Shown here piece after piece: positions 1 through 64,000 of a DNA stretch of 64,000 bases (the stretch's first letter is position 1; each line of letters begins with the position of its first letter). A program made the translations under genes and the position numbers. Source of the stretch: Paraglaciecola sp. MB-3u-78 (GTDB lineage Bacteria; Pseudomonadota; Gammaproteobacteria; Enterobacterales; Alteromonadaceae); the NCBI RefSeq assembly GCF_002835935.1, contig NZ_PJCF01000002.1:248001-312000 (forward strand), in the 5' to 3' direction. The notes beneath the pieces were generated by a model, which did not search any database, was not told where the DNA came from, and worked only from the letters and a program-made list of their open reading frames with translations.

Positions 1-69
1 TCGGTGACTAAGACATTTGATAGGTTGGGTATGACTCGGGACTAAGTTTAGTGATCGTATTCTGAATTT

Positions 70-153
70 TTACACAGCCTGTGCCAATAGCCGCCATTGA
101 GCTTTTGAAAAATCAACTTCACTGACCCCATCGATTTCATTCAGCTTCAATAA
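70..153 (-). pseudogene. possible 3' end of a lost gene
   Basis: On the minus strand 27 sense codons run into a TAA at 70-72; the frame is closed upstream by a TAA at 154-156. The peptide (ends KAQWRLLAQAV) has the composition of a normal soluble protein C-terminus and has no start codon or ribosome binding site. I do not recognise the family. It may be the remnant of a gene cut off by the events that placed the unit at 189-963 here, or chance. Confidence 0.22.
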
Positions 154-188
154 TTATATCAACTGCTCTATCTAAAATCTTTTAGAGT

Positions 189-244
189 GAAACCTTAAGG
201 TTTCATTTGACACTTTAAGGTATCATCTGATACCTTAAGGTTAC
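189..244. promoter_or_regulatory. three phased palindromic operators
   Basis: Three 16-bp copies are centred exactly 20 bp apart (189-204, 209-224, 229-244). The first, GAAACCTTAAGGTTTC, is a perfect palindrome; the other two keep the core CTTAAGGT and are imperfect palindromes. The array ends about 20 bp before the ATG of the membrane protein gene at 267. Two-turn spacing puts all sites on one face of the helix, which suits cooperative binding of a small dimeric regulator. The obvious candidate is the XRE protein at 766-963 (inference: autoregulation). Confidence 0.68.
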
Positions 245-266
245 ATTGTAATTTAGAGGAATTAAT

Positions 267-764
267 ATGCAAACTAAAACGGAATTAACGCCTGCGATCG
301 AACAACACTTCTTAACACTCATTGCTAAGTTATCTACGATATTCGGGCTTCTTTTCATCACTGACAGTATCTATACCCTAATAGAAAGTGTATTCCCAGA
401 CTCTACATGGTTAAAAATTATCGTCGGAACGTTTGGGCTAATTCTATTCATCGCTATGGGAGTGAGTTTATTTAAAGATCTGAAATTTCAAGGTAAATTA
501 AATCGCAAGACACTTTGGTATGGTAAATTTACCGATGAATATATTAGCTATGCCAGTATGAAGGGCTACCAATACAGCTGGAATGTAATGAGTATCCTAC
601 TGCCTATACTACTGATACTCGCAAGCTTGAATGAACGAATTGAATACTTACCTGAATTTCTCAGCAGCATCTCAATTCTTGAATTTATTAAACTGAACTT
701 TGCGATATTAATGCTTAGTTATGGTTTGCCCATACTATATATGCTGCGTAGAGAGCAGGATTAG
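267..764 (+). CDS. four-helix membrane protein of an XRE-linked pair
   Basis: 165-residue integral membrane protein of unknown function. Hydrophobic segments are visible at roughly residues 20-42, 50-68, 108-122 and 138-158, with a polar loop between the second and third. An AGAGGA ribosome site precedes the ATG. Its stop is one base from the ATG of the XRE regulator at 766, so the two are one operon. Pairs of a small membrane protein and a 65-residue XRE repressor are common in bacteria and often autoregulate; the three palindromes just upstream fit this. No enzymatic motif is seen. Confidence 0.75.
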   Translation: MQTKTELTPAIEQHFLTLIAKLSTIFGLLFITDSIYTLIESVFPDSTWLKIIVGTFGLILFIAMGVSLFKDLKFQGKLNRKTLWYGKFTDEYISYASMKGYQYSWNVMSILLPILLILASLNERIEYLPEFLSSISILEFIKLNFAILMLSYGLPILYMLRREQD

Positions 765-765
765 C

Positions 766-963
766 ATGCTTGACAATAATATTGCAAAGCTTCGGGGGAA
801 ACTTAAAATATCTCAACAAGACCTAGCGGATGGTATTGGGGTATCTAGGAAAACCATAAGTACAGTGGAAACGGGACGTTTTACGCCATCGGTAGTGATT
901 GCATTAAAACTGGCGGCTTATTTTCAAGTTACAGTAGAGAGTATTTTTAGCTTCGAAGAGTAA
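766..963 (+). CDS. small XRE-family transcriptional regulator
   Basis: 65 residues, almost wholly one Cro/C1-type helix-turn-helix: IAKLRGKLKISQQDLADGIGV forms the first helices and SRKTISTVETGR the recognition region, followed by the usual amphipathic helix ending VTVESIFSFEE. The longer reading from 721 lies inside the upstream gene; the ATG at 766, just after that gene's TAG, gives the standard family length. Likely role: repressor of its own operon through the three palindromes at 189-244. Confidence 0.85.
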   Translation: MLDNNIAKLRGKLKISQQDLADGIGVSRKTISTVETGRFTPSVVIALKLAAYFQVTVESIFSFEE

Positions 964-1004
964 AAAATAAGCTGTTATATGTTGTTCACAAAATGGAGTT
1001 TCAA

Positions 1005-1301
1005 ATGAGAAAAGAATTCGAATTCAATGTTAAAGATCATAAAATTAAAGTTACTAATTCATGGCTTCATGGGGCCAAGCTCTATGTAGATGGTGATTTT
1101 CGCGATTTTGATAAGAGCCTATCTGCAAATGGAAAAGTTGCACTTTTATCTGCTAACCTAGGTGACTTTGGTATTTTAGAAATATTTCCTGTGGCATTTT
1201 TTACTGTAGAGATAGATGCTTATTTAGTATTTGATAATACAAAGCAGCATATTTTTAGTTCTCATAAACGCTTGAGTTTAACTGAACAAAGAACAGCGTA
1301 A
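1005..1301 (+). CDS. hypothetical cassette-like protein
   Basis: 98 residues, soluble, no signal peptide, no family I recognise. I choose the ATG at 1005 because a GGAG motif at 995-998 sits at the right distance; the ATG at 993 would place that motif inside the gene. The sequence GTTATAT at 974-980, just upstream, resembles an integron core site, and an attC-like foldback follows six bases after the stop. The gene therefore looks like the cargo of a mobile gene cassette. Such cassettes usually encode small proteins of unknown function. Confidence 0.6.
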   Translation: MRKEFEFNVKDHKIKVTNSWLHGAKLYVDGDFRDFDKSLSANGKVALLSANLGDFGILEIFPVAFFTVEIDAYLVFDNTKQHIFSSHKRLSLTEQRTA

Positions 1302-1306
1302 TAAAC

Positions 1307-1403
1307 TTATAACAATAACTTCAAACAGAAAAAATACAGTTGACTATTTACACTCTGTTCAAAATTTATCCAACTATATTTTTATGCTTAAGTAAGCATA
1401 ATG
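1307..1403 (+). other. attC-like foldback site 1
   Basis: Begins TTATAACAA (an R''-type box) and ends GCATAATG. The two halves pair: left segments ACTTCAAACAG, AAAAAATAC and AGTTGAC answer right segments TCCAACTATA, TTTTTATG and CTTAAGT with a few bulged bases, leaving a loop near 1345-1370. The order R''-L''-loop-L'-R', the imperfect stem and the place right behind an ORF are those of integron attC sites. The R' core is degenerate (GCATAATG where GCGTTATG would be usual), so it may be a dead site. Confidence 0.5.
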
Positions 1404-1445
1404 ATAATTTACTCAGAATAAACAAGTTAAGTATGGAGATTTAGA

Positions 1446-1616
1446 ATGTAGGGTCAGATATTTATTTTTATTATTGGAGTTTTTGGTTTAATCGTAGGGC
1501 TTCAGACAGGTGATTATTTTTGGGCCTTTTGTGGTTTAGTAACTTTACCCTCTGGTATTCACCTTATTTACAAGTTAAAAACAGATAAAAACATCTGGGA
1601 TAAATCAAACATATAA
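1446..1616 (+). pseudogene. small membrane protein, stop at codon 2
   Basis: A GGAG ribosome site at 1435-1438 precedes ATG at 1446, but the next codon is TAG. The same frame then stays open for 54 codons to TAA at 1614-1616. It encodes a hydrophobic segment (FIFIIGVFGLIVGL), a short aromatic loop and a basic tail ending KNIWDKSNI, which is the pattern of a small inner-membrane protein. Either the gene was inactivated by one nonsense change, or a non-AUG start just downstream is used, or the base is a sequencing error. The stop overlaps the attC-like site at 1611. Confidence 0.5.
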
Positions 1617-1674
1617 CAAGTAGTTTAACGAATTCGCCAGTAAACAACGCTCGTCCGCTAACTCGGCGTTAATG
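1611..1674 (+). other. attC-like foldback site 2
   Basis: Starts ATATAACAAG at the stop codon of the preceding small frame and ends GGCGTTAATG. AGTTTAACG at 1622-1630 pairs with CGCTAACT at 1657-1664 with one extra unpaired T, like the extrahelical base that sets strand choice in attC sites. Spacers of 4-5 bases separate these arms from the outer AAC/GTT boxes. About 26 bases form the loop. The 3' core GTTAATG departs from the GTTRRRY consensus at one position. Confidence 0.5.
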
Positions 1675-1868
1675 TGCGCTTTAGAGCTATAGCTCAATCA
1701 TAAACCGAATATCCCCTATGTCTATAATTCGCTCAAAAAAGCCTATCGTATTTGAGCATATTTTCGTGTTTGAACGCTTAAATCAGATGTGTGGTGTTGC
1801 CCAAAAAGCGATAATAATTATCATTCTGTGAGGCTTTCACTAATTACTCGAAACTCACGGTTGCCTTT

Positions 1869-2441
1869 TCACTTATTTATCACCATCGATATAAATATTG
1901 TTTTACTCACCCATTCAGCATCAGGATCTGATTCCCATCCTATTTTATAGTCTAAACGGTTGATACCAAAGCTTGTGCTTAACTGGTCTTGACTATCTAT
2001 CAACATAAAATTCACTGGTTGGGTTATATTCTTGATCGTTAAATCCCCTAAGACTTGATATCCCTCTTCAGTCATTTCAATCTTAGTACTCACAAATTTT
2101 CCGAGAGCGTGGTTTTCGACATCGAACCAGTCAAATTCAGGTAACGTGCTGTCGTAAATACTATCTCCTGTTTTTGCAGAGCTCATGTAAAAGGTGGCAA
2201 TGATACTAGGATTGCTTTGAGGTGGCAGTGTGAGTGTGGCCTCCCAGCGCTCAAACTTACCTTCGAAATTCATACCTGCATGCTGGCCAGAAAAAGCCAC
2301 AGAGCCTGATTGATGACTGCTTTTAAGTTCTGCTTGGACAACTGTTGTAGCTAAACTTAAATACAGTGCAATGAAAAATGACATCAGCATTCCCATCGAA
2401 AACGTTCTGTTTAAAAACGAGCTATTTACAGGAGTCTTCAT
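1869..2441 (-). CDS. YceI family periplasmic protein
   Basis: 190 residues. N-terminal signal peptide with a hydrophobic core about residues 15-36 ending TTVVQA, then a YceI lipocalin-like beta-barrel domain (SHQSGSVAFSGQHAGMNFEGKF near the start; ITQPVNFMLI and KTIFISMVI towards the end). YceI proteins bind isoprenoid-type lipids such as polyprenyl chains in the periplasm. The ATG overlaps the stop of the cytochrome b561 gene by ATGA, so the two are translationally coupled. A YceI-b561-YceI set suggests a periplasmic quinone- or isoprenoid-linked redox function (inference). Confidence 0.88.
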   Translation of the reverse strand: MKTPVNSSFLNRTFSMGMLMSFFIALYLSLATTVVQAELKSSHQSGSVAFSGQHAGMNFEGKFERWEATLTLPPQSNPSIIATFYMSSAKTGDSIYDSTLPEFDWFDVENHALGKFVSTKIEMTEEGYQVLGDLTIKNITQPVNFMLIDSQDQLSTSFGINRLDYKIGWESDPDAEWVSKTIFISMVINK

Positions 2442-2998
2442 TTTTTATTCCACCACATTCGGCTAATTAAATTTATATTATGTTTTTTCTTGTGCCACAA
2501 GAACGCACCAACATGGCCAACAATAGAAGTAGCAAGAATAGCGGCGGTTATCCAGTGCACATTGTTAGCCAATACCTGTAGCGTTTTATTTCTCGCCACT
2601 CCTGGAATATGTGGCCACTTAATCCAGTCCACAAACACAAACGTGGGTAAACCAAACGGACTAGCCGACACCATTAACCATCCGGACAAAGGCATAGTAA
2701 CCAGTGCTACATAAAGAAATATATGCCCCAACTTGGCTTTGAACACCTGTTGGGGGTTAAGACTATCAGGTAAGGCCGGAGCCTGAGTAAACACCCTTGT
2801 TCCTATCCTCAGGATCAAAGCCCAAAGGATTACCACACCCGAGGCCTTATGTATTTGAAAAACCCGGTATTGGTCAGCCTTGCTAATATCGGCATTGACC
2901 ATGTAAAGACCGCTGGCAAACATAAATAATAAAGCGAGTGCAATAGACCAGTGCAGCACAATACTAAGGCTGTGGTATCGTTGTAATGAGGGTGTCAT
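2438..2998 (-). CDS. cytochrome b561 family protein
   Basis: 186 residues, four membrane helices, with the family's haem-binding histidines visible: RYHSLSIVLHWSIAL near residue 8-18, FQIHKASG near 48-53, and HWITAAILATSIVGHVGAFLWH towards the end. This is the di-haem b561 electron-transfer family that commonly accompanies YceI. It lies between two YceI genes on the same strand and overlaps the downstream one by four bases. It presumably moves electrons between quinol and a periplasmic partner; no specific partner can be named from the sequence. Confidence 0.9.
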   Translation of the reverse strand: MTPSLQRYHSLSIVLHWSIALALLFMFASGLYMVNADISKADQYRVFQIHKASGVVILWALILRIGTRVFTQAPALPDSLNPQQVFKAKLGHIFLYVALVTMPLSGWLMVSASPFGLPTFVFVDWIKWPHIPGVARNKTLQVLANNVHWITAAILATSIVGHVGAFLWHKKKHNINLISRMWWNKK

Positions 2999-3018
2999 TT
3001 TTTTGATTCTTCGCTTAG

Positions 3019-3651
3019 CTACTTATCAGAATGTATGAATTCACCTTCTATCAAAACCTCTACACTGTCACCTATACTTGGTATATATTTACCCATCCCG
3101 AATTCTGAACGCACTATATTAGTCGTCGCAGAAAAACCCAGAGTCGGTTTACCCGTAAATGGCTGTTTTGTCATAGCACCATTTAACACTACGTCTAAAG
3201 AAATAACCTTGGTGACACCTAAAAAGGTTAGATTGCCTTTCATCACAGCCGTTTTTTCAGTAGTCATATCGATAGAGGTTGACGCAAATTTAATGTTTGC
3301 AAATGTTTTAGCATTAAACCAATCTTTTTCAGTCGCTAAAATATTATTGAAGTCTTTTTCAGCAGCATTGGGGTAAGCAGTTTGTATGGACATAGGGTTA
3401 ATACTGGCTGTGACTTGGCTTTTTGTTATATCACTTGCGTCGTAATTAATAGCAGCATCAAATTCTGCAAACCGAGCAACATAGTTTGACAGACCTAAAT
3501 GAGACACCTTCCAGACAATCGATGCATGGCTTAAATCTACCTTATATTCACCTGTTGGCATGTCATTGAAGGTACTTTTTGCAAACGCCCATGAAATACA
3601 GCTCGATAAACCTAAAACAAAAACGATGGCACTAATTTTGACTAATTTCAT
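3019..3651 (-). CDS. YceI family periplasmic protein
   Basis: 210 residues with a signal peptide (hydrophobic about residues 6-24, ending SWAFA) and a full YceI domain: YKVDLSHASIVWKVSHLGLSNYVARF opens it, and FGMGKYIPSIGDSVEVLIEGEF closes it. This is the canonical YceI form and is better conserved than its neighbour at 1869-2441. It starts the set with cytochrome b561 20 bases downstream, so the three are probably one transcript. Likely role: binding or carrying an isoprenoid in the periplasm. Confidence 0.9.
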   Translation of the reverse strand: MKLVKISAIVFVLGLSSCISWAFAKSTFNDMPTGEYKVDLSHASIVWKVSHLGLSNYVARFAEFDAAINYDASDITKSQVTASINPMSIQTAYPNAAEKDFNNILATEKDWFNAKTFANIKFASTSIDMTTEKTAVMKGNLTFLGVTKVISLDVVLNGAMTKQPFTGKPTLGFSATTNIVRSEFGMGKYIPSIGDSVEVLIEGEFIHSDK

Positions 3652-3700
3652 ACTAATAGCTCCTTAAAATTCATTGGATATTCATTAGTTACGAAATGTT

Positions 3701-4141
3701 CTAGCAAATTGCAGCCAACATAGACTGTCCTATTTCAATATAGGCATTGGCATCTTCACTGCCTTTGACTTTAAGGTGATCGGCAAAACCAAGTCGAGCA
3801 CTCATGGCAAACCAAAATACAGCACTGATGAAGCTAACGATACGCCATAGCGTCGACTTTGCCCATTTAAGCGCAAAAGTGATGGAGACTACGTAGAGTA
3901 CGAACCCGGCTAATTTAGATGATGCCCAACCATTCACAAAAGGATACAAGTTAAGGGGATTAACAGAAACCAAATAAATAAACGTTAGAATAAACAGGGT
4001 ATACAAAATATGTGGTCCAATTTTCAGGAGCTTATTATTGACCTTGTCAGAGCCTTTCATTGTTAACACAAAGTTAATAATGAAGAAGATAAAAGTAAGT
4101 GTAATTATCGTCAGGTGGGCGTGCTTAACTATCATGTACAT
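3701..4141 (-). CDS. SirB2 family membrane protein
   Basis: 146 residues, four hydrophobic segments. The N-terminal VKHAHLTIITLTFIFFIINF and the SDKVNNKLLKIGPHILYTLF region match the SirB2 family, which has no settled function and is often found next to redox or cytochrome genes. It sits 49 bases upstream of the YceI-b561-YceI genes on the same strand and may be co-transcribed. Start ATG at 4141; MYMIVKHAH also has an in-frame ATG two codons later. Confidence 0.8.
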   Translation of the reverse strand: MYMIVKHAHLTIITLTFIFFIINFVLTMKGSDKVNNKLLKIGPHILYTLFILTFIYLVSVNPLNLYPFVNGWASSKLAGFVLYVVSITFALKWAKSTLWRIVSFISAVFWFAMSARLGFADHLKVKGSEDANAYIEIGQSMLAAIC

Positions 4142-4556
4142 GTTGTTGTTCCCTAGAGTTTTATTATTTATAACTATTACTTAAATCATCAGTAAATAGT
4201 TTGCTCGAGCCAGCCAGAATCATATCAAATTTGAAACCTGTGGGATCAGAGCCGTTGATATTATATAGCATCAGTAGCTTACACGTGAATAGTTACTTTT
4301 GAGTTAACACCGTAAGGAGTTTCTTAACTTAAGAAGTACATATTTAATTTATTTGGAATCGGGCGGGGATATATTACATCCGCACCCTGTGGTAGTTGTC
4401 GAGTCCATGACTAATAACAAAGTGTTTTTTAATCTGCAAACACCAAAAAATATTAACACTATTATCCTAGGTCTAATCGATATTATAAATATTGCACATT
4501 ACATTAGCATTATTCTCATACAGACTAATCCGAATTTTTAACACATTAGAAATTTA
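4142..4556. other. intergenic, no supported gene
   Basis: 415 bases upstream of the SirB2 gene. One 62-codon frame (4353-4541) lacks a ribosome site and has no protein-like character in its first half. No clear hairpin or repeat was seen. The region presumably carries the promoter of the SirB2/YceI genes. Confidence 0.4.
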
Positions 4557-4754
4557 TTATTTCTTGGAGTGACGCTTGCGTGTTGTTTGGCGTGTTGTTT
4601 GGCGTTTTTTCTGTTGCTTAATTTTATCCAGCCAAACAGAAATAATTACTGCCCCTATCAAACCAACAAAAAAAACAACAATTGCGACGCCTGTCCAAAA
4701 ACAGAGTTGTTCATAAACACAAGGTAAGCCTATCTGAATTCCGCTTTTGTTCAC
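4557..4754 (-). CDS. small single-helix membrane protein
   Basis: 65 residues: a short N-terminus with two cysteines, one strong membrane helix (VAIVVFFVGLIGAVIISVWL, about residues 23-42), then a very basic tail of KKRQTTRQTTRKRHSKK type. The N-out, basic-in pattern makes it a plausible single-pass inner-membrane protein. It is not one I recognise, and the ribosome site is weak. A short duplicated stretch (RQTTRQTT) comes from an 18-base repeat in the DNA. Confidence 0.4.
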   Translation of the reverse strand: MNKSGIQIGLPCVYEQLCFWTGVAIVVFFVGLIGAVIISVWLDKIKQQKKRQTTRQTTRKRHSKK

Positions 4755-4836
4755 AACAAACTTCTACTCACCTAACAATAAAAAAAGGTTATATTGCATG
4801 GAAAAGTAACAAGGTTGCAATAAAAAATGAATAAAA

Positions 4837-4862
4837 TAAAGCCGCTAAATTTAGCGGCTTTA
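4837..4862 (-). terminator. terminator of phasin gene
   Basis: Perfect inverted repeat, AAAGCCGCTAAA with TTTAGCGGCTTT, with T-rich flanks on both sides. It lies 40 bases past the stop of the phasin gene at 4903 and can also act for transcripts coming from the left. Confidence 0.75.
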
Positions 4863-4902
4863 TTAACAATAGTAAAATTGAAGGGGTCTAAAATCTCACT
4901 TG

Positions 4903-5478
4903 TTAATCTTTACTCTCTGCTTCAGGTTTAGCTGCTGCTGGCTTAGCTACTGCTGGCTTAGCTACTGCTGGCTTAGCTACTGCTGGCTTAGCTACTGCTG
5001 GCTTAGCTACTGCTGGCTTAGCTGCTGCTGGCTTAGCTGCTGCTGGCTTAGCTGTTGCTTTTGTAGAAGAGGCTTTGGACGATGTTTTAGTCGCAGTTTT
5101 GGCGGGAGTTTTTTTTGCAGTTGTCGTTGTTTTTTTCTCAGCTGCTTTTTGTTGAGCTAATTTAGCGACGACTTCAATAAGAGTATCAACACGTTGCGAT
5201 AACATATCAACTTGCTGATCACGACTTTCGTTACCAAAACCAAGCTTAGCTCTTAGTGCTGAAATTTTGTCCTTTAACATATTTTTGGCCTCTATTTTTG
5301 CTTGTAATTGCGTTTCTACCGACTCACCTTTTACTAGTAAGTCATTTACAAATGCGGATCCATCAACAAATAGTTGGTCAAACTTATTAGCCGCTTTTTC
5401 ACGTCCAATGTCATAAGTACCAACTCCAGCTAACCAAGTTTTATGTACTAAATCTATAGTTTTTTTAGCCGTATTCAA
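4903..5478 (-). CDS. phasin with Ala-Lys-Pro repeat tail
   Basis: 191 residues. Residues 1-95 form a phasin/PHA-granule-associated domain (WLAGVGTYDIGREKAANKFDQLFVDG, then a long amphipathic helix, SALRAKLGFGNES and a DMLSQRVDTLIEVVAKLAQQK coiled coil). The rest is a basic Ala/Lys/Pro/Thr tail with nine five-residue units of the AKPA type, like the DNA-binding histone-H1-like tails of PhaF proteins. Phasins coat polyhydroxyalkanoate granules; the tail may tether granules to the nucleoid. The paralogue at 5586 lacks the tail. No PHA synthase gene is in the window. Confidence 0.88.
   Translation of the reverse strand: MNTAKKTIDLVHKTWLAGVGTYDIGREKAANKFDQLFVDGSAFVNDLLVKGESVETQLQAKIEAKNMLKDKISALRAKLGFGNESRDQQVDMLSQRVDTLIEVVAKLAQQKAAEKKTTTTAKKTPAKTATKTSSKASSTKATAKPAAAKPAAAKPAVAKPAVAKPAVAKPAVAKPAVAKPAAAKPEAESKD
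4925..5056. repeat. 15-bp coding tandem repeat
   Basis: Nine units of the 15-mer GCTTAGCTACTGCTG and its close variants in direct tandem, encoding AKPA-type pentapeptides. Five adjacent central units are identical at the protein level (VAKPA) and almost or fully identical in DNA. In-frame copy-number change by slippage would alter tail length without a frameshift. Confidence 0.9.
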
Positions 5479-5585
5479 ATTGATTCTCCTAATATCTTAG
5501 CTCACGCCAATACAAGATAAAAAATTAAATACCCAACTTTAAACCAGAACTTATGGCTCTATGATTACGCTGGGTATCAAAACAA

Positions 5586-5939
5586 TTATTTTGCAGCTAG
5601 TTTTGCAACAGCGTCAGTTAGCGCATCAATCTTTGCTGATAACTCTTCAACTTTCTGATCATCAGTTGTGTTGTCTAGACCGAGTTTTTTACGTACTTCT
5701 GCAACACGCGTTTCAACTTTGTCTTTTACTTGAAACTTGTCTTTGGCTTCAGTTTCAATTTTAGAACCTTTTACGACTAGTTCATCGAACATTTTGCTCG
5801 CTTCGACACTGATTTTTTCGTAACGACCTTGTGCTTCATCAAAACTTTTACCATATGCACCCAATCCTGCAAGCCATATTTTACGTGCAAATTCTTCTGC
5901 TTCGTTCACTTTACCTTTGATAGAATCTAATTTAGTCAT
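5586..5939 (-). CDS. phasin family protein
   Basis: 117 residues, the tail-less phasin form: EFARKIWLAGLGAYGKSFDEA, VEASKMFDELVVKGSKIETEA, VRKKLGLDNTTDD and a C-terminal coiled coil KVEELSAKIDALTDAVAKLAAK. It is clearly paralogous to the protein at 4903-5478, whose first 95 residues follow the same order of segments. An AGGAAAGA ribosome site precedes the ATG. Probable role: surface protein of PHA granules, setting granule size and number. Confidence 0.88.
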   Translation of the reverse strand: MTKLDSIKGKVNEAEEFARKIWLAGLGAYGKSFDEAQGRYEKISVEASKMFDELVVKGSKIETEAKDKFQVKDKVETRVAEVRKKLGLDNTTDDQKVEELSAKIDALTDAVAKLAAK

Positions 5940-6135
5940 GGGTCTTTCCTCGTTTAAATAATCGGATTGTCTGGATTGAGGATAATGTTAAAGAAACGAA
6001 TTAGAAACTGCATACTAATTGAACAGATAATTTGATTTTTTTGAAAAGAATCACATGTCGTTGAAATACATATGATTTTATTATGAATAGATGCGGCTGA
6101 TAAAATAACCAGCCGAATTATAGTTTTATAACAGA

Positions 6136-6849
6136 CTAGTCTACTAATCCTTTTGGCATATCTGCGCGTAATTCTTGCCAGATTTTACCACTTTCGATGC
6201 CATAGTCTCTGATCACCAAAGGAACACTTTCGTAATCGCCTTTCACAGCAAGTTCGAGTAATTGCTTGTAATAACTGCGTGTTAAATCCCTAGATTTTTG
6301 ATTCGAAAAATAATAACCGCCAATACGTGAGTATAACCCTCTAAAGCCATTCATCATTAATACATACACAGGATTACCAGAAGCAAATGCTAAATCATGA
6401 TTTAGTTGATAATCGCATTGAGCAAAGGTTTTACCATCATCAGGAACATCACTATACCACTTCAATATTTCGATGGTTTTGTCCTGTTGATGACGGATAG
6501 CGCCGCGGATAAACACCGCGCTTAAATTAGTTCTAGCGGCTAGCAGGTGGTCAACAAGTTCAGGGATACCATCTTCATCGAGTCGAGCTAAGGTTTCTAA
6601 TATATTAAGACCCGAGGTTTCCCAGAAATTATTAACCTTGGTGGGCTTTCCATGTTTGATAGTTAACCAGCCGTCACGTGCTAAGCGTTGCAATACTTCA
6701 CGCAAAGTCGTTCGAGTGACACCAATCAGTTCAGATAATTCACGCTCTGCGGGGAGAATTGTACCTGGAGGAAAGCGACCACTCCAGATAGATTCCACTA
6801 TATATTCTTCAGCGAACCCTGCCGGACTTTGTGCCTTGTATATCATCAA
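6136..6849 (-). CDS. fadR: fatty acid metabolism regulator FadR
   Basis: 237 residues, the usual FadR length. A GntR-type winged helix fills residues 10-75 ([54 protein letters not shown]), followed by the all-helical acyl-CoA-binding FadR C-domain ([22 protein letters not shown] ... [25 protein letters not shown]). FadR represses beta-oxidation and activates unsaturated fatty acid synthesis, and leaves DNA when it binds long-chain acyl-CoA. It is divergent from nhaB, the arrangement conserved in enteric bacteria and many marine gammaproteobacteria. Confidence 0.95.
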
Positions 6850-6896
6850 CCACTCACTTCCATATTGTTTGTTTTTTTATTTATTATAGACTGATT

Positions 6897-6921
6897 GTAC
6901 CAGATGAATTTTACTGGTAAC
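6897..6921. promoter_or_regulatory. inverted repeat between fadR and nhaB
   Basis: GTACCAG and CTGGTAAC are separated by ten bases in the divergent fadR/nhaB promoter region. ACCAG/CTGGT halves recall the FadR half-site (CTGGTCNGACCAG-like) but the spacing differs. It could be an autoregulatory site; this is weak evidence. Confidence 0.3.
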
Positions 6922-7071
6922 AACGAAACTTTGAATTGTTAACAAAATATTGCAGAAAGCAGAAAAATTTCACTTAAATGTGTGCTAACTATGGGATTTT
7001 GAGTTTATTATTGGGTACACTCTGCAAATCGTTGATTCAATAATTATAATATTCAGCAAGGAGTTTTGCTT

Positions 7072-8655
7072 ATGCAAATGTCGGTACCTCAAGCGGTAGC
7101 AGCCAATTTTTTGGGAAAAGCCCCAAGTTGGTATAAACAGGCTATTGTCGCCTTTCTTATCATCAATCCCATTTTATTTATATTTAATCCTTATATAGCA
7201 GGCTGGGCGTTAGTACTAGAATTTATTTTCACTCTAGCGATGGCATTAAAATGTTATCCGTTACAACCGGGTGGTCTCTTGCTGATGCAAGCGATGTTTA
7301 TTGGTATGACAACACCAGAACATATGAAACATGAAATGGTGGTGAATATTGAGGTCATCCTACTCTTAGTGTTTATGGTGGCCGGTATCTACTTTATGAA
7401 GGGGTTATTACTTTATCTGTTCACTAAATTACTGATAAAACTTAAAAACAAGATTGCACTATCTATAGCATTTGCTGCTGCTTGTGCGATTTTATCGGCA
7501 TTCTTAGATGCGCTAACAGTTGTGGCAGTTATTATTACGGTAGGTTTAGGTTTTTACTCTATTTACCACAAAGTTGCATCAGGTAAAGACTTTCATTCTG
7601 AACACGATTACTCACACGACGATGAAGTGCCTCACCTTAGTCGTAATAATTTAGAAGACTTCAGAGCATTTTTACGTAATCTGATGATGCATGCCGGAAT
7701 AGGTACTGCATTGGGTGGGGTAATGACTATGGTAGGTGAGCCACAAAACCTAATCATCGCAGATAAAGCTGGGTGGGACTTTGTGGAGTTCTTTATTCGC
7801 ATGTCTCCTATCACTATTCCAGTATTTTTTGCCGGATTAGCCACTACTTTTATTGTTGAAAAATTTAAACTGTTCAGTTACGGCGCAGAATTACCACCAG
7901 TAGTTAGGCAAATATTGACTGATTATGACAAAGACGTCGAAGCTAACTTAACCACTCAAGATAAAGTTAAATTAGCGGTACAAGGTTTGATTGCCGTTTG
8001 GTTAGTTGTAGGTTTAGCAGGGCATTTAGCCGCAGTTGGATTAATTGGGTTGTCTATTATTGTTTTGACTACTTCTATGGGCGGTGTAATTGACGAGCAC
8101 TCTATAGGCAAAGCCTTTGAAGAAGCTTTACCCTTTACTGCTTTGTTATGTGTGTTTTTTGGTATCGTGGCGGTAATCATCGACCAAGGCCTGTTTAGTC
8201 CTGTGATTAACTGGGTATTAACCTTTGAAGGTAAAACACAGTTAGTCATGTTTTACTTAGCCAATGGTTTGTTATCCATGGTCAGTGACAACGTGTTTGT
8301 TGGTTCGGTATATATCACTGAAGTGACAGCAGCACTTAATAGTGGAGCCATAACCCGTGACCAATTTGATTTATTGGCGGTTGCCATTAATACCGGAACT
8401 AACCTTCCTAGTGTTGCCACACCTAACGGTCAGGCCGCTTTTTTGTTCTTACTAACGTCAGCTATAGCACCACTTCTCAGATTGTCTTATGGCACTATGG
8501 TGTATATGGCATTGCCTTATACTGTGGTATTAACACTCGTTGGCTTGGCTGCGACTTACTTCGGATTATACGACTTAACACAGTGGTTGTATGACATGCA
8601 CTTTATTGAGCATCACTCTGGGATGGCACCCGGCAGTGAAGCTATACCTCACTAA
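7072..8655 (+). CDS. nhaB: Na+/H+ antiporter NhaB
   Basis: 527 residues, about 12 membrane helices. The opening [25 protein letters not shown], the [17 protein letters not shown] segment, [35 protein letters not shown] and [22 protein letters not shown] are all NhaB signatures. It exchanges internal Na+ for external H+ across the inner membrane. I use the ATG at 7072, eight bases after AAGGAG; a TTG at 7066 is also in frame. dsbB follows after 13 bases, so nhaB and dsbB form an operon, a conserved order. Confidence 0.95.
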
Positions 8656-8668
8656 ACGAGGATGCACT

Positions 8669-9187
8669 TTGCTAAATAAACTATCATCATTATCTACTGA
8701 TAAAAGGGCGTGGGGACTACTATTTGTCTCTGCGCTGTGCTTAGAAGTTGCCGCATTGTATTTCCAACATGTTACAGATTTACGCCCTTGCATCATGTGT
8801 ATTTACCAACGAACTGCCGTGTTTGGGGTAATGTTTGCTGCGATACCAGCGATGCTAGTTAATAATCTATTCACCCGATTAATTGGTTATATCGGTTGGG
8901 GAGTATCCGCTATTTGGGGTTTACTTATAGCCATTGAACATGTGAATATTCAAACTGCAGTCAACCCATTTTTTGCTAGCTGCGAGTTTGTGCCTAATTT
9001 CCCTAGCTGGGGGCCCTTACATGAATGGTTGCCGAATATTTTCGGTGCAACAGGTGATTGCGGTGATATAAACTGGTCATTTATGGATATGTCTATGCCG
9101 CAATGGATGATTGTGATCTTTGCAATTTATTCAATAATTTGGGCTGTCATCTTGGCTAGCCGAGTATTGGTTAAACGTAGTCTGTGA
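8669..9187 (+). CDS. dsbB: disulfide bond formation protein DsbB
   Basis: 172 residues from a TTG start at 8669 preceded by GAGG at 8658-8661; this start puts the redox pair at Cys41/Cys44 (PCIMC), the same positions as in E. coli DsbB. The second pair is Cys105/Cys131. Four membrane helices are visible. DsbB reoxidises periplasmic DsbA and passes electrons to quinone. An ATG reading from 8591 would overlap the end of nhaB and add an unlikely N-terminus. Confidence 0.94.
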   Translation: MLNKLSSLSTDKRAWGLLFVSALCLEVAALYFQHVTDLRPCIMCIYQRTAVFGVMFAAIPAMLVNNLFTRLIGYIGWGVSAIWGLLIAIEHVNIQTAVNPFFASCEFVPNFPSWGPLHEWLPNIFGATGDCGDINWSFMDMSMPQWMIVIFAIYSIIWAVILASRVLVKRSL

Positions 9188-9220
9188 TGCTAAGCACAGA
9201 TTAACAGGTTCGCTATTGGC

Positions 9221-10144
9221 TCAAACCAATAGTTGTGGGCTTGAATAAATATTAAATGCAATTGCTGATCCAGTCGAAGATTGTGACGATTTTACAAAGC
9301 CAAGCAGGCAGATATCACAATCTTTGGCTAAATCGATGGCTAAACTAGATGGAGCCCCCATAGCAACAATATAACGAATATTTACCATGGCCGCTTTTTG
9401 TACCAGTTCAAAACTGGCTCTTGAGCTTAACACCACACCTAGGACTGACTCATCTGAATGACTATCAACTGCCAACATGTCCAAGTTGGCGCCTATTAGT
9501 TTATCAAAAGCATTGTGTCTGCCCACATCTTCACGCACATCCAAAACTTGTAAACGTTGTTCAGTTTGGTCTGCTCGAACAGCCAAATCAAATAGCCCCA
9601 CACCATGATTACCACCCGTTTGACCGAATATCACTTGTTTGTCTCTTAATTGTTGTGTCAGTGAGTGAATAGCGGTAATCGCAAGCAAGGGGGATTGGGC
9701 ATCTCTGGTGAAGCCTTGAGGTAATTGCTCTAAAATATTTTCGATGCTTTGCTGGCCACATACTCCACAAGCTGAATTCATCACTTCAACTCGTTGATAT
9801 GCAACAAGATCAAAATTTGCCCCTGCAGCCAAATTGACTTGTACTCGATTGGTGGACTGGTTTTTCAAGCGCCCCGTGCCTGTATGTTTAATTGAAGAAA
9901 TTTTTGTGATGTCCTCAATGGCTCCACTTGAATATAACCAGCCTCTAACCAAATTCAGATCGTCACCAGGGGTGCGCATAGTGGTAAATAATAATTTTGG
10001 AGGCAAGTTCGGAGCAGCAGATAACCATATTTCTAAGGGTTCTTCCGTCACAACCACATCGTTACAGGCAATACACTCTGGAATTGCGTCAAACTCGCCA
10101 GAGTGAGAGATTTTAACTACCGAATACTGTTTAATAGATTTCAA
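9221..10144 (-). CDS. fdhD: formate dehydrogenase accessory sulfurtransferase FdhD
   Basis: 307 residues. The persulfide-carrying motif CGVCG is present (NSACGVCGQQS), as are the family segments RTPGDDLNLVRGWLYSSGAI, FGQTGGNHGVGLFDL, DVREDVGRHNAFDKLIGA and SSRASFELVQKAAM. FdhD passes sulfur from IscS to the molybdenum cofactor of formate dehydrogenases. No formate dehydrogenase gene is in the window, but a TauE/SafE-type permease lies 50 bases upstream on the same strand. It converges with dsbB. Confidence 0.94.
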   Translation of the reverse strand: MKSIKQYSVVKISHSGEFDAIPECIACNDVVVTEEPLEIWLSAAPNLPPKLLFTTMRTPGDDLNLVRGWLYSSGAIEDITKISSIKHTGTGRLKNQSTNRVQVNLAAGANFDLVAYQRVEVMNSACGVCGQQSIENILEQLPQGFTRDAQSPLLAITAIHSLTQQLRDKQVIFGQTGGNHGVGLFDLAVRADQTEQRLQVLDVREDVGRHNAFDKLIGANLDMLAVDSHSDESVLGVVLSSRASFELVQKAAMVNIRYIVAMGAPSSLAIDLAKDCDICLLGFVKSSQSSTGSAIAFNIYSSPQLLV

Positions 10145-10193
10145 GACAGAAGGCTACAACAAATAAGAATGACGCCTACGCTACCTTAGGCGA

Positions 10194-11090
10194 TTAAAAG
10201 GGTAAAGATGTAATACCTAAAATAAATATCCAGCCTGCAAAAAACAACTTTAGATTTTTGGCTGAGAAATACAATACCAATTGTTTGGCTAAAATACCGC
10301 CTACTATTGCACCAGCCCCAGCAAAGAGTACCACTGGCCAATAAATCGCTTGTGTAATCAGTAAGTGAAAAATTATTCCTCCCCATACCGTCAACGCACT
10401 CAAAATGACGGCAGCAGCAATCGCAAAAGTGACATTAAAGCGACGTATGATTAAATACACCGCCACCAACTCGCCGACCCCGATGGATAACCAAGCAGTA
10501 ATTCCCCCCCCTACTAAAGCAATGGTTGGCAAAAAGATATAGTCAAACAAAGTCAGTTCGGTATTAAAGTTTTGATTACTCAACAAAAATACTGTTGCAA
10601 AAATAGCTAATGCTAAGCCTATTGAAAAAACCCCAAAACCGGTATGCAAACTGTTGGGATCGCTAAAATGAGCAAAAAATTGAGGGTTAATTTGCACCAT
10701 CCACAGACCTAAAACAGAAGGTGGAACAGTTAACAATAGGGCCTTACCTAAAGGTTGCCAATATGCAGACTCTGGCAGGTTACTGGCTTTAAGCTGTTTG
10801 TAAAACGCCCACCATGTCAGGGCTCCAGCGGTCATACCGCAACACTGGATTGCAAAACTGGTAGCAACAGAAGTGGCAACAGAAAAATCCATTTGATTGA
10901 AAAAAGGCACAAAAACAACACCGCCACCTGCACCAGTAGCATTAGCAAAAATAGCACCCAACAGACCCAAAAAGACAAAACCTCCGTATTCTTGTATTAG
11001 GGTGAGTGTCTGGGTTTGCCAAAACAATATGACTAACCATACAAACAGCAAAAATACACGAATATGCTTGGCAGACATTTTTAAAAACAT
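10194..11090 (-). CDS. TauE/SafE family anion permease
   Basis: About 298 residues from the ATG at 11090; a further ATG at 11078 and a TTG at 11169-11171 are also in frame and the start is not certain. Eight or so membrane helices, with the family's glycine-rich repeat GLLGAIFANATGAGGGVVFVPFF in the first half and FLPTIALVGGGITAWLSIGVGELVAVYLIIRRF in the second. Members move sulfite, sulfoacetate or other organic anions. It sits directly before fdhD, with a weak hairpin at 10173-10192 between them, so the substrate here is unknown. Confidence 0.85.
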   Translation of the reverse strand: MFLKMSAKHIRVFLLFVWLVILFWQTQTLTLIQEYGGFVFLGLLGAIFANATGAGGGVVFVPFFNQMDFSVATSVATSFAIQCCGMTAGALTWWAFYKQLKASNLPESAYWQPLGKALLLTVPPSVLGLWMVQINPQFFAHFSDPNSLHTGFGVFSIGLALAIFATVFLLSNQNFNTELTLFDYIFLPTIALVGGGITAWLSIGVGELVAVYLIIRRFNVTFAIAAAVILSALTVWGGIIFHLLITQAIYWPVVLFAGAGAIVGGILAKQLVLYFSAKNLKLFFAGWIFILGITSLPF

Positions 11091-11171
11091 AAAAATCACA
11101 TGACCTATACTAGGAAATAAAAAGCGGACTCTGCCAGAATATAACAACTGAAACAAAGAAAAGATCAACAA

Positions 11172-11672
11172 ATGGTTAAACTAAAACACAAACATGACTC
11201 GGTTACTTTAACCCTGCAACCCAATCGCTCAGCTAATTGGCGACAAAATAAAATTATCATTATGGTTATGGCAGCATTTGTAATGGTTATTGCGATTGCG
11301 TGGAGTGTAGTAGGTGTTTGGATAATTTTGCCCTTTGCGGGTTTTGAAGTGGGATTATTAGCGTTTTTAATGTATCGCGTGTCCTATTCTACTTATCAAA
11401 AACAAATAATTACCATTCATTCAGACAAAGTCATATTTCAGGCTGGCGTGTATTACCCCAAACGTTTTCATTCATTTTGTAAAGACAAACTGTCAGTAAA
11501 AACCATTGATGCACAAAGCGAGTTCGAACAAACCCATATCACCTTAGATGATGGGCATCAGACAATAGTCATAGGCCAATTCTTAAATCAGCCAGACCGA
11601 ATCGCCACATTAGAGCACCTTAAAAAAGCCAATCTGCATATACATATTGATAAGTGGTGGAAAACCAGATGA
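11172..11672 (+). CDS. DUF2244 membrane protein
   Basis: 166 residues: a basic N-terminus (LTLQPNRSANWRQN), two adjacent membrane helices (about residues 28-67), then a cytoplasmic beta-rich domain ending LKKANLHIHIDKWWKTR. This order and the FAGFEVGLLAFLMYRVSY segment match DUF2244, a family often found near cytochrome oxidase genes but of unknown function. It is divergent from the TauE/SafE gene. Confidence 0.8.
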   Translation: MVKLKHKHDSVTLTLQPNRSANWRQNKIIIMVMAAFVMVIAIAWSVVGVWIILPFAGFEVGLLAFLMYRVSYSTYQKQIITIHSDKVIFQAGVYYPKRFHSFCKDKLSVKTIDAQSEFEQTHITLDDGHQTIVIGQFLNQPDRIATLEHLKKANLHIHIDKWWKTR

Positions 11673-11729
11673 AAACAATCAAGACATTAAATAGTTGAGG
11701 TAAACCTGCAAGTAAACGATTTAACAGAC

Positions 11730-12359
11730 TTATTCTGTCCCTTTCGAATTATTATCAATCACCCGCTGTGTGTGGCCCAGAGAGTAAAAAGTTGAGCCTA
11801 TCTCGGACATGATAAATTGATTGCTCTGGGTCATTACCAATCTGGCATCTTTTAAAAAATCAACCAATTGTTCTTCCGGCATATCTTCAGCCTGGTATGC
11901 AGCGGCCTGCTCTTTTGCCTGCCCCCACTCCACAAACTGAGACAATTTAGCCGTTTGTTGCACTAGCGCGCTAAGCCGAGTGTCTTTATCAAGATATTGC
12001 TGCAAGGCTTTAGCATTATCGGGGTCCCCTGCAACCACCAGCGCACCATTTTGCAGTGTTACTGCTACCTCAGACTCAAGATCAAAGTTTTTCGCCAAAT
12101 GTGCGACTTCTCGGTTAAGTTTTTGTTGATTAAACTGGTAGTAGTTTTCAACAAGGTTAAGATCAATATCGATTTCACCGCTTTCCATTAGTGCCAACGT
12201 TTCTTCAAACTTTCCATTATTCAATCCACTTTCAAGCACATCGAGACCAGCACCAACATTTTTATTTTGATTTTTTGCAAGTGCTTGAAGCACTTCATTG
12301 GACTTTTCACTGTCACCCATGTAATTAAACAGAGATAGAGAGTTGCTAATAATTTCCAT
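11730..12359 (-). CDS. hypothetical helical protein
   Basis: About 209 residues from the ATG at 12359 (a GTG three codons earlier is possible). It is acidic and mostly helical, with no signal peptide or membrane segment; a run such as LMESGEIDIDLNLVENYYQFNQQKLNREVAHLAKNFDL suggests a helical bundle. I do not recognise a family. Codon use is like that of its neighbours, so it is probably a real, lineage-restricted gene. It is convergent with the DUF2244 gene. Confidence 0.6.
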   Translation of the reverse strand: MEIISNSLSLFNYMGDSEKSNEVLQALAKNQNKNVGAGLDVLESGLNNGKFEETLALMESGEIDIDLNLVENYYQFNQQKLNREVAHLAKNFDLESEVAVTLQNGALVVAGDPDNAKALQQYLDKDTRLSALVQQTAKLSQFVEWGQAKEQAAAYQAEDMPEEQLVDFLKDARLVMTQSNQFIMSEIGSTFYSLGHTQRVIDNNSKGTE

Positions 12360-12583
12360 GATGATCACTGCCTACGTTATTTAGCCATAACCAAGCAACT
12401 AACACGCCAGTATGATTCATATTTGTAAAGGTACTGTGTGCACCTAGGTAAGGGGTTTAGTGGTATATATTCCAGCACAAAACCCAAAATATCAATTTTA
12501 GTCAGGCAACAATTTGCCAATTATTGGATATATGGTATTAAAATGTCACTATTGAGTAAAAAGCAATGAGTTATTCAATATAA

Positions 12584-12709
12584 AAAGAGCTCAGTCCAGA
12601 GCAGGCGGCCCATTTTAAGGCTGACTTAAAAAGCGATACAGAAATGCTGAAACCCGGTTTAGTGTATGAAATTGTGGCTGATAGCGTAAGAATTCCGCGC
12701 AGTGAATAA
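12584..12709 (+). pseudogene. C-terminal relic of an unknown protein
   Basis: After a TAA at 12581 a 41-codon frame runs to TAA at 12707-12709. The peptide (ELSPEQAAHFKADL, then LKPGLVYEIVADSVRIPRSE) reads like the C-terminus of a soluble protein: amphipathic helix, then a beta hairpin and a charged end. It has no start codon or ribosome site. The intergenic location suits a decayed gene. The family was not identified. Confidence 0.35.
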
Positions 12710-12746
12710 AACTGCCTGCTACTTTTGCCGATTGTAGAATGGGTAT

Positions 12747-12780
12747 TAGCGGTCACTGCCGTCTGTGGCAATGACCGCTT
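12747..12780. terminator. long hairpin after DUF2855 gene
   Basis: TAGCGGTCACTGCC pairs with GGCAATGACCGCTT with one bulged or mismatched base and a loop of six. It lies 18 bases beyond the stop of the minus-strand gene at 12798. There is no good T-run on that strand, so it may be an RNA-stabilising hairpin rather than a classic terminator. Confidence 0.5.
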
Positions 12781-12797
12781 TACAAGTGCTACTTAAC

Positions 12798-13910
12798 TTA
12801 AAACTTCAGTACATTAATTTCCAAGTTATTTAACTTATTCTCAAGACCAGTATGATACAGCGCTTCAATCGCTTTGGCGCCAGAGTATTCAGCCACAGTG
12901 ACTTTGTTATTCATGTGCACCGCAAAACTTTGCCAAGCTTTTGCATAGCGCTGCGCAAAACCAGCATGACCCCATTCGCCGGTACGTTTTTTCACTTGGC
13001 TAGGAGCAAAGAAAAACTCACTGTCTAAGTACCCATCAGGTTTATCTTGCTGCGCATCCACATCAGTCGAACCAATTAGGACTAACTTGCCGAGATGATT
13101 AGCAAACTGTTTTTGTAAATTCAGCAATAAACTCTTGTTGCCTGCAAAATCCAACACCCAACTAGTCTTATCTTGACCAAGTTGGACAATTTCATCATAA
13201 CTGAGTACTTGATCGTAACAGTCTAAGTCTTGGGTAAAAGTTTTGTTGCTAGCTGAAGTTAAGCCAATCACTTGATAGTCTAATCCCCGTTCGGCTTTAT
13301 GTTTCATCAACAAATGCGCCGCACCATAAGCCGTTTTACTAGACGCACTGGTTAATATCACTTGTTTAACAGGTTGCGCAGCAGCGACTAAGCCTTCGCC
13401 AACATAATCATCTAGTACAAAAGACGTCATAAACAATGGGCGGTAATTTAGTTGCCATGCTTCTCTCTCAACTTGATAACCGGGATCAGTTGCACAACGT
13501 ACATAGTTATCATATACAGGTGAGATACTTTTACGTTTTTCACTGATATCAAAAAAGTGAGTAGGCGATATTTTACCTGCTTTGATCACTAAATGGCTTG
13601 CCATAGGCAAGTACCCAAATACTTTTTCGCCTACTTTTACATCAGCATGATTTGACTCAAGCACAGTGGCAAACCCCCACATAGGTACTATGCCCCAAGC
13701 GTCATCAGCAGGGAAAAAGCCCCAATAGCCCATTTTGTCGCCGAAAACAGAGTAGGTTACATTATTGGCTGAAAAACCAAAGGTATCGATTTTCAGCAAC
13801 ACCTCATCGGCGTTTAATTGTGTGCTATCTAAGGTTTTTTCAACCATCTTGGTATTGGCCACATTGGACTTTTCAATCCAAATTTCGGTGACATTATGTA
13901 CTTCGCTCAT
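12798..13910 (-). CDS. DUF2855 family protein
   Basis: 370 residues from the ATG at 13910 (MSEVHNVTEIWIEKSNVANTK); a purine-rich GGGCGAAAC lies just upstream. The family signatures DTFGFSANNVTYSVFGDKMGYWGFFP, WGIVPMWGFATV and KVFGYLPMASHLVI are clear. The fold resembles medium-chain dehydrogenases (an ILTSASSKTAYGAAHLL nucleotide-binding-like turn near the middle), but the reaction is unknown. It is divergent from the oxidoreductase at 14037, and the two genes may work together. Confidence 0.85.
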   Translation of the reverse strand: MSEVHNVTEIWIEKSNVANTKMVEKTLDSTQLNADEVLLKIDTFGFSANNVTYSVFGDKMGYWGFFPADDAWGIVPMWGFATVLESNHADVKVGEKVFGYLPMASHLVIKAGKISPTHFFDISEKRKSISPVYDNYVRCATDPGYQVEREAWQLNYRPLFMTSFVLDDYVGEGLVAAAQPVKQVILTSASSKTAYGAAHLLMKHKAERGLDYQVIGLTSASNKTFTQDLDCYDQVLSYDEIVQLGQDKTSWVLDFAGNKSLLLNLQKQFANHLGKLVLIGSTDVDAQQDKPDGYLDSEFFFAPSQVKKRTGEWGHAGFAQRYAKAWQSFAVHMNNKVTVAEYSGAKAIEALYHTGLENKLNNLEINVLKF

Positions 13911-14036
13911 TTTGTTTCGCCCTAAAGTGAATTTATTCTGATAGATTAAGTATAAATACTTAAGCTCTTGATACGGCATCACGATTTTGAATGCTGTGAA
14001 ATAACCCTAGATGATTAGCTCAAAGGTAAAACAACC

Positions 14037-15275
14037 ATGCAAAACACTCCCCCTAAATTTGATATGATAATATTTGGTGCCACCAGCTTTGTTGGGCAAA
14101 TATTAACGCGATACATGCTTGCTCAGTTTGCCGTTGAAGGTAAACTTAAATGGGCGATTGCCGGGCGCTCACAAAGTAAATTAAACGAATTAAAATTATC
14201 GTTAGGTGCAGCAGGAGAGACACTTGATATCGTAGTCGCCGATGCAGCAGATGAAGACAGCTTACACTCATTGTGTGTGTCAACCCGAGTGGTTATATCA
14301 ACAGTTGGACCTTATGCACTTTATGGTGAACCTTTAGTGAAAACTTGTGTGGCTTTGGGCACAGATTATTGCGATCTAACGGGTGAAGTGCAATGGATAG
14401 CCAAAATGTTAGAGCGTTATGAAGACCAAGCTAAAGTAAGCGGTGCACGTATTGTTAATAGTTGTGGTTTTGACTCTATCCCGTCTGATTTAGGGGTGTA
14501 TTTTTTACAGCAACATGCCAAACAAAAATTTGGTCAGACTTGTAGCAGTATCAAAATGCGGGTCAAAAAAATGAAAGGTGCAGCATCAGGTGGCACTGTT
14601 GCCAGCATGACCAATATATTTAAAGAGGTGGCGAGTAACCCTGCCCTGCGCAAACTGTTAGCTAATCCCTATGCGATTTGCCCGCCAGATCATGGCAATA
14701 CTGTGCGCCAAAACAATATGAATAGCCCACAGTTTGACAACGACTTTAACAGTTGGGTAGCGCCTTTTGTCATGGCGGTCATTAACACCCGAATTGTACA
14801 TAGAAGTAATGCGTTAGTTGAAGATGGCTACAGTCAAAATTTTGAATACAATGAAGCCATGTTAACCGGCAAAGGATTAATGGGCAGTGGTATCGCAGCA
14901 GGCGTGGGATTGGGACTAGGCGGCTTTGCCATGGCGGCGGTGATCCCGCCGACTCGCTGGGCAATGGAAAAATTCATGTTACCCAAACCCGGTGAAGGCC
15001 CAAGCCAAGACGCCCAAGAAAAGGGTTTTTACGACTTACGTTTTTATGGAAAAACCGATAGTGGCCAAGAAATTCGCTGCAAAGTAACGGGCGATCAAGA
15101 TCCAGGTTATGGCTCTACCGCTAAAATGTTAGGGCAATCTGCAGCATGTTTAGCTCAAGACATCAGCAAAGATAATGTACCTGGTGGGTTCTGGACACCA
15201 GCCAGTATTTTCGGCTCTAAACTAATCACACGCTTAGAAAGTCATGCGGGTTTAACCTTTGAACTTATCGATTAA
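14037..15275 (+). CDS. saccharopine dehydrogenase-like oxidoreductase
   Basis: 412 residues. The N-terminal Rossmann motif is FGATSFVGQILTRYM (residues 13-27), followed by WAIAGRSQSKL and VISTVGPYALYGEPLVKTCVALGTDYCDLTGE, the pattern of the trans-acting enoyl reductase branch of the saccharopine dehydrogenase family. It includes the NSCGFDSIPSDLGVYFL segment and a glycine-rich membrane-associating stretch near residue 280-300. It likely reduces a lipid or acyl substrate with NAD(P)H; the substrate is unknown. Confidence 0.85.
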   Translation: MQNTPPKFDMIIFGATSFVGQILTRYMLAQFAVEGKLKWAIAGRSQSKLNELKLSLGAAGETLDIVVADAADEDSLHSLCVSTRVVISTVGPYALYGEPLVKTCVALGTDYCDLTGEVQWIAKMLERYEDQAKVSGARIVNSCGFDSIPSDLGVYFLQQHAKQKFGQTCSSIKMRVKKMKGAASGGTVASMTNIFKEVASNPALRKLLANPYAICPPDHGNTVRQNNMNSPQFDNDFNSWVAPFVMAVINTRIVHRSNALVEDGYSQNFEYNEAMLTGKGLMGSGIAAGVGLGLGGFAMAAVIPPTRWAMEKFMLPKPGEGPSQDAQEKGFYDLRFYGKTDSGQEIRCKVTGDQDPGYGSTAKMLGQSAACLAQDISKDNVPGGFWTPASIFGSKLITRLESHAGLTFELID

Positions 15276-15393
15276 GCATTAAAAAATCGATTGAGTATCA
15301 TTACCTTGATGACATCTCAATCGATTACTCCAATATTTAGTCTAACAAAACGACCCAGCAAGTCTTCAACAACTTGGGGCAATACCCATCAGT

Positions 15394-15566
15394 GGCAATG
15401 GTATTGTTGGCCTCAAAACCACTCATGACTTACTTAGCCGCGATGGTGTTGTGCCTCTTGCTTTATCATTCGATACTGTAGAGCTATGGCTCGCAGTCTT
15501 ACAGACATGGCTATTGCGTTAGTTGTTATGACAGGGGTGGCTTGGGTCGTTGAATCTGCACTGTAG
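15394..15566 (+). pseudogene. amidase-signature enzyme fragment, frameshifted
   Basis: Two reading frames joined at about 15480 give GIVGLKTTHDLLSRDGVVPLALSFDTV followed by MARSLTDMAIALVVMTGV, which is the amidase-signature region 'VGLVSRDGVVPLSFTDDTVGPMARSVTDAA'. Near GTAGAGCTATGGCT one base seems to be missing. Nothing of the catalytic Ser-Ser-Lys region upstream or the C-terminal part is preserved. This is a relic of an amidase gene. Confidence 0.75.
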
Positions 15567-15649
15567 TCAATGCTCAATATCGCTGCTGCCCCTGTTTAAG
15601 TGAATGAAACTACTAGCGACTAAATGAGTAGTGGCTATACATCATTTTT

Positions 15650-16069
15650 CTATAGCATCATAATATTTGAGTTTTCTATAACAAACCCGCAACTGGCTAG
15701 CCATGCAACTGCCATTTCAGCATGAGTAAATATTTGCCGTTCATAATACTCATCAGTAGGAGGCAAAAGTCTCTCTAAATGCATCTCTTTAGTCCCATTA
15801 GTAGTATAAACATGACAATCCTTGATACAGCCATTAGCTAAAAACCAAGTACAATGTTCTTCAACATGTTTGGCTATTTCTGGCACGCCTAATTCCCAGT
15901 CTTCAAATATAGAAAGGATAGCCCACTCTTTACCTATGAGGGGAGTTGCTTTAGCTTGAAAGTCTTCAATATAAGCTATAATGGCTTCTTCGTTCCATCC
16001 ATCAGAAAAGCGCTGCACAATAACGTTACCACACACTTCAATCTTCCAATCGCCGTGAATTTCAAACAT
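15650..16069 (-). CDS. hypothetical 139-residue protein
   Basis: Soluble and acidic, no signal peptide. It opens MFEIHGDWKIEVCGNVIVQRFSDGWNEEAI and contains conserved-looking Trp residues, an HVEEHCTWFLANGCIKDCHVYTTN stretch and a closing helix HAEMAVAWLASCGF. The pattern is like small STAS/SpoIIAA-like domain proteins (beta strand, helix, strand, helix), but I cannot assign it. It stands alone between two gene relics. Confidence 0.65.
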   Translation of the reverse strand: MFEIHGDWKIEVCGNVIVQRFSDGWNEEAIIAYIEDFQAKATPLIGKEWAILSIFEDWELGVPEIAKHVEEHCTWFLANGCIKDCHVYTTNGTKEMHLERLLPPTDEYYERQIFTHAEMAVAWLASCGFVIENSNIMML

Positions 16070-16298
16070 TATGTTCGCTCTTGAGACTGAGAATTTGAGG
16101 CTTATAGTTATTTATTTCTGATTCAATCATTATCGAATACCTATTATCATAGTTTGTGAGGGCTACTTTTTGCCCAAAGTATGGGCTGACGCATCAAATT
16201 TTCCATGACTCGTTAGTACCATTTTTAGTCGTTAAAAACAGTTTGTATAACTAAAAATCCAATAAGTCATCCAACCATAATTATCAATACTTAGCTTA

Positions 16299-16558
16299 TC
16301 AATACATAGATAGTTTAGATGCGTTGCGGGTAACATACCATAACCAGTCCCCCCTTAAACAATCCTGTATAACTTTGCCTTTCTTATGTTTGTACATCGC
16401 AGCATCAGCATCTTGAATCATTTGTTCTGAAGTTTTTTGGTATTATATTGAAAATGTTCTAACCTCACACTGTATTCAATTTTGTATGGTTTATTTATTG
16501 TTGCATTTGCGTCTGCAACAGCGGCGGCAAATCGCATTAAAGCTCCGGAGATATTCAT
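16299..16558 (-). pseudogene. GGDEF domain 3' fragment, frameshifted
   Basis: On the minus strand from 16558 one frame reads ALMRFAAAVADANATINKPY and IEYSVRLEHFQYNT; after an A-run near 16436 the frame shifts and continues SEQMIQDADAAMYKHKKGK. The last part is the C-terminal end of a GGDEF domain (ADxAMYxxKxxGK) and the first is the strand before it. The GGDEF active-site motif itself is gone. The frame ends with TGA at 16299-16301. Confidence 0.72.
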
Positions 16559-16950
16559 TTTAGTCATTCATATGCATTTGAAATCATCAAATAATGGTTG
16601 GATCCTATGTGTATATTAAGTACAAAATAATAAACCGTTACAATTGGTAAAAATACCTAACTTGATCATGGTAAAACAACAGTAACGTTAAAGAGTCATT
16701 CTGTAAGGCAACCCAGTCAATACTTATCAGCATTGCATCTGCAATTAGTCAGTTTGGGATCCTCACTATTTTGTGATGGGTTAATAATATTGTTGTGAAT
16801 GTCGGTATCCGTTTCGCCAAGTCAACACCTCTTCTATCCAGGACTATTGAATAGATCAGGGATAGCGTTTAATCTTCTTCTGCACCTCAAAGGCGCAGTC
16901 AAGCTTCAAAAAAAATAATGATAATTCGAAATAAAAGCTAAGGATATTGT
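16559..16950. other. intergenic region before MFS gene
   Basis: About 390 bases without a supported gene. It holds the upstream region of the MFS transporter. ATAATGATAAT at 16914-16924 is similar to half of a Fur box, and an AAGGAT ribosome site precedes the ATG at 16951. Nothing else is clear. Confidence 0.35.
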
Positions 16951-18297
16951 ATGAGCCAACCTAAGATGGCCGAGACAAGTAACTACCGCACGTTTGTATT
17001 ATGGCTACTCACATTAGCCTATATATTTAGTTTTATAGATCGCCAAATCATGGGCGCCTTATCTCCAAGCATCAAGGCCGACCTTGGTTTTGAAGACTGG
17101 CAACTAGGCCTCCTCAAAGGCTTTGGGTTCGCTTTACTCTACACCACGGTTGGCATACCAATAGCTTGGTTAGCTGACCGTTATAGCCGTACTAAAATCA
17201 TCAGCATTTCAGTCTTTTTCTGGAGTTTATTTACGGCACTTACAGGCATGGCTAATAGCTTTACCAGCATGCTGATTGCCAGAACGGGGGTTGGCATTGG
17301 CGAAGCAGGCGGCTCGCCTCCATCGCACTCTATAATTTCAGACCTATACCCAAAAGAGAAACGTGCAAGTGCCCTTGGTGTCTATTCCTTAGGCATTCCA
17401 ATTGGTATCGCCTTTTCCTACATCCTTGCCGGTATCTTGGTTGAGACCCTTGGTTGGCGAGGCACTCTCATCTCACTGGGCGTCGCTGGGATCGTTTTAG
17501 CGTTGATTATTGCGCTGGTAGTACGTGAACCCAAACGTGGGCAAATGGAGGGTGATAACATTGTCTTAGAGCCTGTTAGCATTGGAGAATCGATTAAAAC
17601 CTTAGCCAAAATCCCGAGCTGGTGGGCAATGTGTATGGGTATCGCTTGGGTCAGCTTTGGAGGCTATGCCGTGGCTAACTGGGGAGTCGATTATATTGTG
17701 CGCTTTCTTCCTGAATACGCCCCCGGCGTCGGTAATGGTAAGTTTCGCTGGTTGATGTTAATGCTTGGCCTAGTTCACCTTGTTGGCTATGGCGCGGGCA
17801 CTTACTATGGGGCTGTCATCACCGAAAAGTTAGCTAAAAAAAATATCAGTGCCTATGGTTGGCTACCGGGCGCGGTGCTAATAGTAGGCGTCCCAGCTCT
17901 GATTGGCGCATTTTGGGTACAAAATATATATCTTCATTTAGCACTGATAACTGTATATCTAATTTCGGCAGGTGTTTATTTAGGTCCTAGTTTTGCTGCA
18001 GCGCAAACGCTGGCACCGATTAACATGCGAGCCATGTCCACAGCATTATTCTTTTTAATATTGAATCTGATAGCCCTTGGCGGAGGCCCAACCTATATTG
18101 GTCTAGCAAGCTCTGCGTTAACAGAACAGTATGGAGAAGTGCATGCGTTACGCTTATCGATTACGTCATTAATAGTTCCCTATATCATCTCCATCATTGC
18201 CTTCTTTTGGGCCGCCAAAACGCTACCTAAAGATTGGGCTGAGGCTGAAGCGCGTAATGAGAAAATGGTGAATAGTAGCAAATCAGCATCTACTTGA
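16951..18297 (+). CDS. MFS transporter, Spinster-like
   Basis: 448 residues, 12 membrane helices. The N-terminal half carries SFIDRQIMGALSPSIKADLGFEDWQLGLLKGFGFALLYT and the MFS loop motif WLADRYSRTKIISISVFFWSLFTA, and ARTGVGIGEAGGSPPSHSIISDLYPKEKRASALGVYSLG follows. This pattern is that of the Spinster-like branch used by many marine and sphingomonad bacteria for organic acids or aromatics. It stands alone with a terminator behind it. Substrate not predictable. Confidence 0.9.
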   Translation: MSQPKMAETSNYRTFVLWLLTLAYIFSFIDRQIMGALSPSIKADLGFEDWQLGLLKGFGFALLYTTVGIPIAWLADRYSRTKIISISVFFWSLFTALTGMANSFTSMLIARTGVGIGEAGGSPPSHSIISDLYPKEKRASALGVYSLGIPIGIAFSYILAGILVETLGWRGTLISLGVAGIVLALIIALVVREPKRGQMEGDNIVLEPVSIGESIKTLAKIPSWWAMCMGIAWVSFGGYAVANWGVDYIVRFLPEYAPGVGNGKFRWLMLMLGLVHLVGYGAGTYYGAVITEKLAKKNISAYGWLPGAVLIVGVPALIGAFWVQNIYLHLALITVYLISAGVYLGPSFAAAQTLAPINMRAMSTALFFLILNLIALGGGPTYIGLASSALTEQYGEVHALRLSITSLIVPYIISIIAFFWAAKTLPKDWAEAEARNEKMVNSSKSAST

Positions 18298-18335
18298 GTC
18301 AAATATCGCTTTAGCGCCGCTCAAGTTAGTCAAAC

Positions 18336-18372
18336 AAAAAAGACTGCAACTTTAAGAAGGTAGCGGTCTTTT
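18336..18372 (+). terminator. terminator after MFS gene
   Basis: AAAAAAGACTGC and GCGGTCTTTT pair across a 15-base loop, followed by TACTTTT. It lies 38 bases after the MFS stop. Confidence 0.6.
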
Positions 18373-18546
18373 ACTTTTAATGCGCCAAGGTAATATAATT
18401 TGCTATCTAAATGGCTCCTCCTGACTACTAAGTAAAGAATAATAGACATACGCTTATATACATATGGGTCATTTGACCTATGTGAATTCACACTAACATT
18501 TGGTATTTTCGCGCCCATTATAATAAACCAATAGGTAGCAGTACTA

Positions 18547-20325
18547 ATGTCTCAAAGCAAAAAAGCGATTTACTCATTGAATATAATAACCGCAACTCTT
18601 CTTTTAGGTTGCGGAGGTAGTTCTGAAGAATCTGTAGTTACTTTGCCCCAACAAGAGTTGGTTGCAAATCCATCATCCAGCAAAGTCTCATCTGCAGGTG
18701 TCATCACTGGCTTTGGCAGTGTTTATGTTGATGGAGTTAAGTATAAGACAGATGCCGCTGACATCAATATCAACGGAAAAAGTGGCTCTGACATATCATC
18801 ATTGAAAGTGGGAATGCATGTGACCGTCACCTCTAGTGATGATGGCAGTGAATCCCCCGAAGCCTCAACAGTTAGTTACGAGTCTGAAGTGGAAGGAGTA
18901 GTTACTGCAATAGATCGCGGTAATCAGACGATTATCATAGCAGGTACATTAGTTTTCTATAACAACCTGACTCATTTCATTGATACTACTGAAGCTAACC
19001 TGACTCTGGGTCAGCGAGTAGAAGTAAATGGATATCTAGGACAGGACAATTCTTACCTAGCGACCATGATTAAACTGGACTCCGATACAAGCAATGACGA
19101 CTCACAATACACCAGAGGATTAATTGAACAGTTAGATACAACGAATAGAACCTTTCGTCTGGATCAATTGACCATTAACTACAATTCTGCATCAGTTGAA
19201 GGAGAACTGAGTAATGGTGCTTTAGTTAAAGTAGCGGGTGTACTGACCAACCAAACGATGACTGCATCTAGCATTGAATTAGAGATGTTTGGCGGAAATA
19301 GCGACTCATCTTCTGATGACATCTCTCATTATGAATTAGAAGGTATGATATCTGCTTTTGATGCTACCAGCAGAATAATTACCGTAAATGGGTTTTCGTT
19401 TACACTGACAGATGCAGTTCAATATGAAGGTGGTACGGAAGATATTTTAGCAGCGGGTATATTTGTAGAGCTGAAATTATCCGACACCAAAGAGGTAGTG
19501 CGTATAGAGTTTGATTCTGAAAAATATCGTTTTGATGGTAAAATTAAGGGTGTTATTGAGCAGATTGATTTAGATAATCAATTAATTACCGTGCACGGCG
19601 TAGAGTATCAGATTGGCACGACAACACGATTTGAAGATGATGATGAGCAATATTTCAGTTTACTGAACCTACAAGTTGATGATTTTGTTGAATTAGTATT
19701 TGCTAAGATTGATGAAGTTAATGTCATACAGCGAATTGAGCGAGAAGACAGAGACGAATTTAACGATGAGTGGGAAATTGAAGGGCCTATCAGTGCATAC
19801 GATGTTGATACTTCGTCAATCACTGTGAATGGTGTAAGTATTCTTTTGAATAGTAACAGTCTATATCTAAATCAAGGTATTGTTATCGAGGTGGATGATT
19901 TCTTTACTGGGTTAGCATTAGGTACATTTGTTGAGATAGAAGGCTATTATGATAGTAATGCTCAACTCGTTATTGAAAAGCTTAAACTGGGAAAAGCTGA
20001 TGAAGCTGATGATTCATCAGATGACCAGAATGACTCATCAGACGATCAAGATGATTCGTCTAATGATGATACTGCTCAGGGTTATGTAGAAATTGAAGGT
20101 CGTGTATCTGAGTTGTTATCAGCCACTAGCTTCACTCTTAATAACTATGAAATACGCTTAGATGAAAGCGCTAAATTAGAATTAAATGGTCAAAACGTCA
20201 CTCTAGTTGACTTTATGAATGCGATCTCAGTTAATATCGCAGTAGAAGTCGAAGGTGTATGGGTCGAAAATACTTACATTCGAGTGACAGAAGCTGAAAT
20301 CGAATCAAATAAAAATGACGATTAG
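18547..20325 (+). CDS. multi-domain DUF5666 lipoprotein
   Basis: 592 residues. A lipoprotein signal is clear (IITATLLLGCGG, Cys about residue 22). The rest is a string of about seven DUF5666 beta-barrel domains, each with a G-x-I-(S/T)-x-(F/I)-x-x-x-x-x-x-I-x-V-(N/G)-G core such as VVTAIDRGNQTIIIAG, GMISAFDATSRIITVNGFSF and GVIEQIDLDNQLITVHGVEY. An acidic low-complexity linker (DDSSDDQNDSSDDQDDSSNDD) precedes the last domain. It is likely exported and surface- or periplasm-facing; function unknown. A terminator and a LuxR-type regulator follow. Confidence 0.86.
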   Translation: MSQSKKAIYSLNIITATLLLGCGGSSEESVVTLPQQELVANPSSSKVSSAGVITGFGSVYVDGVKYKTDAADININGKSGSDISSLKVGMHVTVTSSDDGSESPEASTVSYESEVEGVVTAIDRGNQTIIIAGTLVFYNNLTHFIDTTEANLTLGQRVEVNGYLGQDNSYLATMIKLDSDTSNDDSQYTRGLIEQLDTTNRTFRLDQLTINYNSASVEGELSNGALVKVAGVLTNQTMTASSIELEMFGGNSDSSSDDISHYELEGMISAFDATSRIITVNGFSFTLTDAVQYEGGTEDILAAGIFVELKLSDTKEVVRIEFDSEKYRFDGKIKGVIEQIDLDNQLITVHGVEYQIGTTTRFEDDDEQYFSLLNLQVDDFVELVFAKIDEVNVIQRIEREDRDEFNDEWEIEGPISAYDVDTSSITVNGVSILLNSNSLYLNQGIVIEVDDFFTGLALGTFVEIEGYYDSNAQLVIEKLKLGKADEADDSSDDQNDSSDDQDDSSNDDTAQGYVEIEGRVSELLSATSFTLNNYEIRLDESAKLELNGQNVTLVDFMNAISVNIAVEVEGVWVENTYIRVTEAEIESNKNDD

Positions 20326-20346
20326 ACGCAAACGGGCATAACAGTC

Positions 20347-20373
20347 AAGCGAGGGTTTACTCTCGCTTTTTTT
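20347..20373 (+). terminator. strong rho-independent terminator
   Basis: AGCGAG, a loop GGTTTACT, CTCGCT, then a run of seven T. It lies 22 bases after the DUF5666 stop and separates that gene from the LuxR-type gene. Confidence 0.9.
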
Positions 20374-20382
20374 GAGTATTAA

Positions 20383-20889
20383 ATGAATAAAGATAAAATA
20401 ATATCGTTTAGCCTTATACTCATCATCGCCTTTAAGGTGGTGGATATTTATATCGATTTTAAAAGTGAAGTTAGCTACATCCATTTAGCACAAGAACTAA
20501 CACTGGTTATTATTTCGTTAGGGCTTTTTATCTATCTAATGAAAGATATTTTTACACGAAGCGAACAAACTAAATATTTACTGCGACAATTACACTCGAG
20601 CCAAGTCCAACAAAAAATGCTCAGTGAGCAGTTACAAAGCAGTAAACACAGCTTTTTTGATGCAATTAACGCTCAGTTCGCTACTTGGAAGCTCACAGAT
20701 GCAGAAAATGATATCGCTCTTTTTTTACTAAAAGGATTAACGACTTCTGAAATCGCTTTGCTAATGAAAAAATCCGAAAAAACGGTACGTAACCAGGCTT
20801 CATCTGTGTATAAAAAAGTCCAAGTAAGTGGGCGGCATGAGCTAGCTGCAATTTTCTTTGAATTTTTGGATGATGATTACCAACAATAA
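20383..20889 (+). CDS. membrane-anchored LuxR-type HTH regulator
   Basis: 168 residues. Two N-terminal membrane helices (about residues 7-20 and 38-56), a coiled-coil linker, and a C-terminal LuxR/GerE helix-turn-helix (LTDAENDIALFLLKGLTTSEIALLMKKSEKTVRNQASSVYKKVQVSGRHELAAIFFEFL). It has no receiver domain. This is a membrane-tethered regulator. A second, broken copy of the same protein is at 28142-28573, next to PepSY genes, so this family probably regulates membrane redox genes here. Confidence 0.85.
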   Translation: MNKDKIISFSLILIIAFKVVDIYIDFKSEVSYIHLAQELTLVIISLGLFIYLMKDIFTRSEQTKYLLRQLHSSQVQQKMLSEQLQSSKHSFFDAINAQFATWKLTDAENDIALFLLKGLTTSEIALLMKKSEKTVRNQASSVYKKVQVSGRHELAAIFFEFLDDDYQQ

Positions 20890-21351
20890 TTTTATTACCG
20901 TTCACCTTGTTCTTACCAATATCCGATAAGTGCATAAGAAATTAAACGCCATACTGGAACAACTATTTGGTTTGGCAAATGAATAATATGCTTTTAAATA
21001 TACAATTTAACGCTCACATTTACTTAAACATACTCGAAGGTACCTTTAATCGGGCTACAACAACTTGAACTAATTTTTTTGGCTCGCTCGGAGTTACCAA
21101 GGTTTGTTCTGGTTAAATGAAAGCGGAACACAAGTGAATGTTAAATGATGCAGCTCTCAAAGAGAGTAAGACGTTGTTCAACAATGCTAACTTAAAATCA
21201 AGGGTTTTTAAGCAGTCTTTGAGCATGACTCAATACATCCTCTTACTATTAAATTTTGTTCTGCACCAAATAGACTTTTATTCTTACCCGACTGCTGTAA
21301 ATGGGCAACCGGTGTGTCTGACGGCTCAAGTCGCTTAGCTTCAATAATATT
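20890..21351. other. intergenic, no supported gene
   Basis: 460 bases between converging genes. Small frames on both strands (for example 21138-21338 plus and 21116-21243 minus) lack ribosome sites. No clear hairpin, repeat or relic was recognised. Confidence 0.4.
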
Positions 21352-23469
21352 TCATATCTGCCAAGCATCATCAGCTTTCCAGTGAGATATCCATTCTGGA
21401 ATATCACTAGCAGGCATGGGCTTTGCGATACCATAGCCTTGTGCCAAATCGCAGCCTAGTTGCAACAGGGCCGTGCCATGTGCAATGGTTTCCACTCCTT
21501 CAGCAATCACGTCACGTTTGAATGACTTAGCTAAAGCAATCACACCTTCAACAATGGCCAAATCATCAGCATCAATCAACATGTCGCGCACAAAACTCTG
21601 GTCTATCTTAATTAAGTTTGCGGGTAATCGTCTAAGGTAAGTCAGCGATGAATAACCTGTACCAAAATCATCTAATGCAAAATTTACGCCCAGCGTCATA
21701 CAATCATTCATGATTGTTGAGACATGATTAACATCATTTAAAGCACTGGTTTCCAAAACCTCAAGCTCTAAATAATGTGGTTCAACATCGGGGTGAGCTG
21801 CTAGCAATGCCCTTAGCCTCTGTGTAAAGTCCGGTTGCTGTAATTGTACGGCTGCAATGTTTACGCTGATGCTTATAGGGAGGTTAATCCCTGTCTTTTG
21901 CCATTGGCTGATTTGTGTCAGTGCTGTATCAATAACCCACTCACCCATTTCAATACTCATGGGGTTATTCTCAATCACAGGCAAAAACTCGATTGGATTT
22001 AGCACCCCTCTTTGTGGATGTTGCCAGCGAATAAGCGCCTCAACCCCTGACACCGTGCCTGTGCGCATATTAACCTTAGGCTGATAATAAAGCACAAATT
22101 GGTGATTATCTAATGCGCTACGAATAGCTTCTAAGCTTTCCCGCTGCACTTTGACAGCGTCATCTTGAGCCGTATCAAATAAGTGATATCGGTTTTTACC
22201 CGATTCTTTAGCCAAATACATGGCTTGGTCGGCATGTCGCATAAGCTGGTCTGCATCTACATTATCTTGAGGGTAAAGGGTGACACCAATACTAGCGGAT
22301 ACATTTAATACCACATCACCGACTGTAACAGGTGTTGAGGTAGCCTGTAATAATCGCTCTAATACTGGTTCACAATCTTCAACTGAGGTTAACTCAGCTA
22401 ATACAGCAACAAATTCATCACCGCCGATACGGGCTAAGCTATCTTCTTTACGTAACGCCTTTTTCATAAGAACTGAGAGAGCAATCAGCAATTCATCACC
22501 GACATCATGCCCATAAGTATCATTCACCTGTTTAAACCCATCTAAATCTAGAAAGACCACAGCAAGTGACTGTTCGTGGCGGCTACACTGCAACATGGCT
22601 TGAGATAGTCGGTCTGCCAGTAATACACGATTTGGCAGATTGGTGAGTAAGTCGAAATGAGCAATACGTTCCAATTGCCCCTGATGTTCTTTCAAGGAGG
22701 TAATGTCAGTGCATAATGAAACGTAGTGTTGCAGGAGACCAGCAGCATTCTTCACGGCGCTAATGGTAAGCATTTCGGGGTAGATTTCACCATTTTTACG
22801 ACGATTCCATATCTCTCCTCGCCAATGGCCTTGTGTTAGTAGCGCGTCCCACATGTCTGCATAAAACGCTGGCGATTGACGCCCAGATTTAAGAATTTTT
22901 GGATTTTTGCCTAACACTTCCTCAGCAGAGTAACCAGTAATGCGGCTGAAAGTCTCGTTTACATCAACAAGGATCCCCGCGGCATCGGTGATCATGATCC
23001 CTTCTCCAGCGTGGGTAAAGACGCTGGCAGCGAGTTCTAGCTTTTCTTCAGTCCGCTTGCGTTGGGTAATATCATGAATGACCCCTACCAGGAAATACTT
23101 ACCTTTGGGATCTATAAATCGATTTTTCTTTGTCACAATGATCTTAGTTTGTACATCACCAATGGTAAGTGTCTCTTCGCATAAAACCTCTTTTCCGTCT
23201 TCTAATACTTTCCTATCTATAGATAAAAAATATTCCCTCTCGCTCGGCGGCACTTTTTCGGCAAGGGTTTTGCCGATTATTTGGCTCCTAGGTAACCCAA
23301 AGAGGCTACAAAATGCGTCATTGACAAGCAGCAACCTACATTCCTCGTCCTTTACGAATATTGGGTCTTGGGTATTATTGAAAATCACATTGAGATACAT
23401 CTCAATATGCTGGGAATTTTCTTCAAATGGACTTAACACAGTTATATCGGTGTTCTTATTTGGCTTCAT
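21352..23469 (-). CDS. PAS-PAS-GGDEF-EAL c-di-GMP enzyme
   Basis: 705 residues from the ATG at 23469, which has AGGGAAG upstream. Two PAS domains (residues about 20-140 and 145-265, with ITQRKRTEEKLELAASVFTHAGEGIMITDAAG at the second and YVSLCTDITSLKEHQGQLERIAHFDLLTNLPNRVLL leading on). Then GGDEF with an intact ARIGGDEF active site, and EAL with GVEALIRWQHP, DDFGTGYSSLTYLRRLPANLIKIDQSFV and AEGVET. Both synthase and phosphodiesterase sites look complete. Cytoplasmic, no membrane segments. Probably senses a redox or ligand signal via PAS. Confidence 0.93.
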   Translation of the reverse strand: MKPNKNTDITVLSPFEENSQHIEMYLNVIFNNTQDPIFVKDEECRLLLVNDAFCSLFGLPRSQIIGKTLAEKVPPSEREYFLSIDRKVLEDGKEVLCEETLTIGDVQTKIIVTKKNRFIDPKGKYFLVGVIHDITQRKRTEEKLELAASVFTHAGEGIMITDAAGILVDVNETFSRITGYSAEEVLGKNPKILKSGRQSPAFYADMWDALLTQGHWRGEIWNRRKNGEIYPEMLTISAVKNAAGLLQHYVSLCTDITSLKEHQGQLERIAHFDLLTNLPNRVLLADRLSQAMLQCSRHEQSLAVVFLDLDGFKQVNDTYGHDVGDELLIALSVLMKKALRKEDSLARIGGDEFVAVLAELTSVEDCEPVLERLLQATSTPVTVGDVVLNVSASIGVTLYPQDNVDADQLMRHADQAMYLAKESGKNRYHLFDTAQDDAVKVQRESLEAIRSALDNHQFVLYYQPKVNMRTGTVSGVEALIRWQHPQRGVLNPIEFLPVIENNPMSIEMGEWVIDTALTQISQWQKTGINLPISISVNIAAVQLQQPDFTQRLRALLAAHPDVEPHYLELEVLETSALNDVNHVSTIMNDCMTLGVNFALDDFGTGYSSLTYLRRLPANLIKIDQSFVRDMLIDADDLAIVEGVIALAKSFKRDVIAEGVETIAHGTALLQLGCDLAQGYGIAKPMPASDIPEWISHWKADDAWQI

Positions 23470-23705
23470 AATAAACACTTCCCTGTTAGGTAATTCACTT
23501 AAGTGATATACAAGAATGCGGCTTAACATTTTAAAGATTTAATGTTCGTAGGATACCTATGATATACCTTCGATTTAATCCCCAAAAGGTTGAATAAGAA
23601 CTCTACAGCCAATCTTGAGTTTTTACAATTTGAAGTCTTCTTTAATCATGTGCCATTAAGTGACTCTTGGGTTAAGCTACACCAACCTTTGCCTAGTAGT
23701 TCCTA

Positions 23706-24746
23706 TTAATCCTCATTTGGCTTTTGCACCTTCATGTTTGAAAGTTGTTGGTTCAATTTTTCGATATCTTTCTTGATAACCATTTCCTTTTCATCTGAAG
23801 CGTCGGTAAGTTTTTGTTGAAGTGTTGCGACCTGCTCTTTTATTTGTTCTTTTTCAGTCTCTATCTTTTCAGCTTCCTCCGCTTTATCGAAAACAATGGC
23901 TTCAACAGCGTGTGTATTCTGTTCTTTTTTAACCTTTTGTTTTGTTGGGATAACTTTACTGCCGTCTGGCATGGGACGTTGATTCATATAACTGGGAGAC
24001 ATAATTTCAATTTGATTATCGTGCAATACATCCAATACTTCTCTGTTTAGACGAGTTCTGGAGCTGATCAAACTTTTTACGTCTTCTAATTTTCCACTGA
24101 CCTTGTAAACAACCGAAAAATCTCCTAATTCAACGATATGTATAAATGCGTCAGTCAAACCACAGTTAGTAGCAGCTTGTGTAAGTAAATCATCGACTTT
24201 GGAATGATGAATATCGTATCCAAGTGACAGGGTAGTGAAAATAATAGTCCCGGAGGATCGGGTCACCGAGATAGGCCGTGTGATCATGAAAGTATTGGGT
24301 AATGCAACCAGATCGCGTACCTCGGTTTGAATTTCTGTATCTAACAAACCTCGTTCCACCACTCGACCAAAAAAATCATCGACTTGGATAAAATCTCCTG
24401 CACGAAACGGTTTGGTAACGCGCAGCATTATGCCTGCTAATAAATTAGCAAAAATGGTACTAGAGGAGAAGGCAAAAATACCAGAAATAACAAGCCCAAC
24501 TAATCCGATGATCTGATTGCGTGAACTTTCACTGACCGGCAAAGCTAATATCACCGTTAGTACGCCAGCAATGGTCAAACCAAGCATGCTAAGCTGTCTA
24601 GAAAATAACTTTTCGTTACCTAAGTCATCTTGTCTCTTAATTAATACAATATGTGCCAACCACAAAATGAAAACAACTATAATTAGGGTTAATAATAAAG
24701 GCAAAAAAACGTCAACAACGTTAATGATTTTTTCAGTGATAGGCAT
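23706..24746 (-). CDS. small-conductance mechanosensitive channel (MscS)
   Basis: 346 residues. Three N-terminal helices; the pore region has GLVGLVISGIFAFSSSTIFANLLAGIMLRVTKPFRAGDFIQVDDFFGRVVERGLLDTEIQT, the conserved MscS pore-lining and beta-domain pattern. The C-terminus extends beyond typical MscS with a charged coiled coil (KAEEAEKIETEKEQIKEQVATLQQKLTDASDEKEM, residues about 285-335). It opens under membrane tension to release osmolytes. The coiled coil is unusual and may tether or oligomerise the channel. Confidence 0.88.
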   Translation of the reverse strand: MPITEKIINVVDVFLPLLLTLIIVVFILWLAHIVLIKRQDDLGNEKLFSRQLSMLGLTIAGVLTVILALPVSESSRNQIIGLVGLVISGIFAFSSSTIFANLLAGIMLRVTKPFRAGDFIQVDDFFGRVVERGLLDTEIQTEVRDLVALPNTFMITRPISVTRSSGTIIFTTLSLGYDIHHSKVDDLLTQAATNCGLTDAFIHIVELGDFSVVYKVSGKLEDVKSLISSRTRLNREVLDVLHDNQIEIMSPSYMNQRPMPDGSKVIPTKQKVKKEQNTHAVEAIVFDKAEEAEKIETEKEQIKEQVATLQQKLTDASDEKEMVIKKDIEKLNQQLSNMKVQKPNED

Positions 24747-25019
24747 GCTTTTCTCTGTTATTTGTGTGGGCTAATTAACTACATCTATTAGCGAGTAATA
24801 GTTCCAATATTATTGGAAATTATCTTATGAAGATAAAGTAAAAACAAACCACCAAGGATACAATAAAATTGAGGTGGGCTTTGTAGACACTGAACCACTA
24901 TATAACTCTGAGTTACCCATAAGGTAAAGTGAGTATTGTCTGATTCTAAGTCTGTTGTATAGGGCATAAATAGCGTTTATCCTCACTATACTAAATCAAA
25001 TTAAAATTGGAATACCTGC

Positions 25020-26453
25020 ATGTTTGAGATTGACACTGATTATTTGATCGTTGGCGCGGGCGCACTTAGCTTATCCTTTGCGGATTCGTTGCTCGAATAT
25101 GGCGATGGACATATCACCTTTGTCGATCAGCATGCAAAGCCCGGTGGGCACTGGAATGTTGCTTACCCATTTGTGACGCTACATCAACCTAGCGCAACTT
25201 ATGGGCTCAATTCCATGAGCCTTGGGGATGATCTTATCGATACAGATGGTCCCAATAAAGGTTTTTACCAACTTGCCACGGGAACACAAGTACTGGGTTA
25301 TTTTGAGCGTGCAATGCAAGAGCGTTTCATCCCAAGCGGGCGCGTTAGTTACTATCCTATGTCTAAGTATCAAGCAGGCTCTAACGGCGAGCACACCATT
25401 GTATCCAGTATTTCTGGTAAAAAAACCCGCGTAAATATTCGCCGTAAACTGGTCGATGGCAGTGCCTGGACTGCCTCTGTGCCTGCCACTCACAAACGCA
25501 AATTTGAAATTGCTGATGGCGTGCGTTTAACCACACCGGGCAAACTGCCCGAAGCATGGATCACTGATGCGAAGGCCCCTGGGCATTACGTCATAATGGG
25601 TGGTGGAAAAACCGCCATGGATGTTGGCGTTTGGCTTATGAACATGGGTGTTGAAGCCTCAAAAATAAGTTGGGTGCGTCCTCGTGAAACTTGGTTGATC
25701 AACCGTGCTTCTACTCAGCCCGGCTCAAAGTTCGCTAAGAACAGTGTGGGTTGGCAGTTAGAACAAATGCGCATTGGCGCAACAGCCTCTAACGGCGATG
25801 AAATATTCCTGCATTTAGAAAAACATGGGCATATGTTCCGACTTGACCAGAGTAGCCTGCCAAGCAAATTTCATTATCCGACGATATCCCAGGGCGAAGT
25901 CGATTTACTACGACAAATCGAACATGTGATTAAAATCGGACGGGTAAACTTAATTGAGCCCGGCGTTTTGCATGGGGTGGATGGTGATGCAGAAGTGCCA
26001 GCTGATTCGTTATTTATTGATTGCACCGCAACTGCCGCAACACGCTCAGCAGTGTCGCCAATCTGGGAAGGTGACCGTATAACACCTGCAATTCTGCAAG
26101 TCCCCTTGGTCTCTCTTAGCGCATCAGTCGCAGGATTTATAGAGGCAACGTTCAACACCAATGAGGAAAAAAACGCCCTCGCCATTCCAATACAAATGAC
26201 AGATACCCCTGCAGATTATCCCCAGGCCATGCTGGGCAATGTGATGAACCGAATGCTTTGGTCGCAGAACCCTGCAATCATGAATTTCCTCAACACCGCG
26301 CGCCTTGATCCTGCACAGCGAATGAGGAATGCTCTGGGCGATGTCAGCGAAAATGTCCGGCATGACGCTGGTCAAATCCGTTCAGCGACAATGGCCGCAT
26401 TGCCAAACTTAAAGACGTTAGTGGCAAAAAATCATACGCCAAGAGTCTGCTAG
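25020..26453 (+). CDS. FAD/NAD(P)-dependent oxidoreductase
   Basis: 477 residues. The N-terminal FAD fold is YLIVGAGALSLSFADSLLEYG (residues 8-28), with the flavin-associated HAKPGGHWNVAYPFVTLHQPS following; a second nucleotide-binding turn YVIMGGGKTAMDVGVWLMNMG (about 188-208) binds NAD(P). This layout is that of the flavin-dependent monooxygenase-like family, although the substrate part is not recognisable. It has no operon partner; the PepSY genes downstream are on the other strand. Confidence 0.8.
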   Translation: MFEIDTDYLIVGAGALSLSFADSLLEYGDGHITFVDQHAKPGGHWNVAYPFVTLHQPSATYGLNSMSLGDDLIDTDGPNKGFYQLATGTQVLGYFERAMQERFIPSGRVSYYPMSKYQAGSNGEHTIVSSISGKKTRVNIRRKLVDGSAWTASVPATHKRKFEIADGVRLTTPGKLPEAWITDAKAPGHYVIMGGGKTAMDVGVWLMNMGVEASKISWVRPRETWLINRASTQPGSKFAKNSVGWQLEQMRIGATASNGDEIFLHLEKHGHMFRLDQSSLPSKFHYPTISQGEVDLLRQIEHVIKIGRVNLIEPGVLHGVDGDAEVPADSLFIDCTATAATRSAVSPIWEGDRITPAILQVPLVSLSASVAGFIEATFNTNEEKNALAIPIQMTDTPADYPQAMLGNVMNRMLWSQNPAIMNFLNTARLDPAQRMRNALGDVSENVRHDAGQIRSATMAALPNLKTLVAKNHTPRVC

Positions 26454-26531
26454 GTCTTGTCTAGTCTCGGCCATTGGTATTGGCTTAATGCGTATCCTGT
26501 GACAAATATGTGAGTGAATAGTCTGCATTCG

Positions 26532-27248
26532 TTAGCGTCTAATCTTGTATTTTCCTTTTAATCCTAAGTGGATCGTCCACATAAATCCACTGAGGGTTAA
26601 CCACAATGCGGCAATTGCCAAGAACATATTCTGAATATTATTGAAGCTGCCATTGTTACCATAATCCATAAAATGCAGCATAAAGAAAATATCAGCCAAG
26701 CGTTTATGCTCATCACTATGCCCGACAATCCTTCCTGAGTTCGTCTCAATAAAGACATTGGTATCAATAACATCATCAAAGTATATTTGCCAAACGGGAT
26801 TTTGTTGCTTAGGAAAGTCTGGAATAGTTGGTTCTAGCAGTTTAATTTCGGCGATTTCCCCCGGCCCATTATAAGAACGTTTGGCTATTTCAGCGGCTAC
26901 TTTTTCATCAATTAAGAACTGTTGACTAGTATAAGCATCCACTAATGTATATGTATTTTTAAAATGCGAATAAAGCCCCTTCTCATGTGTCAGTTGATAA
27001 AAAGGTTTATCCAAGATGTGTATTAACTCTATAGCCACACTCGATTGATGTTTTAACAACACCATTGAAGGTTCAACCAGACGCTCAGTATCAAGTGGAT
27101 TTTGGTAGTTGACGTGGGCCTGATAAGTACGGCCTGCAGCTTTAGTAGCATCCATTAAATTGAAATAAATACCACTAAGTAACCACACTAAAAATTGTAT
27201 ACCAACCACAATAGATGCCCATTTATGAAATTTTCTTACCCACTTCAT
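26532..27248 (-). CDS. PepSY-associated membrane protein
   Basis: 238 residues: N-terminal helix (WASIVVGIQFLVWLLSGIYFNLMD, residues 10-33), a periplasmic PepSY-like domain, and a C-terminal helix after HKRLADIFFMLHFMDYGNNGSFNNIQNMFL. A histidine pair near the second helix (FFMLHFMDY) could ligate haem or iron, as in the PiuB/PepSY reductase group. It is paralogous to the gene just upstream and overlaps its stop by one base (TAATG). Confidence 0.8.
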   Translation of the reverse strand: MKWVRKFHKWASIVVGIQFLVWLLSGIYFNLMDATKAAGRTYQAHVNYQNPLDTERLVEPSMVLLKHQSSVAIELIHILDKPFYQLTHEKGLYSHFKNTYTLVDAYTSQQFLIDEKVAAEIAKRSYNGPGEIAEIKLLEPTIPDFPKQQNPVWQIYFDDVIDTNVFIETNSGRIVGHSDEHKRLADIFFMLHFMDYGNNGSFNNIQNMFLAIAALWLTLSGFMWTIHLGLKGKYKIRR

Positions 27249-28030
27249 TATAAGACACCTCGCGGCTTATTCTTGTTGGATACGGCTTTATTTTTAAATG
27301 GTTTTACAACTAAAAACCAGGTCATTATCAGCCCTAACAAACACCCCAAAATGGCAAAAAACGCCACAACGAACAGCAACCAATTACCGACATCCTCTGC
27401 ATCTCCATAGTCCATAACATGAAACCGAAACATCCAGTCAAACAAACGCCAAAATGTGTGACGTTTGCCAACAAGTTCTCCGGTTGCTTGAGAAATATAA
27501 ATAGAGGGTGCGCCGAAGTCATCAAAATTAATACGCCAAGCAGGCAATACTCGAAGGCTTAGTTCAAAAGGAGGATTGTCAGTAATTAATACCACACTTT
27601 TCACCTTGCCCAATCTTGAATAATAATGAGCCGCTGCAATGGCTTTTGACTCTGATATCGGTGAAAGTGTTTTCCCAGAACGAGCATCCAGCAAAAACTG
27701 TGCAGGTCCCTTTTCAGTGTTGACCACGAAACGATAAACGGTTTGCTGTAAAAATGTCGATAGGCGAATATTTTCTGCACTGGGGTATTCGCTAAACAAG
27801 GTACTTAAGGAATACTGAATATCATGTGGATTGATCTTATCTTGGTGATTAACCACAAGGGTATCGCCATGAATATAATCGATGTCAAAAAAGACCATAT
27901 ACGCACCGGTCATCGACCAAATAACGAATTGAATACCGATAAAAAGCATGAGCCATTTATGGATCTTACGGCTCGTTTTTAGTAATTTTTTTACGTTAGT
28001 ATATTGTTTTAATTTTCTTTTTATAGTCAC
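27248..28030 (-). CDS. PepSY-associated membrane protein
   Basis: 260 residues, same layout as its downstream paralogue: basic N-terminus, helix MLFIGIQFVIWSMTGAYMVFFDIDYIHGD, PepSY-like extracytoplasmic part containing RFVVNTEKGPAQFLLDARSGKTLSPIS, and RHTFWRLFDWMFRFHVMDYGDAEDVGNWLLFVVAF with a matching His-Met-Asp-Tyr motif. These proteins probably form a two-subunit membrane redox unit. The broken LuxR gene lies just upstream on the same strand. Confidence 0.8.
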   Translation of the reverse strand: MTIKRKLKQYTNVKKLLKTSRKIHKWLMLFIGIQFVIWSMTGAYMVFFDIDYIHGDTLVVNHQDKINPHDIQYSLSTLFSEYPSAENIRLSTFLQQTVYRFVVNTEKGPAQFLLDARSGKTLSPISESKAIAAAHYYSRLGKVKSVVLITDNPPFELSLRVLPAWRINFDDFGAPSIYISQATGELVGKRHTFWRLFDWMFRFHVMDYGDAEDVGNWLLFVVAFFAILGCLLGLIMTWFLVVKPFKNKAVSNKNKPRGVL

Positions 28031-28141
28031 AAGTATTGATTCTTATATTAAATTTACTTTTTCATTATTTTCAACATTCGACATCATAATAAATACCATA
28101 GTGATATGGACAATGACTACATACTCATTCATGGCCCCCCC

Positions 28142-28573
28142 TTATATGCAGGATTTCTTGTAAACGCTTGATAATTGATTACGCACCGTTTTATCGGATA
28201 AATTTCTGTATCGGGCAATTTCTTTGCTATTAAATCCTTTTAAAATATACCATGCTACCTCGGACTCACTTTCAGACAGATACCAGACAACAAATTGTTT
28301 GGCGATCACTTCCCCAAATTCCTTTTTCGCTTTAGCTAAATTTTCAACTGCTTTAGCTGAAAGCATGCTCATTTGAGCCATATCAACTTGTAATTGTTTA
28401 TTATGACGTCGATGTTTTAATACTTGGCAATTCAAACGAATCAGAATAATTAGAGCAAACACTAAAATGACCGCTTCCTGCGCGAGATGAAATATTTTCG
28501 AGTCTTGGCTAATATCGGCTAAAACATCTAAAATTCTCGCTAATACTACAACCAAAAAAAGGCCCTTGTTAAC
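28142..28573 (-). pseudogene. broken paralogue of the LuxR-type regulator
   Basis: The frame matches the protein at 20383-20889 along its length: xNKGLFLVVVLARILDVLADISQDSKIFHLAQE against MNKDKIISFSLILIIAFKVVDIYIDF...IHLAQE, then a coiled coil and the HTH WYLSESESEVAWYILKGFNSKEIARYRNLSDKTVRNQLSSVYKK. At the place of the ATG there is GTT (28571-28573), and the tail after SVYKK is cut to SCI. Both ends are damaged: no start codon in the expected place and about 20 residues missing. Confidence 0.7.
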
Positions 28574-28742
28574 TACAAATGCAACGTATCTTTACCCCAA
28601 GATACCATGGTACACCGGTCCTAATAGCTAGAAAATCATCTCCAGAAAGCAGTTGGGACAAATGGCCCATTTATCCGAAAGTATGATCAAATTAGATTGT
28701 ATCACTCTAATTTTTAATTATTTTTTGTTTGGAGATTAAAAC

Positions 28743-29370
28743 ATGACTAGTACATCGATTAAAGTATAGGACCTGTTTATCCGATTTTTTCACTGGACAA
28801 TGGTCGTCACATTTCTCACCCGTTATCTGACTGAAGGAGAAACTAATGTACACTTCTATTCAGGCTGGTACATTTTATTACTACTGAGTCTTCGCGTGAT
28901 TAGGGGATTTATCGGCACCAAATATGCGCGATTTAGATATTTTGTAAAAACTCCTTCGGTGGTTTTGAAATATGTTCGGATATTGGTTTCAAACACCAAT
29001 GTTTTGATAAAAAGATATCGGTCACAACCCATTGGGTGGATTGATGGTTATCGCCTTGATCCTGTCGTTAACATTAACCTGCATCAGCGTTGTCATGGTA
29101 TGCACTTCTGAAGGCAAGCGTTTTATGACTTTGTTACAAGATATTGACGAACACAAACAACATCTTATTGAAAATTTCGCCGGTGATGTATATGAAGAAA
29201 GCGATGAAAAATTCTGGGAAGAAACTCATCAATTATTATCTAATTTAACGTTATTCTTGATCTTGCTGCTTATCGCTGGTGTTATTTTGAGTAGCCTTTT
29301 ACAGCGGCAACACCTCATTAAATCGATGGTTTACAACAGTAAAAAAATTCGACAAAGAATGACATACTAA
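28743..29370 (+). pseudogene. b-type cytochrome, nonsense and frameshift
   Basis: A good GGAG site precedes ATG at 28743, but codon 9 is TAG (28767-28769) where the family has Trp (VWDLFIRFFHW). The frame continues FIRFFHWTMVVTFLTRYLTEGETNVHFYSGWYILLLLSLRVI, then shifts near 29010 and goes on IGHNPLGGLMVIALILSLTLTC to LFLILLLIAGVILSSLLQRQHLIKSM. This is the Ni/Fe-hydrogenase-type cytochrome b561 family; the last helix has LLLIAGV where the haem-ligand His (LLHxAGV) is expected. Inactive by three independent signs. Confidence 0.82.
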
Positions 29371-29495
29371 AAAATAAGCACTCATTATCAATGAAAACTA
29401 GCGGACTAAGTACCTTATACCGAACACTCTTGGCCCGTCAGTTTCATATGAAAGTTAAACAGTCAGCGATACTTATCGTACCTTTAACAGTTAGC

Positions 29496-29834
29496 TTACT
29501 GCTTGACGGTAAGTTGATTATTAATAGTGTGAGCACCGTCAATCTCTCGGGCAAGTTTAAGCGCCGCATCGATTTGGCTCTGGGAATCGACAACACCCGA
29601 TATGCGAACATCACCTTTGCGTGAAACGACATCGATATCAAACGCCTCAAAGCCAGGGATCGACAGAAACGCTATCTGAACCTTTTGGCTCACTTCACTA
29701 TCAGGAACGCTTGAGCTCTTCGACGAAGTCGGTATCAAAACGTTCAGAGCTTCTGAGGGCTTATTGCAACCCATTAACAGTAAAAGGACGACTGCCGAGA
29801 GACTCAATCGCACCTTTAGATAATTTTTGTTCAT
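29496..29834 (-). CDS. BON-domain lipoprotein
   Basis: 112 residues. Lipoprotein signal with lipobox LLMGC (Cys about 23), a Ser/Pro-rich linker, and one BON domain (SEVSQKVQIAFLSIPGFEAFDIDVVSRKGDVRISGVVDSQSQIDAALKLAREIDGAHTINNQLTV). BON domains bind membranes or phospholipids; small periplasmic lipoproteins of this kind are linked to envelope stress. It is antisense to a meaningless 77-codon frame. No operon partner. Confidence 0.85.
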   Translation of the reverse strand: MNKNYLKVRLSLSAVVLLLLMGCNKPSEALNVLIPTSSKSSSVPDSEVSQKVQIAFLSIPGFEAFDIDVVSRKGDVRISGVVDSQSQIDAALKLAREIDGAHTINNQLTVKQ

Positions 29835-30994
29835 ATGTTTGCCTTTAGTATTAAGTAAGCGTGACCAGTAATGATTTTAACTTTACTACAATCAAGAGTT
29901 GAGGGTTATTTGTTGTTAAATTTTTGCACATTCCTGATAGCCAGAATTCCTATGAGTACACCGCTCGTTGAGAACCTGTCTCGTATTGTTATTGACTCTA
30001 GTGGGAATAGGATTAATTGTCTCTGGTGGCCATTCCTCACAGACGTGCCATGGGGAAAATGAGTACATTGACCTTGTCAACACTCTTCTTTTTTGACAAA
30101 AACTTAACGCTGAACGCTTTATAATGAGCATAATTATTGTGTCTTCTTGTTCGACGCAATAGAAGATAAACACTCTCTTACATAAATATAGTCTGCACGT
30201 AATAAGCGTTACGTACTCAAGGTCACTTTTGGTTCTTTAATTAAGAGCAATGAATGTAAATGGTAAGGTTTTAGTAACACCAACAATGAAAAGCCTATAA
30301 AAAATTATTATGAACCTGCAATACTTCTGAAACCTAGCGCCTTCTATTTATTCTTTGCAGCGCGGTTATTGTCCAAAAATCGGATTTAAGTTCATTCAAG
30401 CCCTGAGTCGCTTCATAGAAGTGCCTGCACGTTATAAATTATAAAGTGCCCAAGGTTTGATATAGATGCAAAATCACAAAGGCGCTCAATAATGAGTCGG
30501 ATAACGTCCATTAAAAACGACACTTATAAATCTAACTTTTCTGGGCTGCATTTTTAAACTGTGTTGTAAATGCAGGGCAATTTTCTAAAGAAAATTTTAT
30601 ATTTTTCGAGAATATCCATCAGATACTCGAATTAAATGAATCAAACTCGGAATAAACATACCAGTAAAATCTCACTGTGGCATGGTCCCCGCAATACAAC
30701 CAATTCAGTTAAGTTGCTTTTTGTTATTCTTTATTCTCACAATCACTAGCGCTTTGGTGATCCATATATAACCTAATCTATGGTCGCAAGAATGCATACG
30801 CTGGAGAATAAAGCAGCTAGCTGAGTAAACTCAACGTCAGTGGCTGAAGATAGTGTCGGCTGCCCTGTCGCAACACAGAACGGTAAAGCACATTGAAACG
30901 AAGGGCTGTGGTTATGAAAAACAAATGCCTAAGATGATAGGCATTCAACTCTTATTAACTTTTTATTGGGCTCATAGCTACGCCTAACCTTGTC
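29835..30994. other. long region without a supported gene
   Basis: About 1.16 kb. A TTG-initiated frame at 29968-30096 (LVLLLTLVGIGLIVSGGHSSQTC) encodes a hydrophobic peptide and may be a gene remnant, but has no ribosome site. No relic domain was recognised in the rest. The base composition is normal. A hairpin at 30925-30944 ends the region. Confidence 0.4.
30925..30944 (-). terminator. hairpin past GH17 gene
   Basis: ATGCCTA/TAGGCAT seven-base stem with a six-base loop; on the minus strand it is followed by ATTTGTTTTTC, a T-rich tail. It lies about 50 bases beyond the GH17 stop. Confidence 0.5.
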
Positions 30995-32026
30995 CTAGTT
31001 GTCGTTACTGTACTGTTCTTCTACTGCCATTTTAGGTGTGCGGTCTGAGCGAAACACTCCCCAGTTTTTCTCAGCAATACCCTCAGGCTGGTCTTCGCCG
31101 CCTTTCCACTTTTCGTCGAAGGCTTCAAAATAGTAAGACACAATATGATTGGCTATTAGCCACTGTCGGTATGCGTCATAAAAGACTTTTTGGGCGCTTT
31201 CGCTAGCTTCACCGATGATCAAACTTTCGTCACCATTACTTGTAATAGCGCTGGTTGCCCAACCTGATTCACCTAACACAATCTGCTTGCTGGGGTGCAG
31301 TGTTTGAATATCATGGAAGGTCTTCTCAGTCCAAGGCAAAGCATTTTCGAGGGTTTGTGAATTCCACATTGCGTAGGCATGCAACACAATATAATCCAGT
31401 GCTTGTGCTATTTCTTGGCTCCATGGCTTATTCCAAAAATTATAGTCATCGGCTAGTGTTACTGGCACTTGCGTCTCTGTTTGCACTTTTTTAACCCATC
31501 CTAAATACTTTGGGTAGTCAGATATTGCCAGTTTATGTGCTGACCAGTCGACAAAAATTTCATTGCCAAGATTGACTGTCACCACAATGTCTGGGTATTC
31601 ATTGGCGAAACGAATGACCTCTGAAATTTGTTGCTCGTTTTCTTCGTCAGTCTGAGTAGAAGATAACCAAGCGCCTTGCATGACCTTGACGGGTAAGTTG
31701 TGTTTTTTAATTGTCTTTAATACTTGTTCACTAGCCGCATCAGCCGCATACATGCGGATGAGATTCCAGGATATATCCTTGTCAGCAGTCAATAACATCA
31801 TGTCTTGCAGAATGTCTTTCTCAGAGGAAACACTGTCTTTGCTTGGGCTCTCACCGTCACGATAAGAGCCATAAGATATACCTATACCAATCCATTTATC
31901 ATTTATTCTGGGTTCAAATACTGTCTTGATGTTCGAAGAGTCATGGATTTTTGTTGTCATACTAATCGCCTGAAAATGAAAGCCCGTCAATATTAATATC
32001 ATAGTGATAAAAGATAATAATTTCAT
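30995..32026 (-). CDS. glycoside hydrolase family 17-like protein
   Basis: 343 residues with a signal peptide (hydrophobic about residues 4-20). TIM-barrel pattern of GH17 (beta-1,3-glucanase group): NLIRMYAAD in an early strand, the acid/base in VTVNLGNEIFVDW, and the nucleophile in QIVLGESGWATS; also LHAYAMWNS and YYFEAFDEKWKG. Secreted to periplasm or outside. In marine bacteria such enzymes may cut laminarin-type or cyclic beta-1,3-glucans. No PUL partners nearby. Confidence 0.8.
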   Translation of the reverse strand: MKLLSFITMILILTGFHFQAISMTTKIHDSSNIKTVFEPRINDKWIGIGISYGSYRDGESPSKDSVSSEKDILQDMMLLTADKDISWNLIRMYAADAASEQVLKTIKKHNLPVKVMQGAWLSSTQTDEENEQQISEVIRFANEYPDIVVTVNLGNEIFVDWSAHKLAISDYPKYLGWVKKVQTETQVPVTLADDYNFWNKPWSQEIAQALDYIVLHAYAMWNSQTLENALPWTEKTFHDIQTLHPSKQIVLGESGWATSAITSNGDESLIIGEASESAQKVFYDAYRQWLIANHIVSYYFEAFDEKWKGGEDQPEGIAEKNWGVFRSDRTPKMAVEEQYSNDN

Positions 32027-32197
32027 ATTGTAATTCCCACAATCCGAATGCTGTATTGATATCTCACTCTAGTTAATCGAAATTGAGGCATAGTTATCAA
32101 GTTATTTACGCTGTAACGGACTTTTATCCAGTTTATTAGGGTGAGTAATGGCTACTAGCAATTAATTTAGTGAAAAATAAAATGACAGTTAGGTTAT

Positions 32198-32581
32198 TTA
32201 ATCAAAATACCGAATGATAGCTTCGCCCCAAACAATCAACAAAAAGCTAAGTGCGATAAATACCGCCGATGACCCCAAGTCTTTAGCCCGACCAATTAAA
32301 GCATGGCGCTCTAGCGTGATGCTATCGGCTAAAGCCTCCAGTGCCGAGTTGACGACTTCAGCAAAAAGAACAAACAAGATTGAACCGAATAACAGAAGCC
32401 AATGATTGGAGGAGTCTGCCAATAGAAAAGTCATAGGCATAAGTACAATCGCCATAATCAGTTCTTGGCGAAAAGCCGACTCATGTGTCCAAGCAGCTCT
32501 AAATCCATAATAAGAACAAATGGTAGCCTTGAAGATCCGCTTTATTCCAATACCGTTTTGTTTGTTAGTTAAAGTGGGCAC
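32198..32581 (-). CDS. dgkA: diacylglycerol kinase
   Basis: 127 residues, three membrane helices. The catalytic signature EVVNSALEALADSITLERHALIGRAKDLGSSAVFIAL is intact. It phosphorylates diacylglycerol left by osmoregulated-glucan and LPS modification to phosphatidate. Basic N-terminus GIKRIFKATICSYYGFRAAWTHESAFRQE is typical. The Omp85-type gene 24 bases upstream may be in the same transcript. Confidence 0.94.
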   Translation of the reverse strand: MPTLTNKQNGIGIKRIFKATICSYYGFRAAWTHESAFRQELIMAIVLMPMTFLLADSSNHWLLLFGSILFVLFAEVVNSALEALADSITLERHALIGRAKDLGSSAVFIALSFLLIVWGEAIIRYFD

Positions 32582-32605
32582 TGCATCTCCTATGGCTTAT
32601 GACAA

Positions 32606-34300
32606 TTAAAAGGATTGTTTGATTTGTAATCGCCATTCCCAAGCATCGACATTTTCTGATGTTGCGAAGGGCTTAGCAATATCCATATGGATAACACTCT
32701 TATGGCTTGAGCGAGAGGAATAGAGCCTTACCCCAATACCAACACTGCTGAGTATTGAGTCGGTTTCATTGAACTTAACCTGCTCCCCTGACCATGCTTT
32801 ACCCGCATCAGCAAAAGCAACAAAACCCACATCGAGAATTTTTAAAATATTATAGTCACTATAAAATCGTGCCTCGATTGAACCTGTTAAGAGGTGATTG
32901 CCATGTTGATATTGCAAAGGGTACCCTCTTACCCCGTTTTCATCGCCGATGGAAATTGGCCTATCTAACAAGATGTTTTTGGAAACTATGCCAGAAGCTC
33001 GGGTATAAAAACCTATCAGGTCGGTATAACGTTTAAAATACTCAATGTTACCGGCTAACAGCAAATTGTCGGGATTAAGCGTATTCAAATCACCTTCACC
33101 TTCAAGTGAAAGAAGCATCAAACCGTCATTGATTTCAAATCCTTTACTAGACTGTAGAGTAAAGTGATAACCCACATCGCTACCTTGTGATAGATCGTTT
33201 AGTTCCAACCCCAATTTAAATTCATGATGCCAGCCCAGATTGATGTCTTCAGTTTGGTTGATTAAATAGATGTCGTACATGGTTTTGAATTTGCGCTCTA
33301 GGTATTCAATACCAACCCAAGGATATTGATAGTCTCGATTGTCAGGTAAAAACAAGGAGTCTGCATCTGTCAGTATATTGTTAGGCTCAAACAGCATAGA
33401 TTCGTCGACATAACCGATTTTTATTCGAGTGGTATTATTATCCTCAGCTCCCAATTGCCACCCAGTTGCTAACGCATAGCGATGGCTTTGCACATTAAAG
33501 CTGTTTCTAGTCAGTCCATTTTGGTAAATATCCATGGTTTTTTCATCCGACAAATAAGACACATTAAACATGCTCTGTGAGCGAAGGTGATAAAAAGGTT
33601 TGTCAAAACCTAGGTAGGTACGTTGCCCATCGTCATTGTCTAAAAAGTCTACCATAACAGTGGAAAATGGAATCAAAGGAAAAGCAGATTTGAGGGTGAA
33701 CTGATAACCACTGCGCTGTTCGTCACTGTTGTACTTTGCTCTGGCACGAATACCTGAACCCAAAATATTATCTTCTTTTACCCCAAGGGAGAGTTTGTTT
33801 TCACCTCCTTTACGTCCAAAACTGACAGTAGGGATAAGTGACCAATTGTCCCATGTTTGTATTTCCACCTCGGTAGGCTCATTGATGTTGCAAGATTCTT
33901 TAAAGGTGATTTTTGCATCGCGGATATAAGCTTGACTACGGATTATTCTCTCTGCTTCAAGCAAGTCATCCCCATCCAAAGTGTCCCCTTCTTTAAAAGG
34001 CAGACGTTCTTTAATCACATCCTCTTTGGTATTGACATGCATCCAATTAGCTAAGGTATGAATGGCCATTGAATCTTGATCTGACTCATCAAAAATAGCG
34101 CGGGTGGTAATATGTATTTTGCCTATTTGGCGTTTTATATCAGAATTTTTTTCGGTTGTTGTTGAGGGGGCATCAGGCTTTTGACACCCAAGTTGATTAT
34201 TCAAAATACGATTTTCATCAGCCTGAGAAAGGCCTGCAAGTAACGTTAAGAAAACCACACTGACAACAGAGATCATTTGTTTGTGATTAATGAACATCAT
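32606..34300 (-). CDS. Omp85/BamA-TamA family outer membrane protein
   Basis: 564 residues with a signal peptide (about residues 1-27 ending SQA). A short N-terminal POTRA-like segment (IKERLPFKEGDTLDGDDLLEAERIIRSQAYIRDAKITF, residues about 95-135) precedes a membrane barrel with alternating strands and conserved SIGDENGVRGYPLQYQHGNHLL and an aromatic C-terminus (WEWRLQIKQSF). It is smaller than BamA and may be an accessory Omp85-like porin. ATG ATG at 34300/34297. Confidence 0.8.
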   Translation of the reverse strand: MMFINHKQMISVVSVVFLTLLAGLSQADENRILNNQLGCQKPDAPSTTTEKNSDIKRQIGKIHITTRAIFDESDQDSMAIHTLANWMHVNTKEDVIKERLPFKEGDTLDGDDLLEAERIIRSQAYIRDAKITFKESCNINEPTEVEIQTWDNWSLIPTVSFGRKGGENKLSLGVKEDNILGSGIRARAKYNSDEQRSGYQFTLKSAFPLIPFSTVMVDFLDNDDGQRTYLGFDKPFYHLRSQSMFNVSYLSDEKTMDIYQNGLTRNSFNVQSHRYALATGWQLGAEDNNTTRIKIGYVDESMLFEPNNILTDADSLFLPDNRDYQYPWVGIEYLERKFKTMYDIYLINQTEDINLGWHHEFKLGLELNDLSQGSDVGYHFTLQSSKGFEINDGLMLLSLEGEGDLNTLNPDNLLLAGNIEYFKRYTDLIGFYTRASGIVSKNILLDRPISIGDENGVRGYPLQYQHGNHLLTGSIEARFYSDYNILKILDVGFVAFADAGKAWSGEQVKFNETDSILSSVGIGVRLYSSRSSHKSVIHMDIAKPFATSENVDAWEWRLQIKQSF

Positions 34301-34613
34301 ATAACCTATATGTTATGTTTCTGTAAGCTTGAAAAGGCCATATTGGGTGTGCTATGGCTTTATATGCAAAGTCTCTAACGAGCTCACGGGGGATGAGTCG
34401 CATCAGAATCACAACTAACGGCGCCAATAACGCCCACAAAAATCCATCAACTGCTATAACCCAATCAAGCTGCCATAGAGTAAACGCTAAACGCGCGCGA
34501 GTTAACAACACTAAGCCACAGGTAACAAAACCTAGAATAAGATAAATCCAACGAAGATGACCACAAGCCAAAACCACTGCCTTACTATTGCTGAATGAAC
34601 AACAGTATGTCAT
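34287..34613 (-). CDS. small membrane protein, unknown
   Basis: 108 residues. Two membrane helices (IYLILGFVTCGLVLLTRARLAF and WVIAVDGFLWALLAPLVVILMRLI) with a basic, aromatic C-terminus (RNITYRLYDVH). It overlaps the start of the Omp85-type gene by 14 bases. No family recognised. Ribosome site is weak. Confidence 0.5.
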   Translation of the reverse strand: MTYCCSFSNSKAVVLACGHLRWIYLILGFVTCGLVLLTRARLAFTLWQLDWVIAVDGFLWALLAPLVVILMRLIPRELVRDFAYKAIAHPIWPFQAYRNITYRLYDVH

Positions 34614-34760
34614 ATCAAACTTAAATTAATCTTAAGCATGTTATGACTTGGATGATAGGGAGTTCTTGGGCGCAATAAGCTTTTTTATAAGAATAAGCGA
34701 TTGAATATTAGGGTTATGAATGAAGCGCAAGCTTGATAACAATTCTTCAGCGAGGCCAAC

Positions 34761-35510
34761 TTACCCCAGCTCCACCAAGTAATGATAATGATCACTTCGA
34801 CAGCGACTCAGTCTAAATTCAATTGCTTTGTTGTCTAGAGAATGAGTGACTCTTGTGACTTCGAGTAGGGGCTCCCCCTCTTGTATGCCTAACATCTCTG
34901 CGTCTTTTTTTGTGGCAAGTACAGCTTTGATACTGTCTCTGGTGACACGTACTGTTAGGTTAAATTGAGTTTGATAAAAATGGTAAAGGGTGTGAGGAAC
35001 TTCGGGTTGTTTTTCCAATATAGCAAAATACTTGTGTGGCAAAAAAATGGTTTCAGCCATACAAAACTCATCATTCAAAATTCGCCTTCTACTTAGCACT
35101 ATAACCTTTGCTGTAGCGTCTAATTCTAACGCTTGTGCAACTTGTTGTGTTGCCACTTGCGTTTCTACTGACAACAATTCCGCTTTGGGTAACTCAGGGG
35201 TTTTTCCATCTGCGATTAATGGGAAAAACCGATACAAACTGTGATGCCCAGTATACTCAGATACAAAGGTGCCAATACCTTGCTTACGGTTCAGAATTTT
35301 CGCATCAGTTAAGCTGTTTAGGGCCTTACGCACCGTGCCTTGGCTTACATTCAGCTCGCTCGCTAACTGAAACTCGTTTGGTAACATTTCACCGGGCTTC
35401 CAACGTTGTTCGACAATCAGTTGAGTCACATGTTCTTCAACTTGTTTGTATAAAGGTTGGAAAGCTAGCCCTGGATGGCTGAGTTTATTATCAAAACGAT
35501 TTTTATTCAT
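34761..35510 (-). CDS. GntR-family regulator (HutC/UTRA type)
   Basis: 249 residues from the ATG at 35510 (a TTG at 35525 is in frame). N-terminal wHTH (HVTQLIVEQRWKPGEMLPNEFQLASELNVSQGTVRKALNSLTDAKILNRKQGIGTFVSEY) and C-terminal UTRA ligand domain (RRRILNDEFCMAETIFLPHKYF, LYHFYQTQFNLTVRVTRDSIKAVLATKKDAEMLGIQEGEPLLEVTRVTHSLDNKAIEFRLSRCRSDHYHYLVEL). UTRA members usually sense sugars or small acids. It faces the GH31-TRAP operon, and TCTTATATAAGA-type palindromes stand before it and before its likely targets. Confidence 0.92.
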   Translation of the reverse strand: MNKNRFDNKLSHPGLAFQPLYKQVEEHVTQLIVEQRWKPGEMLPNEFQLASELNVSQGTVRKALNSLTDAKILNRKQGIGTFVSEYTGHHSLYRFFPLIADGKTPELPKAELLSVETQVATQQVAQALELDATAKVIVLSRRRILNDEFCMAETIFLPHKYFAILEKQPEVPHTLYHFYQTQFNLTVRVTRDSIKAVLATKKDAEMLGIQEGEPLLEVTRVTHSLDNKAIEFRLSRCRSDHYHYLVELG

Positions 35511-35559
35511 TAATGTAAACAGCAATTTAACATTTGTCTAGAGTAGTATTAACTATCAC

Positions 35560-35571
35560 TCTTATACAAGA
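35560..35571. promoter_or_regulatory. GntR operator, autoregulatory copy
   Basis: TCTTATACAAGA differs from the TCTTATATAAGA seen at three other places by one base. It lies about 50 bases before the regulator's ATG, so it probably mediates autoregulation. Confidence 0.65.
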
Positions 35572-35682
35572 TATTAAATGAATATTATCTCTAAAAAGTA
35601 TAGACATAAGTCATTGACCCCAAGCAGAAACACCTAAAAAAACTGACACATTACATTCATACCCATTGATTTTTCTCATCGA

Positions 35683-35726
35683 TTGACAAAAATTTAACAC
35701 TACTATAACTTGTGTCTTATATAAGA
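35683..35726 (+). promoter_or_regulatory. promoter and operator of the GH31-TRAP operon
   Basis: TTGACA (35683-35688), 17 bases, TAACTT (35706-35711), three bases, then the perfect palindrome TCTTATATAAGA (35715-35726) at the likely start of transcription. A TATAAC at 35704-35709 is an alternative -10 with a short spacer. The promoter of the aldo/keto reductase operon at 51664-51621 has the same elements at the same distances. The operator position predicts repression. Confidence 0.75.
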
Positions 35727-35837
35727 TTAATAATGCATTCTTTATTTATGTTTGATTGGCTCACTTAGCAGAAATGTTTAGGGATCAGTTTCTGATAAAT
35801 AAAATGTAGCGTTAAAAAAAACAATCCGAGGTTACTT

Positions 35838-37976
35838 TTGTCCGTGCTTACACCACCACTTGCTCCCGATCTTAACCTATCAGCCCCCGATTGGAACACT
35901 GTGTCCCAAGTGACAGTGATAGGTGAGGCTTATCTTGCTTATAATGCTGATGATGCTTCAATTATCATGCCGACTTCGGTTGGCTCGTTACATGTGAGTT
36001 TTCACTCATGTGGATTACGCCTTAGAATAGCAGGTAAGTCTAATGCCAATTATGAAATGCTACTACAAGAGCCTGAAACACGGCCTTGCGTTCTCAGTCA
36101 TTCAGAACAAAGTACCACCATCACCTGCGATAATTATGAACTGAACATTCAACATACTCCTTTTTCATTTAACCTCAGTTGCGATGGAAGAAGTGTTCAA
36201 AAAACGCCTAATGACGGGCATTTTGTTCGACAATACCGGATGCCACCTTTAGCAAAAACGGCTCAGGGTTGGTTGTTTAGCCTAGACTTAGGCGCAGAAG
36301 AAGCGGTATATGGGTTAGGCGAAAAATGGTCGAGTTTGAATAAACGCGGCCAATTTATTCGCTCATATAATCATGATGCCCTTGGGGTGAATGCCGAAGT
36401 CTCTTATAAAAACACCCCTTTTGCTTGGAGCCCATCTGGGTGGGGAGTATTTGTGCATACACCCGCTCCGGTAACTCACGCTGTCGGTTATGCTCCTTGG
36501 TCGCAAAGAGCTTACGGCTTGTTGGTTGAAGATGACGCGTTAGATATATTTATACTTAAAGGTAAAAATGGTGCTGAGATAATCCATCAATATACCGAAT
36601 TAACCGGCAAAGCACCGGTTCCGCCAGTGTGGAGTTTGGGGGTTATCTTATCTAAAGCCTATTACAAAGATGTACCCGAACTTATGGCAACCGCAAAAGC
36701 GGTGCGTGAACATAATATGCCTTGCGATGTGATCACTTTAGATGGACGCGCATGGCAAGATACCGACACACGCTTCGCTTTTGAATGGGATCCCAAACGA
36801 TTTGCCGACTTTCCGCCAAGTAAAGTCATTAATGACTTAAAGGCTATGGATTTTAAAGTCTGCATTTGGGAATACCCTCTAGTATCAGTTCAAAACCCCT
36901 TGTTTCAAGAGATGGCCAAAAAAGGCTGGTTACTCACCGACAAACGCACCGGCGAAGCGTACCGATATCAATGGGATATGAATGCCTTTGCCGAAGTGCT
37001 GACGCCATTACCCGAGTCTGGCATAGTCGATTTCACCCATCCCGACGCTTTTGACTTTTGGCTTGAATCACACAAGCCTTTATTCGACTTAGGCATAGAT
37101 ATGATCAAGGCCGATTTTGGCGAGCAAGTAGAAGATGACAATATGCTTGCCCATAACGGTGATTGTGGCCATCGATTACACAATGTGTATAGCCTGTTGT
37201 ATAACCGTTGTGTGTATCAAGCAGCTGAAAAATATAGCAAAACAGGCCCATTCTTATTTAGCCGCAGCGCTTGGACCGGGTCGCAACGCTACCCAAGTCA
37301 ATGGGGCGGAGATCCTCAGGCAGATTGGGGTGGTTTGATTGGTAGTATTCGTGGTGCTTTGTCTTGGGGAATGTCTGGTGCCCCTTATTTTGCCACTGAT
37401 GTGGGCGGTTTTTACAAAGACACCCGCGACTCAGAGTTATTTGTGCGCTGGTCGCAAACGGCTGTTTTTTCAGCCCATATGCGTCTTCACGGGATAGGGC
37501 AAAGAGAACCTTGGAGTTATAGTCCAGAGGCAGAAAATGCGGTTAATCAGGCGTTAAAACTCCGTTATCAGCTTATCCCTTATATTCAAACTGCCATGGA
37601 ACAAGCGAGTCAAACTGGTTTGCCCGTAATGCGGGCTATGGCCTTAGCCTTTCCTGATGACAGATTAGCCAGGGGTTTTGAAATACAATTTATGTTTGGT
37701 GACAATTTATTGGTGGTACCTTGCACCCAAGTCGGTGGCGAGGTGGAATTTTATCTACCTCAAGGCCAATGGTTGAGATTTCCCGAACAACAGGAGTTTA
37801 CTGGCGGCAGTGTTCACAAGTTGACATTAGCACTAGATGAAATAGCCGTGTTTGTTCCCGCTGGTCAGCAAATACCTATAGGTCCAAATGTGTTGCATAC
37901 CGAACAATTAGAACATCCTAAAATAGGTCAACAAATCAGTCATTACTGGCCAATCAAAGCTGCAAAGTCACTATGA
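35838..37976 (+). CDS. GH31 family alpha-glycosidase
   Basis: 712 residues, no signal peptide, so cytoplasmic. N-terminal beta domain, then the GH31 barrel: VWSLGVILSKAYY, nucleophile Asp426 in IKADFGEQ, acid/base Asp492 in PSQWGGDPQADWGG, and MSGAPYFATDVGGF. Overall closest to the YicI alpha-xylosidase type. The -1 site differs, with DGRAWQD where YicI has Asp-Cys-Phe-Trp-Met-Lys. It lacks the Tyr of YihQ-type sulfoquinovosidases (DIGGY; here DVGGF). It starts at TTG 35838 (GAGG upstream) and overlaps the TRAP gene by ATGA. Its natural substrate is not settled: an alpha-glycoside taken up intact. Confidence 0.88.
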   Translation: MSVLTPPLAPDLNLSAPDWNTVSQVTVIGEAYLAYNADDASIIMPTSVGSLHVSFHSCGLRLRIAGKSNANYEMLLQEPETRPCVLSHSEQSTTITCDNYELNIQHTPFSFNLSCDGRSVQKTPNDGHFVRQYRMPPLAKTAQGWLFSLDLGAEEAVYGLGEKWSSLNKRGQFIRSYNHDALGVNAEVSYKNTPFAWSPSGWGVFVHTPAPVTHAVGYAPWSQRAYGLLVEDDALDIFILKGKNGAEIIHQYTELTGKAPVPPVWSLGVILSKAYYKDVPELMATAKAVREHNMPCDVITLDGRAWQDTDTRFAFEWDPKRFADFPPSKVINDLKAMDFKVCIWEYPLVSVQNPLFQEMAKKGWLLTDKRTGEAYRYQWDMNAFAEVLTPLPESGIVDFTHPDAFDFWLESHKPLFDLGIDMIKADFGEQVEDDNMLAHNGDCGHRLHNVYSLLYNRCVYQAAEKYSKTGPFLFSRSAWTGSQRYPSQWGGDPQADWGGLIGSIRGALSWGMSGAPYFATDVGGFYKDTRDSELFVRWSQTAVFSAHMRLHGIGQREPWSYSPEAENAVNQALKLRYQLIPYIQTAMEQASQTGLPVMRAMALAFPDDRLARGFEIQFMFGDNLLVVPCTQVGGEVEFYLPQGQWLRFPEQQEFTGGSVHKLTLALDEIAVFVPAGQQIPIGPNVLHTEQLEHPKIGQQISHYWPIKAAKSL

Positions 37977-38515
37977 TTAAGTTACAGCAAACATTGTTCG
38001 CGATTAATACGCCATTGGGCAAGTTCAACTATGCCGTGGCGAGTGTAGCCAAGAACTTAGCCGGTGGATTACTTGCGCTGATGTTAGGCATGATACTGGC
38101 GCAGGTATTTTTTCGTTATGTACTTAACGATTCATTAGCTTGGACCGAAGAACTGGCAAAGTTTGCCATGGTTTGGGTAGCCTGTTTAGTGGCACCTTGG
38201 GCGTATCGTGCGCACTTAAATGTGTCTATCCAAATGTTTGCCGATGCACTACCGGCAGTTTTACGCAGGATCACTGAACTGCTGATCACCTTATTAGTGA
38301 TGGTAATTTGCGGTATATTTTTTCTGCAAAGTTTAGAGTTTTGGCAAACAGGCCTGAGTATCAACGCGTCGTCTGTGCCCGTCAAATTAGCTTATTTTTA
38401 TAGCTGTGCGCCTTTTGCTTTTGGCTCCATTTGTCTGGTTGGCTTAGAAAAACTTATCGAGCAATTATGCTTGCCCTTAGATCATTGCTTCGTACCACAA
38501 CAGGACGCCACCTAA
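37973..38515 (+). CDS. TRAP transporter small permease (DctQ type)
   Basis: 180 residues, four membrane helices: LAGGLLALMLGMILAQVFFRYVLNDSLAWTEELAKFAMVWVACLVAPWAYRAHLNVSIQMF is the DctQ signature with the conserved W-T-E-E-L and H. It is the small membrane subunit that pairs with DctM. ATG overlaps the GH31 stop, and the DctM gene follows after one base, so all are translationally coupled. Confidence 0.93.
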   Translation: MIKLQQTLFAINTPLGKFNYAVASVAKNLAGGLLALMLGMILAQVFFRYVLNDSLAWTEELAKFAMVWVACLVAPWAYRAHLNVSIQMFADALPAVLRRITELLITLLVMVICGIFFLQSLEFWQTGLSINASSVPVKLAYFYSCAPFAFGSICLVGLEKLIEQLCLPLDHCFVPQQDAT

Positions 38516-38516
38516 T

Positions 38517-39803
38517 ATGTCATTAAGTTACTTTTGGGTATTTATTTTATTGCTAACCGCCGGTGCACCGGTCATTTTTGCATTGTTAATTGGCCCTGGG
38601 GTCAGCCTAATTTTAGACGGTAAGGAAGTGTTCTTCTCTGCCCTATTAAATAGACTTTACTCAGGCATGAACTCTTTTCCTTTGATGGCAGTGCCATTTT
38701 TTATACTCGCTGGCGAACTGATGAATCAAGGGGGGATCACCCAGTCAATTGTGCGTTTTAGCCAAACCTTAATAGGCCACTATCGAGGCGGATTAGCACA
38801 AGTGAATATTTTATCTTCAGTGTTATTTGCAGGTTTGTCTGGCTCAGCGGTAGCAGATACTTCGGCCCTAGGTAAAATGCTTATTCCAGCCATGGAGCAA
38901 AACGGTTACAGCAGACGTTTTGCTGCAGCGGTGACTGCTGCATCATCAGTCATTGGCCCTATTATTCCCCCCTCTGGCATTATGATTTTATACGCATTTA
39001 TTATGAACGTATCAGTCGCAGGCATGTTTTTGGCCGGTATAGTGCCGGGCATATTGATTTGCGCAGGTTTGATGTTAATGACCAGCTATATTGCCAAAAA
39101 GCGAAATTACCCCATTGCGAATGCCAAAGCCACTTGGCATGAGCGCGGCAGTGCATTCAAAAGCTCATTTTTACCGCTGTTAACACCCGTCATTTTGTTA
39201 GGTGGCATAGTGTTAGGGGTATTTACCCCCACTGAAGCCGCCGCAGTAGCAGCAGGTTACGCCCTGATTATCACTTTATTTGTGACCCACACTCTCAAAT
39301 TTAATAAGTTGCCTACTATATTAGTGAATGCCGCTGTGCAGTCTGGGACTATCCTGCTGTTAGTTGGCTCAGCGGTAACTTTTGCTTGGATCATTACCGT
39401 ATCGGGAATGGCCGATACGCTCGCCTCTGAAATAATGGGGATCACCGATAATGTATTGTTACTGCTGCTGATCATCAACTTATTTTTATTTGCCATAGGC
39501 ATGTTCTTAGATGCAGGGCCCGCTATCTTAATTTTAGGCCCAGTACTCGCTCCTATATTTATCTCTCTAGGCATAGACCCGTTGCACTTTGCGGTGATCA
39601 TGTGCGTGAATTTAACCGTGGGGCTTGCCACACCACCTATGGGTTTAGTGTTGTTTGTTGCTGCTGCGGTGTCAGGTGAAAAAACTGAAAATATTGCCTT
39701 AGAAATGCTGCCCTTTTTAGCAGTAGAAGCGACCGTCATCTTTCTGATCACCTACTTCCCAGCCCTAACGATGACCTTACCTACATTTTTTGGATTCGCT
39801 TAA
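38517..39803 (+). CDS. TRAP transporter large permease (DctM type)
   Basis: 428 residues, 12 or more helices, with PFFILAGELMNQGGITQSIVRF, GLSGSAVADTSALGKMLIPAMEQNGYSRRFAAAVTAASSVIGPIIPPSGIMILYA and VNLTVGLATPPMGLVLFVAAAVSGE, all hallmarks of DctM. It forms the Na+-coupled transport channel. TRAP systems of the sulfonate/carboxylate kind (taurine, isethionate, sulfopropanediol) are known, which suits a sulfonated substrate. Confidence 0.94.
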   Translation: MSLSYFWVFILLLTAGAPVIFALLIGPGVSLILDGKEVFFSALLNRLYSGMNSFPLMAVPFFILAGELMNQGGITQSIVRFSQTLIGHYRGGLAQVNILSSVLFAGLSGSAVADTSALGKMLIPAMEQNGYSRRFAAAVTAASSVIGPIIPPSGIMILYAFIMNVSVAGMFLAGIVPGILICAGLMLMTSYIAKKRNYPIANAKATWHERGSAFKSSFLPLLTPVILLGGIVLGVFTPTEAAAVAAGYALIITLFVTHTLKFNKLPTILVNAAVQSGTILLLVGSAVTFAWIITVSGMADTLASEIMGITDNVLLLLLIINLFLFAIGMFLDAGPAILILGPVLAPIFISLGIDPLHFAVIMCVNLTVGLATPPMGLVLFVAAAVSGEKTENIALEMLPFLAVEATVIFLITYFPALTMTLPTFFGFA

Positions 39804-39810
39804 AATGCAA

Positions 39811-40074
39811 GGGGCTGTTTATCTTTCATATGTCGCCGAGATTTTCCTCAAAAGGTGTTCAATCAAGGCAAAATCTGTGAAGTTTGGCCATCCAAATAAA
39901 CAGGTTTTAACGCCGAGTGAATGCGTTTTGAGGAAAACCCTAAAGGGCTGGGCCATTTATTCGCCTATCTTCGTTGTTTACCTTTCGTTTAGAATAACTA
40001 AACTTCAAGGCAAACGCCTCGCTATCCAAAAAAATGACCTCAGTCTCGGTGATATATGAAAAATCAACAGCCCC
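39811..40074. repeat. MITE-like foldback element
   Basis: A 264-bp interval between the DctM and DctP genes is bounded by imperfect 30-bp inverted repeats (39811-39840 and 40045-40074, 26 of 30 positions match), opening GGGGCTGTT. Inside lies another inverted pair, TTTTCCTCAAAA (39842-39853) and TTTTGAGGAAAA (39926-39937). No transposase frame is present. The right end covers the ATG of the DctP gene, so the element supplies its ribosome site region. Confidence 0.7.
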
Positions 40075-41111
40075 TATTAAAACGCTTAATTTTACTGGTT
40101 ATTTATGGACTGATTGCCATTGGCTGCTTAGTGGGAATTTTTCGAGCGAGTGTGACTCAAGCAGAATTTACGATTAAAGCCTCGATTCAAGCCTCCACTC
40201 AAGATGAAGATTATATTGGCCTGTTGGCATTCAAAGAGTATGTGGAGAAGACCAGCAACGGCCGGGTGCAAGTCCAGTTGTATGCCTCAGGACAATTTTG
40301 CGGCAGCGTACCCGAATGTATTGGCAGTTTGCAATCAGGTGTCTTGGAAATGTTCCCCAGCACAGCAGGTGGTACCGGTAACTTTTTCGCACCCGCCCAA
40401 GTCTTGGATTTACCCTATGTGTTTACCAGTGACGCACAGGCTGAGTGTGTATTAGATGGGCCTATTCTGCAAAAAATGCGAGAAACCGTGCTGGACAAAG
40501 GCTTAAATATTCGTTTGATTGGTGTATCGAATACCGGTGGTTGGCGTAACTTTGCCACTACCAATAAACCTATTCACAGTCCAGCAGACCTAAAAGGTCA
40601 GAAAATTCGCACTACTCCAGCGGATATTCAGCAAGAGTTGGTCAGACAATTAGGTGCAAACCCTACCCCAATTTCTTGGGCTGAACTCTATACTGCTTTA
40701 GCAACAGGTGTAGTTGAAGGCAGTAAAAACGGCATTCAAGATATAATCGGCGCTAAGTTACAAGAACACTTAAAATATATCATTCTTGATGGGCACTCAT
40801 ACATGGCGACGCTATGGTGGTTTTCTGAACCCGTGTGGAAAACGTTACCAGAAGATATTCAGCAAATTGTACTAGAGGGATTCGCTAAACAAAAAGCGGC
40901 AGCCAGTGAATTAGTTGCCACTGAGGAAAGTAATTCTTATAAAATTTTTGAGGAAGCAGGTGGCACTATTTACCGCCCTTCTATTGCAGAGAAACAAGCT
41001 TTTAAAGATGCGTCGGTCAACATGCGTCAATGGTTTATCACTAATTTTGGACAAGAATGGTTAAATTTATTGGAAACCTCAGTTGAGCAATGTAACGCAA
41101 GTATTAATTAA
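40056..41111 (+). CDS. TRAP transporter substrate-binding protein (DctP type)
   Basis: 351 residues with an N-terminal helix (LLVIYGLIAIGCLVGIF) as signal peptide or anchor. DctP fold: EYVEKTSNGRVQVQLYASGQFCG, MFPSTAGGTGNFFAPAQVLDLPYVF, the conserved Arg in LKGQKIRTTPADIQQELVRQLGANPTPISWAELYTALATGVVEG. The Arg usually binds the substrate's carboxylate or sulfonate. It catches substrate in the periplasm for the DctQM permease upstream. Confidence 0.92.
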   Translation: MKNQQPLLKRLILLVIYGLIAIGCLVGIFRASVTQAEFTIKASIQASTQDEDYIGLLAFKEYVEKTSNGRVQVQLYASGQFCGSVPECIGSLQSGVLEMFPSTAGGTGNFFAPAQVLDLPYVFTSDAQAECVLDGPILQKMRETVLDKGLNIRLIGVSNTGGWRNFATTNKPIHSPADLKGQKIRTTPADIQQELVRQLGANPTPISWAELYTALATGVVEGSKNGIQDIIGAKLQEHLKYIILDGHSYMATLWWFSEPVWKTLPEDIQQIVLEGFAKQKAAASELVATEESNSYKIFEEAGGTIYRPSIAEKQAFKDASVNMRQWFITNFGQEWLNLLETSVEQCNASIN

Positions 41112-41198
41112 TACAGGTCATCACACACAGACAATTAACTTCCAGGCAACAAAATGATTGCATATTGTTAACTTAGAGGTTAAATTTTCCTACGTCTT

Positions 41199-41216
41199 CT
41201 GTCTTATATAAGACAG
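41199..41216. promoter_or_regulatory. GntR operator before the TonB receptor
   Basis: CTGTCTTATATAAGACAG is a perfect 18-bp palindrome containing the same 12-bp core as the other three sites. It is about 140 bases upstream of the receptor's ATG. No TTGACA at the distance seen at the other two promoters was found. Confidence 0.7.
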
Positions 41217-41355
41217 TTAAAATAAAAACAAATAAAATAACAATAATAATTGGTGCAGCCATCCAATAACACATAAGTCGTTACTCCAGTAGTTGAAACA
41301 CTTTCACTGGAGCGCGGTTACAAACTAGATAAAGAACAAATCTTGGGAAAACACT

Positions 41356-43770
41356 ATGCAACTTAAACCCAGTAACTTACACACCGGCATTACCAAAGCT
41401 CTCGCACTATCTGCTTGTATGACGATTGGTTTAGCCGCCAACGCTCAAGAAGCTGAAAATGCAGAAAATGCTAAAAATGCAGAAAAACAAGGTTTTGAAA
41501 CCATTACTGTTACCGCGCAAAAGCGTGTTGAAAACCTAAATGAAGTGCCCATTGCAGTATCTGTACTCAGAGAAGATCAAATCAATTCAGCATTTTCTGC
41601 TAATATTGAAGGCCTTCAAGCTTTAGTCCCTTCCGTTAGTTTTCGAAAAGGTAACACCACCCGTAGCTCAGCGATTACGATTCGAGGTGTAGGCACAATT
41701 TCATTTAGTGTGGCTGCTGAGCCCAGTGTCTCGACTGTTGTTGATGGTGTGGTACTAGGGCGTTCTGGACAAGCCTTCGTAGACTTGTACGACCTTGATC
41801 GCATTGAAGTATTACGGGGTCCCCAAGGTACACTTTTTGGTAAAAACGCATCAGCTGGTGTAGTTAACATCACCACTAAACGCCCATCAGATATGTTTGA
41901 AGGCAGCTTTGAAGCGACTTTATTCCAAGATAACGAATACCGTTTAAAAACCAGTGTAACAGGCCCGCTCAACGATAACGTCAGTGGTAGTTTAACGGTG
42001 CTAAAATCGCAGTTTGATGGTTACATTAATAACGTTTACAACAACCAAACAGTCAGTGGCTACGACAAAGAAGGCGTGCGTGCCATGCTTGATATCGAAG
42101 CGGCTGGTGACACAGATATCTTATTTATCTTTGAAAATGTCAATTCAAATGACAGTTGCTGCGCAGATTTAGAACTGAGTCCAAGTAATCGTCATAACTC
42201 AGAAGCTTCGCCCAATAGCACTGGCACCGGGGATTTGGATCTTGAGCAAAGACAAATTGACCATGATTTTGAAACCCGCACTTTAGATGAAACTACCGCC
42301 TTCTCTATTCAAGTGGATAAAGAGTTAGGCGACCATCAACTGACTTCAATTACCGCTTATCGCAGTTGGAACAATACTGAATTTAGAGAAGGTGATTTCA
42401 CTTCAACGACTGGCTCCATCCCTTTCCCTGTTAATTTTGGTAACGTAAATAATGGTGGCGTAGGATTTCAGTTACACGATATAGGCCCACAAGAATGGGA
42501 TCAAGTGTCTCAGGAATTACGTATAGCCTCACCCACTGGTGGAGCATTAGATTACCAAGCAGGATTTTTCTGGTGGAATCAAAAATCAGAACGTAACTTC
42601 ACCCGTGACGCGAGTTGTCAGAATAACGGCGGTCAATTCCAATCGGCTATTGGCAATTATCTAACTGACGTATTGGGCGTTGCCAGTCCATCTGATGCCG
42701 ACATAGAACAATTTATCAGCGATGAAAGCCTATCTTGTAATGCTAATGATATAGTCGGTGCTACAGCGTACATGGAAACCGAATTTGATAACTGGGCATT
42801 ATTTGCCGATGGTAAATACCATATCAGTGATGATTTTAGATTGTTATTTGGTTTACGTTACACCGATGATGAAGTGAGCTTTTCCCACAATCGCAGCAGT
42901 AACGATCAATACAGCCGCACCGGTGTAGGTGTACGTGGATTCGACACTGATTACCAAGGCTCTACCGATGAGTCTAATGTGTCAGGTAAATTTGGTGCGC
43001 AATTTGATATTAACGACGACAGCATGGTTTACGCCACATATTCACAAGGTTATAAAGGCCCAGCCTTTAACGTGTTTTATAACATGTCTGATAACGACAC
43101 TTTACCTATTGGTGCAGAAACGTCAGATGCCTATGAGCTAGGTTATAAATATGCGAGTCGTGATTTAATTTTTAATGCCGCTATATTTCGCACCGAAATT
43201 GACGGTTTTCAAGCCAATAATCCAGAATTACTAGATGGTGTGTTTATCACTCGTTTAACTAACGCTGGGTCGATTATCACTCAAGGTGCAGAATTCGACT
43301 TTATGTGGCAAGCCACAGACCAGTTAACAGTAACAGGTGGCCTTTCAACAGTGGATGCGGAAGTAGACCAGTTCCTATGCCCAGTTGGTTTGGATAATTG
43401 TGACGGTAGCTCTGGCGACGATTTACCCTTTTCACCTGATTTAAAATACTCAGTTACCGGCGAATATGTGTGGGAACTAGATGATATGGAAATTTATCTG
43501 AATGGGTCCTATGTTTACACAGATGAAATTTTTGCAGGTGCCCCAGGCGCTACACCAGAAACGAATCCAGAAGCTCTATTGCCAGACTATGGCATTTTTA
43601 ACGCAAGCTTAGCTTTCTCTTTCGATAATGATAACTACAGAATATCTATTATTGGGAAGAATCTAACAGACGAAAGTTATGTCACCACCTATAGTGGAGA
43701 TGGTTTCCGTTATCAGATCCCACGGGATGCTGATCGTTACTTTGGTGTGCAGTTAAGAGCGAAATTCTAA
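41356..43770 (+). CDS. TonB-dependent receptor
   Basis: 804 residues. Signal peptide (about 1-30), an E/N/A/K-rich N-terminal run, the TonB box FETITVTAQKRVENL, plug domain (PIAVSVLREDQINSA, GLQALVPSVSFRKGNTTRSSAITIRGVGTISF, RIEVLRGPQGTLFGKNASAGVVNITTKRP) and a 22-strand barrel. The end is IIGKNLTDESYVTTYSGDG ... RYFGVQLRAKF. Uptake of an oligosaccharide, glycolipid-derived glycoside or sulfonate across the outer membrane is likely. Palindrome upstream and convergence of genes nearby link it to the GH31-TRAP operon. Confidence 0.93.
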   Translation: MQLKPSNLHTGITKALALSACMTIGLAANAQEAENAENAKNAEKQGFETITVTAQKRVENLNEVPIAVSVLREDQINSAFSANIEGLQALVPSVSFRKGNTTRSSAITIRGVGTISFSVAAEPSVSTVVDGVVLGRSGQAFVDLYDLDRIEVLRGPQGTLFGKNASAGVVNITTKRPSDMFEGSFEATLFQDNEYRLKTSVTGPLNDNVSGSLTVLKSQFDGYINNVYNNQTVSGYDKEGVRAMLDIEAAGDTDILFIFENVNSNDSCCADLELSPSNRHNSEASPNSTGTGDLDLEQRQIDHDFETRTLDETTAFSIQVDKELGDHQLTSITAYRSWNNTEFREGDFTSTTGSIPFPVNFGNVNNGGVGFQLHDIGPQEWDQVSQELRIASPTGGALDYQAGFFWWNQKSERNFTRDASCQNNGGQFQSAIGNYLTDVLGVASPSDADIEQFISDESLSCNANDIVGATAYMETEFDNWALFADGKYHISDDFRLLFGLRYTDDEVSFSHNRSSNDQYSRTGVGVRGFDTDYQGSTDESNVSGKFGAQFDINDDSMVYATYSQGYKGPAFNVFYNMSDNDTLPIGAETSDAYELGYKYASRDLIFNAAIFRTEIDGFQANNPELLDGVFITRLTNAGSIITQGAEFDFMWQATDQLTVTGGLSTVDAEVDQFLCPVGLDNCDGSSGDDLPFSPDLKYSVTGEYVWELDDMEIYLNGSYVYTDEIFAGAPGATPETNPEALLPDYGIFNASLAFSFDNDNYRISIIGKNLTDESYVTTYSGDGFRYQIPRDADRYFGVQLRAKF

Positions 43771-43790
43771 GCTAACTTTAGTGTGTGTTG

Positions 43791-43828
43791 GCGCTCTGCT
43801 TCTGATGAAGTTAGAGCGCTTTTTTTAT
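43791..43828 (+). terminator. terminator of the TonB receptor gene
   Basis: GCGCTCT, loop with an inner CTTC/GAAG pair, AGAGCGC, then seven T. It lies 21 bases after the receptor stop. Confidence 0.85.
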
Positions 43829-43871
43829 GGGTTTTAAATGTCTGCGTGTCTGTCCCCTCTATGTCAGATGA

Positions 43872-43973
43872 GTATTAAGACATGGTGTTGAGACAATCAA
43901 TGAATGTTTCAGACATGCACACAAAGCACTATATCAAGCCAAAGAACAAGGTCGAAATCAGTTAGTCCTCTAA
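43872..43973 (+). pseudogene. GGDEF domain C-terminal fragment
   Basis: The frame after TGA 43869-43871 reads GVETINECFRHAHKALYQAKEQGRNQLVL and stops at TAA 43971-43973. This is the C-terminal end of a GGDEF domain (RADxALYxAKxxGRNxxV). The Asp of the usual HRADKALY is His here. The rest of the gene is missing. Third GGDEF-related sequence in the window that is only a fragment or relic, counting the one at 16299-16558. Confidence 0.68.
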
Positions 43974-44003
43974 ACGCTATAACCTCTACTAAATATATGT
44001 ATA

Positions 44004-45242
44004 CTAAACCGTCTTAAAATGCCGTTTGTGCCAACGGATAGTCAATGGTACTGAGAGATTCAGCATAAAAGCGACCAACATTAAGGTGTAAAAAGCCTCT
44101 ACTGACATAATGTGATGCTGGACATAAGCAATATCCATGACCACAAATGCTAGCTCTGCCCTACCCAACATGCCAAAACCAATCATCCAACTGGCGGGCC
44201 AATCAAAGTTACCCGTGTAACGAGCCGCAAGAGCAGCAGAGAGCACTTGACCTATGAAAAGTCCTACAAACAGCATCAATGCCTCAGGCAATACAGATAG
44301 AAAAGTATCTAGGTCAAACAAAAGCTTGCTGCCTAAAGCGACAAAAAATACTGGGCCAATCCACGAAAAGGCAACATTGTCGATAATTTCCCTAGCTTGT
44401 TGATAATAATCTTTGTCTTCATCTTTATGAAAATCAAAATACTCTCGATGAATGATCAGTCCAGCCATATACGCACCGACTGCTGGGTGGAAGCCAAATT
44501 CATGTGCCAACAGCCCCACTAATACGGCAATCAGTAACAAAGACAGGACAGTGTATTCCCCTTTCGCCATAGCCAAGACTTTGCGTAAATTGAGTTTGCC
44601 CAACAGAGGGATTTTCCGAGTAATGCCCTGACTGGCAGGAAATAACCACCCACCCATCACTGTCACAAGGGCAAAAAACGCCACCGCTTTACCTAAAACT
44701 AACAAGATACCTTGAATAGAAACGGTCGCTTCGCCAGTAGCAATAGGCACTAGGATCGCGACTAATGCCAGTGAAGCAATGTCGTCAAGTACTGCAGAGG
44801 TCATTATCCCTGTTGCCGCAAGTGTATTATTTAGCCCTTCACTCTTCAGTGAAACCATGGTTAAGGACACGGCTGTAGCCATCATTGCCAAGCCACAAAA
44901 AAGTGATGTGTTAGCGTCCCCCCAATAAATATTGGCCGCGCAGTAACCTATTGCAAAAGGCGTGATAGCACCAAAAAATGCAATCCCCCAACTACGTTTA
45001 ATACCTTGCAAAAAATTAGCCGTGTTCTCCTCGAAGCCCAAAGCAAACATGATAATAATGATCCCCAGTTCAGCGAAATCAACAATGAATACTGGCAACA
45101 CTTCAGGTAAAAATCCTATATTTACAAAAAGGGCACCACAAAACAGATACCACAGAACAGGGGTCAAGCGTGTTTTATGTGCAAGGTATGACGCAAAAAA
45201 GACGGTTGTCCAGACAAGAGCCAGAACTGCAATGTCATGCAT
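44004..45242 (-). CDS. CPA2-type cation:proton antiporter, no RCK domain
   Basis: 412 residues, about 12 helices. The Na/H exchanger core is complete (PVLWYLFCGALFVNIGFLPEVLPVFIVDFAELGIIIIMFALGFEENT, GIMTSAVLDDIASLALVAILVP, EFGFHPAVGAYMAGLIIHREYF, GMLGRAELAFVVMDIAYV), but the usual TrkA-N/RCK tail is missing. The neighbour at 45396-46631 supplies a separate RCK protein. A GGAG ribosome site precedes the ATG. Role: K+ or Na+ extrusion. Confidence 0.85.
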   Translation of the reverse strand: MHDIAVLALVWTTVFFASYLAHKTRLTPVLWYLFCGALFVNIGFLPEVLPVFIVDFAELGIIIIMFALGFEENTANFLQGIKRSWGIAFFGAITPFAIGYCAANIYWGDANTSLFCGLAMMATAVSLTMVSLKSEGLNNTLAATGIMTSAVLDDIASLALVAILVPIATGEATVSIQGILLVLGKAVAFFALVTVMGGWLFPASQGITRKIPLLGKLNLRKVLAMAKGEYTVLSLLLIAVLVGLLAHEFGFHPAVGAYMAGLIIHREYFDFHKDEDKDYYQQAREIIDNVAFSWIGPVFFVALGSKLLFDLDTFLSVLPEALMLFVGLFIGQVLSAALAARYTGNFDWPASWMIGFGMLGRAELAFVVMDIAYVQHHIMSVEAFYTLMLVAFMLNLSVPLTIRWHKRHFKTV

Positions 45243-45395
45243 AATAATCTCCAGTGACTATATGCCAATATACCCCAGTCAATTTTTATAATATTGATGT
45301 TGATCAGCACTATAGTCATTCACACGAGTATCTATAATCGTTGCAGGTTATTTATTGGATTTGAATAGGGTAAAACTATCCTGAGCTCTGGATAT

Positions 45396-46631
45396 CTAGG
45401 GAGTCATCCAGTCGATGGGGAAATTATCTTTGACTAACTGGTTAATACTCACATTTAAAATGTTGTATTGCTCACCGACATTTTCAGCAAACCTTGATGG
45501 TAAATAACTGCGAGCGATTATCATTGAATCTGGGTATTTGTTTTTTAGCCACAAAGAAGTTCTAAAGTTTTCTTCAACAGAATCGGTACATAAAATGATA
45601 ATGGGTTGAGTGTTAGTCAAGTCCACTTTGGAACGCAATTGCTGCCACACTTCTGGATGAGAAATATTACCCTCGAATATTTCTCTGTTACAAAAATTGG
45701 CTAATTGGTGTTGTTCGTCCACAACCTGAATTCGTCGTTTGGCATCAATACCAATAATCGCAATAGTAGCAATTTCTTTTTGTGCATAGTGTTGCAGTTC
45801 TTCAAGTATCGTTTGACCAAACAAACCAAAACCGGCAATCACTACGACATCCTTGGGTACCGTTTGCACGAAGTGCGAAATCAAATGTTGTTGCACTAAA
45901 GCCGATGCGGCCAACTGGTAGGCATTAAAATTGATACATTGTTTGGCTACCGCAGAGTCAGCCATGGAACGCATAAAACGAATACTATTGCAGTGAATAA
46001 TAATTTTGCCCTTTAATGAGGGTTGTAACTGCAAAATTTTATAGGCGGCTTCATAATTTTGAAAATTATCTTTGCCAAGTAATACTACTTTTTTAGCTCT
46101 ATGCAGAAATAATTTAGATAAAAAATAACTACGGGTAATATCGCCAGTGATCACCATAGCGTGATAGCGGCGTTTTAATTCTTCTTCGCGTATAGGTGAA
46201 ATTTCATCACATATGATCAGCAATGGGATCTTAGGTTGTAACAACCTAAGTTGTTTTAAATAGGTAATAGTCAATTCGTCTGAGCCGGAAACCACTATAT
46301 GATTACTGATCCGCCGAAAATGCCATTTGTAAGGAGAAATGGTTTTAATTACCGCTTCAATGATGGTGGATGCGGCCAACATTGGTGACGCAAAATAACT
46401 TAGCCACAACATCAAGCGGGCATATAAGGGGCCGTCAACAGGCGTGCCTATATCCAGTCCACCCATCACAAATAAACCCAAACTGTAATAGGCTTTAGTT
46501 AGCATATCTGCAGTTTGAACATCTGGCCGCTCTGATAACGACACTCCCATCATCAAAGCCAAGAAAGCACAAAGAAAAAGTACCGCGGCAGCAGACCATC
46601 TCCAACTATAATTCATTGTTAGTAAAGACAT
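45396..46631 (-). CDS. membrane-anchored two-RCK channel-like protein
   Basis: 411 residues from the ATG at 46631 (AGGTGG upstream; a GTG three codons earlier also in frame). Two N-terminal helices with a pore-like loop (YYSLGLFVMGGLDIGTP), a third helix region (LMLWLSYFASPMLAASTIIEAV), and two Rossmann RCK/TrkA-N domains: HIVVSGSDELTITYLKQL (about residue 113) and DVVVIAGFGLFGQTILEEL (about 262). This is the tandem-RCK K+ channel architecture, although the usual TVGYG filter is not clear. Possibly works with the antiporter downstream. Confidence 0.75.
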   Translation of the reverse strand: MSLLTMNYSWRWSAAAVLFLCAFLALMMGVSLSERPDVQTADMLTKAYYSLGLFVMGGLDIGTPVDGPLYARLMLWLSYFASPMLAASTIIEAVIKTISPYKWHFRRISNHIVVSGSDELTITYLKQLRLLQPKIPLLIICDEISPIREEELKRRYHAMVITGDITRSYFLSKLFLHRAKKVVLLGKDNFQNYEAAYKILQLQPSLKGKIIIHCNSIRFMRSMADSAVAKQCINFNAYQLAASALVQQHLISHFVQTVPKDVVVIAGFGLFGQTILEELQHYAQKEIATIAIIGIDAKRRIQVVDEQHQLANFCNREIFEGNISHPEVWQQLRSKVDLTNTQPIIILCTDSVEENFRTSLWLKNKYPDSMIIARSYLPSRFAENVGEQYNILNVSINQLVKDNFPIDWMTP

Positions 46632-46914
46632 ACGGCCCACCTTTGAGTGTAAAATAAAAATAGTAAACTAATTCCACTAAGTTCACAGCCCATATAAACG
46701 ACATATAAAAACCACTGTGAACATCACTTAATTTTCTTCACTCTTAGGAATAGCAATTCACTCTAATCATACCTGACAACATAGGTGTGATGCTAAAGTG
46801 AATAGTATTAATAGGACCGCCTTGTCCTTTCTCATTAAAATAGAGTTATATTGAGATACCAATACCAGAGTTCAGATGCGACCCTAAGCAAAAAGGCTAT
46901 AGGTAAAGATTTGG

Positions 46915-47286
46915 CTACTTTAGCACAGGCAACAAGTGGCTTGGTATAGGAGAGCGGCGACTGACAGCTATGGGGCTGTAATGGGTTTCGAGGTAATCGA
47001 GAATTTGTTGCTCTTGAGCACCAAGTGGCCACAACCCTTGAGATTTTTGCATCCAGCGGATCGTTTCTAACCAATTATCTCGCGTCATACGATTTTGCGT
47101 CACCAGTTTTGCAGAATGGCAAGCGGTGCAATGAGCGCGCACAATTTCATAGTTTTCACCTATGACAAAACCTGTGATGGGGTCGTAAGTTGTTTTCTCT
47201 TCTGCCTGTATCGATAATACGCTTGTACTCAGCCCAAGCACGAACAGCACAAACATCGGCATACGCCGAATGTTAATTGAGTACAC
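46915..47286 (-). CDS. c-type cytochrome, SorB-like
   Basis: About 123 residues from a GTG at 47286 (ATG at 47262 and 47320-47322 are alternatives; the GTG follows the preceding stop by one base and has AGGTTG upstream). Signal peptide MFVLFVLGLSTSVLSIQA and one haem motif CTACHS, then LVTQNRMTRDNWLETIRWMQKSQGLWPLG and Met residues as distal ligands. It is placed straight behind the SorA-like gene, the arrangement of sulfite dehydrogenase SorAB, where it takes the electrons. Confidence 0.82.
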   Translation of the reverse strand: MYSINIRRMPMFVLFVLGLSTSVLSIQAEEKTTYDPITGFVIGENYEIVRAHCTACHSAKLVTQNRMTRDNWLETIRWMQKSQGLWPLGAQEQQILDYLETHYSPIAVSRRSPIPSHLLPVLK

Positions 47287-47287
47287 C

Positions 47288-48574
47288 CTAAACAACCTGC
47301 ACAGCGATGCGATGGCAGGCATTATTTAAGTAACCCTTTGGATTCCATCCAGGTAACACCATCGGCTGACTCTTTCCGTCGCTGTCAGTGGCTTTGGCCC
47401 ACACTTCGTAATACCCTTTCTGTGGGAACAACAAAGTACTGTGCCAATGTTGCCAAGCATTGCGGTTTACTGCTTTCGTTAATTTAGCCGGCTGCCAAGT
47501 TTGACCAAAATCTATTGATACCTCGACTTTAGCAACCTGTTTATCACCTGCCCAGGCGTGGCCATTAACATCTAGTTTGTTAGTCAATGGGTGTAATTCA
47601 CCTGATTTGGGATAAGTGACTAAGGACTTCACTGGCATAGCATGAATGATACACATATCTTCATCTGCTACTTTGGCGCCTGGAGCCACTGTTTTACAAG
47701 GCACACGATAGGCGGTTCCGACCATTTTGGCGCCATCATGCACTTGATTGCGGATCACAATTTTGTCTAACCATTTGCCTGAGGTAGACGCTGGCCAACC
47801 ACCGAACACTAATCGCAACGGATAACCATTCATAGCAGGTAAATCTTGGTCATTCATCGCCCATGCGATCAGCGATTCATTTTCTAACGCTTTATTTATC
47901 GGTACCCCACGTGAAATGGGATCTTTGTTCGGGTCGCCACTTAAATGAGTGTCTTTCCCATAATAACCAATGTAAACGGCATCCTCTTTTAAACCGACAT
48001 CTTTTAATACATCAGCTAAACGTATACCGGTCCATTTAGGGCAACCCACTGCGCCGTTAGTCCACTGATTACCTTTAGCAGACGGGCTGAATTCAGAACG
48101 TCCATTGCCACCGCATTCTAGAGTTAACTGATAAGTGTAATGGGTAAAACGCTGCTTAAGTTCTGCCAAGGTATATGTTTTACTTTGCTCAACTGACTCC
48201 CCAGCAATAGTCAGTGTCCAATTTTCAATATCAATTTTTTGTGGCGGTATACCATTATTACGTACAAACAGTTTGTCCGCAGGTGTCACTTCATCGTTAA
48301 GTAAATGAGCAGGGGTTTCGGCATTGATAGGTCGGTCATTTAACACCACCAATCCTGAGTCTTTACCGGGGATCACAAAAGGTGTCAATGTCTGGGCAAA
48401 AGCGACGGGGATAAATCCAGCTGGCATAAAGCGAGCAAACACTATTTCACTACCAATTACTGTGGTTATGGTGGCTAGACTAGATAAAAAACCACGCCTG
48501 TTCATGGGTTGTTTGCGATTTAGCTGATGTTTAACAGTGGATACTTTTGTTTGCTTGCCATTGATATCGCTCAT
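47288..48574 (-). CDS. SorA-like molybdopterin sulfite dehydrogenase
   Basis: 428 residues with a Tat signal (MNRRGFLSSLATIT, Arg-Arg about residues 26-27). The Mo-binding Cys is in YQLTLECGGNGRSEF, followed by TNGAVGCPKWTGIRLADVL, SRGVPINKALENESLIAWAMNDQDLPAMNGYPLRLVFGGWPASTSGKWLDKIVI, and a C-terminal Ig-like dimerisation domain with VEVSIDFGQTWQPAKL. This is the sulfite oxidase family, SorA type, exported folded to the periplasm. It oxidises sulfite to sulfate and passes electrons to the cytochrome downstream. AAGG ribosome site. Confidence 0.9.
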   Translation of the reverse strand: MSDINGKQTKVSTVKHQLNRKQPMNRRGFLSSLATITTVIGSEIVFARFMPAGFIPVAFAQTLTPFVIPGKDSGLVVLNDRPINAETPAHLLNDEVTPADKLFVRNNGIPPQKIDIENWTLTIAGESVEQSKTYTLAELKQRFTHYTYQLTLECGGNGRSEFSPSAKGNQWTNGAVGCPKWTGIRLADVLKDVGLKEDAVYIGYYGKDTHLSGDPNKDPISRGVPINKALENESLIAWAMNDQDLPAMNGYPLRLVFGGWPASTSGKWLDKIVIRNQVHDGAKMVGTAYRVPCKTVAPGAKVADEDMCIIHAMPVKSLVTYPKSGELHPLTNKLDVNGHAWAGDKQVAKVEVSIDFGQTWQPAKLTKAVNRNAWQHWHSTLLFPQKGYYEVWAKATDSDGKSQPMVLPGWNPKGYLNNACHRIAVQVV

Positions 48575-48589
48575 ATAAGACCTTGAGGG

Positions 48590-49567
48590 TTAAATGTAAG
48601 GTAAACTTAGGAGGATCAAAATAGCGATCCACAACGTTTCTAAAACGATGAGTAAAATGGGTTTTAGTCCCACTTCGAGCATTTGCCCCAGATTCGATTT
48701 CATGCCAATAGCGGCAATGGCAATCACTAAAGCAAAACGTGAAATGTCGGTGGCACCTTTAGTCACCATCTCTGGTAAATCTACAAAGCTGTTAATTGTC
48801 ATTAACACTACAAAGGCGATTAAAAAGGCAGGAATACCTGGCGCTTTTGCATCTGAGGTTTTATCTAGGTTCATCCTCAACACCAGTAATATACACACCA
48901 CTACAGGCATTAAAAACGCCACTCGGACTAACTTAGTGACGGTAGCCAAATCACCCGTTTGCTCTGATACTGAATATCCCGCTCCTACTACCTGCGCTAC
49001 ATCATGGATAGTACCGCCTAAAAAGATACTGGTATGAGTTGGACTCAGATTCAGTATCTGGGCCACTATTGGGTACATCACCATTGCCACTGTAGACAAT
49101 GCGGTAACCACAACAATAGTCAAAAGGGTGTCGCGGTCTTTATCTTTACTATCGGGTAACACAGCGGCAATGGCCATGGCCGCGGAAGCCCCACATATAC
49201 CTACCGCGCCCCCAGTTAATACACCAAAACGTTTTTGTAAACCTAGGGCTTTGGCTGCAACAATACCAAGACCAATAGTGCTGGTAATAGCCACTACCAG
49301 CAACAATGCCGTTTGCCAACCTAGCGCCGCCAAATCACCAAAGGCAATACGTAAGCCTAATAACCCAACACCTATCCGCAAAATATGACAGGCGGTAAAT
49401 TCAATACCCTCTTTGCATGTTGTGCCTTCATACAAAAACGACATAGCAATACCTAAGAGCAAGGCAAATAACATTGCAGGTGCGCCATAATGTTCACTTA
49501 AGAACAGTGCGGCTAGACCAACAATGACAGAAATTAAAACACCCGGCAGCTTTGTTTTTATATTCAA
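48590..49567 (-). CDS. YeiH-type putative sulfate/sulfite exporter
   Basis: 325 residues, about ten membrane helices; the start is TTG at 49567. Conserved YeiH/PSE segments are APAMLFALLLGIAMSFL, ILRIGVGLLGLRIAFGDL, VLTGGAVGICGASAAMAIAAVLP and LGGTIHDVAQVVGAGYSVS. Family members are linked to export of sulfite or sulfate in sulfonate-degrading bacteria. Here it lies between a dioxygenase and a sulfite dehydrogenase, which suits export of sulfite for periplasmic oxidation. 15 bases before the SorA-like gene. Confidence 0.87.
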   Translation of the reverse strand: MNIKTKLPGVLISVIVGLAALFLSEHYGAPAMLFALLLGIAMSFLYEGTTCKEGIEFTACHILRIGVGLLGLRIAFGDLAALGWQTALLLVVAITSTIGLGIVAAKALGLQKRFGVLTGGAVGICGASAAMAIAAVLPDSKDKDRDTLLTIVVVTALSTVAMVMYPIVAQILNLSPTHTSIFLGGTIHDVAQVVGAGYSVSEQTGDLATVTKLVRVAFLMPVVVCILLVLRMNLDKTSDAKAPGIPAFLIAFVVLMTINSFVDLPEMVTKGATDISRFALVIAIAAIGMKSNLGQMLEVGLKPILLIVLETLWIAILILLSLPYI

Positions 49568-49621
49568 TTTATTGGCTCATGTGGTCTGTAAAGGTTGTCG
49601 AAAATAACCGTTAATACTCGT

Positions 49622-50605
49622 TTAGTCTATGGCTAAAGCCACCAGCACTTGGCGCTTGCGCTCACCGGAAAATGGGCGTCTGCCATGCATAGCCATATAA
49701 TTATCGACTAAAGCTACATCGCCGTCCTGCCAAGGCAAATCAAAAGTGTACTTTTCAGACAATTTCACTGCCAGATGTAAACCTTCGATTGGGATAGCAG
49801 TACCATCACCAAACGTAATGGCACTGGAAGGATTTTCACGTACCCCTTTCCAGCCCATAAATGCTGCAATCAATTGATTATAAAATACTTTTTTCTCATT
49901 ACCCATATCGATCACAGCAGGTAATACTGGCGTAGTAGCCCGTAAACTGCCATCCGCAAGCCATTCCCAGCTATAGCCTAACTCAGCCAATTTTTGTTCG
50001 GCTTGGGCAGCATTTTGTACACTTAACGTGCTCTTCCAACTGCGTCCTTGTCCTGAGTTAGGATCATCTTCTGCTGGCATCTGAGTGGTATATTTAAGAC
50101 CTTTACTCATAAAATCAGCAGCTAACTCTGGCATTTGTTTCGCTAAGTCTGCGAACAACATATCGGAGCGACATAGAGGTGTTTCGCCACCTTCCTCGGC
50201 AGCACTTTTACAAAAGAAAAACAATTTGCTTGGCGAGATAGGCGTTTGTGCCATTTCATGATGTAGGAATATTTCCACATCTTTTGGCGCTTCATTGGCG
50301 GTGAATACACGTTCGGTGAAGTTTATCCTAACGGCATTCGACAAAGATTCTTTGTAAGTAAAATTCGGATAACCAAAAGAATTTGAGAATTCATCAAAAG
50401 TTTCAGCCGAATTGACAGGAAACCCTCTGAATAAAATCGCACCTGTTTCACGTAACTTAGCCTCAAGTTCACTCAGATTTGATTTAATCCAGTGGGCACA
50501 TTCTTGTTGTGTTGTCAGCGAACCATCGTTAACCACAACACTAGGAAAAACTGAATCTCCACAGTCTAATTGATGTGGCACTTCTACATAATTAATCGGT
50601 TGCAT
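49622..50605 (-). CDS. TauD/SyrP-like Fe(II)/2-oxoglutarate dioxygenase
   Basis: 327 residues, strong GGGAGAG ribosome site. The metal site is H115-x-E117 (IFLHHEMAQ), a His-x-Glu in place of the common His-x-Asp, and distal His307 (YMAMHGRRPFSGERKRQVLV), with Arg317/319 positioned for 2-oxoglutarate. PSKLFFFCKSAAEEGGETPLCRSDMLF matches the SyrP-like branch of TauD/TfdA. Between an aldo/keto reductase and a sulfite exporter, it is the likely C-S bond-cleaving enzyme: sulfonate + 2-oxoglutarate + O2 to aldehyde + sulfite + succinate + CO2 (inference). Confidence 0.85.
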   Translation of the reverse strand: MQPINYVEVPHQLDCGDSVFPSVVVNDGSLTTQQECAHWIKSNLSELEAKLRETGAILFRGFPVNSAETFDEFSNSFGYPNFTYKESLSNAVRINFTERVFTANEAPKDVEIFLHHEMAQTPISPSKLFFFCKSAAEEGGETPLCRSDMLFADLAKQMPELAADFMSKGLKYTTQMPAEDDPNSGQGRSWKSTLSVQNAAQAEQKLAELGYSWEWLADGSLRATTPVLPAVIDMGNEKKVFYNQLIAAFMGWKGVRENPSSAITFGDGTAIPIEGLHLAVKLSEKYTFDLPWQDGDVALVDNYMAMHGRRPFSGERKRQVLVALAID

Positions 50606-50619
50606 AAGCTGAACTCTCC

Positions 50620-51579
50620 CTAATCGTAAATGGGATAAAAAGTATTAAAGGCAGCTTCACAGAAATTTCCCGGATCATTAAATCGCCTATTACTGTTGAG
50701 CGCTGAAATTCCTTCCATCTCTTGTGAAGTCAGTTCGAAATCAAATATATCTAAATTTTCTTTTAAACGCTCGGGACGAGATGTTTTTGGAATAATAGCG
50801 TTACCCCGTTGAATCCCCCAACGTAATACGACTTGTGCTGCCGTTTTGCCTAATCTTTGTGCTGCTTGTTTAACCACAGTCTGTTCTAACACAGACTCTG
50901 CCGCACCAGCCATATCCAGCTCTAAATATGATAATGCGCCAAGTGGCGAGAAAGCGGTAACCTGAAGATCATATTGAGTGGCTAAACGCATCAAACGTTC
51001 TTGGGTTAAATAAGGGTGGGATTCCACTTGTAATACCGAAGGTTTAACACGGGCATAAGACATCAAATCATGCAACAAACCGGTGTTGTAGTTACATACA
51101 CCGATTTGTTTGACTAGGCCTTGTTCGTATAAGGCTTCCATAGCTTGCCATGTTTCAAACAAGGGCACCGGTGCTAATTCCATTTTGCCAACAGCAGTAT
51201 CGGTGATCCACTCAGGTGGATAACGATCTTCAAAATCCACAAAGGGTTGTGCGATAGGGAAATGTATCAAATATAAATCGAGATAATCTAACTGCAGATC
51301 AGCCAAGGTTTTTTCTAAAGCAGGCTTTACATGGGCTTTAGCATGATAAGTATTCCACAGCTTAGAGGTCACCCATAAATCTTCGCGAGTACACAGGCCA
51401 TCATCAATAGCACGTTTAATACCCTCACCTACTTGCACCTCGTTACCGTAATCGCAAGCACTGTCTAAATGACGATACCCAGCCTTAATGGCGTTATACA
51501 CTGCATTTGCACAGATATCTTGAGGTATTTTCCAAAGACCAAAGCCAACCTTTGGCATCTTTTTATGACTATTTGGCAT
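50620..51579 (-). CDS. aldo/keto reductase
   Basis: 319 residues, NADPH-dependent TIM barrel with an intact tetrad: Asp39 and Tyr44 in HLDSACDYGNE, Lys73 in VTSKLW, His106 in LIHFP. IPKTSRPERLKENLDIFDFELT and the C-terminal RFNDPGNFCEAAFNTFYPIYD match xylose-reductase-type (AKR2) enzymes. First gene of the operon with the dioxygenase (14-base gap), YeiH, SorA- and SorB-like genes. In a dioxygenase pathway it would reduce the aldehyde left after C-S cleavage, for instance 6-oxo-glucose to glucose (inference). Confidence 0.9.
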   Translation of the reverse strand: MPNSHKKMPKVGFGLWKIPQDICANAVYNAIKAGYRHLDSACDYGNEVQVGEGIKRAIDDGLCTREDLWVTSKLWNTYHAKAHVKPALEKTLADLQLDYLDLYLIHFPIAQPFVDFEDRYPPEWITDTAVGKMELAPVPLFETWQAMEALYEQGLVKQIGVCNYNTGLLHDLMSYARVKPSVLQVESHPYLTQERLMRLATQYDLQVTAFSPLGALSYLELDMAGAAESVLEQTVVKQAAQRLGKTAAQVVLRWGIQRGNAIIPKTSRPERLKENLDIFDFELTSQEMEGISALNSNRRFNDPGNFCEAAFNTFYPIYD

Positions 51580-51620
51580 CTATTGTTTCCAATTAATAAA
51601 ATGTGAATTTTGATTTTGTA

Positions 51621-51664
51621 TCTTATATAAGACTTAAGTTAAGTGAATGCTTAAACTTTGTCAA
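51621..51664 (-). promoter_or_regulatory. promoter and operator of the reductase-dioxygenase operon
   Basis: On the minus strand: TTGACA at 51664-51659, 17 bases, TAACTT at 51641-51636, three bases, TCTTATATAAGA at 51632-51621, then about 41 bases to the ATG at 51579. The same elements at the same distances stand before the GH31-TRAP operon (35683-35726). This points to shared regulation by the GntR protein. Confidence 0.78.
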
Positions 51665-52061
51665 ACTTGCTTTAGCAATAAGAGTCTTTCTTGGGGTGAA
51701 ACTGGCATCTTTAGAAGCATAGCTTCGCCCACTTGAACAGCTCGACATGGGAGCAATGGATGGATGAAGGAAGGATAACCTAGGTGGACTGGGCTGGCGA
51801 CCCCGTTATCGAGAAGTCGAGATTGTTACGGGGTAACCGAATGCAGATCATATGGACGTCTGAGTAACTAATTTTAAGTTATTGCAACTTGAATAAAAGA
51901 TAGTGTGCAGCTCGGCCTTTCTACCTACTTCTTTTGATTTTGTACAGATTTTAGAAAGAAGTAGCTCAGACAGCAAGACTTAGGTGGATGCGGTTAGAAA
52001 AACATCATGGGGGGTCGAGTGAAAATACATCAATTCAGCCCATGTATTTATCTAAAAAGTA
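51665..52061. other. intergenic with inverted repeats
   Basis: Nearly 400 bases. ACCCCGT and ACGGGGT at about 51800-51834 pair across a 21-base loop, and CTACTTCTTT (51925-51934) and AAAGAAGTAG (51955-51964) are a perfect 10-bp inverted pair. Neither has a T-run like a terminator. No gene is supported. The region may hold a repeat element like the one at 63541. Confidence 0.45.
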
Positions 52062-52553
52062 TCAAACCGCCTCATCGTCCTCTTCAGTTGCCCCTTCTCC
52101 ACGTACCTTCATCTGTAACCCTTTCAAAAAGTTACGCAAAATCTGATCATTACATGCTCGGTACTGGCGGTTTTCTGGTTTTCTAAATAAGGCACTTAAT
52201 TCATGTTTACTGATTTTAAAACCACTTAAATCCATTGCTTCTAATACCGCTTCGGCTTGCATATTGAGGGCTATTTTTAACTTCATAAAAATGAGGTTGT
52301 TGGTGAGTTTGCGCTCAACTGGGGCTTCGACGCCTTCACGCTTGCCACGATTCATATTAATCAAACCGTTTAAGAACAGAGAAAACTGAAGGTCGGTAAG
52401 TTCAACAAAAGCAGGATCATCGTCTTTGCGTAACCAAGTGTGAAGATGCGCGACGGTGGCGGGATAATCAGCTTGGGCAAAAATCTCAATCATTTTTACG
52501 TCGTTGAAATCGAAGATATAGCGCACACGGCGCATGACATCATTGTTAATCAT
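52062..52553 (-). CDS. DUF1456 (YehS-like) protein
   Basis: 163 residues from the ATG at 52553 (AGGAAT upstream), which removes 14 leader residues. Two repeats of the DUF1456 helical domain: MINNDVMRRVRYIFDFNDVKMIEIFAQAD and LTNNLIFMKLKIALNMQAEAVLEAMDLSGFKISKHELSALFRKPENRQYRACNDQILRNFLKGL. Function unknown; common in gammaproteobacteria. The acidic C-terminus (GATEEDDEAV) is short. Confidence 0.87.
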   Translation of the reverse strand: MINNDVMRRVRYIFDFNDVKMIEIFAQADYPATVAHLHTWLRKDDDPAFVELTDLQFSLFLNGLINMNRGKREGVEAPVERKLTNNLIFMKLKIALNMQAEAVLEAMDLSGFKISKHELSALFRKPENRQYRACNDQILRNFLKGLQMKVRGEGATEEDDEAV

Positions 52554-52648
52554 AATATTCCTAAAAACTAAGTTGGTGTATCCAACCTTAAACATCTCGC
52601 TAGTTTAAAGCTTTTTATAGCGAATGCTTTACTTTATTGGAAAAGTAT

Positions 52649-52906
52649 TTAGAAACAAAAACTGATTTGTTGCCTTTGTGACTTCAATCGTTTGGCTTGT
52701 TGCTCTCTTGCAAAGGCTCTGAGTTTGTCCATTCGATTAAGAATATTATCCGCATTTTCAGACATTTGAGCCTGACTACACAAGTCCATACGAGAGTAAT
52801 GCTCAGCGTGTAGGCTATGGTTGTAGTTGTCGCTATTTGTATCACTCTTAGCATAATTCTTAGCATCAAAAGTAGCACCACTATTTAAATTTGAATAACG
52901 GTTCAT
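52649..52906 (-). CDS. small unknown protein with strong ribosome site
   Basis: 85 residues preceded by GGAGG six bases before the ATG, so it is very likely translated. Asn/Ser/Tyr-rich N-terminal half (MNRYSNLNSGATFDAKNYAKSDTNSDNYNH), then a helix NADNILNRMDKLRAFAREQQAKRLKSQRQQ. Not a family I know. No signal or membrane segment. It stands about 50 bases upstream of the DUF1456 gene start on the same strand and may share its transcript. Confidence 0.65.
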   Translation of the reverse strand: MNRYSNLNSGATFDAKNYAKSDTNSDNYNHSLHAEHYSRMDLCSQAQMSENADNILNRMDKLRAFAREQQAKRLKSQRQQISFCF

Positions 52907-52999
52907 GTTGCCTCCAACAAATAACTGTTTATACGTACAGTATAATATTGATTATTAATTGTGCAACTTTTTTTTGAGCTTAAGGTTTGTTAGCCTTAA

Positions 53000-54826
53000 T
53001 TATTTGGTTATGTGTAAAGCTAAAAGCAAAGTTTGCCTAGTATTAGCAGGTTCAATAACAGCATCAATTTCCAGCACACTGGCCACTTCTTGGGCTTGGC
53101 CTTTTTGATATTGCGCGGCTAAGAGTTGTTCATAAAGTGCTTTTCTAGCAGTAGGATCCTGCACTGCTGCCAGTTCTTTTTTAAAACCGAGTTTAACTGC
53201 GCCTTCAAGCCCCATTGCGCCAAATTCACCTGTGGGCCAAGCAATAGTGTAACTCGGCTGACTGGTATTTCCGCCCAACAATGCCTGTGCACCTAAGCCA
53301 TAACATTTTCTTAAAACCACTGCCACTAATGGTACGGTGAGTTGGCTACCTGCAACAAATAATTGAGATAACCTGCGAACGGCCCCTCTTTCTTCATGTT
53401 CTGGCCCCACCATAAATCCGGGCGTATCACACAGTACAACTAAAGGAATAGAAAACTGCTGGCAAAGATGCATAAATTGGCTCGCTTTTTCGCCAGCTTC
53501 AACATCAATGGCACCACCTAACACTTTGCAATTACTGGCCAACACTCCCACGGGATGACCTTGTAAATGCATAAAACCAGTAATAATTGCAGCGCCGAAT
53601 TCGGCCTTTATTTCAGTAAAAGAATCGGTGTCTGCGAGAATATTAATGATTTCTTTTACGTCATACACAAAACGCCTATCTTCAGGTAAAACCCGATTAA
53701 GGGCTTGTTGGTCTGCATATGTACTTTGGTCTCCGCCTACTAAGGGTCCTTGAAAATACAACAAACATTTTTTTGCCATGTCGGCTGCTTGCTGCTCATT
53801 TTCTACCAAAATATCTATCACGCCATTTTTAACTTGTTTAGCACTGGGGCCAATATCAGTTGGCTTAACCACCCCCAAACCACCGCCCTCTATCATCGCT
53901 GGACCTGCCATACCTATCCATGAAGACTGGGTAGCAATAGTAATGTCTGCAGCTCCAAACAAAGCGGCGTTACCAGCAAAACAATAACCATTTGCCACTG
54001 ATATGCGCGGCACTTTTCCTTGTAAACTCGCCCAAGTAGCAAAAGACTGGCATTGCAGGCCTGAATTCACTGTGGTGATATCCGTATCGCCAGGGCGACC
54101 TCCACCTCCTTCGGTGAACATAACCACTGGATATTTTTTATCTGCCGCGACGGCCAATATACGGTCTAATTTTAAATGATGGAAATATCCCTGAGTACCA
54201 GCTAATACACTGTAATCATTGATCACTATGGCAGTCTGGGTATTTTGCTCTGGGACTAAACCTTGATTCATTTGTCCTAAACCAGTGATAACTCCGTCAG
54301 CGGCAGTAGCAGACTTCAAATCATCATAGTCTCGACGCAATCGCTGTGCAGCCACCGCCATTTGTCCATATTCCATAAAACTGTCGCTAGGACATAGGTT
54401 TTGTAAGTTTTCTCGCGCGGTTAAATAGCCTTTTTGCTGACGTTTTTGTTGTTGCTCGATTCTTTGCTCATCGAGTGTCAGCGCTTCTCTGGTTCGCAGT
54501 TCCTCTAGTAATCTTTGATTTGTACTATTTGAAGTGACCATTTTTTCGGTTTTAGTCTTACTAGCACCGTCTGGGTGTATATCCACCAGTGGCATGCCCA
54601 CAAAACATTCATCCCCAATATTGACAAAAATTTGGCCCATTTTCCCTGAAACATCTGCGCACAAGGTGGTTTGCATTTTCATGGCTTCGATAATAACCAA
54701 AGGTTGATCTATATGTACTCGCTCATGTTGACTAACTAACACAGCAACTACAGATCCTATATTGGGCGCGCGCAATGTATGGATAGGGGACATAACTGAC
54801 ATCTCAAAGTGATCAACTTCCTTCAT
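53000..54826 (-). CDS. biotinyl-carboxyltransferase fusion
   Basis: 608 residues from the ATG at 54826 (a GTG at 54841 is possible). Residues about 5-80 are a biotin carrier domain with the biotin Lys in IIEAMKMQTT. The rest is an acyl-CoA carboxyltransferase (SVLAGTQGYFHHLKLDRILAVA, GGGGRPGDTD, SWIGMAGPAMIEGGGLGVV, GVLASNCKVLGGAIDVEAGEKASQFMHLC, LCDTPGFMVGPEHE, KCYGLGAQALLGGN). The order (carrier first, transferase after) is unusual. No biotin carboxylase is next to it, so that subunit must come from elsewhere. Confidence 0.87.
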   Translation of the reverse strand: MKEVDHFEMSVMSPIHTLRAPNIGSVVAVLVSQHERVHIDQPLVIIEAMKMQTTLCADVSGKMGQIFVNIGDECFVGMPLVDIHPDGASKTKTEKMVTSNSTNQRLLEELRTREALTLDEQRIEQQQKRQQKGYLTARENLQNLCPSDSFMEYGQMAVAAQRLRRDYDDLKSATAADGVITGLGQMNQGLVPEQNTQTAIVINDYSVLAGTQGYFHHLKLDRILAVAADKKYPVVMFTEGGGGRPGDTDITTVNSGLQCQSFATWASLQGKVPRISVANGYCFAGNAALFGAADITIATQSSWIGMAGPAMIEGGGLGVVKPTDIGPSAKQVKNGVIDILVENEQQAADMAKKCLLYFQGPLVGGDQSTYADQQALNRVLPEDRRFVYDVKEIINILADTDSFTEIKAEFGAAIITGFMHLQGHPVGVLASNCKVLGGAIDVEAGEKASQFMHLCQQFSIPLVVLCDTPGFMVGPEHEERGAVRRLSQLFVAGSQLTVPLVAVVLRKCYGLGAQALLGGNTSQPSYTIAWPTGEFGAMGLEGAVKLGFKKELAAVQDPTARKALYEQLLAAQYQKGQAQEVASVLEIDAVIEPANTRQTLLLALHITK

Positions 54827-54918
54827 CTTAACACCAACCACCAGATTTAGCGTCGCTCAAGGTCACGGGTTTTAAAAATCAGAAAATGCCACTAATCGAC
54901 AATAAAAAATAACGATGT

Positions 54919-56892
54919 TTAGTCACCTTCCAGCAAGAATCGTTCTGCCCGCTCAACTTTACGAGGTTTCGCTGCAATCACTATCACATCACCCACGAGT
55001 AACACCATGTTCTCATCTGGCTCCGCTAATTCATGATTATCCCTTCTCAGGCCTTTGACATTAATTCGCCATTGTTGCAAGTTGAGCTGGTGTAATGATT
55101 TCCCCACGGCGTAGGCATCTTCTGTAAGAATAACCGCATGCATAAACTCCAATTTGTTTTGTTTAGCGTAATCAAGTTCGGTGGTTTCACCGGGGAAAAA
55201 CCCATGCATATTGGCATAGTGTCCCTTGCGCTCTTTACGCACCCGCTTGAGTATTCGAGACATTGGCACACCAGACAACTGTAAAACCTGAGTCACTAAC
55301 ATCAGACTACCTTCGAGAATTTCTGGCACTACCTGGGATGCGCCTGCCCCAAGCAATTCTTCCATGCGATTATCTTTTCTAGTTCTTACCACGACTGGCA
55401 AGTCTGGATACAAGCTTTTAACTAAATGAATCACACTCATGGCTTTTTCATGTTGGTCAAAGGTAATCAGCACCAGCTTGGCTTTATCAATTCCCACCGA
55501 ATATAAGATATCTTTTTGTTTAACATCGCCAAAATACACTGGCTCACCTGCACTTTGACTCTCTTGCACACGAATAGGATCCGCATCCACCACCATATAA
55601 GGAATAGCTTCAATCTTTAATAAACGGCTAACCGATTGACCCACTCGGCCAAAACCAAAAATAAGTACGTGGTCAGTCAGTTGTTGGTCTTGAGCTGAAA
55701 GTTGTTCTAACCTTTTGACATCGGGCAACGCTTCAGGACTGATTGTTTTAGCAATTTGGGGACTTTTATCCACTAACCAAGGTGTGATGGCCATACTCAT
55801 CACACCGATAGTTAACAGTAACGAACCTTGCTCTGAGTTTAAAATAGCATGATCTACAGCCAGTGCTGCCAACACAAAACTAAACTCACCCATTTGACAA
55901 AGTTTAAGTCCGGCTGCCCAAGCGTCTTGTTTACCTAGTTTATAAATCTCAGCGGAAATCCTAATAAGCACCACTTTGAGCAACACAATAATCACCAAAC
56001 CTAATAGTGCCCAGTGGATCTGACTTGGCAAATTGTGTAGCTCTAGGCGCATACCTATAGTAATAAAAAATAGCCCCATCAGGATATCTCTAAAAGGTCG
56101 TATATCAGCTTCTAGTTGGTATTTATACTGACTCTCACCTAACATCATGCCAGCCAAAAAGGCGCCTAATGCCATGGATAGGCCAAAGGAAAAAGCTAAA
56201 CCTGCGGCCATTAAAGCCACCATAATAGTAGTCAATACAAAGAGTTCATCGGTGCGAGTGCGGGCCACTTCACTAAACACTTTAGGTAACACCCATTTGC
56301 CGATAGATAACAAAATACCCACCACCAACAATCCCTTAAGAAACGCCATTGATATAGCTATACCTAAGCTTTGTTGGGAATCTGCGGCCAACAAAGGCAC
56401 CAATATTAGTAAAGGGACAACAGCGAGATCTTGTAGCAATAAAATGCTCACGGCAATTTGCGCGCGAGGCGTATTCAAAATCCCTAAATCTCTGGTTTGT
56501 TTAATCACAATGGCAGTTGAAGACAGTGCTATAATTCCACCTATCACAAAGGATGCTTTGCCATCAAAACCCAGTAACCAGGCGAGCCCCATAAACACCA
56601 ATGTGGTGAGCACCATCTGAGCTAACCCGACACCAAATACTAGGTGCCGCATGGCTAACATTTTGGGGAGTGAAAACTCCAACCCCAATGAAAACAACAA
56701 AAAAACAATACCTAGTTCGGCAAAAGTTTCCATGTCTTCTGGGTGTTCAAATAATGCAAGTAAATCGGGACCAGCTAAAATCCCACAAAAAAGATAGGCC
56801 AGAATGGGAGGTAAATTAATCCGTTTAAATAACCAAACAGTTATCACTGCTACGGCCATTAAAATAACAATACTGCCTAAATTTCCATGCAT
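54919..56892 (-). CDS. Kef-type K+/H+ antiporter with RCK domain
   Basis: 657 residues. CPA2 membrane domain (NLPPILAYLFCGILAGPDLLALFEHPEDMETFAELGIVFLLFSLGLEFSLPKM, GGIIALSSTAIVIKQT, LGAFLAGMMLGESQY) then a TrkA-N domain (HVLIFGFGRVGQSVSRLLKIEAIPYMVVDADPIRVQE, about residues 405-520) and a C-terminal TrkA-C part (DENMVLLVGDVIVIAA). The two-domain form is complete, in contrast to the split form at 44004-46631. Role: K+ efflux, regulated by nucleotide or glutathione adducts. Confidence 0.92.
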   Translation of the reverse strand: MHGNLGSIVILMAVAVITVWLFKRINLPPILAYLFCGILAGPDLLALFEHPEDMETFAELGIVFLLFSLGLEFSLPKMLAMRHLVFGVGLAQMVLTTLVFMGLAWLLGFDGKASFVIGGIIALSSTAIVIKQTRDLGILNTPRAQIAVSILLLQDLAVVPLLILVPLLAADSQQSLGIAISMAFLKGLLVVGILLSIGKWVLPKVFSEVARTRTDELFVLTTIMVALMAAGLAFSFGLSMALGAFLAGMMLGESQYKYQLEADIRPFRDILMGLFFITIGMRLELHNLPSQIHWALLGLVIIVLLKVVLIRISAEIYKLGKQDAWAAGLKLCQMGEFSFVLAALAVDHAILNSEQGSLLLTIGVMSMAITPWLVDKSPQIAKTISPEALPDVKRLEQLSAQDQQLTDHVLIFGFGRVGQSVSRLLKIEAIPYMVVDADPIRVQESQSAGEPVYFGDVKQKDILYSVGIDKAKLVLITFDQHEKAMSVIHLVKSLYPDLPVVVRTRKDNRMEELLGAGASQVVPEILEGSLMLVTQVLQLSGVPMSRILKRVRKERKGHYANMHGFFPGETTELDYAKQNKLEFMHAVILTEDAYAVGKSLHQLNLQQWRINVKGLRRDNHELAEPDENMVLLVGDVIVIAAKPRKVERAERFLLEGD

Positions 56893-57001
56893 AACCTTGT
56901 GTTTGCCCTTCTAATTTGATTGCTAGGCACAATACTTGCTGAGTGTTAGCTAAGAATCATTTTTGTATAGCAATTCGCCATATTATTGGCAGGAGAAAAC
57001 G

Positions 57002-57928
57002 TTGGAACAACTTAACCAGTATTACGACGCAAATGTCGGTGAGCCTTATTTCAGCCTTGAAGAGTCTACTCAAGGACTTGGTCAAGACCTTGAGAATGGT
57101 CAGAAACAAGGTTTGACTCAAGGTCAGCTTAATAAATTCATCCTTAAATTGCTAACAACAATAGACTTACCTAAACTGAGTGAATTATATTTTCAGCAGT
57201 TAGAAAGAACCCTACCGTTGTCTGAACTAAAAATCCAGTTTGAAGATAATAGCGTTAAATTTGGTCAAACGGTAAAAAACACACACTTAAAAACCCTTAA
57301 CTGTATGCAGATGGGTAGTGCAATTGCCGTTATGGATTATTCATTTACTCAACCTTTGTCTTTAAGGGATTGGCAAATACTGCAACAAATGCATGTTAAT
57401 TTTTGTTATCCCTTTAAAAATGCCTTAGAGCATCACAATATTAAGCAGTTTGCCATGAAGGACTTCTTAACGTCCTTAGGTAATAGAGCCAGCTACGACG
57501 AAACCATGGTAAGACTGGCCAGCCAATCTCAAAGACGTCACCAACCCTTTGGTTTATTAGTGTTAGATATGGATAACTTTAAACAAGTTAATGATATTCA
57601 TGGCCATCAAGAAGGCGACAAAGTATTGATGGCTTGTGCAGATACTATTTTGCATTGCCTTCGAGAATCAGATTTTGCCTTTAGATTTGGTGGTGATGAA
57701 TTTTGCTGTTTGTTACCAGAAGCAAACAACCTGACCAACAATTTAATCGCAGAGCGTATTCGCACTGCCATTGAATCCGAATCATTACTGCAACAACATA
57801 AAATATCTTGCAGCATTGGTAGCGCGAATTATCAAGAAGTTGATTCTCAAATCGGTATTTTTTCACGAGCTGACGAAGCACTTTATGCCGCAAAGCAAGC
57901 TGGCAAAAACTGCATTAGAGCCGCTTAG
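57002..57928 (+). CDS. diguanylate cyclase
   Basis: 308 residues from the TTG at 57002, which has AGGAG at 56990-56994; a TTG at 56963 without a ribosome site would be 13 residues longer. N-terminal unknown sensor part (helical), then GGDEF domain with an intact active site RFGGDEF and HVRR-like residues, ending ADEALYAAKQAGKNCIRAA. Soluble. Synthesises c-di-GMP. Terminator behind it. Confidence 0.9.
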   Translation: MEQLNQYYDANVGEPYFSLEESTQGLGQDLENGQKQGLTQGQLNKFILKLLTTIDLPKLSELYFQQLERTLPLSELKIQFEDNSVKFGQTVKNTHLKTLNCMQMGSAIAVMDYSFTQPLSLRDWQILQQMHVNFCYPFKNALEHHNIKQFAMKDFLTSLGNRASYDETMVRLASQSQRRHQPFGLLVLDMDNFKQVNDIHGHQEGDKVLMACADTILHCLRESDFAFRFGGDEFCCLLPEANNLTNNLIAERIRTAIESESLLQQHKISCSIGSANYQEVDSQIGIFSRADEALYAAKQAGKNCIRAA

Positions 57929-58006
57929 GAAGGCAATTGCAGGCAAAGCTGACAAACGGCAATGGTTTGCCGAATAATTGAAAAGCCAGCGACTGTCCTA
58001 GAAACT

Positions 58007-58037
58007 AAAAAGCCATGCCCTAGAGCATGGCTTTTTT
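58007..58037. terminator. bidirectional terminator
   Basis: AAAAAGCCATGC and GCATGGCTTTTTT are a perfect stem of 11-12 bp with a loop CCTAGA. A-run and T-run on the two sides let it act for the diguanylate cyclase gene on the left and the ABC permease gene on the right. Confidence 0.88.
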
Positions 58038-58058
58038 GCTTAACGTTAATTGTATTAA

Positions 58059-59252
58059 TTATCTAAACAACACTTTTTCTTGATTAAACCAATACACACA
58101 GAAAGCAAACAATGCCCCGGCAATCAGTACAGTGGAACCGAAGATAGCGAACAACTGGTAGTAGTCCATTGTACCTTTAACTAATTCCTTCATAGCAAGT
58201 GAAACGTTAGTGATCGGCACCCAAGCCCAGCCTCCCTTTAATTCGACACCAGGTAAAAGAGCTAACATAATAGGCACGATAACCAAAATAGTCATAGGCC
58301 CCATATAACTTTGTGCCTCCTTAAAACTTTTGGCATAGATGGAGATACTCAACAAAACCGCCGCAAAAATGGCCACCACAGGTACCAACATCAAAAAGAT
58401 AAGTAGAAAATCAAGCATCGCAATCTGCGCCATAAAATCTGCTACAAACTTAATTGCCATGCCTTGACTCAAAACCAAGCCCCAAATCACCATGCTCATC
58501 ACGGTAATTAGCGCGGTCATTGTTCCAGCAAAAGCAATTGTTAAGAATTTTCCCATCACAATTTTGTTTCGATCAATGGGTGAAATCAATAAGGTCTCAA
58601 GTGTACCTCGCTCTTTTTCACCCGCGCCAATGTCGGTCGCAGGAGCCATTGCACCCGTTAAACAAATTATGAATAACAAATAAGGCAACATCCCACCTAT
58701 TTTTTCGCCCCAGTTTTCTCGATCATCTGCGGTATTCACTTTCTGCAATACTATCGGCTCAATAAGAGCGTTTTGTTCAGCGTCATCTAAACCCAGAGTA
58801 GAAAAAGCACTTTGTTGAAACAACTCAGACTGACTTTTAACGATTTCATTTACCCGTCTGTAGACCAGATTTAGCCCAGCATCGTTGAAATGTAACTTAA
58901 CGTTAGCCTGACCATTCTGTAGCACATCGCTAGAGTAATTTTCAGGGATCTCCAACACAAAATCGACTGTATCGTTGCGAATAATCGCGGTGTAATCTGC
59001 GTTTTCTTCAATTTCCACAAGATTAAATTTGTCTGGTTGTTGCAGCTCCTTAACAATATCAGGTGCATATTGTCCACCTACCAAAGCATAATTGAGTATT
59101 TGGGTTTCAGCTTTGTCTATAGCTTGTTTACTCACAAAACCAACAATGCCAAAAATCAAAGGGAAAATTAATAACGGCAGGGCAATCATAAAAAATAATG
59201 TTTTACGGTCGCGAAGTAATTCTTTTATCTCTTTTTTAAATACTAACCACAT
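58059..59252 (-). CDS. ABC transporter permease (NatB-like)
   Basis: 397 residues. One N-terminal helix (LFFMIALPLLIFPLIFGIVGFV), a large extracytoplasmic loop, and five C-terminal helices with GAGEKERGTLETLLISPIDRNKIVMGKFLTIAFAG, a signature of ABC-2 permeases of the NatB type. With the ATPase immediately upstream (38-base gap) it forms an exporter, usually of Na+ or a peptide/lipid substrate. Confidence 0.9.
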   Translation of the reverse strand: MWLVFKKEIKELLRDRKTLFFMIALPLLIFPLIFGIVGFVSKQAIDKAETQILNYALVGGQYAPDIVKELQQPDKFNLVEIEENADYTAIIRNDTVDFVLEIPENYSSDVLQNGQANVKLHFNDAGLNLVYRRVNEIVKSQSELFQQSAFSTLGLDDAEQNALIEPIVLQKVNTADDRENWGEKIGGMLPYLLFIICLTGAMAPATDIGAGEKERGTLETLLISPIDRNKIVMGKFLTIAFAGTMTALITVMSMVIWGLVLSQGMAIKFVADFMAQIAMLDFLLIFLMLVPVVAIFAAVLLSISIYAKSFKEAQSYMGPMTILVIVPIMLALLPGVELKGGWAWVPITNVSLAMKELVKGTMDYYQLFAIFGSTVLIAGALFAFCVYWFNQEKVLFR

Positions 59253-59290
59253 ATTGTATATCTCTTTATTTATAAGCCGCTAAAGGCTCT

Positions 59291-60076
59291 CTATTCGCTA
59301 GTAGTTGATTGTATGGCAGCCATAAACGACTGGTGCAATGAGCCTTCAGCAAGGGCTTTAAAGCTGGCGATATCCCCATCAAACAGAGTACGGCCTTGAT
59401 CGATAACGGTGACCTTGTCACATAACTCCTGCACTTCATCCAAATGATGAGTAGAGAAAATCACGGGAGTACCCTGCTCTTTTAAGCCACGAATAAATTC
59501 AAGTACCGTTTGTGTGGCCATAATATCGAGGCCTGTTGTGGGTTCATCTAAAATAACCAGCTCTGGTGAATGTACTACGGCACGTGCAATAGCGGTCTTT
59601 TGTTTCATACCTGTAGAGAAATTCTCTGAACGTCGGTCTAAAAAGTTGTGCATATCTAGTAAATCAGCCAACTCTTTTATACGCACAGTGATAGATTCCT
59701 CACTCATGCCATGTAGTTGACCAAAATAATGGATATTTTCACGACCGGTTAAACGACCATACAAACCAGTTGAACCTGATAAAAAGCCGATCTTCTTACG
59801 AGCAATAACAGGATTAGCTAACACATTATCCCCGCTTATTTCTACGCTGCCACTATCAGGCTTCAGTGCAGTAGACAACATACGTAACGTGGTCGTTTTA
59901 CCCGCACCATTGGGGCCAAGTAATCCTAACACTTCACCTTTGTGACATGTAAAAGACACATCTTGGACCGAATGAAAAAAGCGTCCTTTTAACCTTGGGT
60001 CTTTTTTCTCTTGCTCACTGAGTTTTTTAGGATTTTCCACGGCGAATTTCTTAGCCAGTTGTTTTATTTCTATCAT
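59291..60076 (-). CDS. ABC transporter ATP-binding protein (NatA-like)
   Basis: 261 residues. Walker A GLLGPNGAGKTTTLRML, signature FSTGMKQKTAIARAVVH, Walker B ELVILDEPTTGLD and the switch His STHHLDE are all intact. FFHSVQDVSFTCHKGE at residues 33-48 is the usual start of this subfamily. Partner of the NatB-like permease. Confidence 0.94.
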   Translation of the reverse strand: MIEIKQLAKKFAVENPKKLSEQEKKDPRLKGRFFHSVQDVSFTCHKGEVLGLLGPNGAGKTTTLRMLSTALKPDSGSVEISGDNVLANPVIARKKIGFLSGSTGLYGRLTGRENIHYFGQLHGMSEESITVRIKELADLLDMHNFLDRRSENFSTGMKQKTAIARAVVHSPELVILDEPTTGLDIMATQTVLEFIRGLKEQGTPVIFSTHHLDEVQELCDKVTVIDQGRTLFDGDIASFKALAEGSLHQSFMAAIQSTTSE

Positions 60077-60241
60077 TCCATTTTCCTAGTTTGTGACCGG
60101 TTCATTTCTATAGTCCTTCACTTTAGTGATTTATTACATGCGATTAAGAAAAAAAATATGTAACAATATTAAATTCGCCCAGAGTAATGCAAGTAACCCT
60201 GGGTGTATATCGCAGTAAAATAATTTAATAGGGAGAGTTGT

Positions 60242-60949
60242 ATGCAACTGGTCAGTAACCCATTTCAGGCCATGAAGGATATTTTTGTTAAACCTAATCA
60301 GGTCTTTGCCACCATAAGTGAAGCACATAATTGGTCTTGGATACCTTTTATCTGTATCGCAGTTATCGGTGCATTACCCATTTACATGTATTTTAATTTT
60401 GTCGACTTTTCTTGGTATACCGAATTAATGGTGCAAGCCATGGCGGGCGATTTAAGCCCCGCTGAGCAAAATGTATTTCGTAACGTGATGGCAGATCAAT
60501 CACAATCCTTGTGGACAGGTGTGTTTGGGTCTGTATTTATGCTATTGGTCAGTAATGCAATAATGGCGCTGTATCTCAATATTGTGACCAAAGCAGATGA
60601 AGAGTGTGTGCAAGGTTATACCGACTGGTATGGCTTTAGTTGGTGGGTAAGCATCCCAGTCATTGTCTCTAGCGTAATGGGCGTATTAGTGGTTTTAGTG
60701 GCGCAGGATACTCAATTATCACCCGTGAGCATGGCTCCTACTTCATTTGCTTTTATTTTTTCTGTAGAAATGAATTCGTCATGGGCGTCTTTGATGCAGG
60801 CTATCCGCTTAGAATCTCTCTGGGTCATGTACTTGACTGCAGTAGGATTAACTCAATGGACACGGCTTCCGGTTAAGAAAACCTACATAATTGCCATCGC
60901 TCCCTACCTATTAATTTGGGCAAGTTGGGCTTTATTTATCGTTCTTTGA
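60242..60949 (+). CDS. YIP1 family membrane protein
   Basis: 235 residues, five or six helices. NPFQAMKDIFVKPNQVFATISEAHNWSWIPFICIAVIGALPIYMYFNF and the following W-rich cluster belong to the YIP1 fold. Function unknown in bacteria. A GGGAGAG ribosome site precedes the ATG. It converges with the DUF3025 gene and overlaps its end by 18 bases. Confidence 0.82.
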   Translation: MQLVSNPFQAMKDIFVKPNQVFATISEAHNWSWIPFICIAVIGALPIYMYFNFVDFSWYTELMVQAMAGDLSPAEQNVFRNVMADQSQSLWTGVFGSVFMLLVSNAIMALYLNIVTKADEECVQGYTDWYGFSWWVSIPVIVSSVMGVLVVLVAQDTQLSPVSMAPTSFAFIFSVEMNSSWASLMQAIRLESLWVMYLTAVGLTQWTRLPVKKTYIIAIAPYLLIWASWALFIVL

Positions 60950-61762
60950 TGCTGATTTTGGCGAAGGCTTAGGTCTGAAATAATCAGTGTTATCATAAAA
61001 TTCAGGATCATTATTGGCATCCCATACATCAGGGATGCCCAATAATGGCATGGGGCTAAGTGGCTTTTGTGTCGAAAACAAATCGGTTTTCTGAATATGG
61101 CTGACTAAGCGTATATCAAGTTCAGCAACCTGTTTTTTATAGGACAAGCTTGAAAATAGACTGTCGACTTCTACTGCCAAAAACTTTCCGGTCAGACCAA
61201 TAAAGGGGTGTAGCAACATTTCCAGATTGGCATGACCAAAGATAAAACTATTTATCTCATTACCCCAGTATTGCCTATTGTCAACAAACACAGCATGCCA
61301 TTGGTGCTGCTTCACATTTTCTATCAACTGGGAAAAAACCTCTGAACGCTCATAAGTGACAATCACCCCACACTCATCAAAATGGGTTAAGTTATTTCTT
61401 CTCAAGGTACGAGGTGATAACCCATATTGCTCAATATCTTCAACATGTTGTTGATTTAACAACCGCTTTGTTTGTGGAAATTGCAGCCAAATCAAACCAT
61501 TAAATAAATCGTGCCAGCTGTTGGGGCGGGTTGGAATTATATGCTGTTGATGGATGATTTGTTCATAATAATCATCAGACTCTGCCAGCTCGCTTTGGCA
61601 AATAAAATTTGGGACATGCAAACTCCCCTTGAGCTTCATTAAGGCATTCAGTCCTTGGGCATTAGGCCAGTCAGTAAAACGGGATAAGCCAAAATATGTT
61701 TCAAGTTGCTGCATAGGCAACATCGGAAGTTGCTGAGTAAAATCGTGGTGCCAAACGGTCAC
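60932..61762 (-). CDS. DUF3025 protein
   Basis: 276 residues, soluble. Segments typical of DUF3025: YEQIIHQQHIIPTRPNSWHDLFNGLIWLQFPQTKRLLNQQHVEDIEQYGLSPRTLRRNNLTHFDECGVIV, and FGHANLEMLLHPFIGLTGKFLAVEVD. Unknown function. It overlaps the YIP1 gene tail; start ATG. Confidence 0.86.
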   Translation of the reverse strand: MTVWHHDFTQQLPMLPMQQLETYFGLSRFTDWPNAQGLNALMKLKGSLHVPNFICQSELAESDDYYEQIIHQQHIIPTRPNSWHDLFNGLIWLQFPQTKRLLNQQHVEDIEQYGLSPRTLRRNNLTHFDECGVIVTYERSEVFSQLIENVKQHQWHAVFVDNRQYWGNEINSFIFGHANLEMLLHPFIGLTGKFLAVEVDSLFSSLSYKKQVAELDIRLVSHIQKTDLFSTQKPLSPMPLLGIPDVWDANNDPEFYDNTDYFRPKPSPKSASKNDK

Positions 61763-61838
61763 AATTGCCCTTAAGGTTGATCTAATGTAAAAATAGCCCC
61801 TTATAATCTTTAACCTTACTAACTACAAGAGCAACTAT

Positions 61839-63485
61839 ATGAAAACTTGCCATAAGCTCCTCATGCTTTGCCTGCCCATTACCTTGGCTCTAACAGCCTG
61901 CCAAGACACTCAAACCGATGCTCCTTTGCCGGTTGTAGATAACTTTATCGATGTTTATCAAGGCATTAATACTAATGATTTGAAAAAACATATCAAAACA
62001 TTAGCGTCGGATGAATTTGAAGGTCGCTTACCCACCACAGTGGGTGAGCAAAAAACATTGGATTATTTGGTTAACGAATTTAAACAATTAGGCTACCAAC
62101 CCGGTAATGGTGACAGCTATTTACAGCCGGTTGAACTCATTGAGATGACCGCTGATCCTGATATGACCATGACTATCGGCGAAAATAGTTTTGCTTATAA
62201 AGAAGGCATGATGGCTTCTACAAGCCGAGAACAAGCCAAAGTAGAACTAAAAAATTCAGAATTAGTATTTGTTGGTTATGGGATCAACGCACCTGAGTAT
62301 GATTGGAATGACTACCAAGGCCTAGATGTAAAAGGTAAAACAGTCGTAATTTTGGTAAACGACCCAGGTTTTGAAAACCCACAAGGTGATAAGTTTCAAG
62401 GTAAAACCATGACCTACTATGGCCGCTGGACTTACAAATACGAAGAAGCCAGTCGCCAAGGTGCAGAGGCTGCGATTATCGTGCATGAAACCAAACCAGC
62501 CTCATACGGATGGACAGTGGTAGCTAACAGTTGGAGTGGCCCGCAGTATGGTCTTGTAAGCAAAAATGGTAATGCTGATAGGGTGGCTGTCGAAGGTTGG
62601 CTAACCACTGAGGCTGCGCAAAAGGTGTTTGCTGATGCAGGACTCAATTTCGCCACAGAAAAAGCTAAAGCGGTTGCCGGTCCTTATAATAAAAACTTGG
62701 GATTAGACACCTCAGTCACTATTAATAATAGCTTTAAAAAATCTATCAGTAATAACGTTATCGCTACGTTACCCGGTTCTGAAAAACCTGACGAACACCT
62801 AATATTTACCGCACATTGGGATCACCTAGGTAAAGATGAAACCAAAGACGGTGACCAAATTTATAACGGTGCTCATGATAATGCGACAGGCACAGCAGTT
62901 GCCTTAGTGATGGCCCAAGCATATTCTGAGTTAAATATTAAACCCAAGCGTTCGACCACATTTTTAATAGTGACTGCAGAAGAACAAGGCTTGTTAGGTT
63001 CGAAGTATTATTCAGAACATCCGATTATCCCTTTAGATAAAACAGTGGCCAATATCAATATGGATGCCATGAGTGTCTTGGGCAAAACCAAAGATGTCGC
63101 TGTTATCGGCATGGGGAAGTCTGAATTAGAAACGTATTTAGAAAAAGCAGCTAAACGTCAAGGTCGTTATCTGGTTCAAGAAGGTCGTCCTGAAGCCGGT
63201 TATTATTACCGTTCTGATCATTTCAGTTTTGCGAAACAAGGTGTGCCAGCGCTTTATGCTAAAGGTGGTGATGAACCTATCGATGAAGCGACAGCTGTGT
63301 ATCGTAAGCGAACTAATGTGATTGTCACAGGTTGTTATCATCAGGTTTGTGATAAATTCCGCGAAAACTGGGACTTATCAGGTATCCAGCAAGATGCACA
63401 ATTGTTGTTTGAAGTGGGTTATGACCTCGTATCATCTGATGATTGGCCAAAGTGGAAAGCGACGAGTGAGTTTCAGAGGAAGTAG
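61839..63485 (+). CDS. M28 family zinc peptidase lipoprotein
   Basis: 548 residues. Lipoprotein signal with lipobox LALTACQ. An apical PA domain is inserted (residues about 130-260). Zinc-binding and catalytic residues: FTAHWDHLG, YNGAHDNATGTAV, TAEEQGLLGSKYYS, NINMDAMS and YYRSDHFSFAKQGVPALYAKGGDEP. Exported aminopeptidase, probably in the periplasm or at the outer membrane, releasing amino acids from peptides. ATG at 61839. Confidence 0.93.
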   Translation: MKTCHKLLMLCLPITLALTACQDTQTDAPLPVVDNFIDVYQGINTNDLKKHIKTLASDEFEGRLPTTVGEQKTLDYLVNEFKQLGYQPGNGDSYLQPVELIEMTADPDMTMTIGENSFAYKEGMMASTSREQAKVELKNSELVFVGYGINAPEYDWNDYQGLDVKGKTVVILVNDPGFENPQGDKFQGKTMTYYGRWTYKYEEASRQGAEAAIIVHETKPASYGWTVVANSWSGPQYGLVSKNGNADRVAVEGWLTTEAAQKVFADAGLNFATEKAKAVAGPYNKNLGLDTSVTINNSFKKSISNNVIATLPGSEKPDEHLIFTAHWDHLGKDETKDGDQIYNGAHDNATGTAVALVMAQAYSELNIKPKRSTTFLIVTAEEQGLLGSKYYSEHPIIPLDKTVANINMDAMSVLGKTKDVAVIGMGKSELETYLEKAAKRQGRYLVQEGRPEAGYYYRSDHFSFAKQGVPALYAKGGDEPIDEATAVYRKRTNVIVTGCYHQVCDKFRENWDLSGIQQDAQLLFEVGYDLVSSDDWPKWKATSEFQRK

Positions 63486-63496
63486 GGTTTTCTATA

Positions 63497-63522
63497 GGCT
63501 TACGCTTTTAATAGCGTAAGCC
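63497..63522 (+). terminator. hairpin past M28 gene
   Basis: GGCTTACGCT and AGCGTAAGCC are a perfect 10-bp stem with the loop TTTAAT, 11 bases after the stop. It has no real T-run, but is likely the transcript end. Confidence 0.7.
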
Positions 63523-63540
63523 ATTTTCAACCTCAAACCA

Positions 63541-63754
63541 TGCCCTGTCGGGCACCCGCGTCCTTGCGGGTTTTGACTCGAATCCCTTCGAGCCAGTTAC
63601 TTTTTTATAAAGTACGTCCCGCGCGGCGTCCGCTGCACTTTACCTTTCAGGCCAGCTGAAGCTGTTCCATATTTATCCCGTAAATATGGTCAACAGCAAA
63701 AAATAAGTAACCAAAAAATGCCGCCGCTGCTAAAGTTTTTAACCGCAAAACTTT
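63541..63754. repeat. cluster of five hairpins
   Basis: In 214 bases five perfect inverted pairs occur: TGCCC/GGGCA (63541-63554), CCCGC/GCGGG (63555-63570, TTTT after), CTCGAA/TTCGAG (63577-63592), CCATATTTA/TAAATATGG (63667-63689) and AAAGTTTT/AAAACTTT (63732-63754). The region is richer in GC in its first half than its neighbours. AAGTAACCAAAAAATG near 63702-63720 recurs in intergenic DNA of related bacteria (memory, not checked). It looks like a composite intergenic repeat element. Confidence 0.55.
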
Positions 63755-63950
63755 AAAGGCGGAAAAGCAGTGGCCGAGGCACCCAAGATGGGTATCAGCG
63801 AAGCCGATGTTTGTGCACACTAGATTAAAAACGTGAATCATTCTCACAAGGTATGCCGTCATTATGACCGTCCATTTTGATATTAGGGCAGCTTTTAATA
63901 AAAGACTTGGCGAAAACGAGCAAAGAACTAACTGTTTATTGTACGTTTCA

Positions 63951-63979
63951 TTGCCTTGTTACGTTTCGAAGACTATAAT
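63951..63979 (+). promoter_or_regulatory. sigma70-type promoter at the window edge
   Basis: TTGCCT (63951-63956), 17 bases, perfect TATAAT (63974-63979). It points right and out of the window; the gene it serves is not included. Confidence 0.6.
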
Positions 63980-64000
63980 AAGACCTAATTAAAGACCTGA

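Follow-up and report, generated by a model that had tools for sequence, protein, structure and literature searches.

SqoD and SquF of Marinobacterium aestuarii were reportedly described by Ye et al. in 2023. They represent the sulfo-SDO (or sulfo-ASDO) pathway, in which, according to the excerpts available, an Fe/2-oxoglutarate dioxygenase is paired with an NAD(P)H reductase, sulfite is the product, and the hosts are marine Gammaproteobacteria, Alteromonadaceae included (PMC12890257; PMC13372026). YihQ, of family GH31, and SqgA, of family GH188, act as glycosidase partners in sulfoquinovose pathways. The GH188 enzyme tested was found to be specific for sulfoquinovose (PMC10755693). With respect to regulation, CsqR (YihW) is reported to be the sulfoquinovose regulator of Escherichia coli (PMC10991401). 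Furthermore, SdhR, a GntR protein of the HutC subfamily, has a published operator with the core TCTTATATAAGA, as stated in an excerpt of the source (Suvorova et al., 2015; PMC4494728).

Herein, a 64-kb stretch of Paraglaciecola DNA (the window) was analysed, in which the same 12-mer palindrome precedes several sulfosugar-related genes. There is a good probability that these genes form a sulfo-SDO-type sulfoquinovose regulon under a HutC-type GntR protein, combining import, hydrolysis, desulfonation and sulfite disposal. As judged from sequence, the genes behind the four palindrome promoters very probably import and degrade sulfoquinovose, the sulfur sugar of plants and algae.

Gene content and predicted pathway

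The gene order and strands of the preliminary description were confirmed, and Pfam and profile searches agreed with the families it had assigned to ten of the eleven proteins; for the small cytochrome-like protein, Pfam gave no match. The candidate repressor, a GntR/HutC-type regulator with GntR HTH and UTRA domains, is encoded on the minus strand (34761-35525). On the plus strand lie a GH31 glycosidase that is a candidate sulfoquinovosidase (35838-37976), the TRAP small permease DctQ (37973-38515, domain match), the TRAP large permease DctM (38517-39803, domain and family-model match), the TRAP solute-binding protein DctP (40056-41111, domain match), whose closest PDB entry by sequence is a DctP that binds isethionate (E 3.6e-40), and a TonB-dependent receptor (41356-43770, domain match). 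The remaining genes lie on the minus strand and encode an aldo/keto reductase (AKR; 50620-51579, family-model match), a candidate 6-dehydroglucose reductase; a TauD/clavaminate-synthase-like Fe(II)/2-oxoglutarate dioxygenase (49622-50605, domain match), the candidate sulfoquinovose dioxygenase; a YeiH-family putative sulfite/sulfate exporter (48590-49567, domain and family-model match); and a SorA-like molybdenum sulfite dehydrogenase with a Tat-like RRGF N-terminus (47288-48574), for which SorA was the best model (249 bits, cut-off 600). The latter gene is overlapped by that of the small protein (46915-47322), a candidate SorA cytochrome partner by virtue of a CxxCH haem motif (CTACH) in its translation.

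The enzymes of the window fit the known sulfo-SDO pathway in family, reductase partner and predicted sulfite product, a likeness of description rather than of aligned sequences. The dioxygenase gene adjoins that of the AKR, residues H115, E117 and H307 were invariant in 28 aligned sequences, and PDB entry 9yut was its second-best match. Among 80 related loci, the dioxygenase was partnered by a GH188-like protein in 26, by a GH31 of the window type in 37, by both in none and by neither in 17, and an AKR was found in 20 of the 26 loci with a GH188-like protein. All 26 of these proteins carry Arg-x3-Leu-x-Lys, the spacing of the sulfonate-binding residues of SqgA; GH188 identity was checked against the PDB for one of them, to which five of the 26 are only 30-35% alike. 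These partners support the pathway that had been proposed, in which sulfite is released from a sulfonated compound, and narrow it to a sulfosugar route, probably of the sulfo-SDO type. Unlike in the known sulfo-SDO systems, the dioxygenase-reductase pair lies behind an operator common to GH31, TRAP and TonB genes 16 kb away, and a SorA-like oxidase is added. The sulfite-disposal genes differ between relatives, SorAB being absent in three close ones (L016, L018 and L020).

By the mechanism we infer, the TonB receptor and the TRAP system would take up sulfoquinovosyl glycerol or sulfoquinovose, and sulfoquinovose would be freed by the GH31 enzyme, presumably in the cytoplasm. The dioxygenase may then convert sulfoquinovose to sulfite and 6-dehydroglucose, the reductase may reduce 6-dehydroglucose to glucose, and the sulfite would be exported by YeiH and oxidised by SorAB in the periplasm.

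Operator sites in the genome and in relatives

A pattern scan of the window located TCTTATATAAGA exactly at 35715-35726, before the GH31-TRAP operon, at 41202-41213, before the TonB receptor, and at 51621-51632, before the AKR operon, while a one-mismatch copy, TCTTATACAAGA, lies at 35560-35571, some 35 bp upstream of the GntR gene; all four positions previously described were thus confirmed. The layout TTGACA-N17-TAACTT-N3-palindrome, likewise noted earlier, is exact at both enzyme promoters: at 35683-35726 on the plus strand (-35 box 35683-35688, -10 box 35706-35711, operator 35715-35726) and at 51664-51621 on the minus strand (-35 box 51664-51659, -10 box 51641-51636, operator 51632-51621). 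The TonB-receptor promoter is without this layout. In related loci the layout occurred 43 times, in 28 of 80 loci, 30 times with the exact 12-mer and 13 times with TCTTATACAAGA. With up to two mismatches, the window held nine matches against 4.27 expected, a number reached in 2 of 100 shuffles; weight is therefore placed only on exact and one-mismatch sites.

The preliminary description had suggested scanning the genome for the 12-mer, which proved rare rather than common at unrelated genes: the 6,478,889 bases in 87 contigs hold four exact copies, three of them within 16 kb in the window. The fourth (C5:88435) stands upstream of a YHS-domain gene, for which no connection to the regulon is apparent. 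Up to one mismatch was found at 15 places, fewer than the 39 obtained for the pattern read backwards, and inspection by eye of the one-mismatch sites in this genome revealed no convincing additional regulon gene.

Among the genomes of 44 relatives, which share ancestry and thus do not give independent counts, 27 contained both the 12-mer and an orthologous GntR gene and 16 contained neither; one (a 2.5 Mb assembly) had only the 12-mer, and none had only the GntR gene. The 28 genomes with the 12-mer, again not independent, contain 78 sites against 6 for the reversed pattern, and for 72 of the 77 distinct exact sites the gene that follows encodes a reductase, GH31, GntR protein, TonB receptor, SulP or sulfo-ED protein. 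Of the other five, one is placed some 18 bp upstream of glpK and another some 20 bp upstream of a glpD-like gene, which is consistent with glycerol release. Upstream regions in related loci carried the exact 12-mer before 26 of 29 TonB receptors (28 of 29 with up to one mismatch), 20 of 32 GH31 genes (four more with one mismatch), 15 of 28 GntR genes (two more), 32 of 70 AKR genes (13 more) and 0 of 11 DctP genes. When the 28 GntR genes found in the relatives' genomes were considered, the 450 bp upstream contained an exact site in 20 cases, a one-mismatch site in four and none in four. In a second draw, the GntR gene was present in four of six further dioxygenase-positive genomes, all four with a site at the cluster. 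These counts support the proposal of a single regulon under the GntR protein, and they point to the neighbouring GntR as the reader of the palindrome. Operator and pathway are not coupled everywhere, since 25 of the 70 AKR regions, even at up to two mismatches, and all 26 GH188 loci are without a site; two GH31 loci (L047 and L051) have neither site nor GntR gene.

In Balneatrix and Pokkaliibacter, only two exact copies occur per genome, on separate contigs, one at the AKR and one beside the GntR gene. The same GntR and operator head a sulfo-ED gene set in Balneatrix, an assignment that rests on a five-gene comparison (41-62% identity to the enzymes of a Shinella cluster that also contains a YihQ relative) and not on dehydratase identity. 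The latter was rejected as proof by itself: among the 30 plasmid matches listed, of 865 records, a listed YihQ match lay within 10 kb in 20 and not in 10, and one dehydratase match without a listed YihQ nearby, when inspected, belonged to a different cluster. The Pokkaliibacter cluster may likewise be of the sulfo-ED type, as judged from the part examined.

The GH31 enzyme and the GntR regulator

YihQ binds the sulfonate group through Arg301, Trp304 and Tyr508. The GH31 of the window scored 430.7 bits with the YicI model against 205 bits with a model of cut-off 553, which we take to be that of the E. coli YihQ type, and it lies below the cut-offs of both models; a YihQ orthologue is thereby ruled out. 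Alignment with YihQ indicates that the catalytic aspartates are retained. R304 and R312 are present in all 34 aligned members, and R312 falls near YihQ Arg301 by eye, its position differing between the MAFFT and hhalign alignments. The candidate shares its predicted role with YihQ and SqgA, but, unlike YihQ, it is nearest to the YicI alpha-xylosidase by sequence and has its own DGRAWQDTxTRFxFEWD segment, and it is unrelated to the GH188 family of SqgA, whose place it occupies.

The GntR protein is, as far as its sequence tells, of the SdhR operator class but not SdhR itself. It resembles SdhR in its GntR and UTRA domains and in an operator with the core TCTTATATAAGA and CTTATG/CATAAG flanks, as given in the excerpt (PMC4494728). 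Its recognition helix, VSQGTVRKA, is the same as in the other GntR proteins compared and matches the VSQGT[VM]RKA of the SdhR-like genes found here, to which it is 30-35% identical. Those genes adjoin mdh and sdhC, whereas the GntR gene of the window adjoins GH31 and heads sulfosugar genes. Like CsqR, it would be a local regulator of sulfoquinovose genes, although CsqR is a DeoR-type and not a GntR protein, and operon and pathway are others. By binding the palindrome, placed just 3' of the -10 box at the two enzyme promoters, the GntR protein would repress, rather than activate, its own gene, the GH31-TRAP genes, the TonB receptor gene and the AKR-dioxygenase-YeiH-SorAB operon; a sulfosugar-derived ligand in the UTRA domain may cause its release.

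Alternative explanations and significance

It is unlikely that another regulator reads the sites, or that the GntR protein senses central carbon metabolites so that the sulfosugar genes follow carbon state. SdhR relatives presumably sense such metabolites, in other genomes this operator also stands before isocitrate lyase genes and, as read by eye, before mdh/GntR/sdhC, and four of 28 GntR genes are without a nearby site. However, none of the four exact sites in this genome lies at a TCA gene, the next GntR paralogue is only 30% identical (E 4e-22) with a different recognition helix, and the site is present in 27 of 27 genomes with this GntR. A real regulon serving another 6-sulfo-hexose, e.g., sulfofucose, or a different sulfonated glycoside would suit a GH31 that is not YihQ-like and whose sulfonate site the YihQ alignments leave unsettled, and a sulfofucose pathway exists, as an excerpt indicates (PMC12421959). 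This reading is nevertheless rather unlikely given the association of dioxygenase and reductase with GH188-like proteins, the specificity of the tested GH188 enzyme, and the occurrence of the same regulator class at the head of both a sulfo-ED set with homologues beside YihQ and a GH188 cluster (L191). There is a negligible probability that the palindromes arose by chance in AT-rich promoters and share no regulator: the roughly twofold excess of two-mismatch matches and the low one-mismatch count in the genome would suit it, but the concentration of exact copies in the window, the excess over the reversed pattern and the recurrence at the same kinds of gene do not, and the comparative counts refute a chance or promoter-only origin.

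The breakdown pathway of the favoured sulfoquinovose regulon is known, whereas both the switch and the enzyme that releases the sugar seem to be new versions. As far as searched, the new elements are the regulator with its operator, the recurrence of this pair at clusters of the sulfo-SDO, sulfo-ED and GH188 types, and a YicI-like, not YihQ-like, GH31 as candidate sulfoquinovosidase; a term search of PMC13372026 and of a review found neither GntR nor any other regulator mentioned. On balance, we hold the following two-part extension to be plausible as a whole: the SdhR-class regulator-operator pair may be a portable sulfosugar switch, serving sulfo-SDO in Alteromonadales and Cellvibrionales-like bacteria, sulfo-ED plus sulfo-SDO in Balneatrix and, judging by the part of its cluster examined, in Pokkaliibacter, and GH188/SLA-dehydrogenase-like/SuyB-like genes in a high-GC bacterium, and the YicI-like GH31 may be a second GH31 lineage of sulfoquinovosidases, independent of the first and occurring also in a Deinococcus sulfo-EMP2-like cluster. 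As a regulon marker, the 12-mer would allow uptake, glycosidase and sulfite-export genes to be found in marine genomes, unlinked ones included, and it predicts a new GH31 sulfoquinovosidase clade together with an outer-membrane receptor. If true, a TCA-type repressor class would have been reused for sulfosugar control.

Operator sites and promoters in the window

The palindrome TCTTATATAAGA (the 12-mer) occurs in the window as exact copies at 35715, 41202 and 51621 and with one mismatch at 35560, as the preliminary description had claimed; its genes, strands and families also matched gene and family searches. The refuting condition set there, a palindrome common at unrelated genes of the genome, was not borne out, with four exact copies in 6.48 Mb, three of them inside one 16-kb stretch of the window. 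At up to one mismatch, 15 places were found in this genome versus 39 for the reversed pattern. The fourth exact copy (G000:C5:88435-88446; L098:13436-13447 as a locus) precedes, by ~15 bp, a gene coding for a YHS-domain protein whose N-terminus is signal-like; YHS-domain genes were found at none of the five extra sites in relatives. The arrangement TTGACA-N17-TAACTT-N3-operator proposed for the enzyme promoters, those of the GH31-TRAP operon and of the aldo/keto reductase (AKR)-dioxygenase-YeiH-SorA-SorB operon, is exact at both and absent from the TonB-receptor promoter. Since the operator begins 3 bp 3' of the -10 box at both, a bound protein would mask the start point, and repression is the simplest reading of this layout.

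Related loci and co-occurrence of regulator and operator

A dioxygenase scan found 171 relatives, the best of which provided 80 named loci, mostly from Alteromonadales and also from Colwellia, Cellvibrionales, Balneatrix, Pokkaliibacter, Erythrobacter, Hellea, SAR86 and others. The AKR was found in 72 of them, as a rule immediately 5' of the dioxygenase, and the sulfite-disposal genes differ among loci (YeiH, TauE-type, SulP, with or without SorAB). Because many Alteromonas loci unite GH31, GntR and AKR-dioxygenase-YeiH-SorA-SorB in a single cluster, the two-part layout of the window looks like a rearrangement. About 350 bp before each placeable start were tallied, with starts estimated from BLAST and distances therefore approximate. 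Exact 12-mers lay 5' of the AKR in 32/70 loci, the TonB receptor in 26/29, GH31 in 20/32 and GntR in 15/28, with one-mismatch sites at a further 13, 2, 4 and 2, respectively; within the same distance, none of 11 DctP genes had an exact site. A site was missing from 25 of the 70 AKR regions even at two mismatches.

Separately, the two halves of the cluster are divided by two ion-transport-type genes (44004-46640), both present in L016 and only one in L017, L018 and L020, likewise close relatives (BLAST table), as if this stretch were under loss or formerly inserted. The SorA/SorB-like genes (46915-48574) are also present in L017; at the corresponding position of L016, L018 and L020, none were found. 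The 250-base DctM-DctP gap (39804-40055) seems, by eye, to contain inverted repeats.

Whole genomes were examined for 44 of the 80 loci, hand-picked to span the list; these are related genomes, and no probability is attached to the counts. The exact 12-mer occurred in 28 genomes (78 sites, versus 6 for the reversed pattern in the same 28) and GntR, at E<=1e-25, in 27. Both were present in 27 genomes, neither in 16, the 12-mer alone in one (G015, a 2.5 Mb assembly) and GntR alone in none. Within 450 bp upstream of the 28 GntR genes of these 27 genomes, 20 had an exact site, four a one-mismatch site and four none, including the second copy in G029. Furthermore, of 77 distinct site contexts in the collected loci, 72 lay <=420 bp before AKR, GH31, GntR, TonB receptor, SulP or a sulfo-ED-type dehydratase; the remaining five comprised one each before glpK, a glpD-like gene and another TonB receptor, plus two with no clear link. 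The GntR gene and the enzyme genes are on separate contigs in Balneatrix (G030) and Pokkaliibacter (G022), and each of these genomes has two sites only, one on either contig. When 369 class members were sampled in a second draw, which may overlap the first loci, six further dioxygenase-positive genomes emerged: GntR occurred in four, all with a site at the cluster, one of which (G059) has an additional site 36 kb away; G686 had neither GntR nor site, and G719, whose dioxygenase is 37% identical, had a single distant site and no GntR.

Regulator class and other probable sulfosugar clusters

The operator core corresponds to that of SdhR, a HutC-subfamily GntR regulator, published as TCTTATGTCTTATATAAGACATAAGA (Suvorova et al., 2015, PMC4494728), the single paper matched by a full-text search with the 12-mer. 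The symmetrised consensus of 88 sites (exact, or carrying one particular one-base variant) reads TTATG-TCTTATATAAGA-CATAA. In a phylum draw, GTCTTATATAAGAC matched 20/398 genomes, this one included; among the neighbouring genes are mdh, a GntR and sdhC (by eye), isocitrate lyase (Pfam-backed for one) and the sulfosugar cluster. The recognition helix VSQGT[VM]RKA was found in all 39 GntRs compared (that of the window, 28 from the 44-genome test and 10 from the phylum draw), whereas three paralogues in the own genome, matching at E 4e-22 or weaker, carry SRVT or SRMT. Given the likeness to the SdhR operator and this common helix, binding of the window GntR to the palindrome is likely.

The Balneatrix GntR orthologue (51%) and its site are flanked by aldehyde dehydrogenase/lactonase/SDR and dehydratase/aldolase/TRAP genes. 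Compared with Shinella sp. HZN7, whose cluster also has a YihQ relative (49.5%) and a TSUP exporter, identities are 62% for the dehydratase (L-arabinonate dehydratase by NCBIfam taken alone), 41% for the aldolase, 51% for the lactonase, 62% for the aldehyde dehydrogenase and 55% for the SDR; judged by these matches, they are the sulfo-ED gene set. In the high-GC genome G341 (locus L191), a 36% GntR with site adjoins genes for a GH188-like protein (49%), a YeiH relative (38%), an aldehyde dehydrogenase (58% identical to that of Shinella) and a protein that looks, by eye, like L145's altronate/galactarate-dehydratase-type protein, SuyB being a member of this family.

Glycosidases and the candidate substrate

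The dioxygenase-plus-reductase pathway (sulfo-ASDO/SDO) is, like the operator core, already known, and is called characteristic of Oceanospirillaceae and Alteromonadaceae (PMC12890257, PMC13372026). Literature titles and abstract openings gave no GntR, operator, TonB receptor or TRAP system tied to this route; some of these links may already be in print, for instance in Ye et al. 2023. Among PDB matches of the dioxygenase, a TauD-type protein with five structures (9yut-9yux, E 3e-63) ranks second.

The second draw also gave locus L185, where the dioxygenase-reductase pair is accompanied by a Gfo/Idh/MocA protein that matches PDB 8qc3 and 8qc2 (E about 1e-96), the GH188 sulfoquinovosidases SqgA (PMC10755693). 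Relatives of this protein (30-49% identical) stand beside the dioxygenase in 26/80 loci, 20 of them also with the reductase, and all 26 carry Arg-x3-Leu-x-Lys, the spacing of the sulfonate-holding Arg166, Leu170 and Lys172 of ArSqgA (PMC10755693). The operator was found in none of these 26 loci and in 35 of the 37 with a window-type GH31; 17 loci have neither glycosidase. As no locus of the 80 has both, the window-type GH31 would occupy the sulfoquinovosidase's place, making it a candidate sulfoquinovosidase.

Identity of the window GH31 as YihQ was ruled out, since it scores as YicI. All 34 aligned members share DGRAWQDTxTRFxFEWD (final D in 33/34), a segment whose two arginines are absent from YicI at that point. 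Both are kept in a Deinococcus plasmid GH31 (L170:8893-11079; 44%) neighbouring an L-fucose-isomerase-like gene, a PfkB kinase, a tagatose-bisphosphate aldolase and an aldehyde dehydrogenase, which, going by these enzyme families, we take to be a possible sulfo-EMP2-like cluster. Review passages name sulfo-EMP2 for Firmicutes only, with hybrids elsewhere.

In two different genomes, lone extra 12-mers lie ~18 bp 5' of glycerol kinase (L130:1467) and ~20 bp 5' of a glycerol-3-phosphate-dehydrogenase-like gene (L173:2233). Because sulfoquinovosyl glycerol yields glycerol, these sites would fit growth on sulfoquinovosyl glycerol.
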